64,000 nucleotides of DNA. Origin: Heliocidaris tuberculata (taxonomy: Eukaryota > Echinodermata > Echinoidea > Camarodonta > Echinometridae). This document shows positions 1-64,000 of the stretch, one piece after another. The translations under genes were made by a program, and so were the position numbers. Under the pieces are notes generated by a model. That model had not been told where the DNA came from, did not search any database, and worked only from the letters and a program-made list of their open reading frames with translations. Every line of letters starts with the position of its first letter. Position 1 is the stretch's first letter. The stretch is from positions 60,787,087-60,851,086 of the forward strand of contig CM046832.1 in the NCBI GenBank assembly GCA_025618425.1. The letters run 5' to 3'.

Positions 1-1094
1 AAGCAATTGGTAAAAGTTTTAATATTGCATTGCCATTCGCTTCTCAGTCTCCAGTTCTGTTGTCTTGCGAACACGGCGTGGGTGACCTTTATAATCCTAC
101 ACGGCGTCTCCAAAGGATATTCTACTCCCTTGTTCTGTCAAACAGGTCATACAAACACAACACTCAAGCAGACAAAATATGCACATCCACCCACACCCTC
201 ACATATCCTCCCACACAAACACAATAAGCACAACGCAGAAAAGAGGAATTTACGTTTTGATTCATATCAATAACAGTTTTTAGTTTCCACATTGTTTTCC
301 TTTTGGGTTATAAACCTACAAATACATGTAATGACAGCAGTGCAAACTTAGCTCCATGTTTCAATTTCTGAAAAAGAAATGGTGAAAACACATTCATGTC
401 ATCAAAGTTACGCACCTTATATATATTTGCTATATAGGAGGGTTGTACGACGATTACATGCTCAAGCGGCTTTTGCTCCACGTTCATTTTTCTCACACTT
501 AACGAAATCTCAACTTCAACCTTAATTCCAACCATATACCAAGCCAAAACTGGGTTGACGAAATTAAAGGCTGGCTTGCGCAAGAGCAAATGTCGCCAGA
601 GGAGCACACCACTAGCACTTTTCAATATTTTTGCGCTCGCATAATTATGATTTAGCGAGATCAGTCAAACCTGTCGTCTCGTTTTAGCATACATCACGCC
701 TCGCTCGTATTTGGGAAGAGTAGTGATTGTACATTGGTTAATCTAGTTTCCATCAGCAACTACTCAGCTCTAATTTTGCCCGACTGCTTTTTCAAATAAT
801 CAACTCTCGTGGCATTGGCTTTTCACTCTATGCATCATAATTTACTTAGTAACCATATTCGGTACATTATTATGAGGACTCTTTTGGCTGTCAATTAGCC
901 AATGAGTATAGCTATATTCATATTTTCCACTACATGGCAAAAAGCTAGCAGTATGATATTTGGAGGAGATCGGGGAATAATTTTACTGTATCCTGTGTTG
1001 GAGCAAATGATCTTACTTTGCTTGACTGATTATTATTGTTGAAGAGCAACCAGAGAACCTTTATGTCCTGTTGGACACTGATATCAACCAAAAA
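1..1094. other. intergenic region upstream of the GPCR gene
   Basis: No convincing exon or repeat family was recognised here. The sequence is AT-rich, and the short open frames on both strands lack family motifs or splice context. It probably holds the promoter and 5' UTR of the receptor at 1095, but I cannot place a TATA box or transcription start. Confidence 0.5.
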
Positions 1095-2738
1095 ATGGAA
1101 GCCTCTTTTGACCCGTTTGCCTTTAGTAAAGCTTTACAAACAACAGTGATTCCAGCTTTAGTCCAACCTATTTTTTCATCATGGACAGACTTCTTGGTAG
1201 CTTTCATTGGTGTCGCCGTAATTGCCGTTACCGTGCTGGGAAATGTTCTAGTGATGGTTTCTTACGTAAAAGATAGTCATATCCAAAGCATACCAGGTAA
1301 TCTATTCATCCTCAATCTAGCCATTGCAGATTTGTTCGTCGGCTTGGTTTCCTTACCCCTGTACCTGCAGAATCGGCTTCTAAAGTGGTGGGTGCTAGGT
1401 GACGTCCTATGTAAACTTTACACCACCTTTGATTACTGTGTGGTCAGCGTAAGCGTGCTGACTGTGATTTACATCAGCCTTGATCGCTACTGGATTGTGA
1501 CTAAGAAACTGGAATATAGGTCTTTCCTCACCAAAAAGAGATCGCAGATTATGATCATCGCATCCTGGTTTGTGGTATTGCCTGCCATATCAACGCTCAT
1601 GTTGTCGTGGATGTCGATACACGGAGAGACAGAACTGTACGTGTTCGGAACTTGTACAGCACAAGTGATAAACAGTCGCCATGGTTCTTTGGTTATTCTT
1701 GTCTTACTGATCGTAATCCCTTCAGCGGTTATCCTGTATTTGAATACTTCTGTATTCATACGTATCTGCATACAAGATAGGCTTTTTGGAAAGAATCAGC
1801 AAAACAAATATAATATGAGCAAGACAAATATTTCTCGGCCACAGGGCGCCTTCGAAGATGGCATAAAAGATGTAGAAATGGCAAATCGGAGGAGCGCATC
1901 TGTGAGCAATGATGGCTCAAGTATTCGCAGATTATCGGGTTTTAACATTAAATGTGAAAATAACGTTGTGCAAAGAGAAGGGAATAAGTCATGTAAATGC
2001 ACATGCTGCTTTGGCGTCGACAACTCAAATGGTCAAACTGATGAACGTCCAAATGGTTTCGTCAATCGGGCATTCTCAGACTCTGAATTGGTTGTCGATA
2101 AAAGCGGAGAAAGCAGTCAGTTCCAGAATGGCATCACTTCATCTACTACTGTTGAACAGGAGGAAAGCAAAGTAGCAGAAACTGTTCAACCCAATCCAAT
2201 TGGTGTCGGTAACGCAGTACAACATAAAGATGGAGTATGCTACAGTGGATCTTTCTCTGGCGTTAAGAGTATCTCTACAGTTAGTTCCAGTTTTCGTGTG
2301 AATTTTAACAAATCTTCTCAACCTCAGGACACAAGACCTGAAGAGACATCGTCAAATCCTAGTGTCATTACCAGACGAGTTGAACATCCGATGCTTCGCC
2401 GTGAATCGTACGCGTCAGCTCATTCCCGCACCCATCAAGCTCAGGAGCTTCCTTGCATTCATCAAGCTCGGGAGCTTTCCCGAACACAACACGCTGCCTT
2501 CATGCTAGGTTCGTTACTTCTTGCCTTCGTCATTTGTTGGACGCCATTTGCTGTCAGTCGCGTCTATGATGCATTTTGTGGAGGGAATTGTCTGACAGCT
2601 TGGACCAGAGATTTGACTGAGGTTCTGGTTTGGTTGAACTCGACTATAAATCCGGTTATTTACGCCTTGACAAATCCACGGTTCCGAAAAATCTTCATTC
2701 GTCTGCTGAATGTTAGAGGGTGTTGCCAAGGTTCTTAA
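1095..2738 (+). CDS. aminergic class A GPCR, histamine H3/muscarinic-like, intronless
   Basis: Seven-helix plasma-membrane receptor, probably for a biogenic amine or acetylcholine and signalling through G proteins. Visible landmarks of the 547-residue product: N50 (TM1), LAIAD with D79 (TM2), C106 and C187 for the TM3-ECL2 disulphide, D113-Y114 (position 3.32, the amine-binding Asp), DRY 130-132, W158 (TM4), P209 (TM5), CWTP at 481-484 (TM6), and NPVIY 519-523 (TM7) followed by a basic helix 8 and a CC pair near the C-terminus. Intracellular loop 3 spans about residues 225-465, is low in hydrophobics and carries a short HQA-ELs duplication just before TM6. Trp at position 7.43 (WLNSTINP) resembles H3/H4 histamine receptors, whereas most muscarinic and monoamine receptors have Tyr there. 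The start is the ATG at 1095 in an A-rich context; the open frame upstream lacks another in-frame ATG. Class is certain, ligand is not. Confidence 0.9.
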   Translation: MEASFDPFAFSKALQTTVIPALVQPIFSSWTDFLVAFIGVAVIAVTVLGNVLVMVSYVKDSHIQSIPGNLFILNLAIADLFVGLVSLPLYLQNRLLKWWVLGDVLCKLYTTFDYCVVSVSVLTVIYISLDRYWIVTKKLEYRSFLTKKRSQIMIIASWFVVLPAISTLMLSWMSIHGETELYVFGTCTAQVINSRHGSLVILVLLIVIPSAVILYLNTSVFIRICIQDRLFGKNQQNKYNMSKTNISRPQGAFEDGIKDVEMANRRSASVSNDGSSIRRLSGFNIKCENNVVQREGNKSCKCTCCFGVDNSNGQTDERPNGFVNRAFSDSELVVDKSGESSQFQNGITSSTTVEQEESKVAETVQPNPIGVGNAVQHKDGVCYSGSFSGVKSISTVSSSFRVNFNKSSQPQDTRPEETSSNPSVITRRVEHPMLRRESYASAHSRTHQAQELPCIHQARELSRTQHAAFMLGSLLLAFVICWTPFAVSRVYDAFCGGNCLTAWTRDLTEVLVWLNSTINPVIYALTNPRFRKIFIRLLNVRGCCQGS

Positions 2739-2933
2739 AAATGGCATGGTTGAATCCAGACGAACCTTTTTCTTTCTTAAAAGAAGAATATTTAACATTA
2801 TCTACGAGTCTCGGATTTTTACCATTCTCAGAAGGAATATTCCCATTTAGGGGGAAAATGTTGTAGAACAGAGCGCTTTCGTGAAAAGAGGGGGCTGTTA
2901 TCATGAATGTCGAGAAACAGAGTTCCCCAAACC
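2739..2933 (+). other. probable 3' UTR of the GPCR
   Basis: AT-rich sequence directly after the receptor stop codon. No clear AATAAA was noted before the palindromic array that starts at about 2934, so the transcript end is unknown. Confidence 0.4.
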
Positions 2934-3424
2934 GAGGTCCGCTAGCTAGTCGTAAGGACAGCTATGCAAAAAGACAGCTATTCATAAGGACCGCTATTCA
3001 TAGTGGAGAAAAGGCTCATTATTCATAAGGGTCATTATTCATAAGGACTGCTATTCATAATAGAAGAGGGTCACTCTTCATAATAGGAGAAGAGGGCCGC
3101 TATTCATAATAGAAGAAGGTCGCTATACCCTCATACCGTATTAAGAATAGCGACCCTCTACTCCTATTATGAATAGTGACCTTCTTCTCGTATTATGAAT
3201 AGTGGTCCTTATGAGTAATGACCCTCAATGTGAATTGGGAATAGCGACCCTCATCTCACATTATGAATAGCGGTCCTTATGAATAATGGTCCTTATGACT
3301 ATGAATAGTGACTCCCTTTCCGTTTTATGAGTAGCGGACCTTCAGGTATAGGAACTTACACGAATAGCCCTCCTTATGAATAGCGGTCATTATGACTAGC
3401 GGTCCTTATGACTAGCAAGGTTGC
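2934..3424. repeat. palindromic array of CTATTCATAAGGACCG-type words
   Basis: The left half repeats words such as CTATTCATAAGGACCG. The right half repeats the reverse complement, CGGTCCTTATGAATAG, with variable GAGGGTC spacers. The orientation flips near 3140, so the whole block can fold into a hairpin of about 490 bp. The outer ends (GGTCCGCTAGCTAGTCG and its partner near 3400-3415) also pair. No coding potential is visible. Confidence 0.8.
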
Positions 3425-3460
3425 CCCAATAAACCAAGGGCACATTAATTTAGATGAAGA

Positions 3461-4085
3461 ATGACAATTTTTATTTTACAACGGGCATCGCTTCCATCGA
3501 GGGGGGGGGGGTGCATTTCTCACATTTGTTTATTGGGGAGGGACGCTTTTCTTGATTTGGGAAATCTGGAAGGAACATGTGCCCATTCGTCTCCCCTTTC
3601 TGCCGCCCATGGTTTAAAAATGATATTCAGTTCTGGTCATGGTGCTTTCTCATTCTTTTATGCCTATATGTGGAAGAACATCTTCAGTAGAAATGTCCCA
3701 TGAATTAAAAATTATTAGTCTTCAAATGCTCTAGTATATTACAAATAAGACTAAAATAGTTTAAAACTTTGGACAAAATTCTGATTCCACGTATATTGTG
3801 TTATCCCATATAAACATTATCTCCGTGTAGCGCTTTTCATCTTTTGTGTTTTTGGTAAATTTGTTATAATTTTGATGATTCGAAGACTTCATAACACACA
3901 TTTGTATTTACTACATAATAATATTTCCGTAATAGCTATTCAAAATAATTGCAAATCCGCTACAGCCCAAGAGATCAACGGCCCACGAGACCGACAGCCC
4001 ACGAAATTGATATTGTTCTCTTCATAACAGTTTCTTTCACGATAAAATTGCATGACCAGTTCTTTTCTCAGGATGATTTTAAGTC
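3461..4085 (+). repeat. dispersed repeat, copy 1 (partner at 49150-49515)
   Basis: Blocks at about 3640-3730 (GCTTTCTCATTC, TGGAAGAACATC, GTAGAAATGTCCC) and about 4027-4060 (CAGTTTCTTTCAC, GCATGA) recur in the same order and strand at 49180-49505 inside a KLHDC10 intron. This indicates an old interspersed element of 350-450 bp. A G10 run lies at about 3501. The short open frame here has no recognisable domain. Confidence 0.55.
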
Positions 4086-4923
4086 TTTCGTCATTTCAAT
4101 AGCCCTTTTGTAGAAAAGTGTGACAGGCCTGCTATATAGAAGCTACTATAGATAGAAGATTATTGTGTAATATACGGAGAGGAAAATGTCATTCTAATTT
4201 TGCTTATTGCAGACATTGCTACTACCTTGTTATACATTGTTGTAAGATGAATTTTTCCTGAGATAAATTTAGGTAAATATATTGATTTCATTGTGAAGGA
4301 ATAAAAGAATCAAAATAAGCTGTAGAAGAACGATTCATAACAAGCTGATAAGTATGTTGGTTCTTTCTAACCCCTGACAACCGCAAGGCCATGCATGCAT
4401 GTACTAGTATACTTACATCGTTGATCCTGTCGATCCCATGGAAACCTCTTTGAATGATAGAAATTCGATATTGAAATATTGTAAAAGAACCTTAGTGCTC
4501 ATAATATTATCAACCACAATAATGGTGTCCATGGATTTCTAATATTTAAGAAGATAGACATGACTACAGTCGTCTGTGACAGGTTTCTTTCCTGAGTAAC
4601 TGAACGGATGATATTAATAATTAACTGATCAATCAGTAAGGGGCGGACCAAGGATTGTCAGACGAGGATAGGGTGAAAATTTCCCCGATATTTTTTCCCG
4701 GCATTATATTATTTCTGGAATCCTGTTTGGCCTAGCTCCCACAGTCTCAATGATTATGAGGAAAAAATCCCGACATGAAAATTTTCGGGAATATTTTTTC
4801 TAGGAAAGCACACAATTTTAGTTTCAAAGTGGAGTTCCTCAAAGAAATTAAAAGTTTAGCCCTAAAAAATGTTCCTTTTCTCTCTCTCTTTCAAGTGGTG
4901 GCGACTTCGGCCCTGGATTAGCC
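4086..4923. other. unannotated AT-rich intergenic stretch
   Basis: I see no gene, RNA or clear repeat here, apart from a short ATGCATGCATG run near 4392 and a TTCCCGATATTTTT-like inverted motif around 4680-4800. Confidence 0.4.
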
Positions 4924-5045
4924 CAGAAGCGGAGGAACATCGGGCTCGGACAATGGAAGTTGGGGGGGGGGGGAGGGCACCTTTTGTCCGCGAAACAAAA
5001 GGTGCCCCACTTCCAATGTCCGAGCCCGACGTTCCACCGCCTCTG
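4924..5045. mobile_element. 122-bp foldback MITE with hAT-like ends
   Basis: The two halves are near-perfect inverse copies. The left end reads CAGAAGCGGAGGAACATCGG and the right end, reversed, reads CAGAGGCGGTGGAACGTCGG, continuing through GGCTCGGACA and the GGAAGT block. A G12 run sits next to the centre. The CAG-type ends suggest hAT. The flanking 8-mers (gattagcc and aattatct) match at only 5 of 8 positions, so the target duplication is weak. Confidence 0.7.
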
Positions 5046-5654
5046 AATTATCTTATACCTTTTATTAATTTCACAAGACGAATGTACATCACATTTTTGC
5101 ATATATTTGACATCATAGTTGTTTCTTTTTAAATCATCATAATACATGCAAGTGCGCGGACTGTCTTAGAATAGTGCAAAAAATATGGAAAACCTTTATT
5201 TTTATATGGCTATCATGTCAGGAGATTTTGCATACCCCTTAAAAAGGCAACATGTGCAGGTCTGGAAATTATGTTGCAGGTTTCAACAAAAATGATTATA
5301 TCTCCCAGTTTTCAAGTCGTTTGTAAAAACGAAGCAGAATACAACGTATAATCAGGAAGGATAAACTGAGTCTTTGCACTGTCTTTACGAAATGAAACTT
5401 GACACTATATTATAGGCTTTAGCGTATCGACTTGTTTTCTCTTTCTTTCTCTTTCGCTCGCTCTCCTCTGGAGATGTTTTTCTTAACAAAATTCTAGCTC
5501 GCTTATGAAGTTTGATGTTCGGTCACCATGACTACCCGTATTGAAATACCAATGGTGGCATCAGAGAAGTGGTTCATGATTATGACGGATGATAAGAATT
5601 AATTGCCACAAGTCATGAATCAAATGAAAACATTTTCATCAGAGCAAATAGGGC
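5046..5654. other. unannotated intergenic stretch
   Basis: No supported feature. A short CT-rich tract (TTTCTCTTTCGCTCGCTCTC) lies near 5440-5465. Confidence 0.4.
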
Positions 5655-6090
5655 AGAAAATCAGAAATTCAGTTCTTTTGTGCTCTCTTGAAAAGACGGA
5701 AAGCAAAATGATTTTCACCTGACAGATGGAAATAAAAGAGGGTTCGAAAAAGGCCAAGAAATACATGCATCAAAATAATCGAGAATGGATTGGAAATTAT
5801 GCAGAGTAACTATATGAACTCATTAGAAACGTGAAGAATAGATATGCGCCAATATGAGTTAAGTTGTTTGGGTTATAGGGTTGTCAGAAATTAAGTTCTT
5901 TGGACGCTGTCTCTTAAAGAGCCGGAGAGCTAAAATTGACTTTTACTTGACAGATATAAGTGAAAGATGTTTCGAAAAATGCCACGAATATAAATAATCA
6001 TGATAATCGAGAATGGATTGGAATGGAATCAGCGTCAGAACTCATCAGATACATAAAGAACAAAGATGCGCCAACAGGGACTGGTTACGG
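5655..6090 (+). repeat. direct tandem duplication, about 223-bp unit
   Basis: Two degenerate copies begin at CAGAAATT-AGTTCTTT (5662 and 5885). Both continue through GACAGAT, a TTCGAAAAA block, AATCGAGAATGGATTGGAA, an ACTCAT block and ATGCGCCAA. The open frame inside copy 2 is repeat-derived. It is followed by CCTAAC-rich sequence at 6120-6180. Confidence 0.7.
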
Positions 6091-6351
6091 GGTATGGCTT
6101 AAGGTAATCTTAATCCGAACCTTAACCCCAAACTTAACACTAAACCTAACACTATAAACAGTGAACCTAAACCTAACCGTGTTCCAAACACTGAGTTCAG
6201 TTGGCGGAGGACAAAATGGAGAGTAGCAGGGCCGGATACAGGATTGCCAGGGGAGGCGATAACTTTCCATAAATGTTACTCTCCAGGCTCCGGGGGGGGG
6301 GGCGTAGAAGCATAAGTCCCACGGGAATCCCACCGGCTTTCTCCAGGCTCT

Positions 6352-6496
6352 CCAGGGGGGGCATTTCATGAAAGGACTTGTCAGATATTTTATCCGACAA
6401 ATTTGCTCTCAGCCAATCAGATGCAAGGATTTCAGTAGCTTATAACAGTTGTCGGATGAAATATCCGACAACTTCCTTTCATGAAACGCTCCCCAG
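6352..6496. mobile_element. small foldback element A (stem word TGTCGGATAAAATA-like)
   Basis: Outer ends are a G-run block then CATTTCATGAAAGG on the left and its inverse on the right. The inner stem words TATTTTATCCGACAA and TGTCGGATGAAATA are themselves inverse repeats. The core TTTGCTCTCAGCCAATCA and TTTCAGTAGCTTATAACAG is shared with elements B (46781) and C (10341). Confidence 0.85.
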
Positions 6497-6855
6497 GTAT
6501 AGGAGCAAAACAAATCTGAAGGAAAATTTCGATGTATAATTATAATACATATTGTATTTTGTATTGTTACGATATTGTTTTTAATTTATCTGCCCTCAGC
6601 AAAAATGTGTGTAAAGTGCAAAAATAATAATTTAGTGTTGCTAGCAATGCAAAAGTGAAAATACCGGAACGGCGCCAGGGCAGAAAAAGTTTCATCTAAT
6701 TATCTTTGAGAAGTATAATTGCGATTTATTAATTGGGAAGAGAATGGGTATGAAAATGTCGACCTGTGCTGGTTTTCCAAGCCTTGAACTCTTAGATATA
6801 GAAGACATGTTTTCCTCTTATGCTATTTGTTTCGTGCATGGTTTGTTTAATCGCT
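6497..6855. other. unannotated AT-rich stretch
   Basis: No gene or repeat recognised. Confidence 0.4.
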
Positions 6856-7110
6856 AAATGGTGGTGTCACACCTTGGCGTTTTAGCCAGCGTATGCCCGA
6901 TGTATCAAAATTTCTCTAAAACGTCGGCATACGCTGAACTTTGATTTTTTTTTCAACTCTGGGCGTATACTTAGCGTATTCATAACGAGTTGGACGTATA
7001 CATAACGTATTAATAACTTATATAGAACGCTTCGTTAACTTATAAGTAACGTATTCCAACGAATGCTTAGTATTGCCGGCGTACACAACTTATGCCCAAC
7101 GATAGCCTAA

Positions 7111-8120
7111 AAGCCCCTTTCACAATTGGTCTGCGACCAGTTTGCGACCGCCTGCAACAGATTTTTCGGGGTGTTGCACGACCGATCGCTTGGTGTCTTG
7201 CGACCACTCGCAGTCGTTGCAGGCGGTCGCACGAACCTGAGGCGGTCGTGACTGGTCGCATCTGAACTTTGAACATGCTCAAAATCCAGACACGACCAGA
7301 TGCGATCGATTCACTCGCATTAGGTCGTACGACCAGTCGTGCGATTCTCGTATGAGTGTTGCACAACGTTGCACGATTAGATGCGAGAGTTCGCACGACT
7401 CAATAGTCGCAGTGGGTGGGCTGGAGGTCGTGCAACACTCGCACGTGCGCTAGCGACCTATAGCGACCAGTCTTGCGAATGGGTGCGATTGTGCTAAGAC
7501 CATGAGACTGTTGCACGACCGATCGCAGCACATCTTACAACGTTGTACTACCGTTGCACGACTGTATGAGACTGTATGCGACTATTCCTCGGGGGTATAT
7601 ATAGGGGACTATGGAGATGATCCTCTGCAACAGGGCCCTCCTCTAACAACTTTCTCTTCTTTGTAACTTTCTTCTTTGGCATCTTGACTATTAAGAAGGC
7701 CAACTTGAAACTGACTACCGGTCAATTGTCGAGGGGGTTTTTATACCCATACCACTGGCACGAATACTCTCACGACCACTTGCACCGGTCTCATTCAATC
7801 GCACGAGCGATCACATGGTCTCACATCCACTCGCACGACCATGCAATCGATCGTGCGACTATTGTGATTGGCGTCAAGCCACTCGCAATCACTCGTGCAA
7901 CACTCGCATGTGAACGCAAGACCACTCGCACGAGCATATGCGAGCAAATGCGACTTACTCGTGCAACGGTCTCTTCTAGTCGCTTTTGTTTTACGACCGC
8001 TGTTGCATTTGTGAATGCCTTTCTGCGACCTGATGAGATCGATGGCGATTGAAGCCTGTTGCAGCCTGTCGTGCGACCAAATGGTCGCAAACGGTCGCAG
8101 ACCAATTGTGAAAGGGGCTT
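7111..8120. mobile_element. GGTCG-rich 1-kb TIR element, copy 1 (nested)
   Basis: Ends are AAGCCCCTTTCACAATTGGT and its exact inverse. Dozens of CGACC/GGTCG motifs (for example GTCGTGCGACCA, CGACCGATCGC) fill both arms, and their orientation is mostly mirrored. The centre has a TATA box (7596-7605) and a pyrimidine-rich leader. It is near-identical to 24402-25386 apart from small internal indels at about 7414-7446 and 8085-8100. It lies inside the left subterminal region of the 6856-9640 element, so it inserted later. Confidence 0.9.
7596..7605 (+). promoter_or_regulatory. TATA box-like site in GGTCG element copy 1
   Basis: TATATATAGG sits after a GGGGG tract and about 30 bp before CTATGGAGATGATCC. 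It is conserved in copy 2 at 24870-24879. That position suggests the remnant of a transposon promoter; activity is inferred. Confidence 0.5.
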
Positions 8121-8171
8121 ACTTACGCATAGCGCGCGGCAGCGTATCGCTGACGATCACGTGTCGTAGCC

Positions 8172-8180
8172 TATAAAAAG
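8172..8180 (+). promoter_or_regulatory. TATA box-like site in the ACGTA element
   Basis: TATAAAAAG follows GTGTCGTAGCC and precedes GGCTGCCGCTCGACTATT, which has the form of a core promoter. The only downstream small ORF in the element starts at 9051. Confidence 0.45.
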
Positions 8181-8565
8181 GCTGCCGCTCGACTATTATC
8201 CCACTGAAGGGGACATTACAGTTATAGAATTCCATATATTAATAGACCCTTTTCTTTTAAAAGGATCAGGAGTATTTTACGCGTACAGGGTATGTGTATT
8301 ATAATTCTGTTACCTATGACAGGCATATCATAATTATGGAAAATAAGTCTTTTCCATGTTTCAGGCTTGTCTTGAAAACATTTTGGTTTGTTGAGTAGTT
8401 TTTATTTCTATCAGTATCTTATTAAGATTAACAGCACCAAGTTCATTAAAAGCCCATATTTTGTTTACTTATGTTTTGTTTTTTTCAGTAAATTATGTAA
8501 AAGTAAAGATCAGTGCACTTGCTATAAATGTTTGTTATTAAATTCCTTTTGATAGAAATGCGAAA

Positions 8566-8782
8566 TTGCGCGAAACCAATTTCCTCGGAAAAGAACCTTC
8601 TTTGATTTCCTTGATTTTGTTTATTCTTTTCCTTTCGAGTTTCAAGATATTGAGGTATCCCAAAGGGAGCCCCCTGTCTGCACCCGAGAGACATAGGAAA
8701 CTTGTTTCCGAGAAACCTTCGTACAAAACACGAGCAGGTTTGTCAGGACGGTGCCAATTTAGAACCGACAGGACTCGGTAAC
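8566..8782 (+). other. possible decayed coding remnant inside the ACGTA element
   Basis: One frame reads about 45 codons without a stop (starting RNQFPRKRTFFDFLDF) and then meets TAG at about 8694. Composition is more protein-like than the flanks, but I recognise no domain. It may be a relic of a transposon protein or chance. Confidence 0.2.
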
Positions 8783-8814
8783 CTGGCATGATACTATTTT
8801 ATCTTTAAAGAAAA

Positions 8815-8945
8815 AAAAATATATATATATAAATATATATAATATAATAACTTTTAGAAAAAAATAGAAAAAAGAAGAGAGAAGTCAATTATATTATTCA
8901 AATGATTAAATTTTGTTTAAAAAAAAAATATATATATATATAGTT
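8815..8945. repeat. AT microsatellites
   Basis: Two poly-A plus (AT)n tracts, at about 8811-8845 and 8920-8941, inside the ACGTA element. Confidence 0.8.
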
Positions 8946-9050
8946 GGTGATAATAGTCAAAATTGACTGATTGCCATAAAACACTAATCAACAACAACAA
9001 CATATTCAAATCATAACCGCACTATACATCACCGTATCAACACCACCGCC

Positions 9051-9143
9051 ATGCCGAAGAACACTTCGAAGAACGCTGCCAAGAAGTCCCCTGGGCGGGG
9101 GCGTGGACGTGTCTTCATGAGTTCTGATGGGTTCCTCCTGTGA
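9051..9143 (+). CDS. 30-residue basic ORF inside the ACGTA element
   Basis: The ATG follows CACCACCGCC, a good Kozak-like context. The product begins MPKNTSKNAAKKSPGRGRGR, then ends about ten residues later at TGA. The Lys/Arg/Gly-rich start resembles a nuclear-localisation or DNA-binding N-terminus of a transposon protein, truncated here. It lies about 870 bp after the TATA box at 8172, with no visible intron signals checked between. No homologue is recognised and translation is unproven. Confidence 0.3.
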   Translation: MPKNTSKNAAKKSPGRGRGRVFMSSDGFLL

Positions 9144-9640
9144 ACCCCATTTTTATATACCAATTCCTCTAAACGTTGTCAATACGCCATTATACGGTAG
9201 CTGTAAGTTAGAAACACGTTCAGTAAGTTTTGTGATCGTCCGGAGCACGTCAAATACGTCTTCATACGTCAATATACGTTGGAGTTAAGTTACACATACG
9301 TTCAAAGCACGTTACTCATAGGTTAGAAGTAAGTTTTGGGGTACGCTAGACTATATCTCGACGTATTTCGACTTATGAGTAACTTACGAGTAACGTGTGT
9401 GAACGTGTGTCAACGATCGCGTAACTTACCTACAACTTATGGCCCGCGTATGCGGGACGTATGAGCCATACGCTGGCATACGTCCTCGCCGTATGACGAC
9501 GTATACCAGCGTGTTTTAGCGTGCTCTTAACGTATGCAAAACTTACCCGTAACGTATTCGACGTACGCCAGCGTATTCGCCAAATTCCTCATACGTCGGG
9601 CATACGCTGGCTAAAACGCCAAGGTGTGACACCACCATTT

Positions 9641-9808
9641 TGCTGTTATTCATTACATCCCGCTTCGTCCCCGTCTGGTATTCGCTCTTCGGCCCCTGAC
9701 CATCCCAAGACCCAAATAAGGGCTTGTAAATTAGGTTTAGTCGCTGAAATCATTATAAAATATGCATGGCTCTTTTACCCCCAACCCCCTTTCTCTCTCC
9801 CCCCCCCC
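9641..9808. other. short flank after the ACGTA element
   Basis: Unannotated sequence leading into a CT microsatellite. Nothing recognised. Confidence 0.3.
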
Positions 9809-9810
9809 CC

Positions 9811-9858
<48 letters not shown>
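9791..9858 (+). repeat. C-run plus (CT)n microsatellite
   Basis: A C14 tract followed by about 24 CT units; the apparent proline/serine/leucine open frame across it is repeat-derived. Confidence 0.95.
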
Positions 9859-9860
<2 letters not shown>

Positions 9861-10340
9861 AGACATGCATGTAAAAAAATGCCACTGTCCAAATGCCGAG
9901 TATAAAAAATCAAGAAGAGTGTCTCATTTCCGATGCATGGTTACTTGTTTGTATAAGGATGAAGAGAATTATCACTGCTTCATCTAGGGAAAGATCCCCG
10001 AAGTGAAAGACTCGTTACCATGGTAATTACTAAATCTCATATTTGCGAAAGGTGCTTCACGGTAAGCTGTTTGCTCAGTTAGTTGCTTCTGATGACGATC
10101 GAATAATTGTTAATGTCTGACAATGTGTTTATATACTTTTTTCTGTAATATTATTATATTTTGTATCATGCTATCGAACGCAGAAATAAAATCAATCAAA
10201 CAAACAAACAAACAAAAAATAACACGGACCAATACTTCAATATTAAGAAAAATAGCGCCAGAGCTTGCTTGTGCATTTAAAGAGCCACTATTAGCAAACT
10301 CCGGTGCTTGCTCGTGGCTCTTTAAATTCACAGCTCAATC
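9859..10340. other. unannotated intergenic stretch
   Basis: A short (CAAA)n tract lies near 10195-10215 and a local inverted repeat (AGAGCC-CTTGC/GCTTGC-GGCTCT) near 10260-10325. There is no gene evidence. Confidence 0.4.
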
Positions 10341-10493
10341 CAGGGTCCTGTTTCATAAAACGTGTTATCAATAACAATATAGCAACAGATCTATGGCAAA
10401 TTTGCTCTCAGCCAATCAAAATAATGCTATGATTTCAGTAGCTTATAACAGTTATTATGATTTGTTATTGATAACAAGTTTTATGAAACAGGG
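10341..10493. mobile_element. small foldback element C (stem word TTATCAATAACA)
   Basis: Ends CAGGGTCCTGTTTCATAAAA and the inverse TTTTATGAAACAGGG. The stem GTTATCAATAAC occurs in both arms and is itself palindromic. The core GGCAAATTTGCTCTCAGCC and TTTCAGTAGCTTATAACAG is the same as in A and B, although the stem word differs completely. Confidence 0.85.
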
Positions 10494-12919
10494 ACAGGGT
10501 GTCTATCTTGTGATGCAAGGGGGGGGGGGCAGTTGCCCTCATCCCACACGAGCGTATGTATATAGCTTCTACTTTAGGCTCGTTTATATTTCACTCTTAT
10601 TTAAGTTCAGTCTTCATTCCCACCGTATATAAACAAACTGATTTGATGTACTCCCTTTTCTGCCTCACTTCTGCATGTAAACACAACTTGCCTTGATATC
10701 AATGTATCATATTCTTTTGTAAACAATATTGTATAATGTGGAAAAGGAAACAATTAACTGAAAATCATTACTGAATTATTATGCGATCTCCAGTGGGTCA
10801 TAAATACAGCGTTGCTTCCGATCAATGAACACCCCTAACCCCTAACAGTCTAAAGGATCGGTTCTTATAAAGATTTCTTAATCATGTTAATCTCCAGAAA
10901 GAGGCATGTGTTGATCAGTGTTTGTCGGATGTCAATCCCATGAATATCCATGCACTTGAACAATAATAACTCTTGTCTTAGCTTCGGAGCTCCCTCGCTG
11001 TATCTCCCTCATGTCTATGCTTCTCATTTTGGCTGTTCATCTCTGCCCCAACTGTTCCCTATAATTACAATTATGTAACACTCTAGATATTGGTGTGTAT
11101 ATATATATTGTTGATATAGTTCGATATTGTCCGGTGGTGTTATTGTCGAGTGTCACGTAAGTATAAATGGTCCACGAGCACAAATCAAACAACAGGAGAA
11201 GTCCTTTCTCATGCAGTTTCAAATATTTATTTTATCATAAACGAAAAGGCCAATCTTGGCATGCAAATAACAATGTGTCCGCGATAAGATGTGATATAAT
11301 GATAGGCATCTGAAATGTCACAGCCTATATATTATATTCAGTTATTAACTGAATGATAACTACAAGATGTTACTGGTGGGACAGATTCCCCGAGAAGCTG
11401 GCGAATCCTCTCCTAAGGGTGGAGAGGACCAGAAGAGCTGATGAATCCTTCCCCTAATGGTGGGAGAGGATCGAAGAAGCCAAGAGTTTCTACTTGTGTC
11501 TCTTTTTATATTCCCTGGAGTAACTTATAAATAAATAAACATTAAGGGTTGGGTCTTGGATTAAGACATTGGTCAGGATTGGAAATACTGAATATTTACA
11601 AGGGGAATGATAATTGTAACCTTAGCACATGAATATATTACTGGTCCTACTCAGAGTGGGAGAAATCACTGACTCAGTGAACTGTCGCCAACTAAATGAA
11701 AAGGATAATGCTTCCAGTAAACAAACTATGGAACAGGGTAATACCAGTAAAGATACAAAAGGAATAATAGTTGGGAGATTATAGAGAAAATAATTAGTGG
11801 CAGGGAATAATAGTTGAAGATTTAAAGGTAATTACTGAAAGCGCCTGCCCTCTCGCAGATCACCCACATGGACATATTACAGGAAAACCAGTTATATAAT
11901 AATAATAGAACAAAAGACAAAGCCAACAGTCCTATTTTAGTCTTACAGTTACATTATAGATAAAGACTGAAACGAAAGTGTATAATGCAATGCTGGTATA
12001 ATTTGGCACCATAAAGAGAGGTAATGCAAATATTTTATATGAATAAGTGCCAGGCCTATAAACGCCACAGCCAGACAATTGCATACATCATTGCATGGGC
12101 TTCATTAATACGTTGAAATTACGTTAATGATAAATAATGATAGTTAATTCCGTTCTAGATATTCAAATATGTTCACTCTACTAAAAGCAATCAGTAAAAA
12201 ATAATACAATAAACACAACAAAGCTAAATTGAGTATTTTTTATCAGTTTTAAGAACTTGTTATAGACATGATAGATGCGCATTGATATGGCAAAAATGAT
12301 TTTGTCAACATGAGTAAATGAGAAAATAGCCGGGGTAACGATTACCATAAGGTCATTCTTATAGTACAGTGCAGAGAGAAATTCGTAACTGAATCATTTA
12401 TAGCTACCCCAAAAATCGTTGCTAAAAGGCACACATACATAGTGAAAAGGGGTTAGCACCATTTAGTATATTGGAAAGACACCCAAAATAATTTTTCAAT
12501 GGGAACAGCTTCAATTTATTCACATTTCACATAATTTTATTGAATTTAAGACGGCCGCGTGTATGTCTATCCTACAACTCGTAAATGATTATGTAAAGTA
12601 CAAGTATACGTAAATATGATTGAAGTAATAACACTACATAATTATTCGCCGAATTCAGATAATATTTTAAATATCAAAAGTCTTCGTATACACATGTCAA
12701 CATGTTTGTATGAAAATTCAAAATTCATATCGTCTATTTAGCACTGTGCTCCTATATCCCCACATGAGCCCTTTTAGCTTGCAAACTTCAAACTTCAAGA
12801 GCGCAACACGCGTCGTTTGAATATCGAAGGGTATTTAATAAAATATCAGTTCAGGCGGGGGCGTAGCGATTAAAAAGGAGGTTGTTTCTTGTTGGCAAAG
12901 CTTACTTTACTCTGTCAAC
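10494..12919. other. long AT-rich intergenic stretch downstream of the SDR gene
   Basis: No exon or RNA gene recognised. Visible minor features: a G9 run at 10520, a short TATATATAT tract near 11098, and a degenerate 47-bp direct repeat at about 11390-11480 (AAGCTGGCGAATCCTCTCC versus AGCTGATGAATCCTTCCCC). Part of it may be the 3' UTR of the minus-strand dehydrogenase, but I cannot place its poly(A) site. Confidence 0.4.
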
Positions 12920-12927
12920 TCGACAAG

Positions 12928-13540
12928 CAGGCGCGCCGGAAGCAGTTTGGGATTGGGGGGGGGGGCAAACATTCAAGGGGGCTCACCTTTCAAGGGCTCA
13001 TGTCTTCTCACCCCTAAAAAAACACACACGCTTTCCCACCCTCTCACAACAATACAGATCCTACTGCTAAATCAAAATTTTACTCAAAAATTCTCTGACA
13101 AGTAAAAAAAAAAAAAAAAAAAAAAAGAAATTATCAGCATTTTGGGGGTGTATTTTTACTGGAAAATTCTCTGACAAGCAAAAAAAAAAAAAACATCAGA
13201 ATTATGCTAAAATTCTGCTAAATTTTGTCAAATTATGCTAAAGCGGTCAAAATTCTGCCAGAAAGCAGAATTCTGCCAACTCTGGCTACCTTGCGTCTAA
13301 TACAAAACCTCCACTACGTTAAAGTTAAAAGTTTGAATGCTTTATCTGTCTTCAGTGATCTCCATGAATAGGAAAAATGAATACAAAGGCTTACAATTAC
13401 GTAATAAAGCAATCAAGCTTTTAATATACACACGATTTTTACTCCTTTACTACTAATTTTTTTTTTTTATGGGGGGGGGTTTTTTTTGGGGGGGGGCGAA
13501 AATGCATTTTGCCCCCCCCCCCCCACTTCCGGCGCCTATG
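12928..13540. mobile_element. hAT-like non-autonomous element, 613 bp, with 8-bp TSD
   Basis: Ends CAGGCGCGCCGGAAG and CTTCCGGCGCCTATG are imperfect inverse repeats. The flanks carry an exact 8-bp duplication TCGACAAG (12920-12927 and 13541-13548). An 8-bp duplication with CA-start ends is diagnostic of the hAT group. A G-run sits just inside the left end and a C-run just inside the right end, with poly-A tracts in the middle. It lies about 75 bp downstream of the dehydrogenase stop codon, probably in its 3' UTR. Confidence 0.9.
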
Positions 13541-13615
13541 TCGACAAGTTTGGTTAAAACGTTCTTGTGCAGCCCCTCGGTTCATGGTTCATGACGTCAG
13601 TATGTGAGCGAACAC

Positions 13616-13735
13616 TCAGTTGACTGGTTTCTCTGCTAGTTTCGTCCTGAATGACTCTAGCTCGGCGACCTGGAAATCGATGAGGGAATCACCCGTTACG
13701 TCCTTAAAGAACCTCTCTGCGTAAGATCGACATGC
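13616..13735 (-). CDS. SDR (HSD17B1/RDH8-like) exon 5, C-terminus
   Basis: Last coding exon of the dehydrogenase (see 23582-23846). On the minus strand, the acceptor TTTCTCCGTTATCAG opens a 39-codon frame (ACRSYAERFFKDVTGDSLID, then a hydrophilic tail) ending in TGA. It joins exon 4 in phase 0. A DPTG/D-TG-S motif at this place is usual near the end of HSD17B1/RDH8 proteins. The hAT insertion begins shortly beyond the stop. Confidence 0.75.
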   Translation of the reverse strand, partial: ACRSYAERFFKDVTGDSLIDFQVAELESFRTKLAEKPVN

Positions 13736-13757
13736 CTGATAACGGAGAAAGGAGAGT

Positions 13758-13890
13758 ATATGGTTATGATAGTAATATTAGTAATGATATCAGTGATGAT
13801 GATGATGATAATAATAACATTAATACAAATTACAAATAATGATAATGATAATCAAAATGATCATATTAATGATAATAACAATAATAAATA
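13758..13890 (+). repeat. imperfect (ATG)n/(ATA)n microsatellite
   Basis: GATGATGATGATAATAATAAC-type low-complexity sequence within intron 4 of the dehydrogenase. Confidence 0.85.
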
Positions 13891-14218
13891 TTGCCTTCTC
13901 CAAGTTTTCTCGACAAATGTCAAACTTATAGCACGGGGGACAGAGATAGAGAGAGAGGGAGCGGGAACGGGGCGGTAAAGATGGATAAAAAGGGGGAAAG
14001 GAAAAACAGGGCAAATAAGGTATACAAGGGGGAAGGCTGCGGAAAAAGGGAATTATTTCACCCTTTCTACACAAAGGCTCAAACCACTGGTGGCCTCATT
14101 ATTTCTCATTTCGTTCACGAAGTAAGAAAAGTGCCTCGACACCAGCGCCGATTCAATGGCTAGACCCACGCTACGCCACTGAGATGGATAAAGAAACCTA
14201 TGGACGACGAACACTCAC

Positions 14219-14483
14219 CTGAGAAGTCTGGTAGCGAAAATGCGGCTCGTCTGTTGTCGCGACTTCGAGAATGAGCTCGGCAACGTTTTGTGGACTTTGG
14301 CAACTAGACGGATTGAGAAGGTCGGGATGGTAGATTTCCCCGTTGTCGAAGCACTTGGACAGTGTGCGGTCGATGTCGGTAGTGTTAGGGTTTTCTTCGA
14401 TTTGGTCGTGTCCTCCGAGTCGCTGGGCTATCATGTTTTCCATGATGGCGGTGTTGACCCCAGCAGGCTCAATAACGCTGACC
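14219..14483 (-). CDS. SDR (HSD17B1/RDH8-like) exon 4
   Basis: Encodes residues 181-268. It begins V-S-V-I-E-P-A-G-V-N-T, the conserved block after the active site that contacts the cofactor, and continues through a Q-S-P-Q-N-V-A-E motif and the F-R-Y-Q-T-S strand typical of HSD17B1 and RDH8. The acceptor on the minus strand is TTCTTTTATATAG; its first base completes R180 split with exon 3. The donor is CAG|GTGAGT. It is 265 nt, phase 2 in and phase 0 out. Confidence 0.9.
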
Positions 14484-16459
14484 CTATATAAAAGAAGAAG
14501 AACACCGCCAAGTGTGTTAATTTTTTATTACTACCATGCATTTCTCCTTTGTTATTGATCCTATTCCTGCTTTTACAATCTTCTTATACGAAAGAATTTA
14601 AAATTCATTTTTGGACTGGATTAACTAAGTAAATATCCTTTTATACAACTTTATGCAACTTTTATTGTGTATTGTATTTTATGATAATTCCCTTGTTTTG
14701 TTTTGAGTACAATGACATAGGTTGCATATTGTTAAACAAACGCTTATAACTCACTTTCCGTTCATGTAACCTAAATTCTTTACTATGATTTTACTTATGT
14801 TACAGGAAACTTCGTTATCTAAATTTCATCTTTCAAATGTGTTTTCTTGCCATATAATGATAATATTATTTATTATGTTTCTTTTGTTTTTTGAAGTTTC
14901 ATTATGATGTGATCAATTTTGTACAAACTTTGTGAAAACAAACATTATCAGCTTTTTAGCTGCAAGTCTTGTTTTTTAATAAACCATTACATTTCAATTC
15001 AATTCAATTCAAATGAACGCGCTAGTTTGAATTTGGATCCAAATTATGACGATCGGCTGCACAACGAAGCCCTATATACAAACTGCTAAAAGAGCTTAAT
15101 GAAAATGACGAAAAACAAGCAAAAATACAATTATGCTGAAGAAAAGCCTGTTCCATAACACTAACCGGAAGCTGTCCCCTCTCCCCATTCCGCTATATAA
15201 AGGGGTCCCTCTTGCTGTGGCGTATCTGGGGACATGGCGCCTGGCGCTAACATTGAAGTTGCGCCCCAAAATTGCCCAATCTTATCTACGTTATCGTAAT
15301 AGAGAGGGAGCAAAGCGACCGACGGTAGATTTTTTCTGCATTTTTAACCCCCTATAGACGCAATTTCTTATGCATTTTACCAGGAAAATTTTCAATTAAG
15401 CAGTGAAATCGAGAGGTAGAGATTAGAATTTTGAACATTGATAAACTATTTTTTGTTCACTTCCTTCTCAAATAAGGCGCAACGTTAACAAAAACCCTTG
15501 AGATATAGTCGAGGAATATTTAGCAATGCAACCGAAAGTTGAGATTTCTTTTATGTTGAACCTTTGCAAATGCTAATTTATACACTTTTTTCCCTATTTC
15601 TTACATGAAAACGAGCAAGGCAACGAGAATTACATTTATTCTTAAAATGTTGAGCCCTTTGAAAACGCTTTTTATAAACTAGGTCATATACACTGGCTTG
15701 GGTGCGAAATCACGAGATCCTGGAGCAACATAATAATTATGTCGCATATTATGCGAGGAAGCAAAGCGACTGAGCTTCAGAAAATTTTCGCATTTTAAAC
15801 TCTAAAAAATGTATTTCTATTGGATTTACCCTGCATATTGGTAGCGCATAATCCTTAAAGATTCAGTTTTTCTTCATTTCTCTTTTTCTTTCTCTCTTTT
15901 GCGGTTTTTGCACCCCTTCAAGTGCCGCCCGGGGCACCTGCCCCCACCGCCCTCATATATACGACACTGCCCTCTTCAGCTGATAGGCAAGAAAGCATCT
16001 ACAATTTTTAAAATCTCCTGTCTGAAATTCGTTCAGGGGTTTTAGTTGAAAAGCTCTACCTTTTCAAGATGCTTACTATACATTTTAATATAAAATTCTG
16101 GACGGACCTTGAAGACAGAATGAACATAATAATTGTACTTGTATCGGTATATTTTATACAAATACGTGGATGAAGTGTTTCTCTTTGTTTCCCTTTTGCA
16201 TGGGCCGCGGAGCCGGGGGCTGCCCCCCCCCCCCCCACCCCCATTTTTTTTTTAGTAGACACGTTAAAAAAAATATCGGAAAAAAGGCTCGAAAATTGTC
16301 ATTAATGAGTGAAATCAGATCAGCCCCCCACTTTCTAAAATGCTCCGCGGCCCCTGGTTTGTCTCTATATCTAATTGAGACACGGGCTGTTATTGGCGGC
16401 CACACATGCGGATCTGGTATTTTGATAAAAACAAACTAAATCATGATTTTGCTTTTTAC
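14484..16459. other. intron 3 of the SDR gene
   Basis: AT-rich, with an (AATTC)n tract at about 14993-15013 and a poly-C stretch near 16221 inside the small TIR element at 16199. No other exon of this gene is needed here, because the phases of exons 3 and 4 already agree. Confidence 0.6.
16199..16354. mobile_element. short GC-ended TIR element (hAT-like ends)
   Basis: The left end CATGGGCCGCGGAGC and the right end GCTCCGCGGCCCCTG are inverse repeats of about 15 bp. A C13 run follows the left end. I did not find a matching 8-bp flank duplication, so the superfamily is tentative. Confidence 0.55.
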
Positions 16460-16553
16460 CGAATATTGAAGAATCTGCCAATTATAGCTGTCTCCTGACT
16501 AAAAGCCACAATGGCTTGTTTGGTTGCACCGTACAGACCCATGTATGGAAAAG
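16460..16553 (-). CDS. SDR (HSD17B1/RDH8-like) exon 3 with catalytic YxxxK
   Basis: A 94-nt exon too short to stand out as an open frame. On the minus strand it follows the acceptor TTCGCATTTCATTTCAG. It encodes A-F-P-Y-M-G-L-Y156-G-A-T-K160-Q-A-I-V-A-F-S and more, ending N-I-R at the donor CG|GTAAAA. Both split codons resolve correctly (G|CT to Ala149 with exon 2; CG|G to Arg180 with exon 4). The Y-x-x-x-K pair is the proton-donor and cofactor-binding motif of the SDR family. Ser143 in exon 2 is 13 residues before the Tyr, the expected spacing. Confidence 0.9.
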
Positions 16554-17062
16554 CTGAAATGAAATGCGAACATACACGTATTTTAACATATCTCAGTCTT
16601 CGTATATAATTTGATGATGTTTATATATTGTATTTCTTTTGGCTACATTCCGAAAACAGTATATGCATCAGTAAATCTAATGAATTCAATCCAATATTCA
16701 TGTGATCAACTTCATACCAGTGATTTTCGCTGACTCCAGCACACTTTTGGCTTTAGCTATATACGCTAATGTTATACATTTAGCTGTTCCTATGTCTGGT
16801 AAGCCTCCCGTAATATTTGTGTCTTCTAGAGCAATTGTTGTTTTGAAAACATCAATAATGAATTCAGTTGTCTGAACTTCGTAACAATAGAACTTGAAGG
16901 ATTAGCTAATCTCCTCTAGATTGATTATAATTTAACAAGCGTGCTTTATTGGTTTGTAATATTAAAATGGGATTTCTGACGTTACAAGAGGCTTGGTTTC
17001 GAGGAAAAACGATTTAAAGATCAAACAATAATCAACTACCCTAAACAAGGTATAATAGGCCA

Positions 17063-18598
17063 GGAGCCTGTCCCGAAATAGTCAACCCATTTTACATATG
17101 AAATTTGACCCCTTAAAGTTCATAGGACCATCCATGTCATTCACAAAAAGCTTGTCAGCTCGAACGAAGCCGCCGGGTTTGGCCCCCTGAGCCCCCAAAA
17201 GGGGCCCCAAAGTCGGGTCGATTTCAACCCATCTAACATTTGCGCCAAACTTTGTCAGAAGGAGGGTGTATGACTATACATTACCAAAACACCAAAACTG
17301 ACAAAATTTTCAGTCGGGATGGGTTGTCAGACCGCCCCTAAATATTGGGGCAAATTTTTCCCCTTAAGGCCCATGGACCAAATTTTGTCAGTAGGAAGAG
17401 TTATGGATGTACATTACAAAAATATAAAAACTTACAAAAATTTCCATCGGGAAGGGGGTGTAACACGCCCCTGAAAAAAAACACCAAAGTGCCCCTAAAC
17501 CCAGCTTTGTTGGCCAAAATGCTCTGGATGTAGAGAAAACACATTTTTGGGGCATTACAACCTTAATAATTCCAAAGTGTCTCATTCAATTCAGCTAAAA
17601 TTTACATAGTACAATTTTGAGTATTGTAACTTTTGGGGGGTCCAATTTGGTGTCAAATGATCATTTCAATAATAATCTATTAAATTGTGAAAATTGTACT
17701 GCTTTTTCAAAAGTAGTCAAATGATATTGTCAGGATTATGTTAACACACCCATTGTCAATCTGTGCCTGATTGGCAAGGCATAATAGAGAACTTGCAAGG
17801 TATTAGTGTAATTAACACAGGAATGGTATATTTCAGCATGGCAACCACATAGCCCAGATACTTAACAAGCTCCTCTATTATGTCTTGTCAAACAGGTGCA
17901 GATGGACAATGGGTGTGTTTACATTAATCCTTACAATATGATTTGACTACTTTTGAGAAAGCAATACAATTTTCACAATTTAATAAATCATTGTTGAAAT
18001 GATCATTTGACACCAAATTTCACCCAAAGAAAGTTACAGTACTCAAAATTGTACAAGGTAAATTTGACATGAATTGAATGAGATACTTTGGATTTATTAA
18101 GGTTGTAAAGCCTAAAAATGTTTTTTTTTCTCTACATCCAGAGCATTTTGGGCAGCAAAGCTGGGTTTAGGGGCACTTTGGTATTTTTTTCAGGGGCGCG
18201 TTACACCCCTTCCCGATGGAAATTTTTGTAAGTTTTTATATTTTTGTAATGTACACCTATAACTCTTCCTTCTGACAAAATTTGGTCCATGGGACTTAAG
18301 GGGAAAAATTTGCCCCAATTTTAAAGGGCAGTCTGACAACCCATCCCGACAGAAAATTTTGTCAGTTTTGGTGTTTTGGTAATGTAGTCATACACCTTAA
18401 TTCCGACAAAGTTTGGCGCATATGTTAGATGGGTTGAAATCGACCCGACTTTGGGGCCCCTTTTGGGGGCCATGGGGGCCAAACCCAGCGGCTTTGTTTG
18501 AGCTGACAAGCTTTTTGTGAATGACATGGATAGTCCTATGAACTTTAAGGGGTCAAATCTCATATGTAAAATGGGGTGACTATTTCGGGACAGGCTCC
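17063..18598. mobile_element. giant foldback element, copy 1 (1.54 kb, arms about 740 bp)
   Basis: The outer ends GGAGCCTGTCCCGAAATAGT and their inverse enclose two arms that match through their whole length. Landmarks are TTTGACCCCTTAAAG, TGACAAGCTTTTTGTGAATG and AATTTTGTCAGTTTTGG, present once per arm in opposite orientation. The loop is only about 50 bp (near 17812-17862). The element lies in intron 2 of the dehydrogenase. A second copy is at 32242-34395 and a fragment at 39642-39716. No protein is encoded, so it is non-autonomous or structural. Confidence 0.9.
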
Positions 18599-18759
18599 AA
18601 AACTATAAGTTCCTATAATCAATAAAGTAATTGGGCCTAAACCGTGAATGTTCTTCAAATAAAACATGTTCTGAGAAAAAAATGTCAAAAAGTTACAAAT
18701 GGCATAGACCCATTTTTCTGCCTTGATCCTAAATTCATTCTAGAGCTTCAATATCATAC

Positions 18760-18939
18760 CTCCTAGCCCGTGAATGCTGCCCATGTTGATGATCCGACCT
18801 GACCTTTGCTTCTTCATCACAGGAATCACTTCCTGTACGACCCGGACCGTGCCAAAGAAGTTGATATCGAAGACCCTCTTCATGACGTCAAGGCTGATCG
18901 CTTCGGTGACGTTGAGCAAATTGACCCCTGCGATGTTGA
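18760..18939 (-). CDS. SDR (HSD17B1/RDH8-like) exon 2
   Basis: Encodes residues 89-148: the N-I-A-G cofactor loop (90-93), F-D-I-N115-F-F-G-T with the catalytic Asn, V-I-P-V-M-K-K, and I-I-N-M-G-S143-I-H-G-L-G with the catalytic Ser. The acceptor on the minus strand is TTTTGTCCTCAG; the donor is GGAG|GTATGA. It is 180 nt, phase 1 in and out. Most relatives have NNAG; here the second Asn is Ile. Confidence 0.92.
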
Positions 18940-18960
18940 CTGAGGACAAAAAAAAAAATG

Positions 18961-20289
18961 AATTGTAACTTGGCACAAGCCAATCACATTTTTTGGGATG
19001 CGTCGATGATATTAATGCCCGTTGCACTCGAGGCGTCATTTGCCTGACGTATATAATTGCGTCAGCGACTGGTCCGGCCTTTGACGCGCTATTTGAGGGC
19101 GACATCTAAAAAAAAAAAAAAAAAAAAAAAGATTGCTAAATGAACATTTCGTTGATTTCCTGGCGTATGGGTCAATTGGCTTCATAGACTTGATTGCCAC
19201 AGGCCATACCGCAATTGAAATGACGCTTCGTGTACATGCGCATCGTGTATTAACCATGTATTAAAGAGAAAGTAAACTGGAGCCCTAAATAGCACCATAT
19301 TTCAATAGGATTTGATAAGTGTCTGTGCCTCTCGCTTTCCCATCATGCCCCATTCTAGTTTGTAAAAGCTTAGAATGTACCTGCTCACAATTTTCCACAA
19401 TGCCGAGCCAAAAATACTAGTTTGAAATATAAAATTTGCCTATTATCTTAACAAGCTGTTTGTAAAAATTCAAAATAAAATGCAATCAATTTTCAAATTA
19501 TAATCATAAATTAGCAATCACTGTAAGATGGCGCTGTTCAAGTTCTACCAGTTTAATGCCACTTTAACCATGGATTTAGACCCGGCACTCAAGAGGGCGC
19601 TGTTGGATGGTGTGATCTCTGCGGAAAAAAACAACAAAACAAAACAAATTTTCCGTAGGGATCAGTGGTGCTGATATCAGTATATATATATATTTAAACA
19701 GGATAAAAACAATCAGCACAGATGTTGTTTTACATTGTAGTCCTGTAACATATTGATAAATATATGATGAACATAAATAGAACAATAAAAAATTGTATAC
19801 ATATAATAAGTGCAGAATAATAAATTATTGGGGGTAAAATGGAAGTGAAAAATGTACTAATGAAATTAAATATATTACAATGGATGCTGTGCCGGCGGGC
19901 CTCAGTCTATTCAAACAGTCACCACCAGAAACCATAGCAGCAAAGGCACACTCCAAACCCAGAAGCATCAGTGAATCGATTTATTAAGAAAGTAGAAAGT
20001 GACAGGGAAATAATAGAGATAGAGAGTAGAAATTAGTTGATCGGTTCACCAGCACATCCGAGCTCTAATATACGCTCCACAACAAAGGCTACCAGTGAAG
20101 AACTGAAAGTCAATCAGAGGCCCGACCGACATTGTAACAGCAAATATGTTACTCACAGACTGCTTAACAAACAAATAACATCGGCGAAAATAATTGCTAA
20201 CTACCAGGATTCTGAGGCAGAAGCGCCTGTGAAACAAACCCCTATATATATACGTGACCTGGTCTAATGTAGCGAAAAGAAAAAAAGAA
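18961..20289. other. part of SDR intron 1, mostly unannotated
   Basis: Contains an A22-type run near 19109, an (AT)n tract near 19680 and AT-rich sequence. No exon or further repeat boundary was supported. Confidence 0.4.
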
Positions 20290-21440
20290 TTTTTCAGTTG
20301 AAAAATAATTTTTTGTACATATTATGTTTAAAAACATTAAGGGAAGACGCATTTCGTAGGAAATGAGGCAAATTATTCCAAACCTTCGAACCTGAAAACA
20401 TAAATGACTTTTCAAAACATTCCAGATTAGGTTTACGTGTAACGACATTCAGAGTATTATAATTTCGAGTTCCCAAGTCATGTCTATCAACTACCATTTC
20501 GACATTATTACATAGTCTGTTTTGGGCTAATCCATGTATACACCTAAACATAAGGTTTGCTAAAAAATAATCACGTCGTTGTTCAATAGTTAACCATTTA
20601 AGATCCCTCATTATGCTTTCTCCATGATATAAAATCAATGTTACTAGTGACATAACGTGCAGCTCTCTTTTGTAGTTGTGTCAGTTGTGAGCGTGCCCGT
20701 ACTCCAATACAATCTCCCCAAACTGAAATAGCATAATCAATGCATGGTAGAATATTAGTTTTATAACGTATCCAACAGAGGTTTATTTAAGATATGTCTT
20801 AGTTTGCCCAATGAAAAAATCTTATAAGCTAATATTTTAGAAAGTTGTTTAATGTGAGAATTCCAAGTTAAATTTTGATCTATTTCAATACCAAGATACC
20901 TAAAGGATTTAACTTGTTCAATCGGATTGTTATCAATAAATAAGTTGAGGTTATCAGACGATCTACACTTAAATAACATAACCTTAGTTTTATTCACATT
21001 AATACTAAGGTGATTTTGTTCATACCATGCTTTAACATTATCAATATTAACTTGCAATTTCAAATTAACATCATGTGCATTGGTACCAGTATCATATATT
21101 ACGACATCATCAGCAAAAATATTGCAATTACCACTAATGAGACATTCGGAGATATCATTGATCATTAAAAGAAATAATATTGGCCCCAACACGCTACCTT
21201 GGGGGACCCCTACATCTACATTTTTCATTGATGATAATTTACCATGGCAACATACTGTTTGCTTTCTATTATTAAGGTAGCTATTAAACCATTTAAGCGG
21301 AGTGTGAATGATACCATATTTTTCTAATTTAAATAATAACAATTCATGATCAATTGAATCAAAGCACTTGGATATATCCAAAAAACATGCCCCAACAACT
21401 TCTCGTTCATTAAACGTCTCATACCAGTCATCCATTACCC
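20290..21440 (-). pseudogene. 5'-truncated, frameshifted LINE (jockey/CR1-group) reverse transcriptase
   Basis: Minus-strand frame with RT landmarks in order: LDISKCFDSIDHELL, W-F-N-S-Y-L-N-N-R, GVPQGSVLGPILF, the catalytic F-A-D-D box (FADD in place of the commoner YADD), and Y-L-G-I-E-I-D. After frame breaks near 20765 and 20630 the thumb/C-terminal part follows (I-D-Y-A-I-S-V-W-G, L-Q-K-R-A-A-R, and a W-N-N-L-P motif) to a stop at about 20294. The endonuclease and 5' end are missing, so it is a dead copy in SDR intron 1, on the same strand as the SDR gene. Confidence 0.88.
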
Positions 21441-21449
21441 TATTACTTT

Positions 21450-22475
21450 ACGTCGAAGTTCCTAGGAACAAGGAGCATCATTTCACCAGTGGTTGTTGGA
21501 GAGACCAGCATCACACCTACCCCTGAAGCAAGGAACCTTGGAGCTATCCTGGATCATCATCTCACGATGACTTCACATATGTCTAGGTTGTGTCGGTCAG
21601 CGATGGCAGCCATTAGAAAAATAGGCCAGATACGCAGCTATCTGGACCAGAAAACAACTCTAATGCTAGTTCACGCATTTGTCACATCAAGACTTGATTC
21701 ATGTAATGTCCTTCTTGGCAACTTACCACATAAGGATGTACGCAAGATCCAGCGGATCCAAAACATCGCGGCCAGGATCATTACGAGATCTCGACGCCAT
21801 GAACACATCACCCCCATTCTCCATAGCCTTCATTGGTTACCCATCCATAAACGCATACAGTTCAAAATCCTCCTTTTAACATTCAAATCTTTACGAGGTA
21901 CAGCTCCATCCTACATCCAGGATCTGATCCGCCCTTACATCCCAACACGCGTCCTCAGATCACAGCAGCAAAATCTTCTTCAAGTTCCCCGGTCCAATAC
22001 ACAATATTATGGACATCGCTGCTTCAGCGTGATAGCTCCAACCCTCTGGAACAGTCTGCCACAGAACATTCGGGACGCTTCTACTGTGCTCTCTTTCAAG
22101 AGTCTCCTGAAAACGCACCTGTTCCACTCACCTTAATTATGTTAATTTTATAATTATGATAATTTTGTAATAACATAGTTTATTTAAATATTGTACATGT
22201 TATTTCTCTTATCGTAGGGACTTGTTTTACAGACTTAAATTAAATTCAGTGATCCCAGTTTTGTTATATGCTTTATCTTTCTTTAAGTCTTATAAATTCT
22301 ATTCTTACTAAGATTTATATTTCAATAATTACTTTGCTATGAGTGTATGCTATATATAAAATTTTTGTTTTGTTAGATTACTTATTAATGTTATATTACA
22401 CTATGTTAAGCGCATAGAGACTTTTTTGTAGGTATTATGCGCTATATAAGAAACTGTTATTATTATTATTATCAT
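21450..22475 (+). pseudogene. 5'-truncated CR1/L2-like LINE, C-terminal RT domain and 3' tail
   Basis: The frame from about 21453 to 22136 encodes the C-terminal region of a CR1/L2-group polymerase: N-L-G-A-I-L-D-H-H-L, Q-R-I-Q-N-I-A-A-R-I-I, H-W-L-P-I-H-K-R-I-Q-F-K and L-W-N-S-L-P-Q-N-I-R. The 3' tail has the usual short hairpin (AAGCGCATAGAG and TATGCGCTATATAAG) and ends in (TTA)n at about 22460. The junction with the minus-strand LINE near 21440-21455 is head to head; the two are different families with separate C-termini. Confidence 0.9.
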
Positions 22476-23046
22476 TATGTAAAGAAGTTACAGTGGAATG
22501 ATTACGAATAAATTACGAATAAATTGGTGTGATACTCGTCACAATCTTCATTACGATCGAAGATTGACGACGTAAGTCCACTGAACATGCTGAACTCTAA
22601 ACTACTAGTGTGGAGTTGGTGCGTAAGTCGCAGCTGTCAATCAAAGTGGTAGATCCTGGCCGGGTAGATCAACCCACGGTGCAGTACAGTGTGTGCGCTT
22701 GCTGTGTATAGCACCGTAGCGGTACCGTATACAGCTTGTCGATATATTGGGATAGTGATGTAGTCTAGGCCTAGTAGTAGTAGTAGTACCGTAGTACTTA
22801 CCCAAGGATTTTGATTGGAGTCAGTCAATGACTGAGGCCAATTGGCAACGACTGAGCCGGAGGTGCCTGATCTTCGACGCATTCAGGTGGAACTGAGAGA
22901 GCAGCAGAGACTTCACGTACACCTCCCGTCCCGTCCCGTCCCAAGCGCTCCCGGCTTGATTTCGGCACACGTACCATGAGAATCGGCATTATTCGGGCAT
23001 TCGGGACATGGCTTCCGTGTAAGCGTCGAAAAATGTTGGTGTCAAT
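22476..23046. other. SDR intron 1 sequence with a GC-richer patch
   Basis: Contains (TAG)n near 22768 and (CCCGT)n at 22925-22945. The GC-richer stretch 22560-23040 has no recognised exon; the open frames across it show no family motif. Confidence 0.35.
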
Positions 23047-23093
23047 CACTGATCTCTACATGAAGAGATGATCTCTTCATGTAGAAATCAGTG
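23047..23093. repeat. loop-free 47-bp palindrome
   Basis: CACTGATCTCTACATGAAGA is followed directly by its near-perfect inverse (one mismatch, no spacer of note). It would form a cruciform or a tight RNA hairpin. Confidence 0.85.
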
Positions 23094-23581
23094 GTGTCCA
23101 TTGGACAACTTGCACTGTCCGCCAGTGCATGCATTTTGAAAGCGCCCACGTGAATGCCAGTACCTTTAAGGGTTTTGCTGGATGCGACCCCCTTTCAACA
23201 TTTTTTTTTTCTTGCTTCTCAGAGAATTTTGAGGCCTGTGCCCCTGTGCGCAAGAAGACATGAAGGCTAAGACGATTTAAAAAAATTATCATTCATTAAC
23301 ATGAATAATTCTAAGCTAAATTTTGAGCATCAGTTTCCTTGATAAAAGGTCACCATGACTGCAGAATTTTGTATTGCTTTTATGTAACTTCATGGTCATG
23401 AAGACTGTAGGCCTAATGAGAGAACAAAGATACAACAGACCTCTCAAATAAGTTCATCAATAAGTTAGGAAAATCAATGTCGTCTTACAGCGACTATATT
23501 TTACCAAGTCCTTCTTTAATTACCATATAATGACATTACAAATTCATGCTTTTATTTTTGTTTACAAATACCATATCGTAC

Positions 23582-23846
23582 TTAAGATGTCGATTCGCCC
23601 ATGTTCCTTCATCACCATGGCAACAGCATCAACAATCATAGCCTCCTTGGTGACGTCCATTTGCAGAGGAAATAATGTATTGTTGAGAGTGTCTCCAGCC
23701 TGCAACCTGAACTCCACTTCTTCTTCCAGCGGTTTGAGGATGGTGGCGTAGACCAAGAAGCGCTTTTGCAGATCGTGTGCAAGGAGCTGGGACGTGGCTA
23801 GACCGATCCCCGACGAGCAACCGCTGATGAAGACAACCTCTGGCAT
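23582..23846 (-). CDS. short-chain dehydrogenase (HSD17B1/RDH8-like), exon 1 of 5
   Basis: Start of a 307-residue NAD(P)-dependent oxidoreductase of the classical SDR family, close to 17-beta-hydroxysteroid dehydrogenase 1 and retinol dehydrogenase 8, which interconvert keto and hydroxy groups of steroids or retinoids. This exon gives MPEVVFISGCSSGIGLATSQ with the dinucleotide-binding G9-x3-G13-x-G15, and M-D64-V65. The chosen ATG (23844-23846) puts the Rossmann strand at the N-terminus as in relatives; an in-frame ATG at 23960 would add a 38-residue hydrophobic extension and is less likely. Donor is TTAA|GTACG, phase 1. The five exons (265, 180, 94, 265, 120 nt) sum to 924 nt, close to the usual family length of 310-330 residues. 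Type-1 HSD versus RDH8 activity cannot be decided; the product is probably cytosolic or membrane-associated. Confidence 0.92.
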
Positions 23847-24102
23847 CTTAAAACTCAGATGAGTCTCACTGAAGTATAATTGGTAATCACAAATAAAAGT
23901 GTTAAGAAATAGATAAATGGATAGCAAGCAGCATATAGACCGATTTGAAGAGCTGAACATGGAAGTGTTCAGTCGCCATTACTGGTGGGGGGGGGGGGGG
24001 GGGCATCAAGTATGGCTTGATAGTTAAAAATATTCCGGCTTTAATAATAAAAATAACAATGTCTTGTTTACCCAAGGTAGAACCATCAGTGTTATATAAT
24101 AC

Positions 24103-24386
24103 GGAGTTTTCGTTCAGCAACGTACGCGGGATTCTAGGACGGAGATTAACAACTGCACATAACAAAGGACGCCCGTCTATTTGTAGAAAACTGAAGAACC
24201 GGAACAGTAGTTTCGTCCTAGATTCAGAGCGAACGATGCATTTGCAATTTATCGTGCGCTCTTGATCTAGCGCGGTATTGAAGTTCCGGTTCTTTCATTG
24301 GACAAAGAATGCCTAGGCGTCCTTTGTAATGTGCAATTACTAATCTCCGTCCTAGAATCCCGCGTACGTTGATGACCGAAAACTCC
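24103..24386. mobile_element. 284-bp TIR MITE with about 70-bp ends
   Basis: The left arm GGAGTTTTCGTTCAGCAACG onward and the right arm match inversely for about 70 bp, through GCGGGATTCTAGGACGGAGA and AAAGGACGCC. It lies just 5' of the dehydrogenase and only 15 bp from the GGTCG element at 24402. The flanking duplication is unclear. Confidence 0.85.
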
Positions 24387-24401
24387 CTACTGTTCTCCCT
24401 A

Positions 24402-25386
24402 AAGCCCCTTTCACAATTGGTCTGCAACCAGTTTGCGACCGCCTGCAACAGATTTTTCGGGGTGTTGCACGACCGATCGCTTGGTGTCTTGCGAGCACTC
24501 GCAGTCGTTGCAGGCGGTCGCACGAACCTGAGGCGGTCGTGACTGGTCGCATCTGAACTTTGAACATGCTCAAAATCCAGACGCGACCAGATGCGATCGA
24601 TTCGCTCGCATTAGGTCGTACGACCAGTCGTGCGATTCTCGTATGAGTGTTGCACAACGTTGCACGATTAGATGCGAGAGTTCGCACGACTCAATATTCG
24701 CATTGGGTCGGTTTGAGGTGCGCTAGCGACCTATAGCGACCAGTCTTGCGAGTGGGTGCGATTGTGCTAAGACCATGAGACTGTTGCACGACCGATCGCA
24801 GCACATCTTACAACGTTGTACTACTGTTGCACGACTGTATGAGACTGTATGCGACTATTCCTCGGGGGGTATATATAGGGGGACTATGGAGATGATCCTC
24901 TGCAACAGGGCCCTCCTCTAACAACTTCCTCTTCTTTGTAACTTTCTTCTTTGGCATCTTGACTATTAAGAAGGCCAACTTGAAACTGACTACCGGTCAA
25001 TTGTCGAGGGGGTTTTTATACCCCACGCCACTCGCACGAACACTCTCACGACCACTTGCACCGGTCTCATTCAATCGCACGAGCGATCGCATGGTCTCAC
25101 ATCCACTCGCACGACCTTGCAATCGGCCGTGCGACTATTGTGATTGGCGTCAAGCCACTCGCAATCACTTGTGCAACACTCGCATGTGAACGCAAGACCA
25201 CTCGCACGAGCATATGCGAGCAAATGCGCCTTACTCGTGCAACGGTCTCTTCTAGTCGCTTTTGTTGTACGACCGCTGTTGCATTTGTGAATGCCTTTCT
25301 GTGACCTGATGAGATCGATGGCGATTGAAGCCTGTTGCAGCCTGTCGTGCGACCAAACGGTAGCAGACCAATTGTGAAAGGGGCTT
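24402..25386. mobile_element. GGTCG-rich 1-kb TIR element, copy 2
   Basis: Second copy of the element at 7111-8120, in the same orientation, with the same ends and the same central TATA box and leader. It lacks short segments of the left arm (near 24710) and right arm (near 25365). Flanks read CCCTA and TAGGG, an inverse not a direct pair, so no ordinary target duplication is seen. Confidence 0.9.
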
Positions 25387-25473
25387 TAGGGACGGCCTTG
25401 CATCACCTGTCTAATTACACAAGACATTGAATCATCTATTGCTATATTCCCTTCTATTTGGGGCCCACGTATA

Positions 25474-26572
25474 GGGGAGAGCGGGGTGAACTGGGATGCG
25501 GGAGAACTGGGACACCACCTCTAACTCAAAAAATAATTGACCTTCTATAAATTAGTTTGATTCCTACGAAAGGTCTTAACTATATGTTTACAAATACATT
25601 CACAGCTATACTGCGATTTTGCTTGTACGTTTAATTTTGACTTCTTTTTTTGACCATTTTTTTTCTATTTTTCATCATTCATTGTCAAATATTTTACAAT
25701 TATACAACTTGGCTATATATAGTGAACACCCCGTATACAGCATATAAGTCTTATATGGCCCTATAATTTGCAATAATAGTTTTAGCGACAAATAACAATA
25801 CTAATATTTTGCAGGCATTTGTTGTTTTTTTTTACTATCGGGGTGAACTGGGACATCTTGTCCCAGTTCACCCCAGTTACTTTTTGTGTATGTAAGGAAA
25901 ATTAGCTTTTATCAGTCATAATCCATAGGCATATTACATGAAAATATCTTTTGGTCTACATTAAAATCGTAAAAAAACTTATCGGTCAATTCCTTTTTAC
26001 ACATCATTCATACTACTTCAGACATACTTGTGTGTAACCCCCCAAAATATATAAATATTAGGAACAATTATTCATTTTTGTCCATGCAAACCGTCAAAAT
26101 ATAGGTTAAAATTTACAAAAACGCACATCATTTTATCCAATATTTTTTAAATGCGCATGAATATTTAAGTCAACTTTACAAGTGACTCTTAAGCAAGTTT
26201 TTTAAAAGTAATATATTACCTTTAACATTCCCAGCACTTATTTTAGACAACTACCAGAAAAAAGGTGATTTTAGCATTTTCAAGAGTTTTGTCCCAATTC
26301 TCCCCGACTGTCCCAATTTATCCCTATTACTGTCCCAGTTTACCTCCATGGTGTCCCACTTCACCCCGTTCAAGTACCTCTTATTTAATGATTATTTGCA
26401 TAAAAACTAAAAATATAGGGATTGTGTCAAATTCTTTGTTTTGTAGCCTACTACTGATATTATTTCCCATGTAAAAATGGAGAGGCTACAATGAATATTT
26501 TAGAAGTTACAAAGCAAAGAGTGTCAAATCACGATTCTTGTCCCACTTCACCCCGCTCTCACCCAATTCTCC
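25474..26572. mobile_element. 1.1-kb element with GGGGTGAACTGGGAC motifs
   Basis: Both ends carry GAGAGCGGGGTGAACTGGGA-like sequence in inverse orientation, and further copies of the GTCCCA-TTCACCCC word occur at about 25845-25876 and 26290-26370. The 25845 site is a perfect local palindrome. The AT-rich interior encodes nothing recognisable. The superfamily is not assigned. Confidence 0.75.
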
Positions 26573-27768
26573 CAGAAACCGAATCGGTCTATAGGTTATA
26601 GCTGTATATGTGTACAGAGTCATAGGGCAAAATGTAATAAAATACCATTATTATATAGATCAACAGAGATTAATATCTAAAAAGAAGGTTGGGTTCTAAT
26701 AGTGAAGCCGGCGTACTCCCCCGCCCCCTATGACTGTGAATTCATACACGAGTTGACTACATATATTTTGTCTGAGTGCAGTGAAATTAACACATATTTC
26801 TTCAGACAATGGAACATAATTACAATCGGCCTTATTAACACAGTAACAGAAAAACAGAAGGGGTGTTATTCGAAAAGCGAAGCTTGCGTTTGGAATTAAT
26901 GCCGGAAACAAATAAAAGCAATTGAGTTACTAATCGACAGGAAGTAATTCGTATACAATGTAAACGTTTCTTTACATACTATCCAATTCAAAGTCCAGCT
27001 TCTTGAATTATGTACTCGAGTCTGTAAAATATACAAACGACTAATAGGCCTACATGTAATTCTGACTGCAGTACAAAATCTCATGCCACATTGCCACAAC
27101 ATACTTTATCAGTCTAATGCGATGTCTTCTAAATCATAATTTCTATACTGTCCATCTTGTATATATAAGTCTACGTAGTAATGATTAATATATCAATTAC
27201 TGGATAAGGTTCACTATAATTTTCAAGATATAACACGCTCTTCAGTGTTCGAGGACCCTATCACATTACTGATCATATCGAGCAATAACTTTAAGTCTCA
27301 TTAACAACTTTGTTAATCAAACATTAGGCCCTATTTGTCCTTTCTAATTTCTACTTACCTCACGATATGACTGTCAAAAGGTGATTAGCAGAAGATCTAC
27401 ACTCACCGTTGGTGAATTATGTTGAAAAACCACAATACCGGTAGAGTGTAGTTATTAAACTTTGTCACTGTACGTTCTGGTACTGTCGCTTGTACGATCC
27501 GAATGCATAGATAAACATAACGAATAGTACCAAGGTTACCAAGGTACAACGTTCTTTATGTAATCTAAATTACCTGACCCTAAAATCCCATAACTCATAT
27601 CAAATTATCACAGGGACGTCGCTGGTCGCTGGACATGCATAAGAACAAAGATTTTAAAAGGAGCTACATATTCGCTGACAGAGAGAGAAAAATCAATTCA
27701 AGGGTCGTTATAAATTTGCAGGCCGTCCACTAAATTAGTATTAGGGGTGCAACATTCTACATCTCCCC
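26573..27768. other. unannotated intergenic stretch
   Basis: AT-rich, with no exon, RNA or repeat family supported. Confidence 0.4.
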
Positions 27769-28213
27769 AAAGCCATCTACACACAGAGTGTGGCCAACTC
27801 GGTTTCAGTTGGGCATTTGATATTGCCCATATCTTTTCTTATATGCTTGCCCAACTAGTCCATTTGACACTCCTATGTAGTCAATAGCGGACCTAGAAAA
27901 GTTGCGTACACTGAAGTTTTTTTGTTGATTTGTGATCTTATGTGGTCCTATAACAATTTCAGCTTTGTTGCATTTCTACTGGCCAAAACAAATTCTACTT
28001 GGAAAAACTCCAAGTTGCTCTCTGGAACTAACAGGGGACTACCACCATGACCACGGTCAGTTTTTGTCACACGTGTATTGTAAATATTATGCTTGAAACA
28101 ATGTTGTAGTCCAGGGTTTTAGTCCATGGAAACATAAATCGTAGTAGAGCATCAGCATCACAATTTTGATTTATTCTCACACAATTATTCACAGTGATGC
28201 ATGTGGTGATGAT

Positions 28214-28346
28214 GATCTGGGGCCTGTAACATAAAGAGATAAATCAATCTTACGATTGATATCAATCGTAAGTCTATGGCAAACCATGTACTGAAGAGTT
28301 ACACTTGATCGTAAGATTGATTGTATCTCTTTATGTTACAGGCCCC
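28214..28346. mobile_element. small foldback element D (stem word CTTACGATTGAT)
   Basis: Ends CTGGGGCCTGTAACATAAAG and the inverse CTTTATGTTACAGGCCCCTGG. The stem contains CTTACGATTGATATCAATCG, itself a palindrome, repeated in the right arm. A CTATGGCAAA block follows as in element C. Confidence 0.85.
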
Positions 28347-28890
28347 TGGTATAAGTGATGGATATCACCATTTATACCATATCACCATTTACCCTCAGTG
28401 TTGTACCCATCATTTTCAATTGTAGGGATTATCTGCAAACATGGGATGTAAAGTATGGATTAGGTTTAGTGTTTATAGGTTTATTTGTCTAGTTGAAAAC
28501 CCAGAAGCATGGTGATGGGATCCAGCACAGGTTTGGTGGTATTCTTCAAGTTTATTAAATGAGATTTTCCCCAAGCAACGTTTGGAATGGAATCTTGCTT
28601 CATCTGGTTCGTCTGCTGAAATCCAGAAGGGTTTACTGGATTCAAGTCTTAGTTTAGGCAGGTTCTCTGTGTCCTCAAGAAGTGTTATACGTGTACTAGG
28701 TAAGGATTCATGGGTGGTGGTTCTGTTCTACAGTATTCGTAATACCAGGAGTTATATTTGACGGAAATGAAACACATACTTTGATTATGACGAACCATCA
28801 AACTCAGGCAGCATGGGATATGAGACGACGTTCCGATTTATCTGGTATGGTAAGAAGGCAAGGGTCCCTTGACCACTGATCTTCGATCAG

Positions 28891-29050
28891 TGCCCTTAAC
28901 ACAAAGGTTTGCAATCAATCGCCGATTTGAAACAACCGTTCTGATTGGTCTTGGATCATCAATTTGAACGAGATGTTCATGAGACAATGATCTAGATTGG
29001 CTATCGACACTTTGCGATTGATTGCAAACCTTTGTGTTGCGGGGCCCAGG
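28891..29050. mobile_element. small foldback element H (stem word GGTTTGCAATCAATCGC)
   Basis: AACACAAAGGTTTGCAATCA at the left and its inverse at the right, followed by a GGGGCCC block. The centre has GATTGGTC and GATTGGCT. A separate small palindrome (CACTGATCTTCGATCAGTG) lies just outside at 28875. Confidence 0.8.
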
Positions 29051-30768
29051 TCATCGAATTCGGCAAGTCTAGGGAGGTCCTTCTTCAATATCGTATTAAA
29101 CTATAGGCCCTATACCTTCCCAACACCACACACCGTGAAGAACACATGGACCTTTCTGTTTAGAAACTGCAAAGTGCTAATCTACGTCGTGTACGTCGTA
29201 TAGGTCTGCAAAGTATATCTGAAACTGCAAATTTGCACTATAACTGCAACAATCTAGATCAGACTATCTCACACATAGTAAACATACTGACAATTTTCCA
29301 TAAAGAGTGGCAGAAGAAATCCACCATCATGATATTTTACATGGCTTTTCAACATGCACCTAGACATCAATTTTGAAACATCTAAGAAAGGTAATGTGTT
29401 ATGGGATTTTTCGTTCTCGGATAGTAGAGCTACAATCCAGTATCATCCATTGGCATGATTGGAGAGATCACCATGTTTTCCTGTTGAGCACCTCTCACAT
29501 GTCTCATCAGCAATAATATTATTTGTAGCATCTCAACAATTAAAAGAAAATGCATCATCTTATCAAAGTGCCATACGTTTATTCCTAAAGGGCTATGTTA
29601 TTTCTCAAATAGCCTATTTGGACATCCATATGAGTGAGACTTAAATGTATGGCGGAGAATAACCTATCCTGACGCTATGTGTTAACTTGATGTACAAGAA
29701 AAATTATGTAACAGCTTCAGAATCTCAGTAACGATCGCACTTGGTTCTAACAAAGATCATTACCTGTAATACAAGCCAAATGATAGTCCAATTGTCCAAG
29801 TGCATCACTACATCATTAGGAAACAGCACAGCAAGACTGTCAAAGACGTCAGTGCTGTGCATAGGTGCTGTGGACATCCTGAACTGTAGCACCCTAAGTC
29901 ATACGACCTGATATATTTTTAGTAATTCAACATTCATTGGTTTGCAGTATACCAAAACGTAAAGAAACATAAACTGAGATGATTTGAAGAGGCACAATTC
30001 TGAATACTATTCTCTCAGTCCTGACAATGAACTAAAAGTGACAGATATTTGAATTTGACCTTTGTGACCCTGGGGTTAGATTGAACTTAAACCTGACCTT
30101 CAGTTCCTGAACTCGACTTACACGGAAATTATAACACAACTAAGGCGTTCGATACCGCATACCATGCAGTCAAAGACAAATCATATCTAAACAAAGTACT
30201 ATCCATTATTATATATAGTTCAACTTTGACCTTGAATTGACCCCTTTTGGCAATGAATGAATGATCTCAGAGATTAGTTATACACACAAAAAACCCCTTC
30301 ATTTAAACATTAGACATCTATAACAGTTTAAAAATCTAACGTATGCACGGTCATGTAAACAGGTAACAAATTTGACCTTTATTTGACTTTTATGACCTAA
30401 AGGTGACCTTAAATTGCAAAAGTTGCGTTAGAAATGAATTCTACGTCCCTCGAAACCGGGCTCGAAACCCCTATATACATGCATCATACACTAGTATGTG
30501 ACATGTAGTTCAAAAGTTGGGTTTCAATATGGCTACCAGGCGCCATTTTGGATTTATGCAAATTATGAAAATTGCTCAAGGTTGCCCTTTGGGCAACAAA
30601 GCTGAAATTGTTCTAGGACCACATAAGATCACAAATCAGCAAAAAAACAGTGTACGCAACTTTTCTAGGTTCATGAAATGTCAAGCCGACTAAACCAAGC
30701 CATGCGCATATTGTTATCTATCGTGGAGCCGAGTTGACCAAGAGTCTGTGTATAGATGATTCTGCATC

Positions 30769-31499
30769 CAGGCGCGTAGCCAAGGGGGACGATGGGGGCG
30801 GTCGCTCCCCCCACCCAGAGCTCTGCCCCCCCCCAAAAAAAAAAAAAAAAAACGAGAACGAAGAAGCGAGGGGAAGTGAGAGAAAAAACAAAGCCTAAAA
30901 TCTTGCTACGAGCCGTTATCTTTCTCTCAAAATTTGCTAAAATGGCAAAGTTTTCGCGCTTCGTGCGGGAAGGGGAAACTCCCCTTTATCTTTCTCTCAA
31001 ATTTGCCAGAATTTCAAAGGGGAAAACCCCCCCCCCTTCCCTGCGCGCCCACCGCTGTTACATACAGTGCAGCAATGCGTCCAAAAATTAATAATTGAAA
31101 AGCATTCAAGGCATCGAACTAACTTTTCGTCTGAAAAAAGGTGCTACACAAGCCGTTATCTTTCTCTCAAATTTTCCAGAACGTCAAAGCTTTCGCGCTT
31201 CGCGAGGGAATGGGAAATCCCCCCCCCCCTCCCTGCGCGCCCACCGCTGTACATACAGTGCAATATCGCGTCCAAATAATTAAAAAGCAGTCAGGGCGTC
31301 GAATATAACTTTCAGCCTAAAAAAGGTGCTGCGAGCCGTTATCTTTTTCTCAAATTTGCTCACACGTCAAAGCTTTCGCGCTTCCCGCAGGAGGGGGGAA
31401 ACTCTCCCCCTCCCTGCACCCCCACCCCCCCCCCCCCGGAGAGCACGCTTTGCGTGCTCACAACCGCCCCCCTAAAATGAAATCCTGGCTACGCGGCTG
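30769..31499. mobile_element. hAT-like non-autonomous element with TSD TCTGCATC
   Basis: Ends CAGGCGCGTAGCCAAGG and CCTGGCTACGCGGCTG are inverse repeats, flanked by an exact 8-bp duplication TCTGCATC (30761-30768 and 31500-31507). The interior is about three tandem copies of a roughly 180-bp unit containing GAGCCGTTATCTTTTTCTCA, followed by CTTTCGCGCTTC and a C-run. The open frames here are repeat-derived. Confidence 0.9.
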
Positions 31500-31514
31500 T
31501 CTGCATCTCCCTCT

Positions 31515-31831
31515 AGAAGGCGTAGCCAAGATTTTTTCAGTAGGAGTAGGGCACTGGGGGCATCGCCTCCCTGTAAGGGGGGGGGGGAGGGAACAGGAGG
31601 CGGTTTAGTTGTCCTGTATTTCTAGTTCTGCATGAGGTTGAGGGATGGGTATTGTGACATTGTAATCGTAGTTCGTGGGGGTGGATGTAATACATTTTTG
31701 GGGTACTGGGGGCAAAATGGGGCAGTAAATGGGGGGGGGGGGTAGATTATTCTAATTGGTGATGGACCTGGATTTTCATGGGGGCACCTGGGTGTGGGGC
31801 ACGTACCCCCAGCCCCCTGGCTACGCCGGTG
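31515..31831. mobile_element. second hAT-like element, directly adjacent
   Basis: The left end AAGGCGTAGCCAAGATTTTT and the right end CCCCCTGGCTACGCCGGTG are inverse over GGCGTAGCCA. G-runs lie at about 31578 and 31731. A convincing 8-bp duplication was not found. Confidence 0.65.
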
Positions 31832-32241
31832 CTTCTAAACCCCGCCCCTTTTTCATTAGAAGCCAAACATACAACAAAGAGGAGAGGAATGAGCGTTAGT
31901 GAATCAATCTTACACATTATGTTTGATAAACATATTCTTTTGACTTCTTTCATTTACCTAAAGTTTTCTTTTACCGATCGCGATTACCCTGGCGATATTA
32001 AGCCTATCCAATGACTGATTTATTAAAATTTTATTCTTCACTTTTCTTTTCATTCTTATCTCAGCTAAAACGTAAGGTTGTGATCAGTGTGCGGCGGCCC
32101 CTTATCCAAATTATACAGTGTGAGTCAATAAAAGGAAGCCCAAATTTAACCCTAAATATTGTCGCAATTGATACATATAGATTTCATCAAAGTTACTCAC
32201 ATTGTAGCCTATCAAGTTTTCTTTGATTTGACACCTTGACA
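31832..32241. other. unannotated stretch between transposons
   Basis: No feature supported. Confidence 0.35.
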
Positions 32242-34395
32242 CAGGGTTTGGCCCCAGTGCCCCCAAAAGGAACCCCAAGTCGGGTAGATTTCAACCCATC
32301 TGACACATATGCGCCAAACTTTGTCAGAAAGAAGTTGTATGAATATACATTACTAAAACACCAAAACTGACAACATTTTCCGTCGGGATGGGTTGTCAGA
32401 CGGCCCTATAAATTGGGGGAAAAATTTCCCCTTAATGCCATGGACCAAATTTTGAAGAGGTATAGGTGTACATTACAAAAATATAAAAACTGACAAAATT
32501 TTCCAACGGGGAAAGGGGTGTAATAGACAAAACACCAATGTGCCCCTAAACCAAGCTTTGCTGCCCAAAATGCTCTGAAAGTAAAAAAAAAAAAAAAATT
32601 GACATTACACCTTTATAACTCCAAAGTGTCTTATTTAATTCAGATTTAATTCAATTTTACATAGTACAATCAGAGGCGCTCCCGAAGGGGGGGGGGGAGG
32701 GGCACAATGTCCGCACTTTTTCAAATACCCCCAAAGTGCCCTTTTTATTTCTGAAAATCCCCCTTTCTCTTTGATAAGTGCCCATTTTACTACTGAAATT
32801 TCCCCTTATCCTTTTTAATAAGCGCCCTTGCCCCCTTCTGAAAAGTGCCAACCTTTCTCCTGATGATAAGTGCCCCTTGTTAAAGCTGATAATGGTCTCC
32901 TTATCTCTCTAATAAGTGCCATTTTCTCCTTCTGATAAGTGCAATTTTACTTCGGATAGGTACCTTTTTTCCCCCCTTTCTAATAAGTGCCCTTTTCCCC
33001 GTCTGATAAGCGCCCCTTTTCAAATTTAATAATTATCCCCTTTTCTCTCTAATATGTGTTTTTTTCTCCTTTGATAAGTACATTTTTACCTCTGATATGT
33101 GCCCCATTTTCCCTTCTGATAGATGCCCCATTTCAAATCTGACAAGTGCCCCCTCTTTACCTCTGAAAAGTACCCCTTTTACTATCTATGTGCTCTTTTC
33201 TGCTTATCATAAGTGCCCCTTTTCACCTCTTATAGATGCCTGTTTCCACCTCTGATAAGCGCCCTTTCCTCTTCTGATAAGTGCCCCCTCATACCTATAT
33301 TTCCCAATTCCCACTGTTTCTTACAGTGCACCCCCCGGCCCCTTTCAAAGACTTTCCGCCGCCCCTGAATACAATCTTGAGTATTGTAACTTTCTTGTGT
33401 TGAATTTCAAATGATCATTTCAATAACAAGTTATTAAATTGTGGAAATTGTATTGCTTTCACAAAAGTTAAGCTGTCAAATGATATTGTCAGGATTATGT
33501 AAACACACCCATTGTCCATCTGCACCTGTTTGACAAGACATAATTGAGGAGCTTGCTAAGTATCTGGGCTATGTGGCTGCCATACTGAAATCTACCATTC
33601 ATGTATTAATTACACCATGCAAGCTGTCTATTATGCCCATCGATCTCTGGTAGAGATCGATGATTATGCCTTGTCAAACAGGCCCAGATGGACAATGGGT
33701 GTGTTTACATAATTCTGACAATATCATTTGACTATTTTTGAGAGTAACTTATTATTGAAATGATAATTTGACACCAAATTGCACCCCAAGAAAGTTACAG
33801 TACATTTACTCAAGATTGTTCTAAGTAAATTTGACCTGAATCAAATGAGACACTTCGGAGTTATTAAGGTTGTAATGCCAAAAAATGTTTTTTCTCTACA
33901 TCCAGAGAATTTTGGGCAGCAAAGCTTGGTTTAGGGGCACTTTGGTATTTTTTCAGGGCGTGTTACAATCCTTTCCCGATGGAAATTTTTGCAGTTTTTA
34001 TATTTTTGTAATGTACACCCATATTTCTTCCTTCTGACAAAATTTGGCCCATGGGCCTTGAGGGGAATATTTTACCTCAATTTTTAGGGGCCGTACGTCT
34101 GACAACGTACCCATTCCGACGGAAAATTTTGTCAGTTTTTATGTTTTGTTAATGTATAGTCATACCACTTCCTTCTGAAAAAAAATTTGCGCATAATTAT
34201 GTGTTAGATGGGTCGAATTCGGCCAGACTTGGAAGGCCCTTGTGGGGGGGGGGGGGGGGGGGGGGCTCTGGGGGCCAAACCCGGCGGCTTTGTTCAGGTT
34301 GACAAACTTTTTGTGAATGGCATGGATGATCTAAATAACTTTAAGGGGTCAAATCTCATATGTAAAATGGGGTGACTATTTCGGGACAGGGTCCC
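32242..34395. mobile_element. giant foldback element, copy 2, left end truncated, split by a hAT insertion
   Basis: Same arms as 17063-18598 (for example AATTTTGTCAGTTTT and GGTCAAATCTCATATGTAAA) but missing the outer part of the left arm. It is interrupted at 32671-33367 by a hAT-like element. The loop reads as the reverse complement of the copy-1 loop, so this copy is inserted in the other orientation. A G24 run lies at about 34243. Confidence 0.88.
32671..33367. mobile_element. 697-bp hAT-like insertion filled with a TGATAAGTGCCCC minisatellite
   Basis: Ends CAGAGGCGCTCCCG and CGGCGCCCCTG-type sequence (right end GCCGCCCCTG), flanked by 8-mers AGTACAAT and AATACAAT (7 of 8). Copy 1 of the host foldback shows the empty site at about 17611. 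The interior is more than 20 degenerate copies of a word like CTGATAAGTGCCCCTTTT. Confidence 0.88.
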
Positions 34396-34446
34396 TGACT
34401 ATTGAGCAAAGTGTGCAATATGATAATTAAATAATGAGGTACGTTA

Positions 34447-34876
34447 AGGCCACCGCACACCTATAACGATCGGTCTGTGATCCGCTTTGTGAAATAAATC
34501 GACATGGCATTAAATATTGGCATTGTAACAAATGAAATCTACCCTATTCAGGTTCTGAAAAGTAATATGAATACTAAACACCGGACTAAACATAGGGTTT
34601 GGGTGAGCTGTCAGCTCTCTACAGGGAATAAGGGCAAAATTAGTTTCAAATCGTATTCAGTCGTACGATTTTTGTGACGTCACTCCGACTCTGAGCCGAT
34701 TTGGCCATTCCACTGACTAGAAAACTCGGCAAAGGCCGTATTATCGATTTTACGATCTGTATGATCATTCAGGCCCTAAATAAAAAATGTTTTTCGTTTT
34801 CAAAATTAATGTCAAATGTTATTGTATTTTCTTCTGAAATCGGATCGCAGACCGATCGTAAGGTGTGCGGTGGCCT
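34447..34876. mobile_element. 430-bp TIR MITE with TTA/TTAA flanks
   Basis: Ends AGGCCACCGCACACCT and the inverse AGGTGTGCGGTGGCCT, extended by CGATCGGTCTG-GATCCG. TTA flanks both sides. TTA would fit PIF/Harbinger; reading it as TTAA with one lost A would fit Kolobok or piggyBac. Confidence 0.85.
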
Positions 34877-35319
34877 TTAATGGCGACATCTCCGCCTTCC
34901 AAAAAATCTCTGTGATGACTGCGCGCGCAGCAGATCATCAATGTACCTAATCTCGAGAATGCATCGAGTCTTGCGCAACAATTAAATTGCAGTGTTGTTT
35001 TTGTAGGCCGAGTCGAGTGCGAGTGTTTTTACGAAAAGTACATAGGCTATAGCGCGGTAGATCTCTCGGACAGAGCCAAAGCAAAGACTTTTAATAGTAT
35101 CAAGACAGATTACTCTCACCTACTTCCGTAGTACATTCGGCAGGCGTAAATTGTTGTGTTAAAAAAGACTCGGAAAAATACGTTCGCCATATAACACGTG
35201 AAAAGATGTCTCTTTTTTTCTTGATATTTCATATCTTACTCTATCTTTTTCAAGTCCGATTTTTGCACGAGAGAAAGGATGGATAGTTCAAAAAACATTT
35301 CTTGAACCTTTATTGTCAA
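34877..35319. other. unannotated stretch
   Basis: Nothing recognised apart from short AT-rich runs. Confidence 0.35.
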
Positions 35320-36515
35320 TAAATGCCACTATGAATCCCCGGGATCATGCCTGCTTTTTGACAGAGTCATCTTCCATAGGGTTAACACGTGAAAACATAG
35401 ATTTTAAGAATGATTATAGTTCCTCTAGTATTTTCTAGAATTTAGTGTAAATGTGGCTTATATGTAATTTGAGACTCTGAAAAAGCTTAATGAAGGCTCA
35501 AAAAGTGGAAGGGACCCCGCATAAATCCACGGGAATATGCATGCTTTTGGCCTTCCAGCTCCCATAGGTTAACACGCAAAAATAGGGATTTTTGAATGAT
35601 TATAATTCCCCCAGAATTAAATTAAAATTTTGAAAAATGTGACTTAAATAAAATTTAAAGCTCTGAAAATGTATAATTAAGACTCAACTAGTCGAATAGA
35701 CCCTGCATAAATCCCAGGGAATATGCATGCTTTTGACTCCAAAAAAGTCTCGCCTGCCATAGGTTTACACGCGAAAACAAGGAATTTTAGGATGACTATA
35801 ATTCCCATAGTTTTTATTTGAAAATATAAAAAAAATGTGATTTTCATGTAAATTGAGGCTTTGAAAAAGCTTAGTGAAGGCTCAAAAAATTGAAAAGACC
35901 CCACATAAATCCCGGGGAATATGCATGCTTTTGACCAAAAAAGTCTCGCCTGCCATAGGTTTACACGCGAAAACAAAGAATTTTAGGATGATTATAATTC
36001 CCTTTGTTTTTATTTGAAAATATAAAAAACGTGATTTACATGAAATTTAAAGCTCTGAAAAAGTATAATTAAGGCTCGATGAGTCCAGTAAACCCCGCAT
36101 AAATCCCCGGGAATATGCATGCTTTTGGCCTTCCAGCTCACATAGGTTAACACATGAAAATAGGGATTTTGAAATGATTTTAAATCCCCTAGTATTTATT
36201 TGAAATTATGAAAAATGTAATTTACATGAAATTTAAAGCTATGAAAGGGTATAATTAAGGCTCGATGAGTCCAATAAACCCCGCATAAATCCCCGGGAAT
36301 ATGCATGCTTTTGGCCTTCCAGCTCCCATAGGTTTACACATGAAAACAGGGATTTTGAAACGATTTTAATTCCCGGCTAGTATTTATTTAAAATTATGAA
36401 TAATGTGATTTACATGAAATTTAAAGCTCTGAAGAGATATAATTAAGGCTCGATGAGTCCAATAAACCCCCCATAAATCCCCGGGAATATGCATGCTTTT
36501 GATCCAAAAAAATAA
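35320..36515 (+). repeat. tandem array, about 187-195-bp unit, 6-7 copies
   Basis: The landmark GGGAATATGCATGCTTTTG recurs at about 35526, 35713, 35912, 36107, 36295 and 36482, with a diverged copy near 35340. Each unit also has CATAGGTTTACACG, TAGGATTATAATTCCC-like sequence and TTTAAAGCTCTGAAAA. Adjacent copies are more alike toward the right. No ORF of note. Confidence 0.92.
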
Positions 36516-36519
36516 TTTG

Positions 36520-37060
36520 GCTTCAGCCAACGAGACCGACAGCCCCGAGAGACCGACAATGTAGTGGGAGGGGGCTTCTGAACCCTATTATGGATATGAG
36601 TCTGACACTGACAGTTCATGACAGGGGCGACTGCAGGATGTAGTAAAAAAAAAAAAAAAAAGGGAGGCACAAATGCTTGAACTGCTTGAAGGGAGATTCG
36701 TTGTTTTTTTCTTCTCGCCAGCCCTCCAAAAGTCGCTCAGTGGGGGGGGGGGAGGGGAGGGGGAGGGGGGGGGGTGAGGGGGAGGGGTGAGGGGCGAGGA
36801 TGGAGGGGGAGGGGGAGGGGGAGGGGTGAGGGGGGAGGGGAAGGGGAGGGGGAGATATTTTTTTTGCCAGCCCTCCAAAAATTGCTCAGGGGGGTATCAG
36901 ATTTTATGGGGTCCAGTTTTCCTCCATAATTTTCTGACAAGCAAAAAATCATCAGATGCCTTCTGAATTTTTGGACAAGCAAGGAAAAAAAGTTATCACA
37001 TTTTTCATGTTCTTTCTGTGCTGGGGGGGGGGGGCACACATTTCCTTTCATTCGATGTGT
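36520..37060. repeat. G-rich purine tract and flanking low-complexity sequence
   Basis: About 36740-36855 is almost entirely GGGGAGG/GGGGTGAGG, a strong G-quadruplex candidate on the plus strand. Poly-A (36641) and G11 (37023) runs flank it. The proline-rich minus-strand frames are artefacts of this tract. Confidence 0.85.
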
Positions 37061-38509
37061 AACTAAGGTATGTCAGATTTGGTTTTGGCTGGCACGTAGG
37101 GGCACGTGCATTCCTGGATATGCCACCAATAAAAATAAGAGAATCTTGGATACGCCATTCTTAATCAATCTTTATATTTTATATAAGGAATTGCTCGCAC
37201 GCAATCTCATTTTAATAAAGCCTTTTCTGTCTTGACTTTTAACAGATTAAGGCCAATAAATTTACATTATAGGTCTATAATCCTTATAATTTGCATAAAT
37301 CATGATATCAAATGAAATATTCTGATTTAGAAAAATAAAGATAGCATTTTATTTATTTTTAAAAATACTTTTCTCGACATTCCCGTCAGATATCGCAGTG
37401 TTTGCTCATATAGAGCTTAATATCAGGGAACATGTTTGGACCACCCCCCCCCCCCCATCACATAAATATTAATAGAGATTTCACAGCAAATAACTTTAAC
37501 AAAAATACAAACATCTCTCCTAGCTCCCCCTCCCAACTCTCTCCCTCTCCTCCCTGGTGCACTTAGAGTTGATTCCTATCTGTTTTGGGACATAAGTTTG
37601 TATTCGAAGGGACAATATCAAGGTTATGCATGCCCATTACGGCTTTACCAAAAGCGATCGATGCACAGAAAAAGAAGAAAAATAAAGAAAATAAAAAAAA
37701 TAAAAACATCTTGATAAAGACTGTAACCTTTCCCTCTCGGCGATCGGTATGTACCCAAAGACAAATTAAAACCACAATATATACGCGTGCTTTATTTTGG
37801 GACTGAGCACTCTTCGTATTTACACTCTTTGGCCAAAGACTAAACTCTTTGACAGAGCTGGTTAGAGCGGAAGAGGAAAAATGAATCATCTTTATCCCTT
37901 GAAAATAGGGTCTGCTATTGTTCTCAACACCAAGCCATCCTCAGATTTATATGTAGAGTTTGATGGAAGTAAGTAATCTTCGCTTTATTTAGATAATGTA
38001 TAATTTCTCTGTTCATCAAAAACAAAAACAAAAACACACGTGAATTTAAATTTAATTACTCTGCCACTGTGAATTTACTAACACCAGATTGAACGTATGG
38101 GCCCACTTATACATTTAAAAGCTTATCTGAAGATAACCTTGTAATCCAGACTAGCTTTTATGGGTGAATAGGCTTCAATAGCTTTTGTGTGTATTATTAG
38201 CAGGCCTTTTTCCATTCTAGACAATTCATACATGAGAGGAAAATAATTATTTCAAATTTCACTATCAATTCTGAATCCCCAAATTTGTGGCACAGTAAGA
38301 CTAAGAGAAGATTGAAGAGTCCCTGAATCAGGTAATCTAGCAAATTTAAGAAAATTAGATCTTGCTTAGAGCAATTTTGTTGTCTGTTTGTGACTGCTGC
38401 AAAAGTGAATGTTGGACACAGTCCCACATAGGCAAGGCCCACATGTAGAGAGTAGAACAAACAATGGATCCTTTTTATAGTGCTTGCCTTGAGTTGGGGT
38501 AAGATATAG
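37061..38509. other. unannotated intergenic stretch
   Basis: AT-rich, with a C14 run at 37444 and an A-rich patch near 37670-37705. No gene evidence. Confidence 0.4.
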
Positions 38510-38516
38510 AAATAGC

Positions 38517-38590
38517 CATCTGGACTCTGGTATTACGAAGTCTGTAATAAAACCAGAGTCCAGAGTGCGAGGTTAATATATTAACCTCGC
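38517..38590. repeat. two adjacent hairpins
   Basis: TCTGGACTCTGG and CCAGAGTCCAGA form one hairpin; GCGAGGTTAATATATTAACC with GC forms a second, loop-free one. Confidence 0.8.
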
Positions 38591-38624
38591 ATAAGTGTGA
38601 GTGTAATAAAACTGACGTTTGTCA

Positions 38625-38700
38625 ACCTTCCCCATAGACCAAAAATTCTGTCTCTCGTTCATTAGCCTCTTATTATTTTGACAGGGTCGGTTATGTCAGA
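38625..38700. repeat. inverted repeat partner 1 (with 40104-40172)
   Basis: GACCAAAAATTCTGTCTCTC through TTATTATTTTGACAGGGTCGG is present here and inverted at 40104-40172 with one or two changes. It encloses the candidate exons at 39221-39884. Confidence 0.85.
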
Positions 38701-39080
38701 GAAACGTTCCTATAGATCACTTGTGTGTCTGAACCACTCAGCCCCACTTGAAACTATGCAGCTGTAGCTCCAACTTGTTGTAATATATCCAGCCAAAATA
38801 CCAGATCAAAAGAGTGAAACTCAGAATATTATAGTCAAGGATTGTAATTCCGAACAGATTGTATTACCGAACGTGTACAGTTAAGTGCCTAAAATGGGTT
38901 TTCATACGTGTGGGATTACGCGTATGAAAACCACACTATTGAACGAAACAAAGGTTGTGCCTTTTTCCCATAGGTTTCACACGTTCGGAAATACAGTACC
39001 TTTTTCAAGGGACCAAAACGCCGCGTCGTTGGGAAGGGGTTCACTCGGAAGGGAATATCATATTAAATCTACGTTGTCTT

Positions 39081-39220
39081 ATTAAAATTCCATCAACTTC
39101 TTTTTCTGTAGGACTTTGAGCATTCATTATGTAAGTTTGACAGATATTCGTTTGATATTTTATTTGCTATCATTGATTTTCTGAAAAGTGTTCGGACACT
39201 GGATCAACCACCATACTTAC
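39081..39220 (-). repeat. intron segment present twice (also at 39470-39581)
   Basis: About 120 bp beginning TTCTTTTTCTGTAGGACTTT and ending near CCACCATAC occurs at both places in direct orientation. On the minus strand it is the start of the intron after the candidate exon at 39221-39261. Confidence 0.8.
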
Positions 39221-39261
39221 CAGCAAGTTGTCAGTGAAAGTCCCTCTTGTTTGGTGACCAG
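39221..39261 (-). CDS. candidate small exon of an unrecognised gene
   Basis: A 41-nt segment on the minus strand between the acceptor GTGGTTTTAG and the strong donor TGCTG|GTAAGTATGG. Read in phase after the exon at 39780-39884 it gives L-V-T-K-Q-E-G-L-S-L-T-T-C-W. Support is splice signals plus the open frame only; no homologue is recognised. Confidence 0.35.
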
Positions 39262-39581
39262 CTAAAACCACTGATTCAGAGAATATGGAATTTTAAGCAT
39301 TAAATTTTGTGTTCATTCTATTTTTCTGCTGAGACGAACTGATCCTTCTGTACTGCTGCCCTCTCTGTGTTTGTTTATTATTGCTGGCAGTAGTACAGCA
39401 GTAGAGGGCAGCCTTTATGTGTGTTTCACCATGTCCATAATGCTTTGGTTTTCGAATTGCACCAACTTCTTTTTCTGTAGGACTTTAAGCATTATGTAAG
39501 TTTGACAGATATTCATTGGATATTTTATTTGCTATCGTTGATTTTCTGAAAAGTGTTCGGAAATAGGATCCACTACCATAC

Positions 39582-39641
39582 GTAGACTAGAACGGGTGCG
39601 ATGTCATCTTCATTCCTGTGCAGTGGGAACAGTTTGAATAC
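39582..39641 (-). pseudogene. broken copy of the exon at 39780-39884
   Basis: Encodes the same F-K-L-F-P-L-H-R-N-E-D-D-I-A-P with Ile to Val, then runs into intron-like sequence that resembles the intron after 39221 and meets a stop. The other end is joined to a 75-bp fragment of the giant foldback (39642-39716). Confidence 0.6.
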
Positions 39642-39716
39642 GGGCAGCAAAGCTTGGTTTAGGGGCACTTTGGTATTTTTTCAGGGGTGTGTTACAATCC
39701 CTTCCCGATGGAATCA
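39642..39716 (-). mobile_element. fragment of the giant foldback element
   Basis: GGGCAGCAAAGCTTGGTTTA through CCCTTCCCGATGGA matches an arm segment at about 18150-18220 and 33916-33985. Confidence 0.9.
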
Positions 39717-39779
39717 ATGTGTACGAGTTCGTAATGAATTCATCACATTTTTTCCCTTCATAATAATTTTCTCTTGTAC

Positions 39780-39884
39780 GTAGACTAGAATGGGTGCGAT
39801 GTCATCTTCATTCCTGTGCAGTGGGAACAGTTTGAATATGGCTGCAAGATTTTCAAATGGAGAATAACTTGAACCCTGAAATAC
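39780..39884 (-). CDS. candidate exon of an unrecognised gene
   Basis: A 105-nt, 35-codon segment on the minus strand after the acceptor CTCCTTTTTCAG, ending at GTCTAC|GTACAAG. Product: VFQGSSYSPFENLAAIFKLF, then PLHRNEDDIAPILVY. The composition looks like a real helix-rich protein segment and its copy at 39582 keeps the reading frame. The family is not recognised. A possible noncoding 5' exon lies on the same strand ending at 43086 with the donor AAG|GTAAGT. Confidence 0.45.
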
Positions 39885-40103
39885 CTGAAAAAGGAGCATT
39901 ACAAGGAATAAAATAGTCAAATTGGTATGTGAACAGATTCGTGAATGTATAGAGCCTAGGCCTAATCTATTCAATTTTTTGATATATATTAAAAAATTAA
40001 AATACAAGCATTTTTACAACTACATACCGGCTACACGTCGGTGTGTAGACAGTTTGCACAGCAGAGTGGTGCTGTAGGAGTGTTTCTTCTCTAAGTGAAT
40101 AGC

Positions 40104-40172
40104 CGACCCTGTCAAAATAATAAGAGGCGAATGAACGAGAGACAGAATTTTTGGTCTACCTTCCCCATACAC
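40104..40172. repeat. inverted repeat partner 2 (with 38625-38700)
   Basis: CCGACCCTGTCAAAATAATA through GGTCTACCTTCCCC, the inverse of 38625-38700. Confidence 0.85.
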
Positions 40173-40270
40173 AGATGATACTCCATGTCGCCAGAACAAC
40201 ATGAACAATAGGGTGATTCATGGGGTGATTAACGTGATTTAATTTTAAGTCTGCTTGAGTTGAATACGGC

Positions 40271-40278
40271 TATATAAA
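40271..40278 (+). promoter_or_regulatory. TATA box-like site next to a TTAA element
   Basis: TATATAAA lies about 10 bp outside the left end of the 40287 element and about 210 bp before the acidic ORF at 40482. Confidence 0.35.
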
Positions 40279-40481
40279 ACTATTAAAGCCCCAATCGGAA
40301 GCCGTCAGGACTCAATTTTTTAAAACTTTCCCGAACTCCTCCTGAACGCTACATGAAACCGCTTGCAATTCATGACATGTATCGAAGGAGAGTTAAGCTC
40401 TGCCCCATTTCCATCGCTATTCATCAAGTGTATACAGCGCATATTTTTTCTGTACAAAAAGCCAAATTATCTACATCGAAT

Positions 40482-40718
40482 ATGACAGATCCTGAGTCAA
40501 TTCCTTTAGATTTGGAATTTGAAGCGGCAGAGCAGGAGTCCAGTTCTTCAGAAGATGAGGAATTTTCAGATGAGGACGAAGGAGAAATTGGTGAACTGAT
40601 CGAGGATGATCATCAGCAGCAGATTCTACCGTATCAGGAGGAACCTGAACCAAGGAACCCGGGCAGTGCCGGCGGAGACGAAGGGGGTGTTGGTGGTGGT
40701 CCAGCAAACATCCTATAA
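40482..40718 (+). CDS. acidic 78-residue ORF in the TTAA element
   Basis: The product begins MTDPESIPLDLEFEAAEQES and runs into S/E/D-rich sequence, then a QQQ patch and a Gly-rich end at TAA. The frame extends upstream to an ATG at 40353 (121 residues), but the basic upstream part looks unrelated; the inner ATG has A at -3. AATAAA at 40981 could terminate the transcript. Acidic N-termini of this kind occur on several transposon-borne proteins, so this may be the first exon or a truncated remnant; no domain is recognised. Confidence 0.45.
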   Translation: MTDPESIPLDLEFEAAEQESSSSEDEEFSDEDEGEIGELIEDDHQQQILPYQEEPEPRNPGSAGGDEGGVGGGPANIL

Positions 40719-40980
40719 CTATCAACAGGCAACACATGTGACAATTTCTGTTAGTTTTCGGAGGTCTTCTCTAAGAGTCTAAGCCTAAAACTAAGCTTCC
40801 CATTTCCAATACTAGTAATTAGTATTACCGCATTTTGAATGCGCGCTATGTATAGCGCTAAATGCATGCATATCATGAGTTTTACGTATAGCGCTGAGCT
40901 GCCCTGCTAGAACTTTAGAAGCCAATCGGTAAACCTTAGACTTAGTTTTAGAAAAGTGAAAAGTGACAGAGGTTGCTGTA

Positions 40981-40986
40981 AATAAA
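40981..40986 (+). terminator. possible poly(A) signal
   Basis: AATAAA about 260 bp after the acidic ORF. Confidence 0.35.
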
Positions 40987-41850
40987 CACAATTTTCTTTT
41001 TACTCCACTTTTGCCTCAGGAGCACGCCCAATGTCAGATGTTACATCTGAAGGGGTATTCCCGTTTTATGGACTAGATTAGGCTGGAACACTTTTTCTGA
41101 ACGTTAGGTCTAGATACTTTTTCCCGGGACCGGCGCTAGTGCACTTTGGTATCCATGTGGATAAAATAGGTTCTGCCACTTAAAATTCGACCAAACTTGC
41201 AGGGAACATTCTCAAATATCTTTCAAATCACTCACATAAATTTACACCAGATTGGATTACGGGAAGAGGTGATATTGGCTTCGAACTTCGATGTCGTCGC
41301 TCTATATAGGACAATGCACAGTCTGTATGCTGTGTACATCGCGAGATACTCTCTTTTAAAGTTAAACTGAAGTTTGCCACAACAAATCATGTTATTGTTA
41401 ATAATAATTGGGTCTAAAGTTCTAAACCCATCATTACCACATTAAAACAAATATATTTGAAAATAAAATGTTCTTGCCTACCTCTAAATCTGTAGAAAGA
41501 TTTAACTAGCTCGACCTAGTCTCAGATCAGTACGGTGTTTTTCCACATTATTGCCCACAGTCACAAACTACAGTACAGCCGAAGGTAGTTAGCAGTGCGC
41601 GCTGGTGGTGAAACTTGTTCACCGACGCGCGCGGCACTCTCCTTCGACTGACGTCACACGAAATCACGCATTTCGCCCAAGCATAGCTGGTATCGGAAAC
41701 CGAGGGAACGAGTTCAGAAAATCTTAATTTGGTTTCTTATGGTTCGATTTGACTTAATGGCAGTTTATTTATCATAATCCTCATGTAATTACCTTTCGAT
41801 TGATGTATAATTTGTCAGGATTTGGGTTTCCCATCGGAAAGGGGCTTTAA

Positions 41851-43410
41851 AATAAAAGTGTGGTGTGTGCTCCTGTCATACATTAACCTCACACTCCATA
41901 TCTTCATACCACAGAGAATTGCTTCCCATAGGCCATAGAGAGCACTCATAGCGACTTTACTATACTTTGTGTGTAGACTCTAGGCAGTCATACACCTCAG
42001 CATTTTCAAACACACTGCACAAAAGTCACCAACATTCACTCATAATTGGCATTTAATTTACAAATACCGACACCAACATATCCATGAAATACAATAAATT
42101 CAACTCACCGATGTTGGAAAAGATAATTCAAAAAATGAAATCCGTAATTTACTGTCAGTTCTGGCGAAACGGGGTATCGCAAGTCATTGTGTACATTTCC
42201 TGATCGCCGCGAGTGCTGACATCTCCCCTGAAAAAATTTGGTCGTTCCGTATGCGCCATGCGCAATCGTAGTGATCGATGTGTGTGCGCGCGTGATACCG
42301 AATTTTTTGTGGACAAAATTTTATCGGCCAAGTTTGGTTTAAAACATCAGCGGCATGAAAACAACATGCGATCGCAAAAAAAATTGGCGGGGATTTCTTC
42401 AGTTTTGGACATGATTTTGACTTTGGATTTTGTTGGAAATATCAGAAGTTCTTGGTAACGGCCATTTAAGAGCTGAATTTGAAAGGAAGCATTTGAAATA
42501 TTTATCTTATTTTCTCCCCATACCATTAATATATGCGATAGAAAATGAGTAGTATTTTTGCATTCATCCCGCTTAGTGGTCAGTATATGACCACTATTAC
42601 TTGGTGTGATAGAGAGTATTATCTCTAGCACATATGTGTGCTATGAAGGAGCAAGATCGCCTGCCAAAAACAGCCTAAGAAAATAAGAAGGACAGCGCAT
42701 TTCATGATCGCATAAGCATTACAAATGACACACCATTATAAAAAGAAATAAGCAAGCTTTCTAATGATATCACATTTATGTATGAATTTAAAGTAACACA
42801 AGATATATTACCCCTCAAACTTTAATTGCAGAACTTTTTTTGAGGGGTTTACATACATCTGTAATTTTGGCTTTATTGCGAGGTTGATGAAACCACCATT
42901 CGCTCTGCACAAAAGCGCTTCATTGCATCACAAGCATTGGTTTCCCCCCAAATAGACTCTGCACGCAAACGTGTGCATGCAAACAATGAGCGTTTTCCCG
43001 AACCACGATGTAGCTGCAATTTTCCTATAATGAAACCTGCTTGAAAGTAAAAATTAATGTGAAAATTACAAATAAAACAACTTACCTTCAGCTAATCCAT
43101 CCTCTATTGTGAAGCTGCTGCGCTGCAATGAGACTGGCAATCATACTCCGAATTGCACCAATGTACATGTAACCTCGGCCAGGCACCCACTACACCATCT
43201 GTAGCCCTTCACTCTATGTATAGAGGCAGTCAGTGGAGCCAGACACAGTCTCAGTGGAACAACCATTTTTACAAGAGACTAATGCTTTTAGTCGAGATTG
43301 GGGTATCATCTATTGGCATAGGGATATCAAATTTTACATCTCTCACAGGCTCTCAAAGGCAAAGTGCTCAAAAAACTTGATACGATGATGACATTTCCAT
43401 ACTTAATTAC
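41851..43410. other. unannotated stretch; possible 5' exon on the minus strand near 43086-43250
   Basis: On the minus strand AGCTGAAG|GTAAGTTG at 43086 is a near-ideal donor, preceded by a GC-richer stretch with a short ATG frame that ends in TGA. It may be a noncoding first exon. A GC-richer patch with palindromic CGCGCGTGATAC-like motifs lies near 42195-42310. Nothing else recognised. Confidence 0.3.
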
Positions 43411-43412
43411 AA

Positions 43413-43850
43413 TTTAGCATGGGGGGGGGGGCAGGGGGTCTTGTGTCCAGACATAGGTCAAATGTCATAGAGGTCAATTCTGAAATTGCAGGTTTAAGCC
43501 TTGTTAACATGATGTCTCAAAAACCATTTGATCCATTATCTTCAAACTTGAAACTAGTATGCATCACCATTGTGAGACAAACTAAAAAGATTTTTGTTCA
43601 CGTAGGTCAAAGGTGACAGGTCATAGAGGTCATTATACAGGTGTATGTGCAATTAATGTTTTTTTTAACCTTTGTTATCACCATATCTCAACTATTTTGT
43701 ATTCATGACTAGGAGGAGATAAAGTGATCAGACTTTTGGGTTATAAGGCTTTTTATTCTGGTTATCACAATATTTAAAGAACAGTTTGAGCCATCAACTG
43801 AATTTAGGCGGAGGCATATAGGAGATGCAGTCGCATTCATCTTGTTTAAT
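43413..43850 (+). repeat. partial copy of the GGCGGAGGCAT element
   Basis: Matches 45590-46045 closely: AACCATTTGATCC, CTAGTATGCATCACCAT, GTCAAAGGTGACAG, ATTCATGACTAGGAGGAGAT, then GGCGGAGGCATATAGGAGA. The outer left half is missing and a G11 run starts the block. Confidence 0.85.
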
Positions 43851-44224
43851 TTTTTTTTCCAAAGGCAAATTGTTTGTCATGGTTCCTTACATGCAATGAA
43901 GTCAAATCTAGACTAAAGCCTCGTTCCGATATGACACTTTAAACCACCTCAAAAGAAATCTGCTGGGGTAAAATAAAACCTTAATACATGAAAATGAATG
44001 GCAAGTTGGGGTGGGAAAAAGTAGTCATAAATGTACTCATTAGCTGTGTGTTATAAGATACAAGAACATGAAGTGCAGTACACTTATTTCCTTTTATTGT
44101 GCTGTGGTATTTTTTAATGTACATTTCACTGCATCAGATGTATTGAACAAGGCTTTAAAGTCAGCATTCTTGCCAGTACATAACGCCCTTGGTGTTGATA
44201 CCAAGGGTGAGGAATTTCAGAAAA

Positions 44225-44480
44225 TAAAAACCATGTGTGGATTCCTCAAACAAGGATAAATCAGTCAATGCCTGCTTTCAATCTCTAAAGTTGTTTAGGT
44301 CCTCCCAAACTACCTCTTGGGATGTCATAAGGTCATATTTCACTCAATATGGACCAATGAATGTGTCAATGCATACTTTGAACCTATAAGATTGCTTTGG
44401 TCCTCTCAGACCACCCCCACCGTATTTGATAAAGCCATATTTCTGTCAATTTGAACCATGTGTGAACTTTTTTCTGCCGA
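44225..44480 (+). repeat. degenerate tandem duplication, about 107 bp
   Basis: TCAATGCCTGCTTTCAATCT and TCAATGCATACTTTGAACCT head two consecutive diverged copies, each with a TAGGTCCTC/TGGTCCTC block and CATATTTC. Confidence 0.6.
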
Positions 44481-44534
44481 GAAGCCTGTTTAAAGTGCAA
44501 CAAAGTAACAAACCATACTCTTTGTACCATGTCA

Positions 44535-44690
44535 GTAGATGCTATACTTCCCCGTAAACCATGCGCCCGGAGTGGGCACTGTGCAGTTGCCGATGAACAC
44601 AATGTGTACTTACTGGGAGGTTACAACCCCGACGATAATGTCATCTCAGAATACTTTGGCAGCGACCAACATGTCCCTCTGTTTGGTGAG
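44535..44690 (+). CDS. KLHDC10: KLHDC10, first recognised exon (kelch repeat 1)
   Basis: Start of the recognisable part of a kelch-domain protein orthologous to KLHDC10, a substrate receptor for a CUL2-type RING ubiquitin ligase that reads C-terminal degrons; the mammalian protein is also linked to ASK1 signalling. This exon encodes P-C-A-R-S-G-H-C-A-V-A-D and L-L-G-G-Y-N-P, the first kelch blade, and ends L-F-G-E at a GTGAGT donor in phase 0. The 3' splice site is uncertain: after CATGTCAG (44534) or after TTTTTTCTGCCGAG (about 44484); both keep the frame open. The six exons give about 377 residues, against about 440 in the human protein, so the N-terminal basic segment lies in an unseen exon upstream. 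Confidence 0.85.
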
Positions 44691-44727
44691 GTGAGTACAA
44701 CAAGGGGGTATAGAGTTAAGCATTTAA

Positions 44728-45093
44728 AGCGTACCAATCACCTGAAAAAATAATTTGTGTACAACTAGAAAGTATAAAATCATCTTCAAAGAACTTTGTC
44801 TGGTATTCTATAGGTCAACAGTTAATGAGTATGAAGGAAATAAAGGATAACATGAAAATGCTCGCACGGAACCGAACTCAGAGTTAGGTTCTGTGCGAGC
44901 CTTTATCTTGGCGAGCGCGTACGGGTGCGTCGAGTAGTCTACTCACGAGTTGCTTTTACGCTTATAGAGAGTGTAATTAAAATTGCAATATCTCTTCATT
45001 GAATTAATATTTGAAGCCCATATTTTGAATATAATATAACAACATGCAACCTCTAACATACAGAGCAAAATTATTTTTGGTGATTGGTACCCT
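44728..45093. mobile_element. 366-bp TIR MITE with TTAA duplication
   Basis: Ends AGCGTACCAATCACCTGAAA and the inverse TTTTTGGTGATTGGTACCCT, flanked by TTAA (44724-44727 and 45094-45097). An internal hairpin GCTCGCACGGAACC/GGTTCTGTGCGAGC lies at 44862-44900. The left half recurs at 54973-55160. It is in KLHDC10 intron 1. Confidence 0.88.
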
Positions 45094-45105
45094 TTAAGTG
45101 TTTTT

Positions 45106-46050
45106 ATGCCTCCGCCCACCGAAGGTGGTGCCGGAGGCATTATGTTTTCGGGTTGTCTGTCCGTCCGTTCGTTTGTCCATCCGTCCGTCCGTCCATCCCG
45201 CTTTCTTGTTCTAGTGATAACTCAAGAACCATTTGAGGTATGAACTTCAAACTTAGTGCTAGTATGTATCACCACAGGAAGATGATCTTATTAGATTTTG
45301 GGGTACGTAGGTCAAAGGTCAAGGTCACACAGGCCAATTTCTGAAATTTCAGGTGTTAGCCTCATTCTCGTGATAACTCAAGAACTATTTGAGGTATGAA
45401 CTTCAAACTTGGTGCTAGTATGTATCACCACAGGAAGAGGATCTGATTAGATTTTGGGGTATGTAGGTCAAAGGTCAAAGATCACAGGTCAATTTCTTAA
45501 ATTTCGGGTGTTAGCCATTTAACGCAAAATCTCAAGAACCATTTGAGGTATGAACTTCAAACTTGGTACTAGTATGTATCACCATAGAAAGACAATCTGG
45601 TTAGATTTTGGGATATGTAGGTCACAGGTCAAAGGTCATAGAGGTCAATTCTGAAATTGCAGGTTTTGGCCTTAACGTGATATCTCAAGAACCATTTGAT
45701 CCATTAACTTCAAACTTGGAACTAGTATGCATCACCATAATGAGACGAACTGATTAGATTTTTGTGACGTAGGTCAAAGGTGACAGATCATAGAGGTCAT
45801 TATACAGGTATGTAAAATTAATGTTTTTTTACCTTTGTTATCACCATATCTCAACAATTTTGTATTCATGACTAGGAGGAGATAAAATGATCAGACTTTT
45901 GGGTTATTAGGTGTTAGGTCAAATGTCAAGAAAGTCAACAAGTAATTAGAGGCTTTTTATTCTGGTTATCAAAGATTTCAAGAAGAGTTTGAGCCATCAA
46001 CTGAATTTAGGCGGAGGCATATAGGAGACGCGGTTGCATTCATCTTGTTT
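45106..46050 (+). mobile_element. 0.95-kb element ATGCCTCCG...CGGAGGCAT with four internal repeats
   Basis: Begins ATGCCTCCGCCCACCGAAGG, a short hairpin, then a TCCGTCCGTCC microsatellite. Next come four tandem copies of a roughly 150-180-bp unit (CTCAAGAACCATTTGAGGTA, GTATGTATCACCA, GTAGGTCAAAGGTCA). It ends GGCGGAGGCATATAGGAGA. It is in KLHDC10 intron 1, with a partial copy at 43413. Confidence 0.85.
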
Positions 46051-46449
46051 TATACTAACACCAGAGAAAATAATAACATAGGATACATGAGAAATTTAGC
46101 TCAGACTTTGTTCAAAGAAATTGCTCTGTCCAGCTGTTACAGTAATAAAATACTGTCTAATTGAACTAAAACCATCTAAAGGACAAAACAGACACATTTT
46201 TTTATGATAATCATGTATGCCTCCTTATTTATTTAATAACATATATGAAAAAAGTAAATGCAGAATTTAATTTTCCATGTGTACTGACATTGGTACTTGC
46301 ATGGATGTTTTGTTGTCATTTGTCAAGACGTGAAATCAAATAAAACTTTTCTATATAGCATAAGCAGGAGGGACAAATTTGAAAGATGTTTGGTGAAATT
46401 GATTGCAAAATGACGAAATTGGTTCATGTAATTGTACATTGGCAACTGG

Positions 46450-46595
46450 GGATGATGAAATTGATTTAACTTCAATGAAAAATCGGATGCAATATGATGA
46501 AATTGATTTAACTTCGATGAAAAATTGGATGCAATATGATGAAATTGATTTAACTTTGATGAAAAATTGGATGCAACATGATGAAATTAATTGAC
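46450..46595 (+). repeat. 42-bp minisatellite, 3-4 copies
   Basis: GATGAAATTGATTTAACTTC plus AATGAAAAATTGGATGCAA repeats about 42 bp apart in KLHDC10 intron 1. It is the source of the short repetitive open frames on both strands. Confidence 0.9.
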
Positions 46596-46780
46596 AAAGT
46601 GCGAAAATGAATGACCAAAGACAAAACTGAGCTTGAGATGTGCAAGATAACAAAGTTTTAGGGAAGAAATGGAATGAAAAAGGATGAAATTGAATGAAAA
46701 AAGTGTTAAAATGGATGGAAAATCCTATATTTGATTTTGGTATAACATGCATTTTTCATAGACTCCAGCCCAAGTTATCT

Positions 46781-46923
46781 CGGGGGAGCGTTTCATGAAA
46801 GGAAGTTGTCATATATTTTATCCGACAACTGTTATAAGCTACTGAAATCCTTGTATCTGATTGGCTGAGAGCAAATTTATCGGATAAAATATCCGACAAG
46901 TTCTTTCATGAAACGCCCTCCAG
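46781..46923. mobile_element. small foldback element B (inverse orientation of A)
   Basis: GGAGCGTTTCATGAAAGGAA and its inverse. The stem ATTTTATCCGACAAC matches element A, and the core CTGATTGGCTGAGAGCAAAT is the reverse complement of A's core. Its right edge is 44 bp before the exon 2 acceptor of KLHDC10. Confidence 0.88.
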
Positions 46924-46967
46924 GCTTATTATTCAGTGGCTTAAAGTCGTCTTATTGATCCCATTAG

Positions 46968-47210
46968 GTATGGAGGTACCACATCCCATCCAGCAGGTGG
47001 CACTTAATCACAAACAAAGGAGAATCTCACTTCCGCCTCGCCTCCATGTCGGCCATCTTGAAAGGGAAGACGATACTGATCTATGGAGGTACTAGCTATC
47101 CCTTTGGCTACCGTAGCTCCAACGAGATCAGCTGGCTTGATCTGAGGAGAGGTGATTGGAATAAAAAAATGGAGCATGGGGAGCAAAAACCAATCAGAAG
47201 TTACGGCCAA
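46968..47210 (+). CDS. KLHDC10: KLHDC10 exon (kelch repeats 1-2)
   Basis: 243 nt, phase 0 at both ends. It starts V-W-R-Y-H-I after the acceptor ATCCCATTAG. It includes S-H-F-R-L-A-S-M-S, I-Y-G-G-T-S-Y-P-F-G (the kelch GG pair) and W-L-D-L-R, and ends S-Y-G-Q at CAA|GTGAGT. The order matches the vertebrate KLHDC10 segment from LWRYH to IYGQ. Confidence 0.92.
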
Positions 47211-47681
47211 GTGAGTAACTGATATATATTGAAAGTACTTTTTTTCTTTAGATATGTGCTACCATAGAACTTTGTCTGTGTTACAAAATAAGTGGCATGA
47301 TGCAACCCCATATACCTAAATATTTTTGTTATTATGCATTAATGAGCTACAACGGGTGAAAAATGATACAGATCACCTGACACTTTTTTAAATTTGCTTT
47401 TATCAAATCAATACTGAGTGAATTGCAATTTAATGACTTGTAAGAAGTTTTCTGTATTCAAGAGAGGAGCAAGACCACACTGTCTTAATATAAAAGTAAA
47501 ATTCTACTTCTGTATAGTGCATTTCACATATGAGACAATGTTCCTATGCACTTCCAAAGTAGTTTGGAAATCATTACTCGTATTATGACACTTGTAATGA
47601 CACTTGCCCAATGACCTTCAGAATATTTTTTGGAATAGACTCATTTTTAACAAGTTCAATTTCTGTGTGCTTGTATTCCAG

Positions 47682-47951
47682 GCAATAGCAGTGATCGGTC
47701 CTTATCTCTATGTCTACGGTGGGACGACAGGCTGGGTGTACTGTTCAGACGTCCACAGATGTCATGTTCAGACTGGAGTATGGGAAAGGGTGTTTGGTCT
47801 AGAGGAGCATGCTACGGCCATGGTGAAAGAGCGCATACAAGAAACTGATGCGGTCCCTGAACCTCGCTACAGACATGAGATGCTGAGTGATGAAAGAAGG
47901 TTATATGTCATCGGAGGTGGCACTTCTAATTCTGCCTTTCCGCTTGATAAG
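47682..47951 (+). CDS. KLHDC10: KLHDC10 exon (kelch repeats 3-4)
   Basis: 270 nt, phase 0 both ends. It encodes Y-L-Y-V-Y-G-G-T-T-G-W-V-Y-C-S-D-V, then E-P-R-Y-R-H-E-M, then Y-V-I-G-G-G-T-S-N-S-A-F-P-L-D-K. Two kelch GG blades are visible and the R-Y-R-H-E and GGGTS motifs are characteristic of this orthologue group. Acceptor TTGTATTCCAG; donor AAG|GTGAGC. Confidence 0.93.
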
Positions 47952-48648
47952 GTGAGCATTTTGTAAGATTTGGGGGATGAAGTATTACAGACCACAGTGT
48001 TGGTAAAAGTAAGAGGGAATGGATGATTATTAGATTTGCTTTATTTGTTCACTTTATGGATTCACCTACGAAAGTAGAATATATCACTGCAAAGACCTGG
48101 AATGCTTGTATTTCTTTTTTCTAAATTCTCATTTATTTATTTTTTATGTGTTAGCGGCTAGTAGATAACAAAGATGCAGCAAGAAAAAAAGTATCTGCAT
48201 AAACCATAAAATGTACATGAACAAGTTTACTTTCTTGAATCATAGATTCTTTTAAAAATATTTGTTTTGGCTGGACCCAAACTGTATTCTTGTTTTACAA
48301 GACATGTCTAAAGTGGCAAGCACATTAAAGATTTTTTAAAAAGATATTCTGTTTATGACATCAAAATATGTGATTTGGTAAATTTGGTACCTTTGATGAG
48401 CTACCATACTAATGACAGACAAATCAATACGTTCTTTCTGAATTTAGTTGCTCTGTGTGAAAGCAAACATATGAAAACACTGATTTGTGAAACTTTGAGA
48501 TAAACTGTATTATAAGAAATTTATGATGTTCTAACAGTTGAGGTAAAGTGAATATTGGAACCCAAAATTTGCCTTTCATGTCTTATTATCCATTTATTTT
48601 TCATACAAGATTATATAAGTTATTTCACTTTCGTAATATCTTCTTAAG

Positions 48649-48763
48649 GTGAATGCATTTGACACAGAGTCCAGGCAGTGGGAACTATTGGATACAAGGC
48701 CTGATGAGAGGCACGGTTTTCCAGGACCTAGGCGCTGTCATGGATGTGCACAACTAGGAAGAG
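48649..48763 (+). CDS. KLHDC10: KLHDC10 exon (kelch repeat 4-5 linker)
   Basis: 115 nt, phase 0 in and phase 1 out. It encodes V-N-A-F-D-T-E-S-R-Q-W-E-L-L and G-F-P-G-P-R-R-C-H-G-C-A-Q, matching the vertebrate A-A-R-R-C-H-S-C segment. Acceptor TTCTTAAG; donor AGAG|GTGAGC. Confidence 0.9.
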
Positions 48764-50143
48764 GTGAGCCAAGAACCATTTGTTACCACAAGCTTCATCT
48801 TCTATTTACTGAATAATGTACAGGAGGAGTACATTAATGGGAGATGGATCTTATGTGGTGTATTTCATAGGGCAGTAGTCACAGTTATGTCAACAGAGAA
48901 TATCATTGCTGACAGCATTGATATTGACAAATACTCTGGATTGGCGTTTTATTTTTCACAGTGGCTTTTTCCCCATTGTTCATCTTTATACAAATATTGT
49001 TGCATGGCATCTATGCTTAACTCTTTGCCCTGTGCATTATGAAACCCATGGCTGCTAGATTATTTCTTTTGTACGTGATTTCTGTACGTGATTTCTGGAG
49101 AACCCGGAAGTGACAGTGGTCGACAATAGCGGGCTATGAGTTAAAGAGAAGGATGAGTTCTGGGAAAGGTGAAAAATAATTTGTGTGCTTTCTCATTCCT
49201 TTTATGTCAGCTTGGAAGAACATCATGGTAGAAATGTCCCCGGAAAAATATTGCTCTTCAGATGCCCTTATATTCGAAATATGACAAGAAAAAGCTGAAG
49301 TGTTTGGGCCGAACATTCATGCCACATGCGTGTGCAGTCCCATATACCCATTTCTGTGTGCATTGCATGTGCTTTTCAGTGAGATTGGGTCAGTTTATTA
49401 TCAATTTGATAATTCCAACACCTCACAGTATACACTAATTCTTATGTGGACATGATCAACCTTTTCCACTTGCTTTGAGACAGTTTCTTTCACAATGTAA
49501 TCGCATGACTCTACTTTATCTGTAAATACTATGCATGAACCCATTTTGAGTTTCAAGAGGAGAGCAAGTTATTCTTTGCTTAAAAATGTTAACTATATTC
49601 ATTTTGTTTTTCATCCATATGGCAGTCTAAATGCCTCCTATTATTTGTTTTGTGAATTTTGCATACATGGTACTTGCTGTACCATTTATATATGCATTTA
49701 TGTTTTTGATATCAGCTTGTGAAATTTATTGCTTGTCACGTTTTTCCTAATTTGCTAATATATCTGTATGCAAGGATACCATGTACAGGGAAAGCTTGCT
49801 TTGACAAAGCTTCTTTTGACCATTGAAATTGTCTTGTTATATTGACACATTTTTATTACAGGGTTCAAAACAACACAAAACAAATCAATGAGACTACCCA
49901 AACTACATTGTAATAATGAGAGTTTGTTATAAAATTGTTCTTACAATGAGCAGCAAGTTTATAAAGTAACTCTTAAAATGCCTCAAAGTTTGCAATAATA
50001 GTTTTGAGAAATATTTTGACTTTTTCTCTTTTTTTGTTGTTGCCATTCTTATCTTTCTTTGTTCAAACATTTATATCTTTTGGGGGTCTGTTTTTCATCA
50101 AGACGATGTAAATAGTAGAGATTCTTGTTTATTATTTCCACAG
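48764..50143. other. KLHDC10 intron with an interspersed repeat
   Basis: 1.38-kb intron. It holds the dispersed repeat at 49150-49515 and otherwise unannotated AT-rich sequence. Confidence 0.6.
49150..49515 (+). repeat. dispersed repeat, copy 2 (partner at 3461-4085)
   Basis: GCTTTCTCATTCCTTTTATG, TGGAAGAACATC, GTAGAAATGTCCC, CAGTTTCTTTCAC and CGCATGA occur in the same order as at 3640-4060. Confidence 0.55.
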
Positions 50144-50283
50144 TGGGTTACATTAGCGGAGGATTTGATGGTCGGGAGATCTACGATGATATCTGGATGC
50201 TAGACTTGACAACTCTTCAGTGGACCAGGCTAGAAACCAGGCTTCCTGAACCAGTATACTTTCACTCCTCAGCTATAACACCA
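50144..50283 (+). CDS. KLHDC10: KLHDC10 exon (kelch repeat 5)
   Basis: 140 nt, phase 1 in and 0 out. It encodes G-Y-I-S-G-G-F-D-G-R-E-I-Y-D-D-I-W and L-P-E-P-V-Y-F-H-S-S-A-I-T-P. The P-E-P-V-Y-F-H stretch is near-identical to the vertebrate protein. Acceptor TTATTTCCACAG; donor CCA|GTAAGT. Confidence 0.93.
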
Positions 50284-50859
50284 GTAAGTCCAGCTTTACC
50301 TTGCCAGATCAAGCCTCTGATTTATTTTGAAAAGTAATCTGTCCATTAGATTCCTTTGTTTTTTTAGCATTTATGATAATGTAATGATAATTTTATTAAT
50401 AGTGTGAACACTTATTACGTGCCAGTGTCCAACATCAGTGGATGCTTATGGTTCAGTGAAAGCAAAGTAGAAATTCCAAGAAAAAAATATATAGTTTTAT
50501 TCTTGTGTAGAAGAGACCTTTTTTTTTTTTTTTTTGGGGGGGGGGGTGTTACTTGTGCTTGTTTTCAATTTGCTATTGATCTTTTTTTTTTCTTCAATTG
50601 TTTAAGGGTCAAAGATCTTTTTCTTACATTCTAAGCCAAATTGATAAACAATGCAACTACTTTCATGAATATGTCAAAATGTCAAATAGTACTTTTACAT
50701 GCTGACTAAACACATGCTCAATAAGGGCCTGATTTGGAATATTTCAATAGAAGCGATTCAATCCCTCCTGGCTAACTCACCCTCTGTTTTGACCAAGACC
50801 ATTTTATGTGCATGTCTAAGTTGGCTTCCATCTTTTTCTTGAATCTCTTCCTCATACAG

Positions 50860-51069
50860 ACTGGTTGCTTGTTCATACATGGAGGGGTACTGGATGCGCA
50901 TGGAACGGAGCGTAGCGAGACCCTAGTCAGAGTATGGGTGCGAGTACCGTCCCTCCTCCGAATGGCGTGGAATCGGGTCCTTTCTCTCCTCAGGAACCCA
51001 ACCGATATTGAGAAACACACCCTCCAAGCCTTGGGCGTGCCCCCCTCCTTGCTACCGGACATTGGATGA
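50860..51069 (+). CDS. KLHDC10: KLHDC10 last exon, kelch repeat 6 and C-terminal cullin-adaptor helix
   Basis: 210 nt including TGA. It encodes T-G-C-L-F-I-H-G-G-V (last kelch GG) and V-R-V-P-S-L-L-R-M-A-W-N-R-V-L, then the C-terminus ending L-L-P-D-I-G. The P-S-L-L-x-x-A-W segment corresponds to the conserved helical end through which this family is thought to bind the ligase adaptor. Acceptor CTCTTCCTCATACAG. A (GAT)n tract begins at the stop codon. Confidence 0.93.
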   Translation, partial: TGCLFIHGGVLDAHGTERSETLVRVWVRVPSLLRMAWNRVLSLLRNPTDIEKHTLQALGVPPSLLPDIG

Positions 51070-51205
51070 TGATGATGATGATGGTGGTTAATGATTATAA
51101 TCATATAGGTACTCTACATGTTTTGGACAGCAAAATTCCCGAAATGAATGTACTGAAGACTATAAAATATACAGTATGAATGTAGGGATATAAAGTTCCT
51201 TCAAA

Positions 51206-51352
51206 CCTGAAAAGAAATATATGCTACTTTTTAGATATGATATATTTTCTTGATCCTGAATGTCTTAGAAGCCAATTTGATTAGTTTTGCAAGCCCCATG
51301 TCACTTTTAGTCATTTTGCATTTTCCGTTTTATTATTGTGAGGATAAGAAGC
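51206..51352 (+). repeat. intact copy of a 147-bp duplicated segment
   Basis: GAAATATATGCTACTTTTT through GATAAGAAGC. The same sequence occurs a second time from 51546, cut into three pieces by two transposon insertions and finishing at about 54397. It thus gives both empty sites. Confidence 0.85.
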
Positions 51353-51563
51353 TGACACTCATTTTACATACAAAGAACTACGTATGAGTTAGTACATACA
51401 TGTAATATAGGTAGGGACTATATCAAGTGCAATTCTACACTCATCCATCTACTTTGTTTCACTCCAAAAGTTTATATATGTACTTAGACTGTGAATAGTC
51501 TACAAATGTTTTACATTTCATATTGTTTTATTTTGATATGCAAAGAAATATATGCTACTTTTT

Positions 51564-52972
51564 GTCTCGCCTGCATAAGCAAAAAGCGAGACATAGGCAC
51601 CGCTTTTCCGACGGCGACGACGACTGCGACAGCGTCAACAATTTTGGAAATGCTCTCATTTCAAAAGTATATATTCGATTTCCATGAAACTTGAACACAA
51701 GGGTTGTAGAGTATCACAAATAATGTGGAACTATGTTGAAATAATGTGGAATTTTAGGTCAAAAGTCAAGGTCAAAGGTCAATTAAGGTCAATTGAGTTA
51801 AAAATGTGTTCCAAAAACTTAACCTGAGGTTAAGTTTTTGAATTTTTACTTTATTTCAATAGTATTTGTTCAAATTCTTTGAAACTTGGCAACATTTTTG
51901 GTAGGGATTGTCTTCATGTCGCCCTCCTTCAAATGAATACCCAAATCTTACATTTTCATCACATCAAAGGTCACCTACTGACAGTTTAACTTGGTTAAGT
52001 TTTTGGTAAAATTCAGTTTTGTCTCTACATACAGTACATGTATGTATATGTATTGTACACATGCATTTGACTTCTCAAAACTTTGCTGGTGGTGCATTTC
52101 AACCAAAATTGGCAGGGATCATCCTTAGGCAAGGAGAATCTAAATCATTACAGATGGGGGTGCCTACCAATATAGGGGGGGGGGGAGTCTTGGGGGTGGT
52201 GCCCCCAAGAACACCAATAATGGCAGTAATTAGATTCATATTTGCTTCTTCTTCTTTAAGCCCTGTTGCAAGATTATTAGCAAAGCTTGTAAGTATCATC
52301 CTTAGAGGAAGGAGACCTCAATTTCTGAAAAAGGGTACCTTCCCTCCAAGGGGGCTCAGGGGCAGCACCCCTTAAGTGCCCCTATTGTGAAAATGAGAAA
52401 TTTTTTAAATGCATGGCTGGGTTCTAACCAAACTAGGGTAAGAATCATCTTTAGGCGAAGAGGATCTAAATTAATGCAAATAGGGTACCTACATGTATCC
52501 CTTAAGGAGGGAGTTGAGTGGGGGGGGGGGAAGCCCCTCCCCCCAAAGCCTGTGCCACCAAATTGACATTTTTCCTTCTTCTGTAAAACGTATTGCCACA
52601 TGTAGATTGTAACCAAACTACATGTAGGTAGGAATCATTCTTATGGGAAGGAGACATCAAGTTGTTCAAGTATAGTAGATCATTATTTTCAAGGGGTCTG
52701 ATGGAGGGGCACCACCCCAAAAGTGTCCCAATGGCAATTATTTCATGTACACATATTCTGCTTCTTTATTAAAAAACACACAGCTTGATTTCAATGAACT
52801 TTACCATCCAATAAATCTTACTTGAAGGGGTTTTAAGTTATATGAATGGGGTACCTGGCTCACATGGGGGGGGGGGGGGGCAGCACCCCTTAAGTGCCCC
52901 CAAATCTTTGATTTTTCACCAAGTGAAAAATGTGTGATGCAGGCGAGACTTCCCTGGGCATTTCCCTTTTTT
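51564..52972. mobile_element. 1.4-kb element GTCTCGCCTGC...GCAGGCGAGAC
   Basis: Begins GTCTCGCCTGCATAAGC and ends near ATGCAGGCGAGACTTCCC, an inverse pair. The interior has several diverged copies of a roughly 200-bp block (ATCATCCTTAGGCAAGGAGA, a GGGTACC-like word, a G-run, GCACCCCTTAAGTGCCCC). It interrupts the duplicated segment, whose sequence resumes after 52972. Confidence 0.8.
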
Positions 52973-53006
52973 GAAACGATATATTTTCTTGATCCTGAAT
53001 GTCTTA

Positions 53007-54304
53007 TACCGTTTTCATACTCACTGCCAAAGTGTGCTTAATCGGCGCTTAATCGGCTTTAATAGTAGCCACTACTTTAAGCCCGATACTTTCATATTCA
53101 GGAGCAAGGCCGCATCGCATCTGCTATGCGCATTTGTTGCCATGGTTTCTGCTGCCTCTCGTTCCCACGCTTATTTCTTTGATTTGTTCTTCTGTCTTGT
53201 TTACTTTCTATCTTTCTTTATGTTATTTTCTGTTTTTATCCTCTTTTTTTTTTGTTATTTTATCTTATGTAATTCTTTTTTTTTCTATCCTCTTCTAATG
53301 CTATCATTCCTCGTGTTATTCTTTGTTTTTCCTTCTATCTTTCCTTATGTTATTCTTTGTTTATATTCTTCTTATGTTCTTTTCCTTATCTTATGTTATT
53401 CTTTGTTTTACTACTTTATCATTCTATCTTTCCTTATGTTATTCTTTGTTTTTCCTTCTATTTTTCCTTATGTTATCCTTTGTTTTTCTACCATCTTCTT
53501 CTCATTCTATTTTTCATTATGTTATTCTTTGTTTTCCTTCTATCTTTCCTTATGTTATTCTCTGTTTTTCATTCTATTTTCTATCTTTCTATCTTCCTTA
53601 TGATACTCTTTGTTTTTATCATTCTACTTTTCTTTCTATCTTTCCCTATGTTATTCTTTGTTTTTATCATTCTAACTTTCTTTCTATCTTCCTTATGTTA
53701 CTCTTTGTTTTTATCATTCTGTCTTCTTTACTTTCTATCTTTCCCTATGTTATTCATTGTTTTTCATTCTATCTTCTTTTATTTCTATCATTCCTTATGT
53801 TATTTTTTGTTTTTCCTTTCATCTTTCTTTGTGTTATTCTTTGTTTTTGTCATTCTCTCTTCTTTTCTTTCTATTATTCCTTATTTTATACTTTGTTTTT
53901 CATTCTACCTTTCTTTATGTCATTCTTTGTTTTTATCATTCTATCTTTTTTCTTTCTATCATTTCTTATATTATTCTTTGTTTTTTATCCCTCCATCATT
54001 TCCTTTTTCTATCTTCCTTATTTTATTCTTTGTTTTTATCCTTCTATCGGCTTTAACTAGTGCTGATACCATTCATATTACAGAATTTACGACTCAACCC
54101 ACTTCCGGTCAGCGCTTAGTCCGGACTCAACCGTGCTTGAGAAGTGGTTTGAGTAGTCGGCTTTTAGTTTGGACTAAAAGCTGGTTCCGGACTAAAAGCT
54201 GGTTTATTCAAGCCGATACCTTTCATATTAGCTTTGGTATCACGGCTTAGTCTCGGTTAAGTCCAGACTAAGCACGCTTCTACCCCTAATATGAAAAGGG
54301 TATA
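53007..54304. mobile_element. 1.3-kb TIR element, TTA duplication, with a pyrimidine minisatellite cargo
   Basis: Left TACCGTTTTCATACT and right ATGAAAAGGGTATA are inverse. TTA flanks it (53004-53006 and 54305-54307), and the copy at about 51266 shows the empty site CTTAGAAG. TTA fits PIF/Harbinger. About 53180-54050 is a CTTT-rich minisatellite. The right 250 bp carries repeated CGGACTAAAAGCTGG-like words. Confidence 0.88.
53180..54052 (+). repeat. pyrimidine-rich minisatellite (CTTATGTTATTCTTTG units)
   Basis: Units of roughly 25-60 bp, each with CTTATGTTATTCTTTGTTTT followed by a variable CATTCTATCTTTC filler, more than 15 copies. All three plus-strand frames stay open and give long Phe/Leu/Ser hydrophobic translations that should not be taken for membrane proteins. 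Confidence 0.95.
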
Positions 54305-54522
54305 TTAGAAGCCAATTTGATTAGTTTTGCAAGCCCCATGTCACTTTTAGTCATTTTACATTATCCATTTTATTATCGTGGGGATAAGAAGCAGATATTC
54401 CTTTGCTGTTCATTTCAAGTCAAAATCAAAATCCTCTCATTTTGAAGTCCTGTAATTTCTGTGCTTCTCAAGTGACATAAATTAATTCAGTGCTTCCATG
54501 AATGAAGTTGCCAGGAGGTTAA

Positions 54523-54619
54523 CCAGGATCCATATTCATAAAATCTTACTAGCCATGTACTGTAGCTTATGCAATTAGGTGACAACCAGCTTAGTAAGGT
54601 TTTATGAAATGAGCCCTGG
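54523..54619. mobile_element. small foldback element G
   Basis: CCAGGATCCATATTCATAAA at the left and TTTATGAAATGAGCCCTGG at the right, with the stem word AATCTTACTAGCC/TTAGTAAGGTT. It is shorter than the others and lacks the CCAATCA centre. Confidence 0.7.
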
Positions 54620-54972
54620 AGGATTAGTTAGATTGCCACTTCAAATTTTAGTGTATATTCACATTGAAAACATGACAAATTTACATCAATTAAAATGATT
54701 ATTCTGTGTGATTTTCACATCACCACCAAGGCCACACTATTTTACTGGGTGAGATGGGAAGATTCCCCAGCACTTTGCTCAAAGGTGTCATTAACAGAAC
54801 TGTTTAATGTCATTTTAAGGTTGCCTGACAGGATTTCAGGTAGTTAGTAGATTATGAAGTTATATTTTTTGAAAATTTGAAATGTTTAAAATCAGACTTT
54901 CCATTCCATGCTTGTTTTTTGTTTATTCAATAAGTAAGCGATGATTTCCAATCAACAAAGTCCAAATATTGC

Positions 54973-55170
54973 TAAAAGTGTACCAATCACCTGAAAATAT
55001 AATTTGTGTACAGCTAGAAAGTATAAAATCAACCTCAAAGAACTTATCTGGTATTCTATAGGTCAGCAGTTAAGGAGTATGAAGGAAATAAAGGATAACA
55101 TAAAGGTGCACGCACAAAACCGAACTCTGAGTTGGGTTCCACACAAGCTCTTCCTTATCTTGGAAAAAAA
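54973..55170 (+). mobile_element. left-half copy of the 44728 MITE
   Basis: GTACCAATCACCTGAAAATA onward matches 44730-44910 at roughly 90 percent, including the CGCAC...GTTCC hairpin in decayed form. The right half is replaced by the palindrome at 55174. Confidence 0.85.
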
Positions 55171-55173
55171 AAA

Positions 55174-55667
55174 TTATACCTCGTGTCAGACTGAGGTTTT
55201 TACATTGTAAAGTTGAAGGATGTAAAATTTATTGGGAGCAAGTTTCATGACATTTCTCTGAATACTTTACTTAAAATATTGCTCTGAATATTTCATTAGA
55301 TTTTTCACTTTTTGAAAAATCAAGGCCACAAAATCTATGTGTAACAATCATTAATTCAGAACACAACGATTGCCATTGTGTGTTGCTGTTGAAATTCCAC
55401 AACACCTTTTTAACCTTTTCAATGACAGCAAAAGGTTGAGAGAAATGACAGCTGCAACACACAGTGGTAATTGATGTGTTCTGAATTAATTACTGATACA
55501 CATAGATTTTGTGGCCTTGCTTTTTCAAAAAGTGAAAAATCTAATTAAATATTCAGAGCAATATTTAGAGAAAAGTATTCAGAGAAATGTAATAAAATTT
55601 GCTCCCAATAAATTTTACAACCTTCAACTTAACAATGTAAAAACCTCAGACTGCTATGAGGTATATT
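55174..55667. repeat. about 490-bp palindrome with 215-bp arms
   Basis: ATACCTCGTGTCAGACTGAG on the left pairs with CTCAGACTGCTATGAGGTAT on the right. The arms match through TTTTACATTGTAAAGTTGAA, CAGAGCAATATTT-like and GTTCTGAATTAAT blocks to an inner loop near 55415-55440. Confidence 0.9.
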
Positions 55668-57488
55668 TTTTGAGTTATCAACCAAAGTTTTTTTTAACAC
55701 CTAGTATGACTTATCATAAGATCAGGCTGACTAGCTGTAGTTTGTGGGCCTGTTGCAACATGAATGATTTAATCTCATAATAGACCTGTTCACAAAGTTA
55801 TTTAAATTTATGGATGTTTCTTTCCTGGGGACCTAGTAACAAGGTATTCCATTAACCTGTTATTAATGAATGAACTACAGTACTTGGAATCCAGTTGTTG
55901 CTATGTCTGACAAGCCTCTGACAAGCTTTCAGGTTTGTTTTAAAAGTATGCATACATTTGAATATATTTGCAAACAAGTCTATTAGGCTAGTCCTAGAAA
56001 TAATCAGCTGTTATTGTAATTAATAAATAGATATCTCTAAGCCTTAAGGATTAAAGTGCCCAATGATATGTCAGCTAATGTATTTTGTGTAATGAAGATT
56101 AATGGATTCATAAATGTTCAAACATGTAAAATATTTGGAAATGGGTAATTGCACTACTACAAAGTGCCATAGGACAAAGAAAATAAACAAGCACACTTTT
56201 ATTTGTAAAATTGGAGACAATAGCCATGGTGAACAGTGATGATGTTAGCTTTTTAAAATACTAAATTTCATATTAAACCAGTTTGAGTTAGATACATTGG
56301 TACTTTAATAAGAGAAATCTCGGTTGGCTGAGGGTCAAACAGACCTAATGAGACCGAAACTAAAAAAGAAGTCCAAGGTCGTAGAGACTTAAGCATACAG
56401 TTAGCATGCTGTTTCGGTCTCAGACCTTCGGTCTCTTAGACCATCTTACTAGATTTTATAAGGCCTACAAAGCTGAACATTTTTGTTTTGTGGACATTAT
56501 GTCTTGTGAAGAGTACCTGAGGCCAATTTTTCAGTCTCATTGGCTGCTAAGTCTTGCAGATCTTGAGAGCATTGTGCTGTAGCTCTTCAGTGAATTATAT
56601 CATTAATTATATCTCATGTTGTGAAAGTTGACAATAAATAATAATAGTAATAGCTCTTTCTTAAATAGCACCTTACCAGTTAAATCTAACCGAGCAAAGC
56701 ACTTACAGTCATGTACAAAACTTCAATGAAAATTTGATTCATAAGAAGCGAGATGTGTGTGAGAAAATGCTTCTGTTCTTGTGATAAAACTAATTTGTTT
56801 AATGAATGAACATGCTCTGTAATCTTTGAAATTGATAAAGCTGCATGTAATATGTTATCATTTTTGTATATACATGTAAAATAAAGATTTCATCACAAGT
56901 TAGAGCAGTGTGAGTGTACCTCAGACTTCATTTAATCCATGTGTCATTAACTTGTCTCTATATTAATAATTTCTGTCATGTTTCTACATATCATCCAGTC
57001 CATGTGATTATAAGAAATCTTCAACTGGTTCAAAATTTGTTTTTTTATTCTTCATTTAAAAAAAAAATTGTTGCTAAGTTGGATGAACCCCCCCCCCCCC
57101 CCCACCACCCTATTGGGACGATTAGGCCACATTTTATCCGTAAAGCATGAGTAAAATCTATAAATCTAGATACACAGTAATGAAATTTCCTATTAATCCC
57201 TTGATGCTTTACATCAAATAATAAGGCACAGAATTATGCTTTCTTGATTAGGAGTTTAATTTTTTTTAAAGGACAAAGATTTGAATTTCTTTCTAGGCAA
57301 ACAATGAAAACTGATCCCATGAGAAAACTTTAGTGGCACATTTAAAACCAACCATTTGACTTCATACTTCACAGTTACCTAAAAATATCATGTGAGATGC
57401 TGTGTGGAAAACATTGATATCTTGACAGAGATGAAGCTTTAAATATGTACATGTAAAAAAAAAGGATGGGTGGGGAAATCATTTCAGA
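55668..57488. other. unannotated intergenic stretch
   Basis: AT-rich. A C15 run lies at about 57089, and GAGACCGAAAC/GTTTCGGTCTC form a loose inverted repeat at 56350-56433. No exon recognised. Confidence 0.4.
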
Positions 57489-57736
57489 CAGGGGCGGCGC
57501 TACAGGGGGGGGCAGAGGGGGTGACCGCCCCCCCCCCTATGATTTTTCAAGTAGTGAAAAAAAAAAGAAAAAAGAAAAGGAGGAAGAAAAGGGAAGAAAG
57601 AAGAAAGAGGAGTATTAAAAAGAGAGGTCTTAAACATATAGCTCTATATTACCCCTGTTATTTAATGGAGAAAAAATATGACGTCATCTTTAGGTCGTCT
57701 TGCCCCTCCTATCAAAATACCCTGGCGCCGCCCCTG
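57489..57736. mobile_element. 248-bp hAT-like MITE with 8-bp TSD
   Basis: Ends CAGGGGCGGCGCTACAGGG and the inverse CCCTGGCGCCGCCCCTG. Flanking ATTTCAGA (57481-57488) and GTTTCAGA (57737-57744) match at 7 of 8 positions. G-run, C-run and purine-rich interior. Confidence 0.9.
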
Positions 57737-57744
57737 GTTTCAGA

Positions 57745-57900
57745 TGTTAGCAAATGGACAAGCGAATAGAAACAGCATTTGGTAGAGAAAGAGAGAGAGC
57801 GAGGAAAGGAGAGGAAGGAAGTGACAGAGGGGGGGGGGGGGAGGGAGGAAGGGAAGAAGAGAGGGGGGGGGTAAGGAAGGAGAGAGAAGAAGCGGGTCGC
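57745..57900 (+). repeat. purine-rich GGGAGG/GAAGGA tract
   Basis: About 120 bp nearly free of pyrimidines, with two G-runs. The proline/serine minus-strand frames here are artefacts. Confidence 0.85.
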
Positions 57901-58024
57901 ACATAATTGCAGAAAAGGTAAACTTTCAAACATTGATATAAATTTATTTGATGTATTTACATAGAAGATGCAATTACTGTTGCCTCTTACAAGATCTCTA
58001 TTTTATGGTCTCTGTCTCTCTATT

Positions 58025-58039
58025 TCTCCCCCTCCCCCA

Positions 58040-58085
<46 letters not shown>
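58025..58085 (+). repeat. C-run plus (CT)n microsatellite
   Basis: C-rich block followed by about 17 CT units. Confidence 0.95.
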
Positions 58086-58222
58086 ACTCTCGTCTCGTTT
58101 CAAGTCTTGTCTCTGTTACTGATTCTTTGTATTTCATCTGCCTCACTTTACTGCTCATTCCTCCCTCATTATCCATCAGTTTTTCATGCGTAAGCGATTA
58201 ACAAGAACAGTGAACAAACTGT

Positions 58223-58391
58223 GATCAGGGCCCCATTGCATGAAACTTACCATTAACGGTAACTTTGCCATCAATGGTAACTCCCATAGAAACCTTGATT
58301 TTAATTGGTTGTTGAGTGATGATACCATGGTAGTTACCATTGATAGCAGAGTTACCATTAATGGTAAGTTTTATGCAACGGTGCCCTGATC
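58223..58391. mobile_element. small foldback element E (stem word TTACCATTAATGGTAA)
   Basis: GATCAGGGCCCCATTGCATG on the left and GCAACGGTGCCCTGATC on the right. The palindromic word TTACCATTAATGGTAA occurs in both arms, with a third and fourth half-copy (CATCAATGGTAA, TTACCATTGATAG) further in. The centre has TTAATTGGTTG. Confidence 0.88.
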
Positions 58392-59503
58392 TTGGGATAT
58401 CTTTCGTTTTTTTTTTTTTTTTTTTTTTTTTTGCATCGTGAGAAATGACTGAGGTAAATGATTACCCCGCACACAGCGCACCATAAAAATTAATTTTAAA
58501 CGACTCAACTGAGCAAAATTTTCAAAATCTAGCAGTTAAACCATACAATTCACATTATTCCCAGGGGCTGAGGGCATAGGGCGAGGGATGGGTAGTGTGT
58601 GCCCCCCCCCCCCTCCGTGCCCCGTATAATTTCGAAATTAATCGTATCCTATGAAGAAAAAGCTTCCACTTAACGCGTTTGCCCTCAGTCCAAACCACTC
58701 TGCTCAGCCCATATTCCTGTACCTGAAGATGGATCGTAGTCCTTTTCTTCCCCCTCTAACCTCCATATACCTTCGAAATTCATTATATTACTGCATTATA
58801 TTATGAGAAGAAAAAAAATCACGACATCTTGTAATTGTTTCGTCATAGAATCGAGCGCATGCGCCATATGAAAAAGATGCGCATAAGCGTATCAACATAT
58901 ACGCATAAACGTATATGTTGATATTTTTATTCGTGGTTCATTATAGTGTCACTATATGATATCTCTAATTTTTCAGACAATTTTGGTCTACTTCCGATTG
59001 ATTCGGGATTGATTTGCCTCTCATTTCTCGTTATTGTCAACATTTAAGCAGTTTAAGCAACTTTAGATCCGTTGCCTGACTGAGACTGAGAAATACCAGC
59101 GTTATGAATCCTGAAAGCACGGTATGAGTATATGACTATAACATTTCTGAACGTAAAGTCAGTATCAAGCGATACATGCACGTCGGGCTACCTGTCGGTA
59201 TATCTTTCCGACAGACCCCTCACTCTTAATTTTATCACATTTCATTTTAATTATACATGTACATGTATTACAAAAGTGACAGAACCGCAGAAAGTCGTCA
59301 CATTTTTACCAGTGCGACTCTGCCTTTTACATGTAGCCTGTCGAGATTCCGGAGCACCAGTCATGCCAGTAAACTGTTTTTATATTTCTTCTGTTTATAT
59401 AGCCAGAAGTTGGGTGAACTGTCAAAACTCGACGACCCATGAGTGAAGAAACTACAGTTTTTAGCGAGTGAATCGTTTATGGACATTTTTACAATATACA
59501 TGG
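58392..59503. other. unannotated intergenic stretch
   Basis: Poly-T run (58409-58432), a C12 run near 58603 and a small palindrome TATACGCATAAACGTATA near 58899. No gene supported. Confidence 0.4.
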
Positions 59504-61114
59504 CACTGGCGTAGCCAGGATTTTTCAAGAGGGGGGGCCAAGGCGAGGGAACGAAGCGACCGAGCGGGGAGGGTGTGGGAGGGGGATACCCCCTCCCACG
59601 GTAGGAAAATTTTTTAAAACCAGGTCATGAAAATGGCATTTTCTGCACCCTAAAATTCTATTCTGGTGTAACCTACTTGAGAAGTGACAGATGAAATAGG
59701 ATTTTTTTTCTCTCTACTCCGCTGGAATGAATTGTAGTGGAAGGATTACCACTCCTTGGGGCTCCAGAATTCCAAGCAATACGCAAAATTACATGTAGTT
59801 GGTGTGTATAAATAGCTGTACCAGTGTACATACGAAACGTTGAAACCCGTGTTTTCGGATAGGAAAATATACAGACTAACAACCAAAAACCCACACACAG
59901 ACACACTGACTATTGACTAACATATGACTAAGAGGACGCCCTTTCTCATGGAGTGGAATTTATATCTCATCTCAAGCGGTAGTCTCATTTGAAAACACAT
60001 GCAACATCTTTATTAGGTGTATGTAAAAGACTTTAGCAATTTATTTAGCTGCATGCCTTGTTTAGCTCTTTATCTCATTTTCTCGGTTAGAGGTTGTTCA
60101 TTAGTTGCCTAATTCGTATATACTACACGAATCCAGCTACGTACTCCTTCATTTAAGTACTGAGGAATTATATAGTTTGATTAATTTTTGTAACCAAAAT
60201 GAACATCAATGTGAGTATTTAGCACGGAAAAATATTAGAATTACATCGTGTAAAGAGTATAGAGATCACAATTTGTAATAAAAACATATGGAAATAATGT
60301 AATTACACATAGAGAACGGGCTAAACAAAGTCTTCATACAACCAAGTCAAGCGCACATGATTTGCCACATGTGAAGGCCGTTTTTGTCATTCAATTTAGT
60401 GATAATAGATTTGACTCAAAACTGTAAACATCAAAGCAGAAAGCATCTCGTCCGATGACTTACTAGTATATAAAATACGACTTGAACAAAGAATGAAATT
60501 GTATCTTTTTTGAATATTCCTCTATAAAATCGAACTCTACCTTGAAAAACAGTGTTTTGCTTCTCCTCGGATGAAGACCATAAAAATGATATAACGGTGA
60601 CATTGTTTTCGTATAAAAGCAATGTTGGCTACCACAATGATAACTCTTAAACAAACTCAAGATTTACAAAACGAAGAAAATGGTTATTGCCTCCATCGGA
60701 CATATACCCATTCACAAAGAGAGGTTTATATTCGGCAAGAATAACTGATACGCCTCTTCATCATTCTGAGTACAATTTCTTTCAACTCTCGACAAACTAA
60801 AAGAAATATAAATGTTCTGTTACCAATCTACTTAGTCAATGTTGTTAACAAAGTTTCGGGGTTATGATTTGGAAAGGAACAGTTTTTGCTGGAAATGAAA
60901 GCAGTGTTTATTTTGTTTACTTTTTTGGTAATATTTCCATTTTATTTTTCCTTATTTCGATTGTAAGGTAGGGGTAGGGTAAGTCCTAGTAAGACCAGCA
61001 TGTGAAAAGGAAATTAGTTGTTTTTTTTTGTTTTTTGTTTTTTGTTTTTTTTTGCTCTCCGATCAACAGGGGGGGCCATGGCCCCCTTGTGCCCCCCCCC
61101 TGGCTACGCCAGTG
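59504..61114. mobile_element. 1.6-kb hAT-like non-autonomous element, TSD ATACATGG
   Basis: Ends CACTGGCGTAGCCAGGA and the exact inverse, flanked by a perfect 8-bp duplication ATACATGG (59496-59503 and 61115-61122). A G-run follows the left end and a C-run precedes the right end. The AT-rich interior has no transposase. This is the best-defined element in the window. Confidence 0.95.
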
Positions 61115-61279
61115 ATACATGGTTATATTTTGGGCCTAACTAATTTCCAACAACCATTTTCCAATTTAAATTTTAATGCGACAAAAAAAGATGGAATGTA
61201 ATGATATACTTAAGTTTTCCTTCCCTATAAATTATTCAGGGAAGTCGCAAATTATGATACAAAAATAATAATAATACAA

Positions 61280-61980
61280 AAAATATTAACATTATTTTCT
61301 TCTTCTCTTCTTCCTGAGTTTCGCTCTTTTCTCCTCTTCCTCATCTCTTCTCATCCATATCCCTTATCTTTCTCTTCTCTTTTCATTCTCCTTATTCTCT
61401 GCATTTTTTTCATTCTTCTATAAACTCTCTTCTCACTCTCATTGTTCTTAACCTTTATTTCTGTCATGTCTCCTCTTCCTCTTCCTGTTCACACTCTCTT
61501 CAATACACTTTCATTCTTTTCTTCTCGCTATAGTTATCATGCTTATTCTCTTCTTCCTTTCATTTCTTTCCCTTCCTCTTCTCTTCTTCTCTTTTTCCTT
61601 CAACTTTCACTTCTCTTCTTTTTATTCCCTTCCTTTCACTTTCAATTCTCTTCTTCTTTTCTTACCTTCTTCCTTTCACTTCTTTTTATTCTCCTCTCCT
61701 TTTCCTCTTACTTCTTTTTATTCTCTTCTCTTCTTCCTTTCATTTTCACTTCTTTTATTATTTCTCTTCCCTTTTTCCTTTCACATTCACTTCTTCACTT
61801 TCCATTCACGTCTCATTCTCCTTATTTCCTTCTTCTCTTCTTCCTTCTTCCTTTTCTTCCTTTCATTTCTCTTCTCTTTTCTCCACATTCTCTTCCTTCT
61901 TTCACTTTCACTTCTTGTCTTCCTCTTAGCGCCTCATCTATTCCCTCTTCTCTCCTCTCCCCCCCCCCCCCCCCCCCCCC
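61280..61980 (+). repeat. 700-bp polypyrimidine tract ending in a C-run
   Basis: TTCTCTTCTTCCTTTCACTT-type units almost without purines, ending at a C22 run (61958-61980). It gives long spurious Ser/Phe/Leu frames. It could form triplex DNA. Confidence 0.93.
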
Positions 61981-62945
61981 ACTTTTTCCGTGACGTCCTG
62001 CTAAATGGGTTTCTGTTCAGACATGTGCATTTTTCTCTTTCTCAGTTTGGCAGCTGATTTCATACGGTCGGAACTACCTGGCTTAACAAATTCTGCATAA
62101 TTTAGTGATATAAATTATAGTGAACATACAAGGGTGTCATCACGCGGGTACCCACCAATGGGATGACCCCTTCTCCATCGGAAAAAGGTACACCAAGCGA
62201 AGGCTATAGGGGTTTAAAAAATGTCATAAAACAATCATCGTCATCAAGGCGTGCAGGGGGAAGGAGGCTGGAGTCTTCGAAATGAAAAGCTAATCACCAC
62301 TAGCAGAGACAAATGAAAAATACATCATTGTATAGGGAAAATTGCTCATCGAGATGGGGCAAGGAGAAAAATGAAACATTTTAAAAGTCCGGGGTTTATT
62401 TCAATTAAAAAAAATCATTATTATGACTTTTAGTGCAATATTGTTATAGAGAAAGAAAAAGGGGACATTCAGAAACACATCGTATATCATTATTATGACT
62501 ATTATCAAGGCAATATTTTTTTATTGAAAGGGGGGGGGGCATGTACAGATTTTTAAAATCAAAGTTACGACTATTAGTCCAATTTTTAGTCCATATTCTG
62601 CAATGAGAAAAAAGGTACAAACATCTTATCAGTGCAATGTTCTGCATGAATTGAGAGAAAAGGTGAAGTTTCGTATATTTTATTAGGATGCAATATTCTG
62701 ATAACTTGAAAAAAATTGGGGCCATTACATTGCATAATTATTTTATTGACATTTTTTCCTGTGTTTAAAGCTTTCATGCAGTTTAAAATGGTGTTTATAT
62801 GGAATGTCATCTCGTTATTCTCTATATCCTCATCGCTCTTCCTATATTGGAATGCTGCAAGCGCAACTTATTGATTTGAAATGTATTTTGTGGAATACCT
62901 GTTTTGGACCAAATGTCTTGAAACTATTGTTTTCGACTAACTGTT
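61981..62945. other. unannotated intergenic stretch
   Basis: A G9 run near 62530; no gene recognised. Confidence 0.4.
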
Positions 62946-63097
62946 CTGGGACCCGTTGCACAAAACTTGCGTTTGATCGCAACTCCTAAAAATCAAACGC
63001 AAGTCCTTAATGCGCACTTCTGATTGGCTGAAAATAAAGTTGCGTTTGATTTTCCTGAGTTGCGTTCAAACGCAAGTTTTGTGCAACGGGCCCCTGG
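62946..63097. mobile_element. small foldback element F (stem word TTGCGTTTGAT)
   Basis: TGGGACCCGTTGCACAAAAC on the left and the inverse GTTTTGTGCAACGGGCCCC on the right. The word TTGCGTTTGAT or its inverse occurs four times in the stem. The centre has TCTGATTGGCTGAA as in A and B. Confidence 0.9.
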
Positions 63098-63562
63098 ACT
63101 TGTATCTGTTTTGAACAGATTGTTAGTTTTGATTGGTATTTATTTGACTAACAGTTTTTAACTGCTTCGTTTGGAATAATCATTTCTTTTGACCAATTTT
63201 CAACATTGATTAATTATTTTAGACTTGTTCTTTTTACTATGCTTGCAAAAGTATATATATTGATTCTTGAATTATTGAAATAGGCCAAAGTTCCGGAAAT
63301 TTGTCTCCTATGATATTAATTTTCTTTACCGAGTTTGTTTAAAATGTATATTCGTGGAAATTAATTTTGAATTAGAACAGAAATAGGCCTAGATAATATA
63401 GACAGAGAAAGAGCCTGAAAGAAAGGAGTGATATATTATTAAAGATTTTAGAAGGCGATTGTTGTGTTTGTATTTGAGCAAAATATTGTATGGTGTGATG
63501 AACTTTTGATGTTTAAGTGAGAAAGAGGAAAAGGAAGATGGTGAGAGCTAAAGGGTGAGAGC

Positions 63563-63608
<46 letters not shown>

Positions 63609-64000
63609 TTTAAGACAGAGACGAAAGAGTCCAATTCTATAATAATACACTGTAATGTTGGATAAAAAGTCTCCCAACATGGGGGTATGTTATAAACTAT
63701 AAGAAAATGAGGTTTGTTGAAATTTCGAAGATTAAACGAATCAGCGATCAATGTCACATTATCTCTGCATGTGTCCCATGTAACAAAAACACTACATGCA
63801 CTTAAATCATATATAGATACATGTAGGTGATTTGTAAAGTGAAATTCACAGAGACTCCTTTTTTTCCAAAAAGTGAAGTTCAACCCTTTTGAAAATAAAA
63901 TCTCTTCTAATCCGTATATAGTGACAACATTACTTTGCGGTTAACCTCTAATTTCTAAAATGCTGCAACGTATTCGGTTAGCATGTACTCCTATAATTTT
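63098..64000. other. unannotated end of window with a (GA)n microsatellite
   Basis: (AG)n at about 63566-63602; otherwise AT-rich with no gene evidence. The short minus-strand frame across the repeat is not supported. Confidence 0.5.

Follow-up and report, generated by a model that had tools for sequence, protein, structure and literature searches.

Eight short foldback elements in the DNA analysed here (one window of 64,000 bases, 62% A+T) constitute a real MITE group that belongs to an already known kind of element. They are probably NuwaI-type MITE families, that is, PIF/Harbinger-like and CWG-duplicating, each with its own palindromic subterminal binding site, and with some exchange of modules between families. 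The elements have common tips, CWG flanks and lengths below that of a transposase, and they carry group-specific, often self-palindromic subterminal words in both arms.

Eight elements with common tips and CWG flanks

Foldbacks were found at all eight places at which the first-pass annotation had reported elements of one common layout: 6352 (E1), 10341 (E2), 28214 (E3), 28891 (E4), 46781 (E5), 54523 (E6), 58223 (E7) and 62946 (E8). Several marks of MITEs are present: all eight are 89–157 bp long (1,150 bp in total), below transposase-coding size, and have TIRs, and five of the eight have an exact target duplication. Among the window's open reading frames, none of at least 110 aa overlaps any of the elements. 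By their stems the elements fall into seven groups. E1 and E5, 94% identical over 136 nt, form a single family and are the sole same-family pair in the 64 kb. The elements are listed below; the limits of E1 were counted by hand from the arm alignment and the flank analysis.

E1, 6356..6493, plus strand: MITE body; CAG at 6353-6355 and 6494-6496; core 6398-6450 common to E5 and E2; stem word in both arms close to TTGTCGGATA-TTT-TATCCGACAA
E2, 10344..10494, plus strand: MITE body; CAG at 10341-10343 and 10495-10497; core 10397-10453 as in E1; stem word TTGTTATTGATAACAA at 10462-10477
E3, 28220..28345, plus strand: MITE body; CTG at 28217-28219 and 28346-28348; left arm with the stem palindrome CTTACGATTGATATCAATCGTAAG
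E4, 28891..29046, plus strand: MITE body; CAG at 28888-28890 and 29047-29049; stem word TTGCGATTGATTGCAA at 29012-29027
E5, 46784..46920, minus strand: MITE body of the E1 family, in the orientation opposite to E1; CGG at 46781-46783, presumably a changed CAG, and CAG at 46921-46923
E6, 54527..54615, plus strand: short, worn element; CAG at 54524-54526 and CTG at 54616-54618 (opposite W); stem with CTTACTA only, palindrome absent
E7, 58229..58385, plus strand: MITE body; CAG at 58226-58228 and CTG at 58386-58388 (opposite W); stem word TTACCATTAATGGTAA, with matches to the 16-bp template described below at 58247-58262, 58265-58280 and 58352-58367
E8, 62949..63093, plus strand: MITE body; CTG at 62946-62948 and 63094-63096; stem word TTGCGTTTGATCGCAA at 62967-62982 and TTGCGTTTGAACGCAA at 63060-63075 on the minus strand; half-sites at 62992-63002 and 63040-63050

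The 16 arms align without gaps on CAYRAAA, and the eight elements have the common tip GG(G)NCC-GTTKCAYRAAA. In a count by hand, with the left arm of E5 taken after its CGG, 12 of the 16 tips start with GG and six of the 16 with GGG (both arms of E1 and of E3, the right arm of E8 and the left arm of E5); those starting otherwise are E2 right, E4 left, E5 right and E6 left. A tip matrix of 18 columns was scored at 127,966 positions with one element left out at a time. Fifteen of the 16 left-out arms took ranks 1–16, the exception being the left arm of E6 at rank 185; the tests of E1 and E5 are not independent, because the two are a single family. CWG lies just outside the tip on 15 of the 16 flanks, with four positions allowed per flank and a window frequency of CWG of 0.0246 per position.

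These numbers bear on whether unrelated hairpins could simply look alike, by chance or through the bias of the observer. Such a reading can point to the rank of the E6 left arm, to several cores without similarity and to the plain consensus string, which at up to two mismatches finds arms of E2, E6, E7 and E8 only (8 matches versus 3.13 expected). Since the string recovers just four of the eight elements, it is the matrix that carries the case, and the matrix ranks together with the CWG flanks rule out chance likeness for at least seven of the eight. We therefore regard this explanation as extremely improbable, and the similarity of the ends, a point named beforehand as able to overturn the grouping, exceeds chance.

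Across the window the matrix gave 24 candidate pairs, made up of the eight elements, 14 pairs in a repeat stretch at 2902-3378 and two weak pairs (7514/7963 and 24787/25239); 20 Markov sequences gave 0–4 pairs each. No ninth member was accepted within the window by the tip matrix. Viewed by eye, 2900-3420 is a degenerate array whose units resemble GGNCCGCTATTCATAATA and run in both orientations, with weak matches to the matrix. The two weak pairs score equally and lie near the reading frames 7067-7399 and 24352-24690, which by eye are alike over about 95 residues with two differences; being near-identical, these frames are therefore part of a dispersed repeat. Other inverted repeats are also present. 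Those at 17738-17924 and 33475-33732 have, by eye, a common end sequence like NAACACACCCATTGTC and form a foldback family distinct from the eight. A large one at 55169-55671 has arms of 242 nt, 87% complementary and 19 nt apart, and 9280-9640 contains interleaved inverted words of the ACGTATGC type.

The same CWG stands on both sides in five of the eight elements, as CAG in E1, E2 and E4 and as CTG in E3 and E8. The remaining pairs are imperfect: E5 has CGG/CAG, and in both E6 and E7 a left-hand CAG is matched by a right-hand CTG. A G directly follows the right-hand CWG in seven of the eight elements. The TWA target duplication of PIF/Harbinger sensu stricto and Tourist was not found at these flanks, which are CWG. 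The CAG/CTG flanks of E6 and E7 are not the product of simple target duplication; in these two of the eight elements they provide the sole hint of arm copying or arm exchange. In E7 (58226-58388) the mirror match reaches GATCAG on one side and CTGATC on the other, and the E6 counterpart at 54524-54618 is CAG/CTG; such matches could mark either process.

Stem words and the agreement of the arms

Identity between families (seven groups, E5 dropped) was 0.595 at offsets -11..-5 and 0.690 at -4..+6, compared with 0.305 in the stem at +7..+24 and 0.281 at +25..+39. Between the left and right arms of one element, the same four blocks gave 0.714, 0.909, 0.738 and 0.467. Within the window, then, the stems are more diverse than the ends and the two arms of a stem agree; both the constancy of the ends and this contrast had been anticipated by the first-pass annotation.

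Each stem word had also been described as a near-palindrome, which is accurate for five of the seven groups. In these, the word of at least one arm is more palindromic than at least 195 of 200 mononucleotide shuffles; the exceptions are E4 (28891), where it is unclear, and E6 (54523), where it is absent. Measured against 400 control 30-mers drawn from the window, seven of the 16 arms score at or above the 99% level. Arms that do not clearly beat their shuffles (24 to 191 of 200 as good) are E3 right, E4 both, E5 left, E6 both, E7 left and E8 left, and for E2 right 9 of 200 shuffles were as good.

The words of E2, E4, E7 and E8, four of the seven families, fit one 16-bp palindrome, TTRYNNTTRAWNNYAA, with that of E4 weakly palindromic. 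This template fails for E6 and for E1/E5, whose longer palindrome lies outside it, and it applies only partially to E3. It has 12 matches in the window versus a mean of 1.32 in 100 shuffles, none of which reached 12, and 11 of the 12 fall inside the elements, where 0.22 would be expected by length (E2 1, E3 3, E4 1, E7 4 and E8 2, with one E7 place counted on both strands and two E3 matches overlapping). Because the template was derived from the same elements, this enrichment is partly in-sample and is a description more than an independent proof. The four family words, with strand and copy of each chosen by the analyst, have a mean identity of 0.70 versus 0.47 for shuffled and re-palindromised words at their best register (0 of 5,000 as high). 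The frame TT....TTRAW....AA is kept in the four families, and the inner letters RYNN differ between them. Among seven of the 12 template matches (one each from E2, E3 and E4, two each from E7 and E8), mirrored letters change together, as measured by 8 two-sided cells (0 of 500 shuffles) and by four of six pairs (10 of 500); a third measure, further pair types, was usual (81 of 500). Sliding the register abolishes the pairing of mirrored letters. The word TCTATGG occurs within the stem at 10390 (E2), 28273 (E3) and 58284 (E7, minus strand), which are three of its eight occurrences in the window.

The description of the stems as fully replaced yet still paired therefore stands in part: they differ between families and their arms agree, but the words of E2, E4, E7 and E8 have one template. 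The differing stem words are likely versions of a symmetric protein-binding site, a better reading than random rewriting.

Selection for pairing, the copying of one arm from the other and a template switch that creates new stems had been suggested as origins of the paired stems. Arms that agree in stems differing between families would suit such processes, and copying that ran past a target duplication could yield the GATCAG and CTGATC flanks of E7. The comparison of E1 with E5, with the pairing register aligned across a 1-nt indel, points the other way. The two copies have seven differences, six of them at five stem columns, and none of the six is compensatory; at the column changed on both sides, one copy has A/C and the other G/T, neither of them a Watson-Crick pair. 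In this one copy pair the lack of compensation speaks against selection for pairing after insertion and against continued arm copying. The direct CWG copies are kept in five of the eight elements, so that copying, if it occurred, did not extend beyond the tip in these five. Four words with one template count against the writing of new stems, for which no positive evidence was found. Selection for pairing and arm copying thus appear very unlikely as the cause.

Shared cores and a proposed two-protein mechanism

E1/E5 and E2 have in common a core of about 45 nt that is nearly unchanged, with 22 + 23 identical nt (0 of 300 shuffles as good), whereas their stems lack similarity: in the four arm comparisons, between 111 and 484 of 500 shuffles did as well. 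A common core between unrelated stems bears out the earlier suggestion that more is involved than the slow joint decay of one family. The proposed centre word CCAATCA is itself common, with 18 occurrences in the window; it is the longer CAGCCAATCA, found four times and always in elements (E1, E2, E5 and E8), that qualifies as a core word common to several of them. Shorter pieces tie further elements: TCAGCCAATCAGA is common to the cores of E1/E5 and E8 (0 of 300 shuffles), CCATGTACTG to E3 and E6 (1 of 300) and TCTATGGCAAA to E2 and E3 (12 of 300). Given that 28 pairs were compared, many of which show nothing, the E3–E6 and E2–E3 links are suggestive only.

Recombination or gene conversion between copies might accordingly exchange ends or cores among families, which would give stems and cores separate histories. 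The E1/E5 and E2 cores, the shorter core pieces and the unequal W of the E6 and E7 flanks all favour such exchange, as does a precedent in corals, which are reported to have MITE families with an inner region better conserved than the TIRs (PMC2872659). Against it, there is a single clear case among the eight elements, the short common words could be motifs that were retained or that have a function, and parental copies were not seen within the window. As an explanation in its own right, exchange is a serious candidate that we hold at slightly worse than even. It is compatible with the reading of the elements as NuwaI-type families with their own binding sites, and may be a source of new combinations.

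For such NuwaI-type families the parts of an element could be assigned as follows. The tip would be the site cut by a DDE transposase, and because it is what the enzyme cuts, it would change slowly and be common to families that related transposases mobilise. A second protein of the Myb/SANT type, ORF1, is predicted to bind the subterminal word. We propose that the words are palindromic because an ORF1-type protein is two-fold symmetric, that the identical word occurs in both arms because both ends need loading, and that the RYNN letters vary between families, with the frame kept in four, because autonomous lineages change specificity. If both ends of a family's elements retain the word of that family's helper, the words would differ between families and pair within elements with no demand for a hairpin. 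The need for the same binding site at both ends would thus be the simplest cause of the paired stems. New ends could also bring MITEs with a common core under a new helper, as E1/E5 versus E2 suggests.

A more far-reaching version, which we advance as speculation and think rather unlikely to hold in full, is that tip, recognition word and core evolve as separate modules. The fixed tip would serve a common cutting enzyme, and the fixed-frame palindrome with its four mirrored variable letters would be a family-specific address for a co-evolving ORF1. Cores would escape to new helpers by changing the address at both ends at once, and the mirrored letters would amount to a readable Myb/SANT recognition code. 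Should the stem words be such addresses, a 16-bp site would link each MITE family to its helper transposon, the recognition code would emerge from setting ORF1 proteins against the sites in their respective families, and the change of helper by elements that have no genes would be explained. The fixed-frame palindrome with mirrored variable letters is the part worth following, as it would make helper assignment directly testable. At the least, echinoderm-like CWG-type elements are added to a group whose 2015 survey, in its account of hosts, listed no echinoderms (PMC4482050).

Comparison with known elements

Ten open reading frames chosen from the window were scanned against protein families. 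The matches were to 7tm_1 (one frame), reverse transcriptase (one), short-chain dehydrogenase (two) and Kelch repeats (one); the other five had none, and among the ten no DDE or Myb family match was obtained at E 0.001. The 7tm_1 frame is an intact rhodopsin-type receptor of 555 aa at 1071-2738. Over 99% of its length it is 64% identical to an unnamed protein, and its identity to a histamine H3 receptor-like protein of Strongylocentrotus purpuratus is 63%, which marks the host as an echinoderm-like animal.

Searches beyond the window covered two contig collections and found no copy of the elements in either. A viral contig collection gave four matching loci, none of which has the tip-stem-CWG layout in its neighbourhood as judged by eye; at one of these the match falls in a phage-like reading frame and was rejected. 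Also rejected were 14 bacterial or archaeal loci from a genome contig collection, which by eye are chance matches or bacterial palindromes. Rfam gave no match at gathering scores. Six tip strings of 12–13 letters retrieved irrelevant matches only from the literature, and in the small part of it covered we met no published account of these elements.

The closest likeness is to NuwaI, a group of the PHIS superfamily (Han et al. 2015; PMC4482050). According to the survey's description of the group, its marks are a CWG duplication, TIRs of 12–61 bp that usually start with GGG, separate DDE and Myb/SANT ORFs, and occurrence in animals only. The present elements agree with it in their CWG target duplication, their animal host and their small TIRs, and partly in the start of the tip, which is GG in 12 of the 16 arms and GGG in six; they differ in that no transposase was linked to them among the ten reading frames scanned. 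The survey's host list names 12 bony fish and one each of beetle, crustacean, mollusc and anthozoan, with echinoderms absent from it, and its main text nowhere uses the word 'subterminal'.

Zebrafish elements provide a worked example of such a target and of the proposed division of labour. Harbinger3_DR is reported to integrate at AAACACCWGGTCTTT, a CWGG target (PMC3016246). In PIF/Harbinger-like elements the cutting is done by a DDE protein, and the ends are bound by a second, Myb-like protein; the TIRs of the non-autonomous Harbinger3N_DR are reported to be bound by ORF1, and its movement requires both proteins (PMC2836001). Our elements resemble Harbinger3_DR and Harbinger3N_DR, as these are described, in the CWG(G) target and would resemble them in the movement of a non-autonomous element by a DDE protein and a TIR-binding Myb-like protein. 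Tourist-type MITEs (mPing and its kin) are likewise short, non-coding and, as described in the same paper, mobilised in trans by ORF1 and TPase (PMC2836001), but the survey gives them a TWA target duplication (PMC4482050) in place of the CWG seen here. Two further systems offer parallels to the proposed separate histories of inner and outer parts. The CMITE families of Acropora corals are also MITEs with a common inner region and different outer parts; they are related to piggyBac, and their constant part is the inner region and not the tip (PMC2872659). For the PIF/Harbinger-like elements of Medicago, variable subterminal blocks and a mosaic element have been described (PMC2213677).
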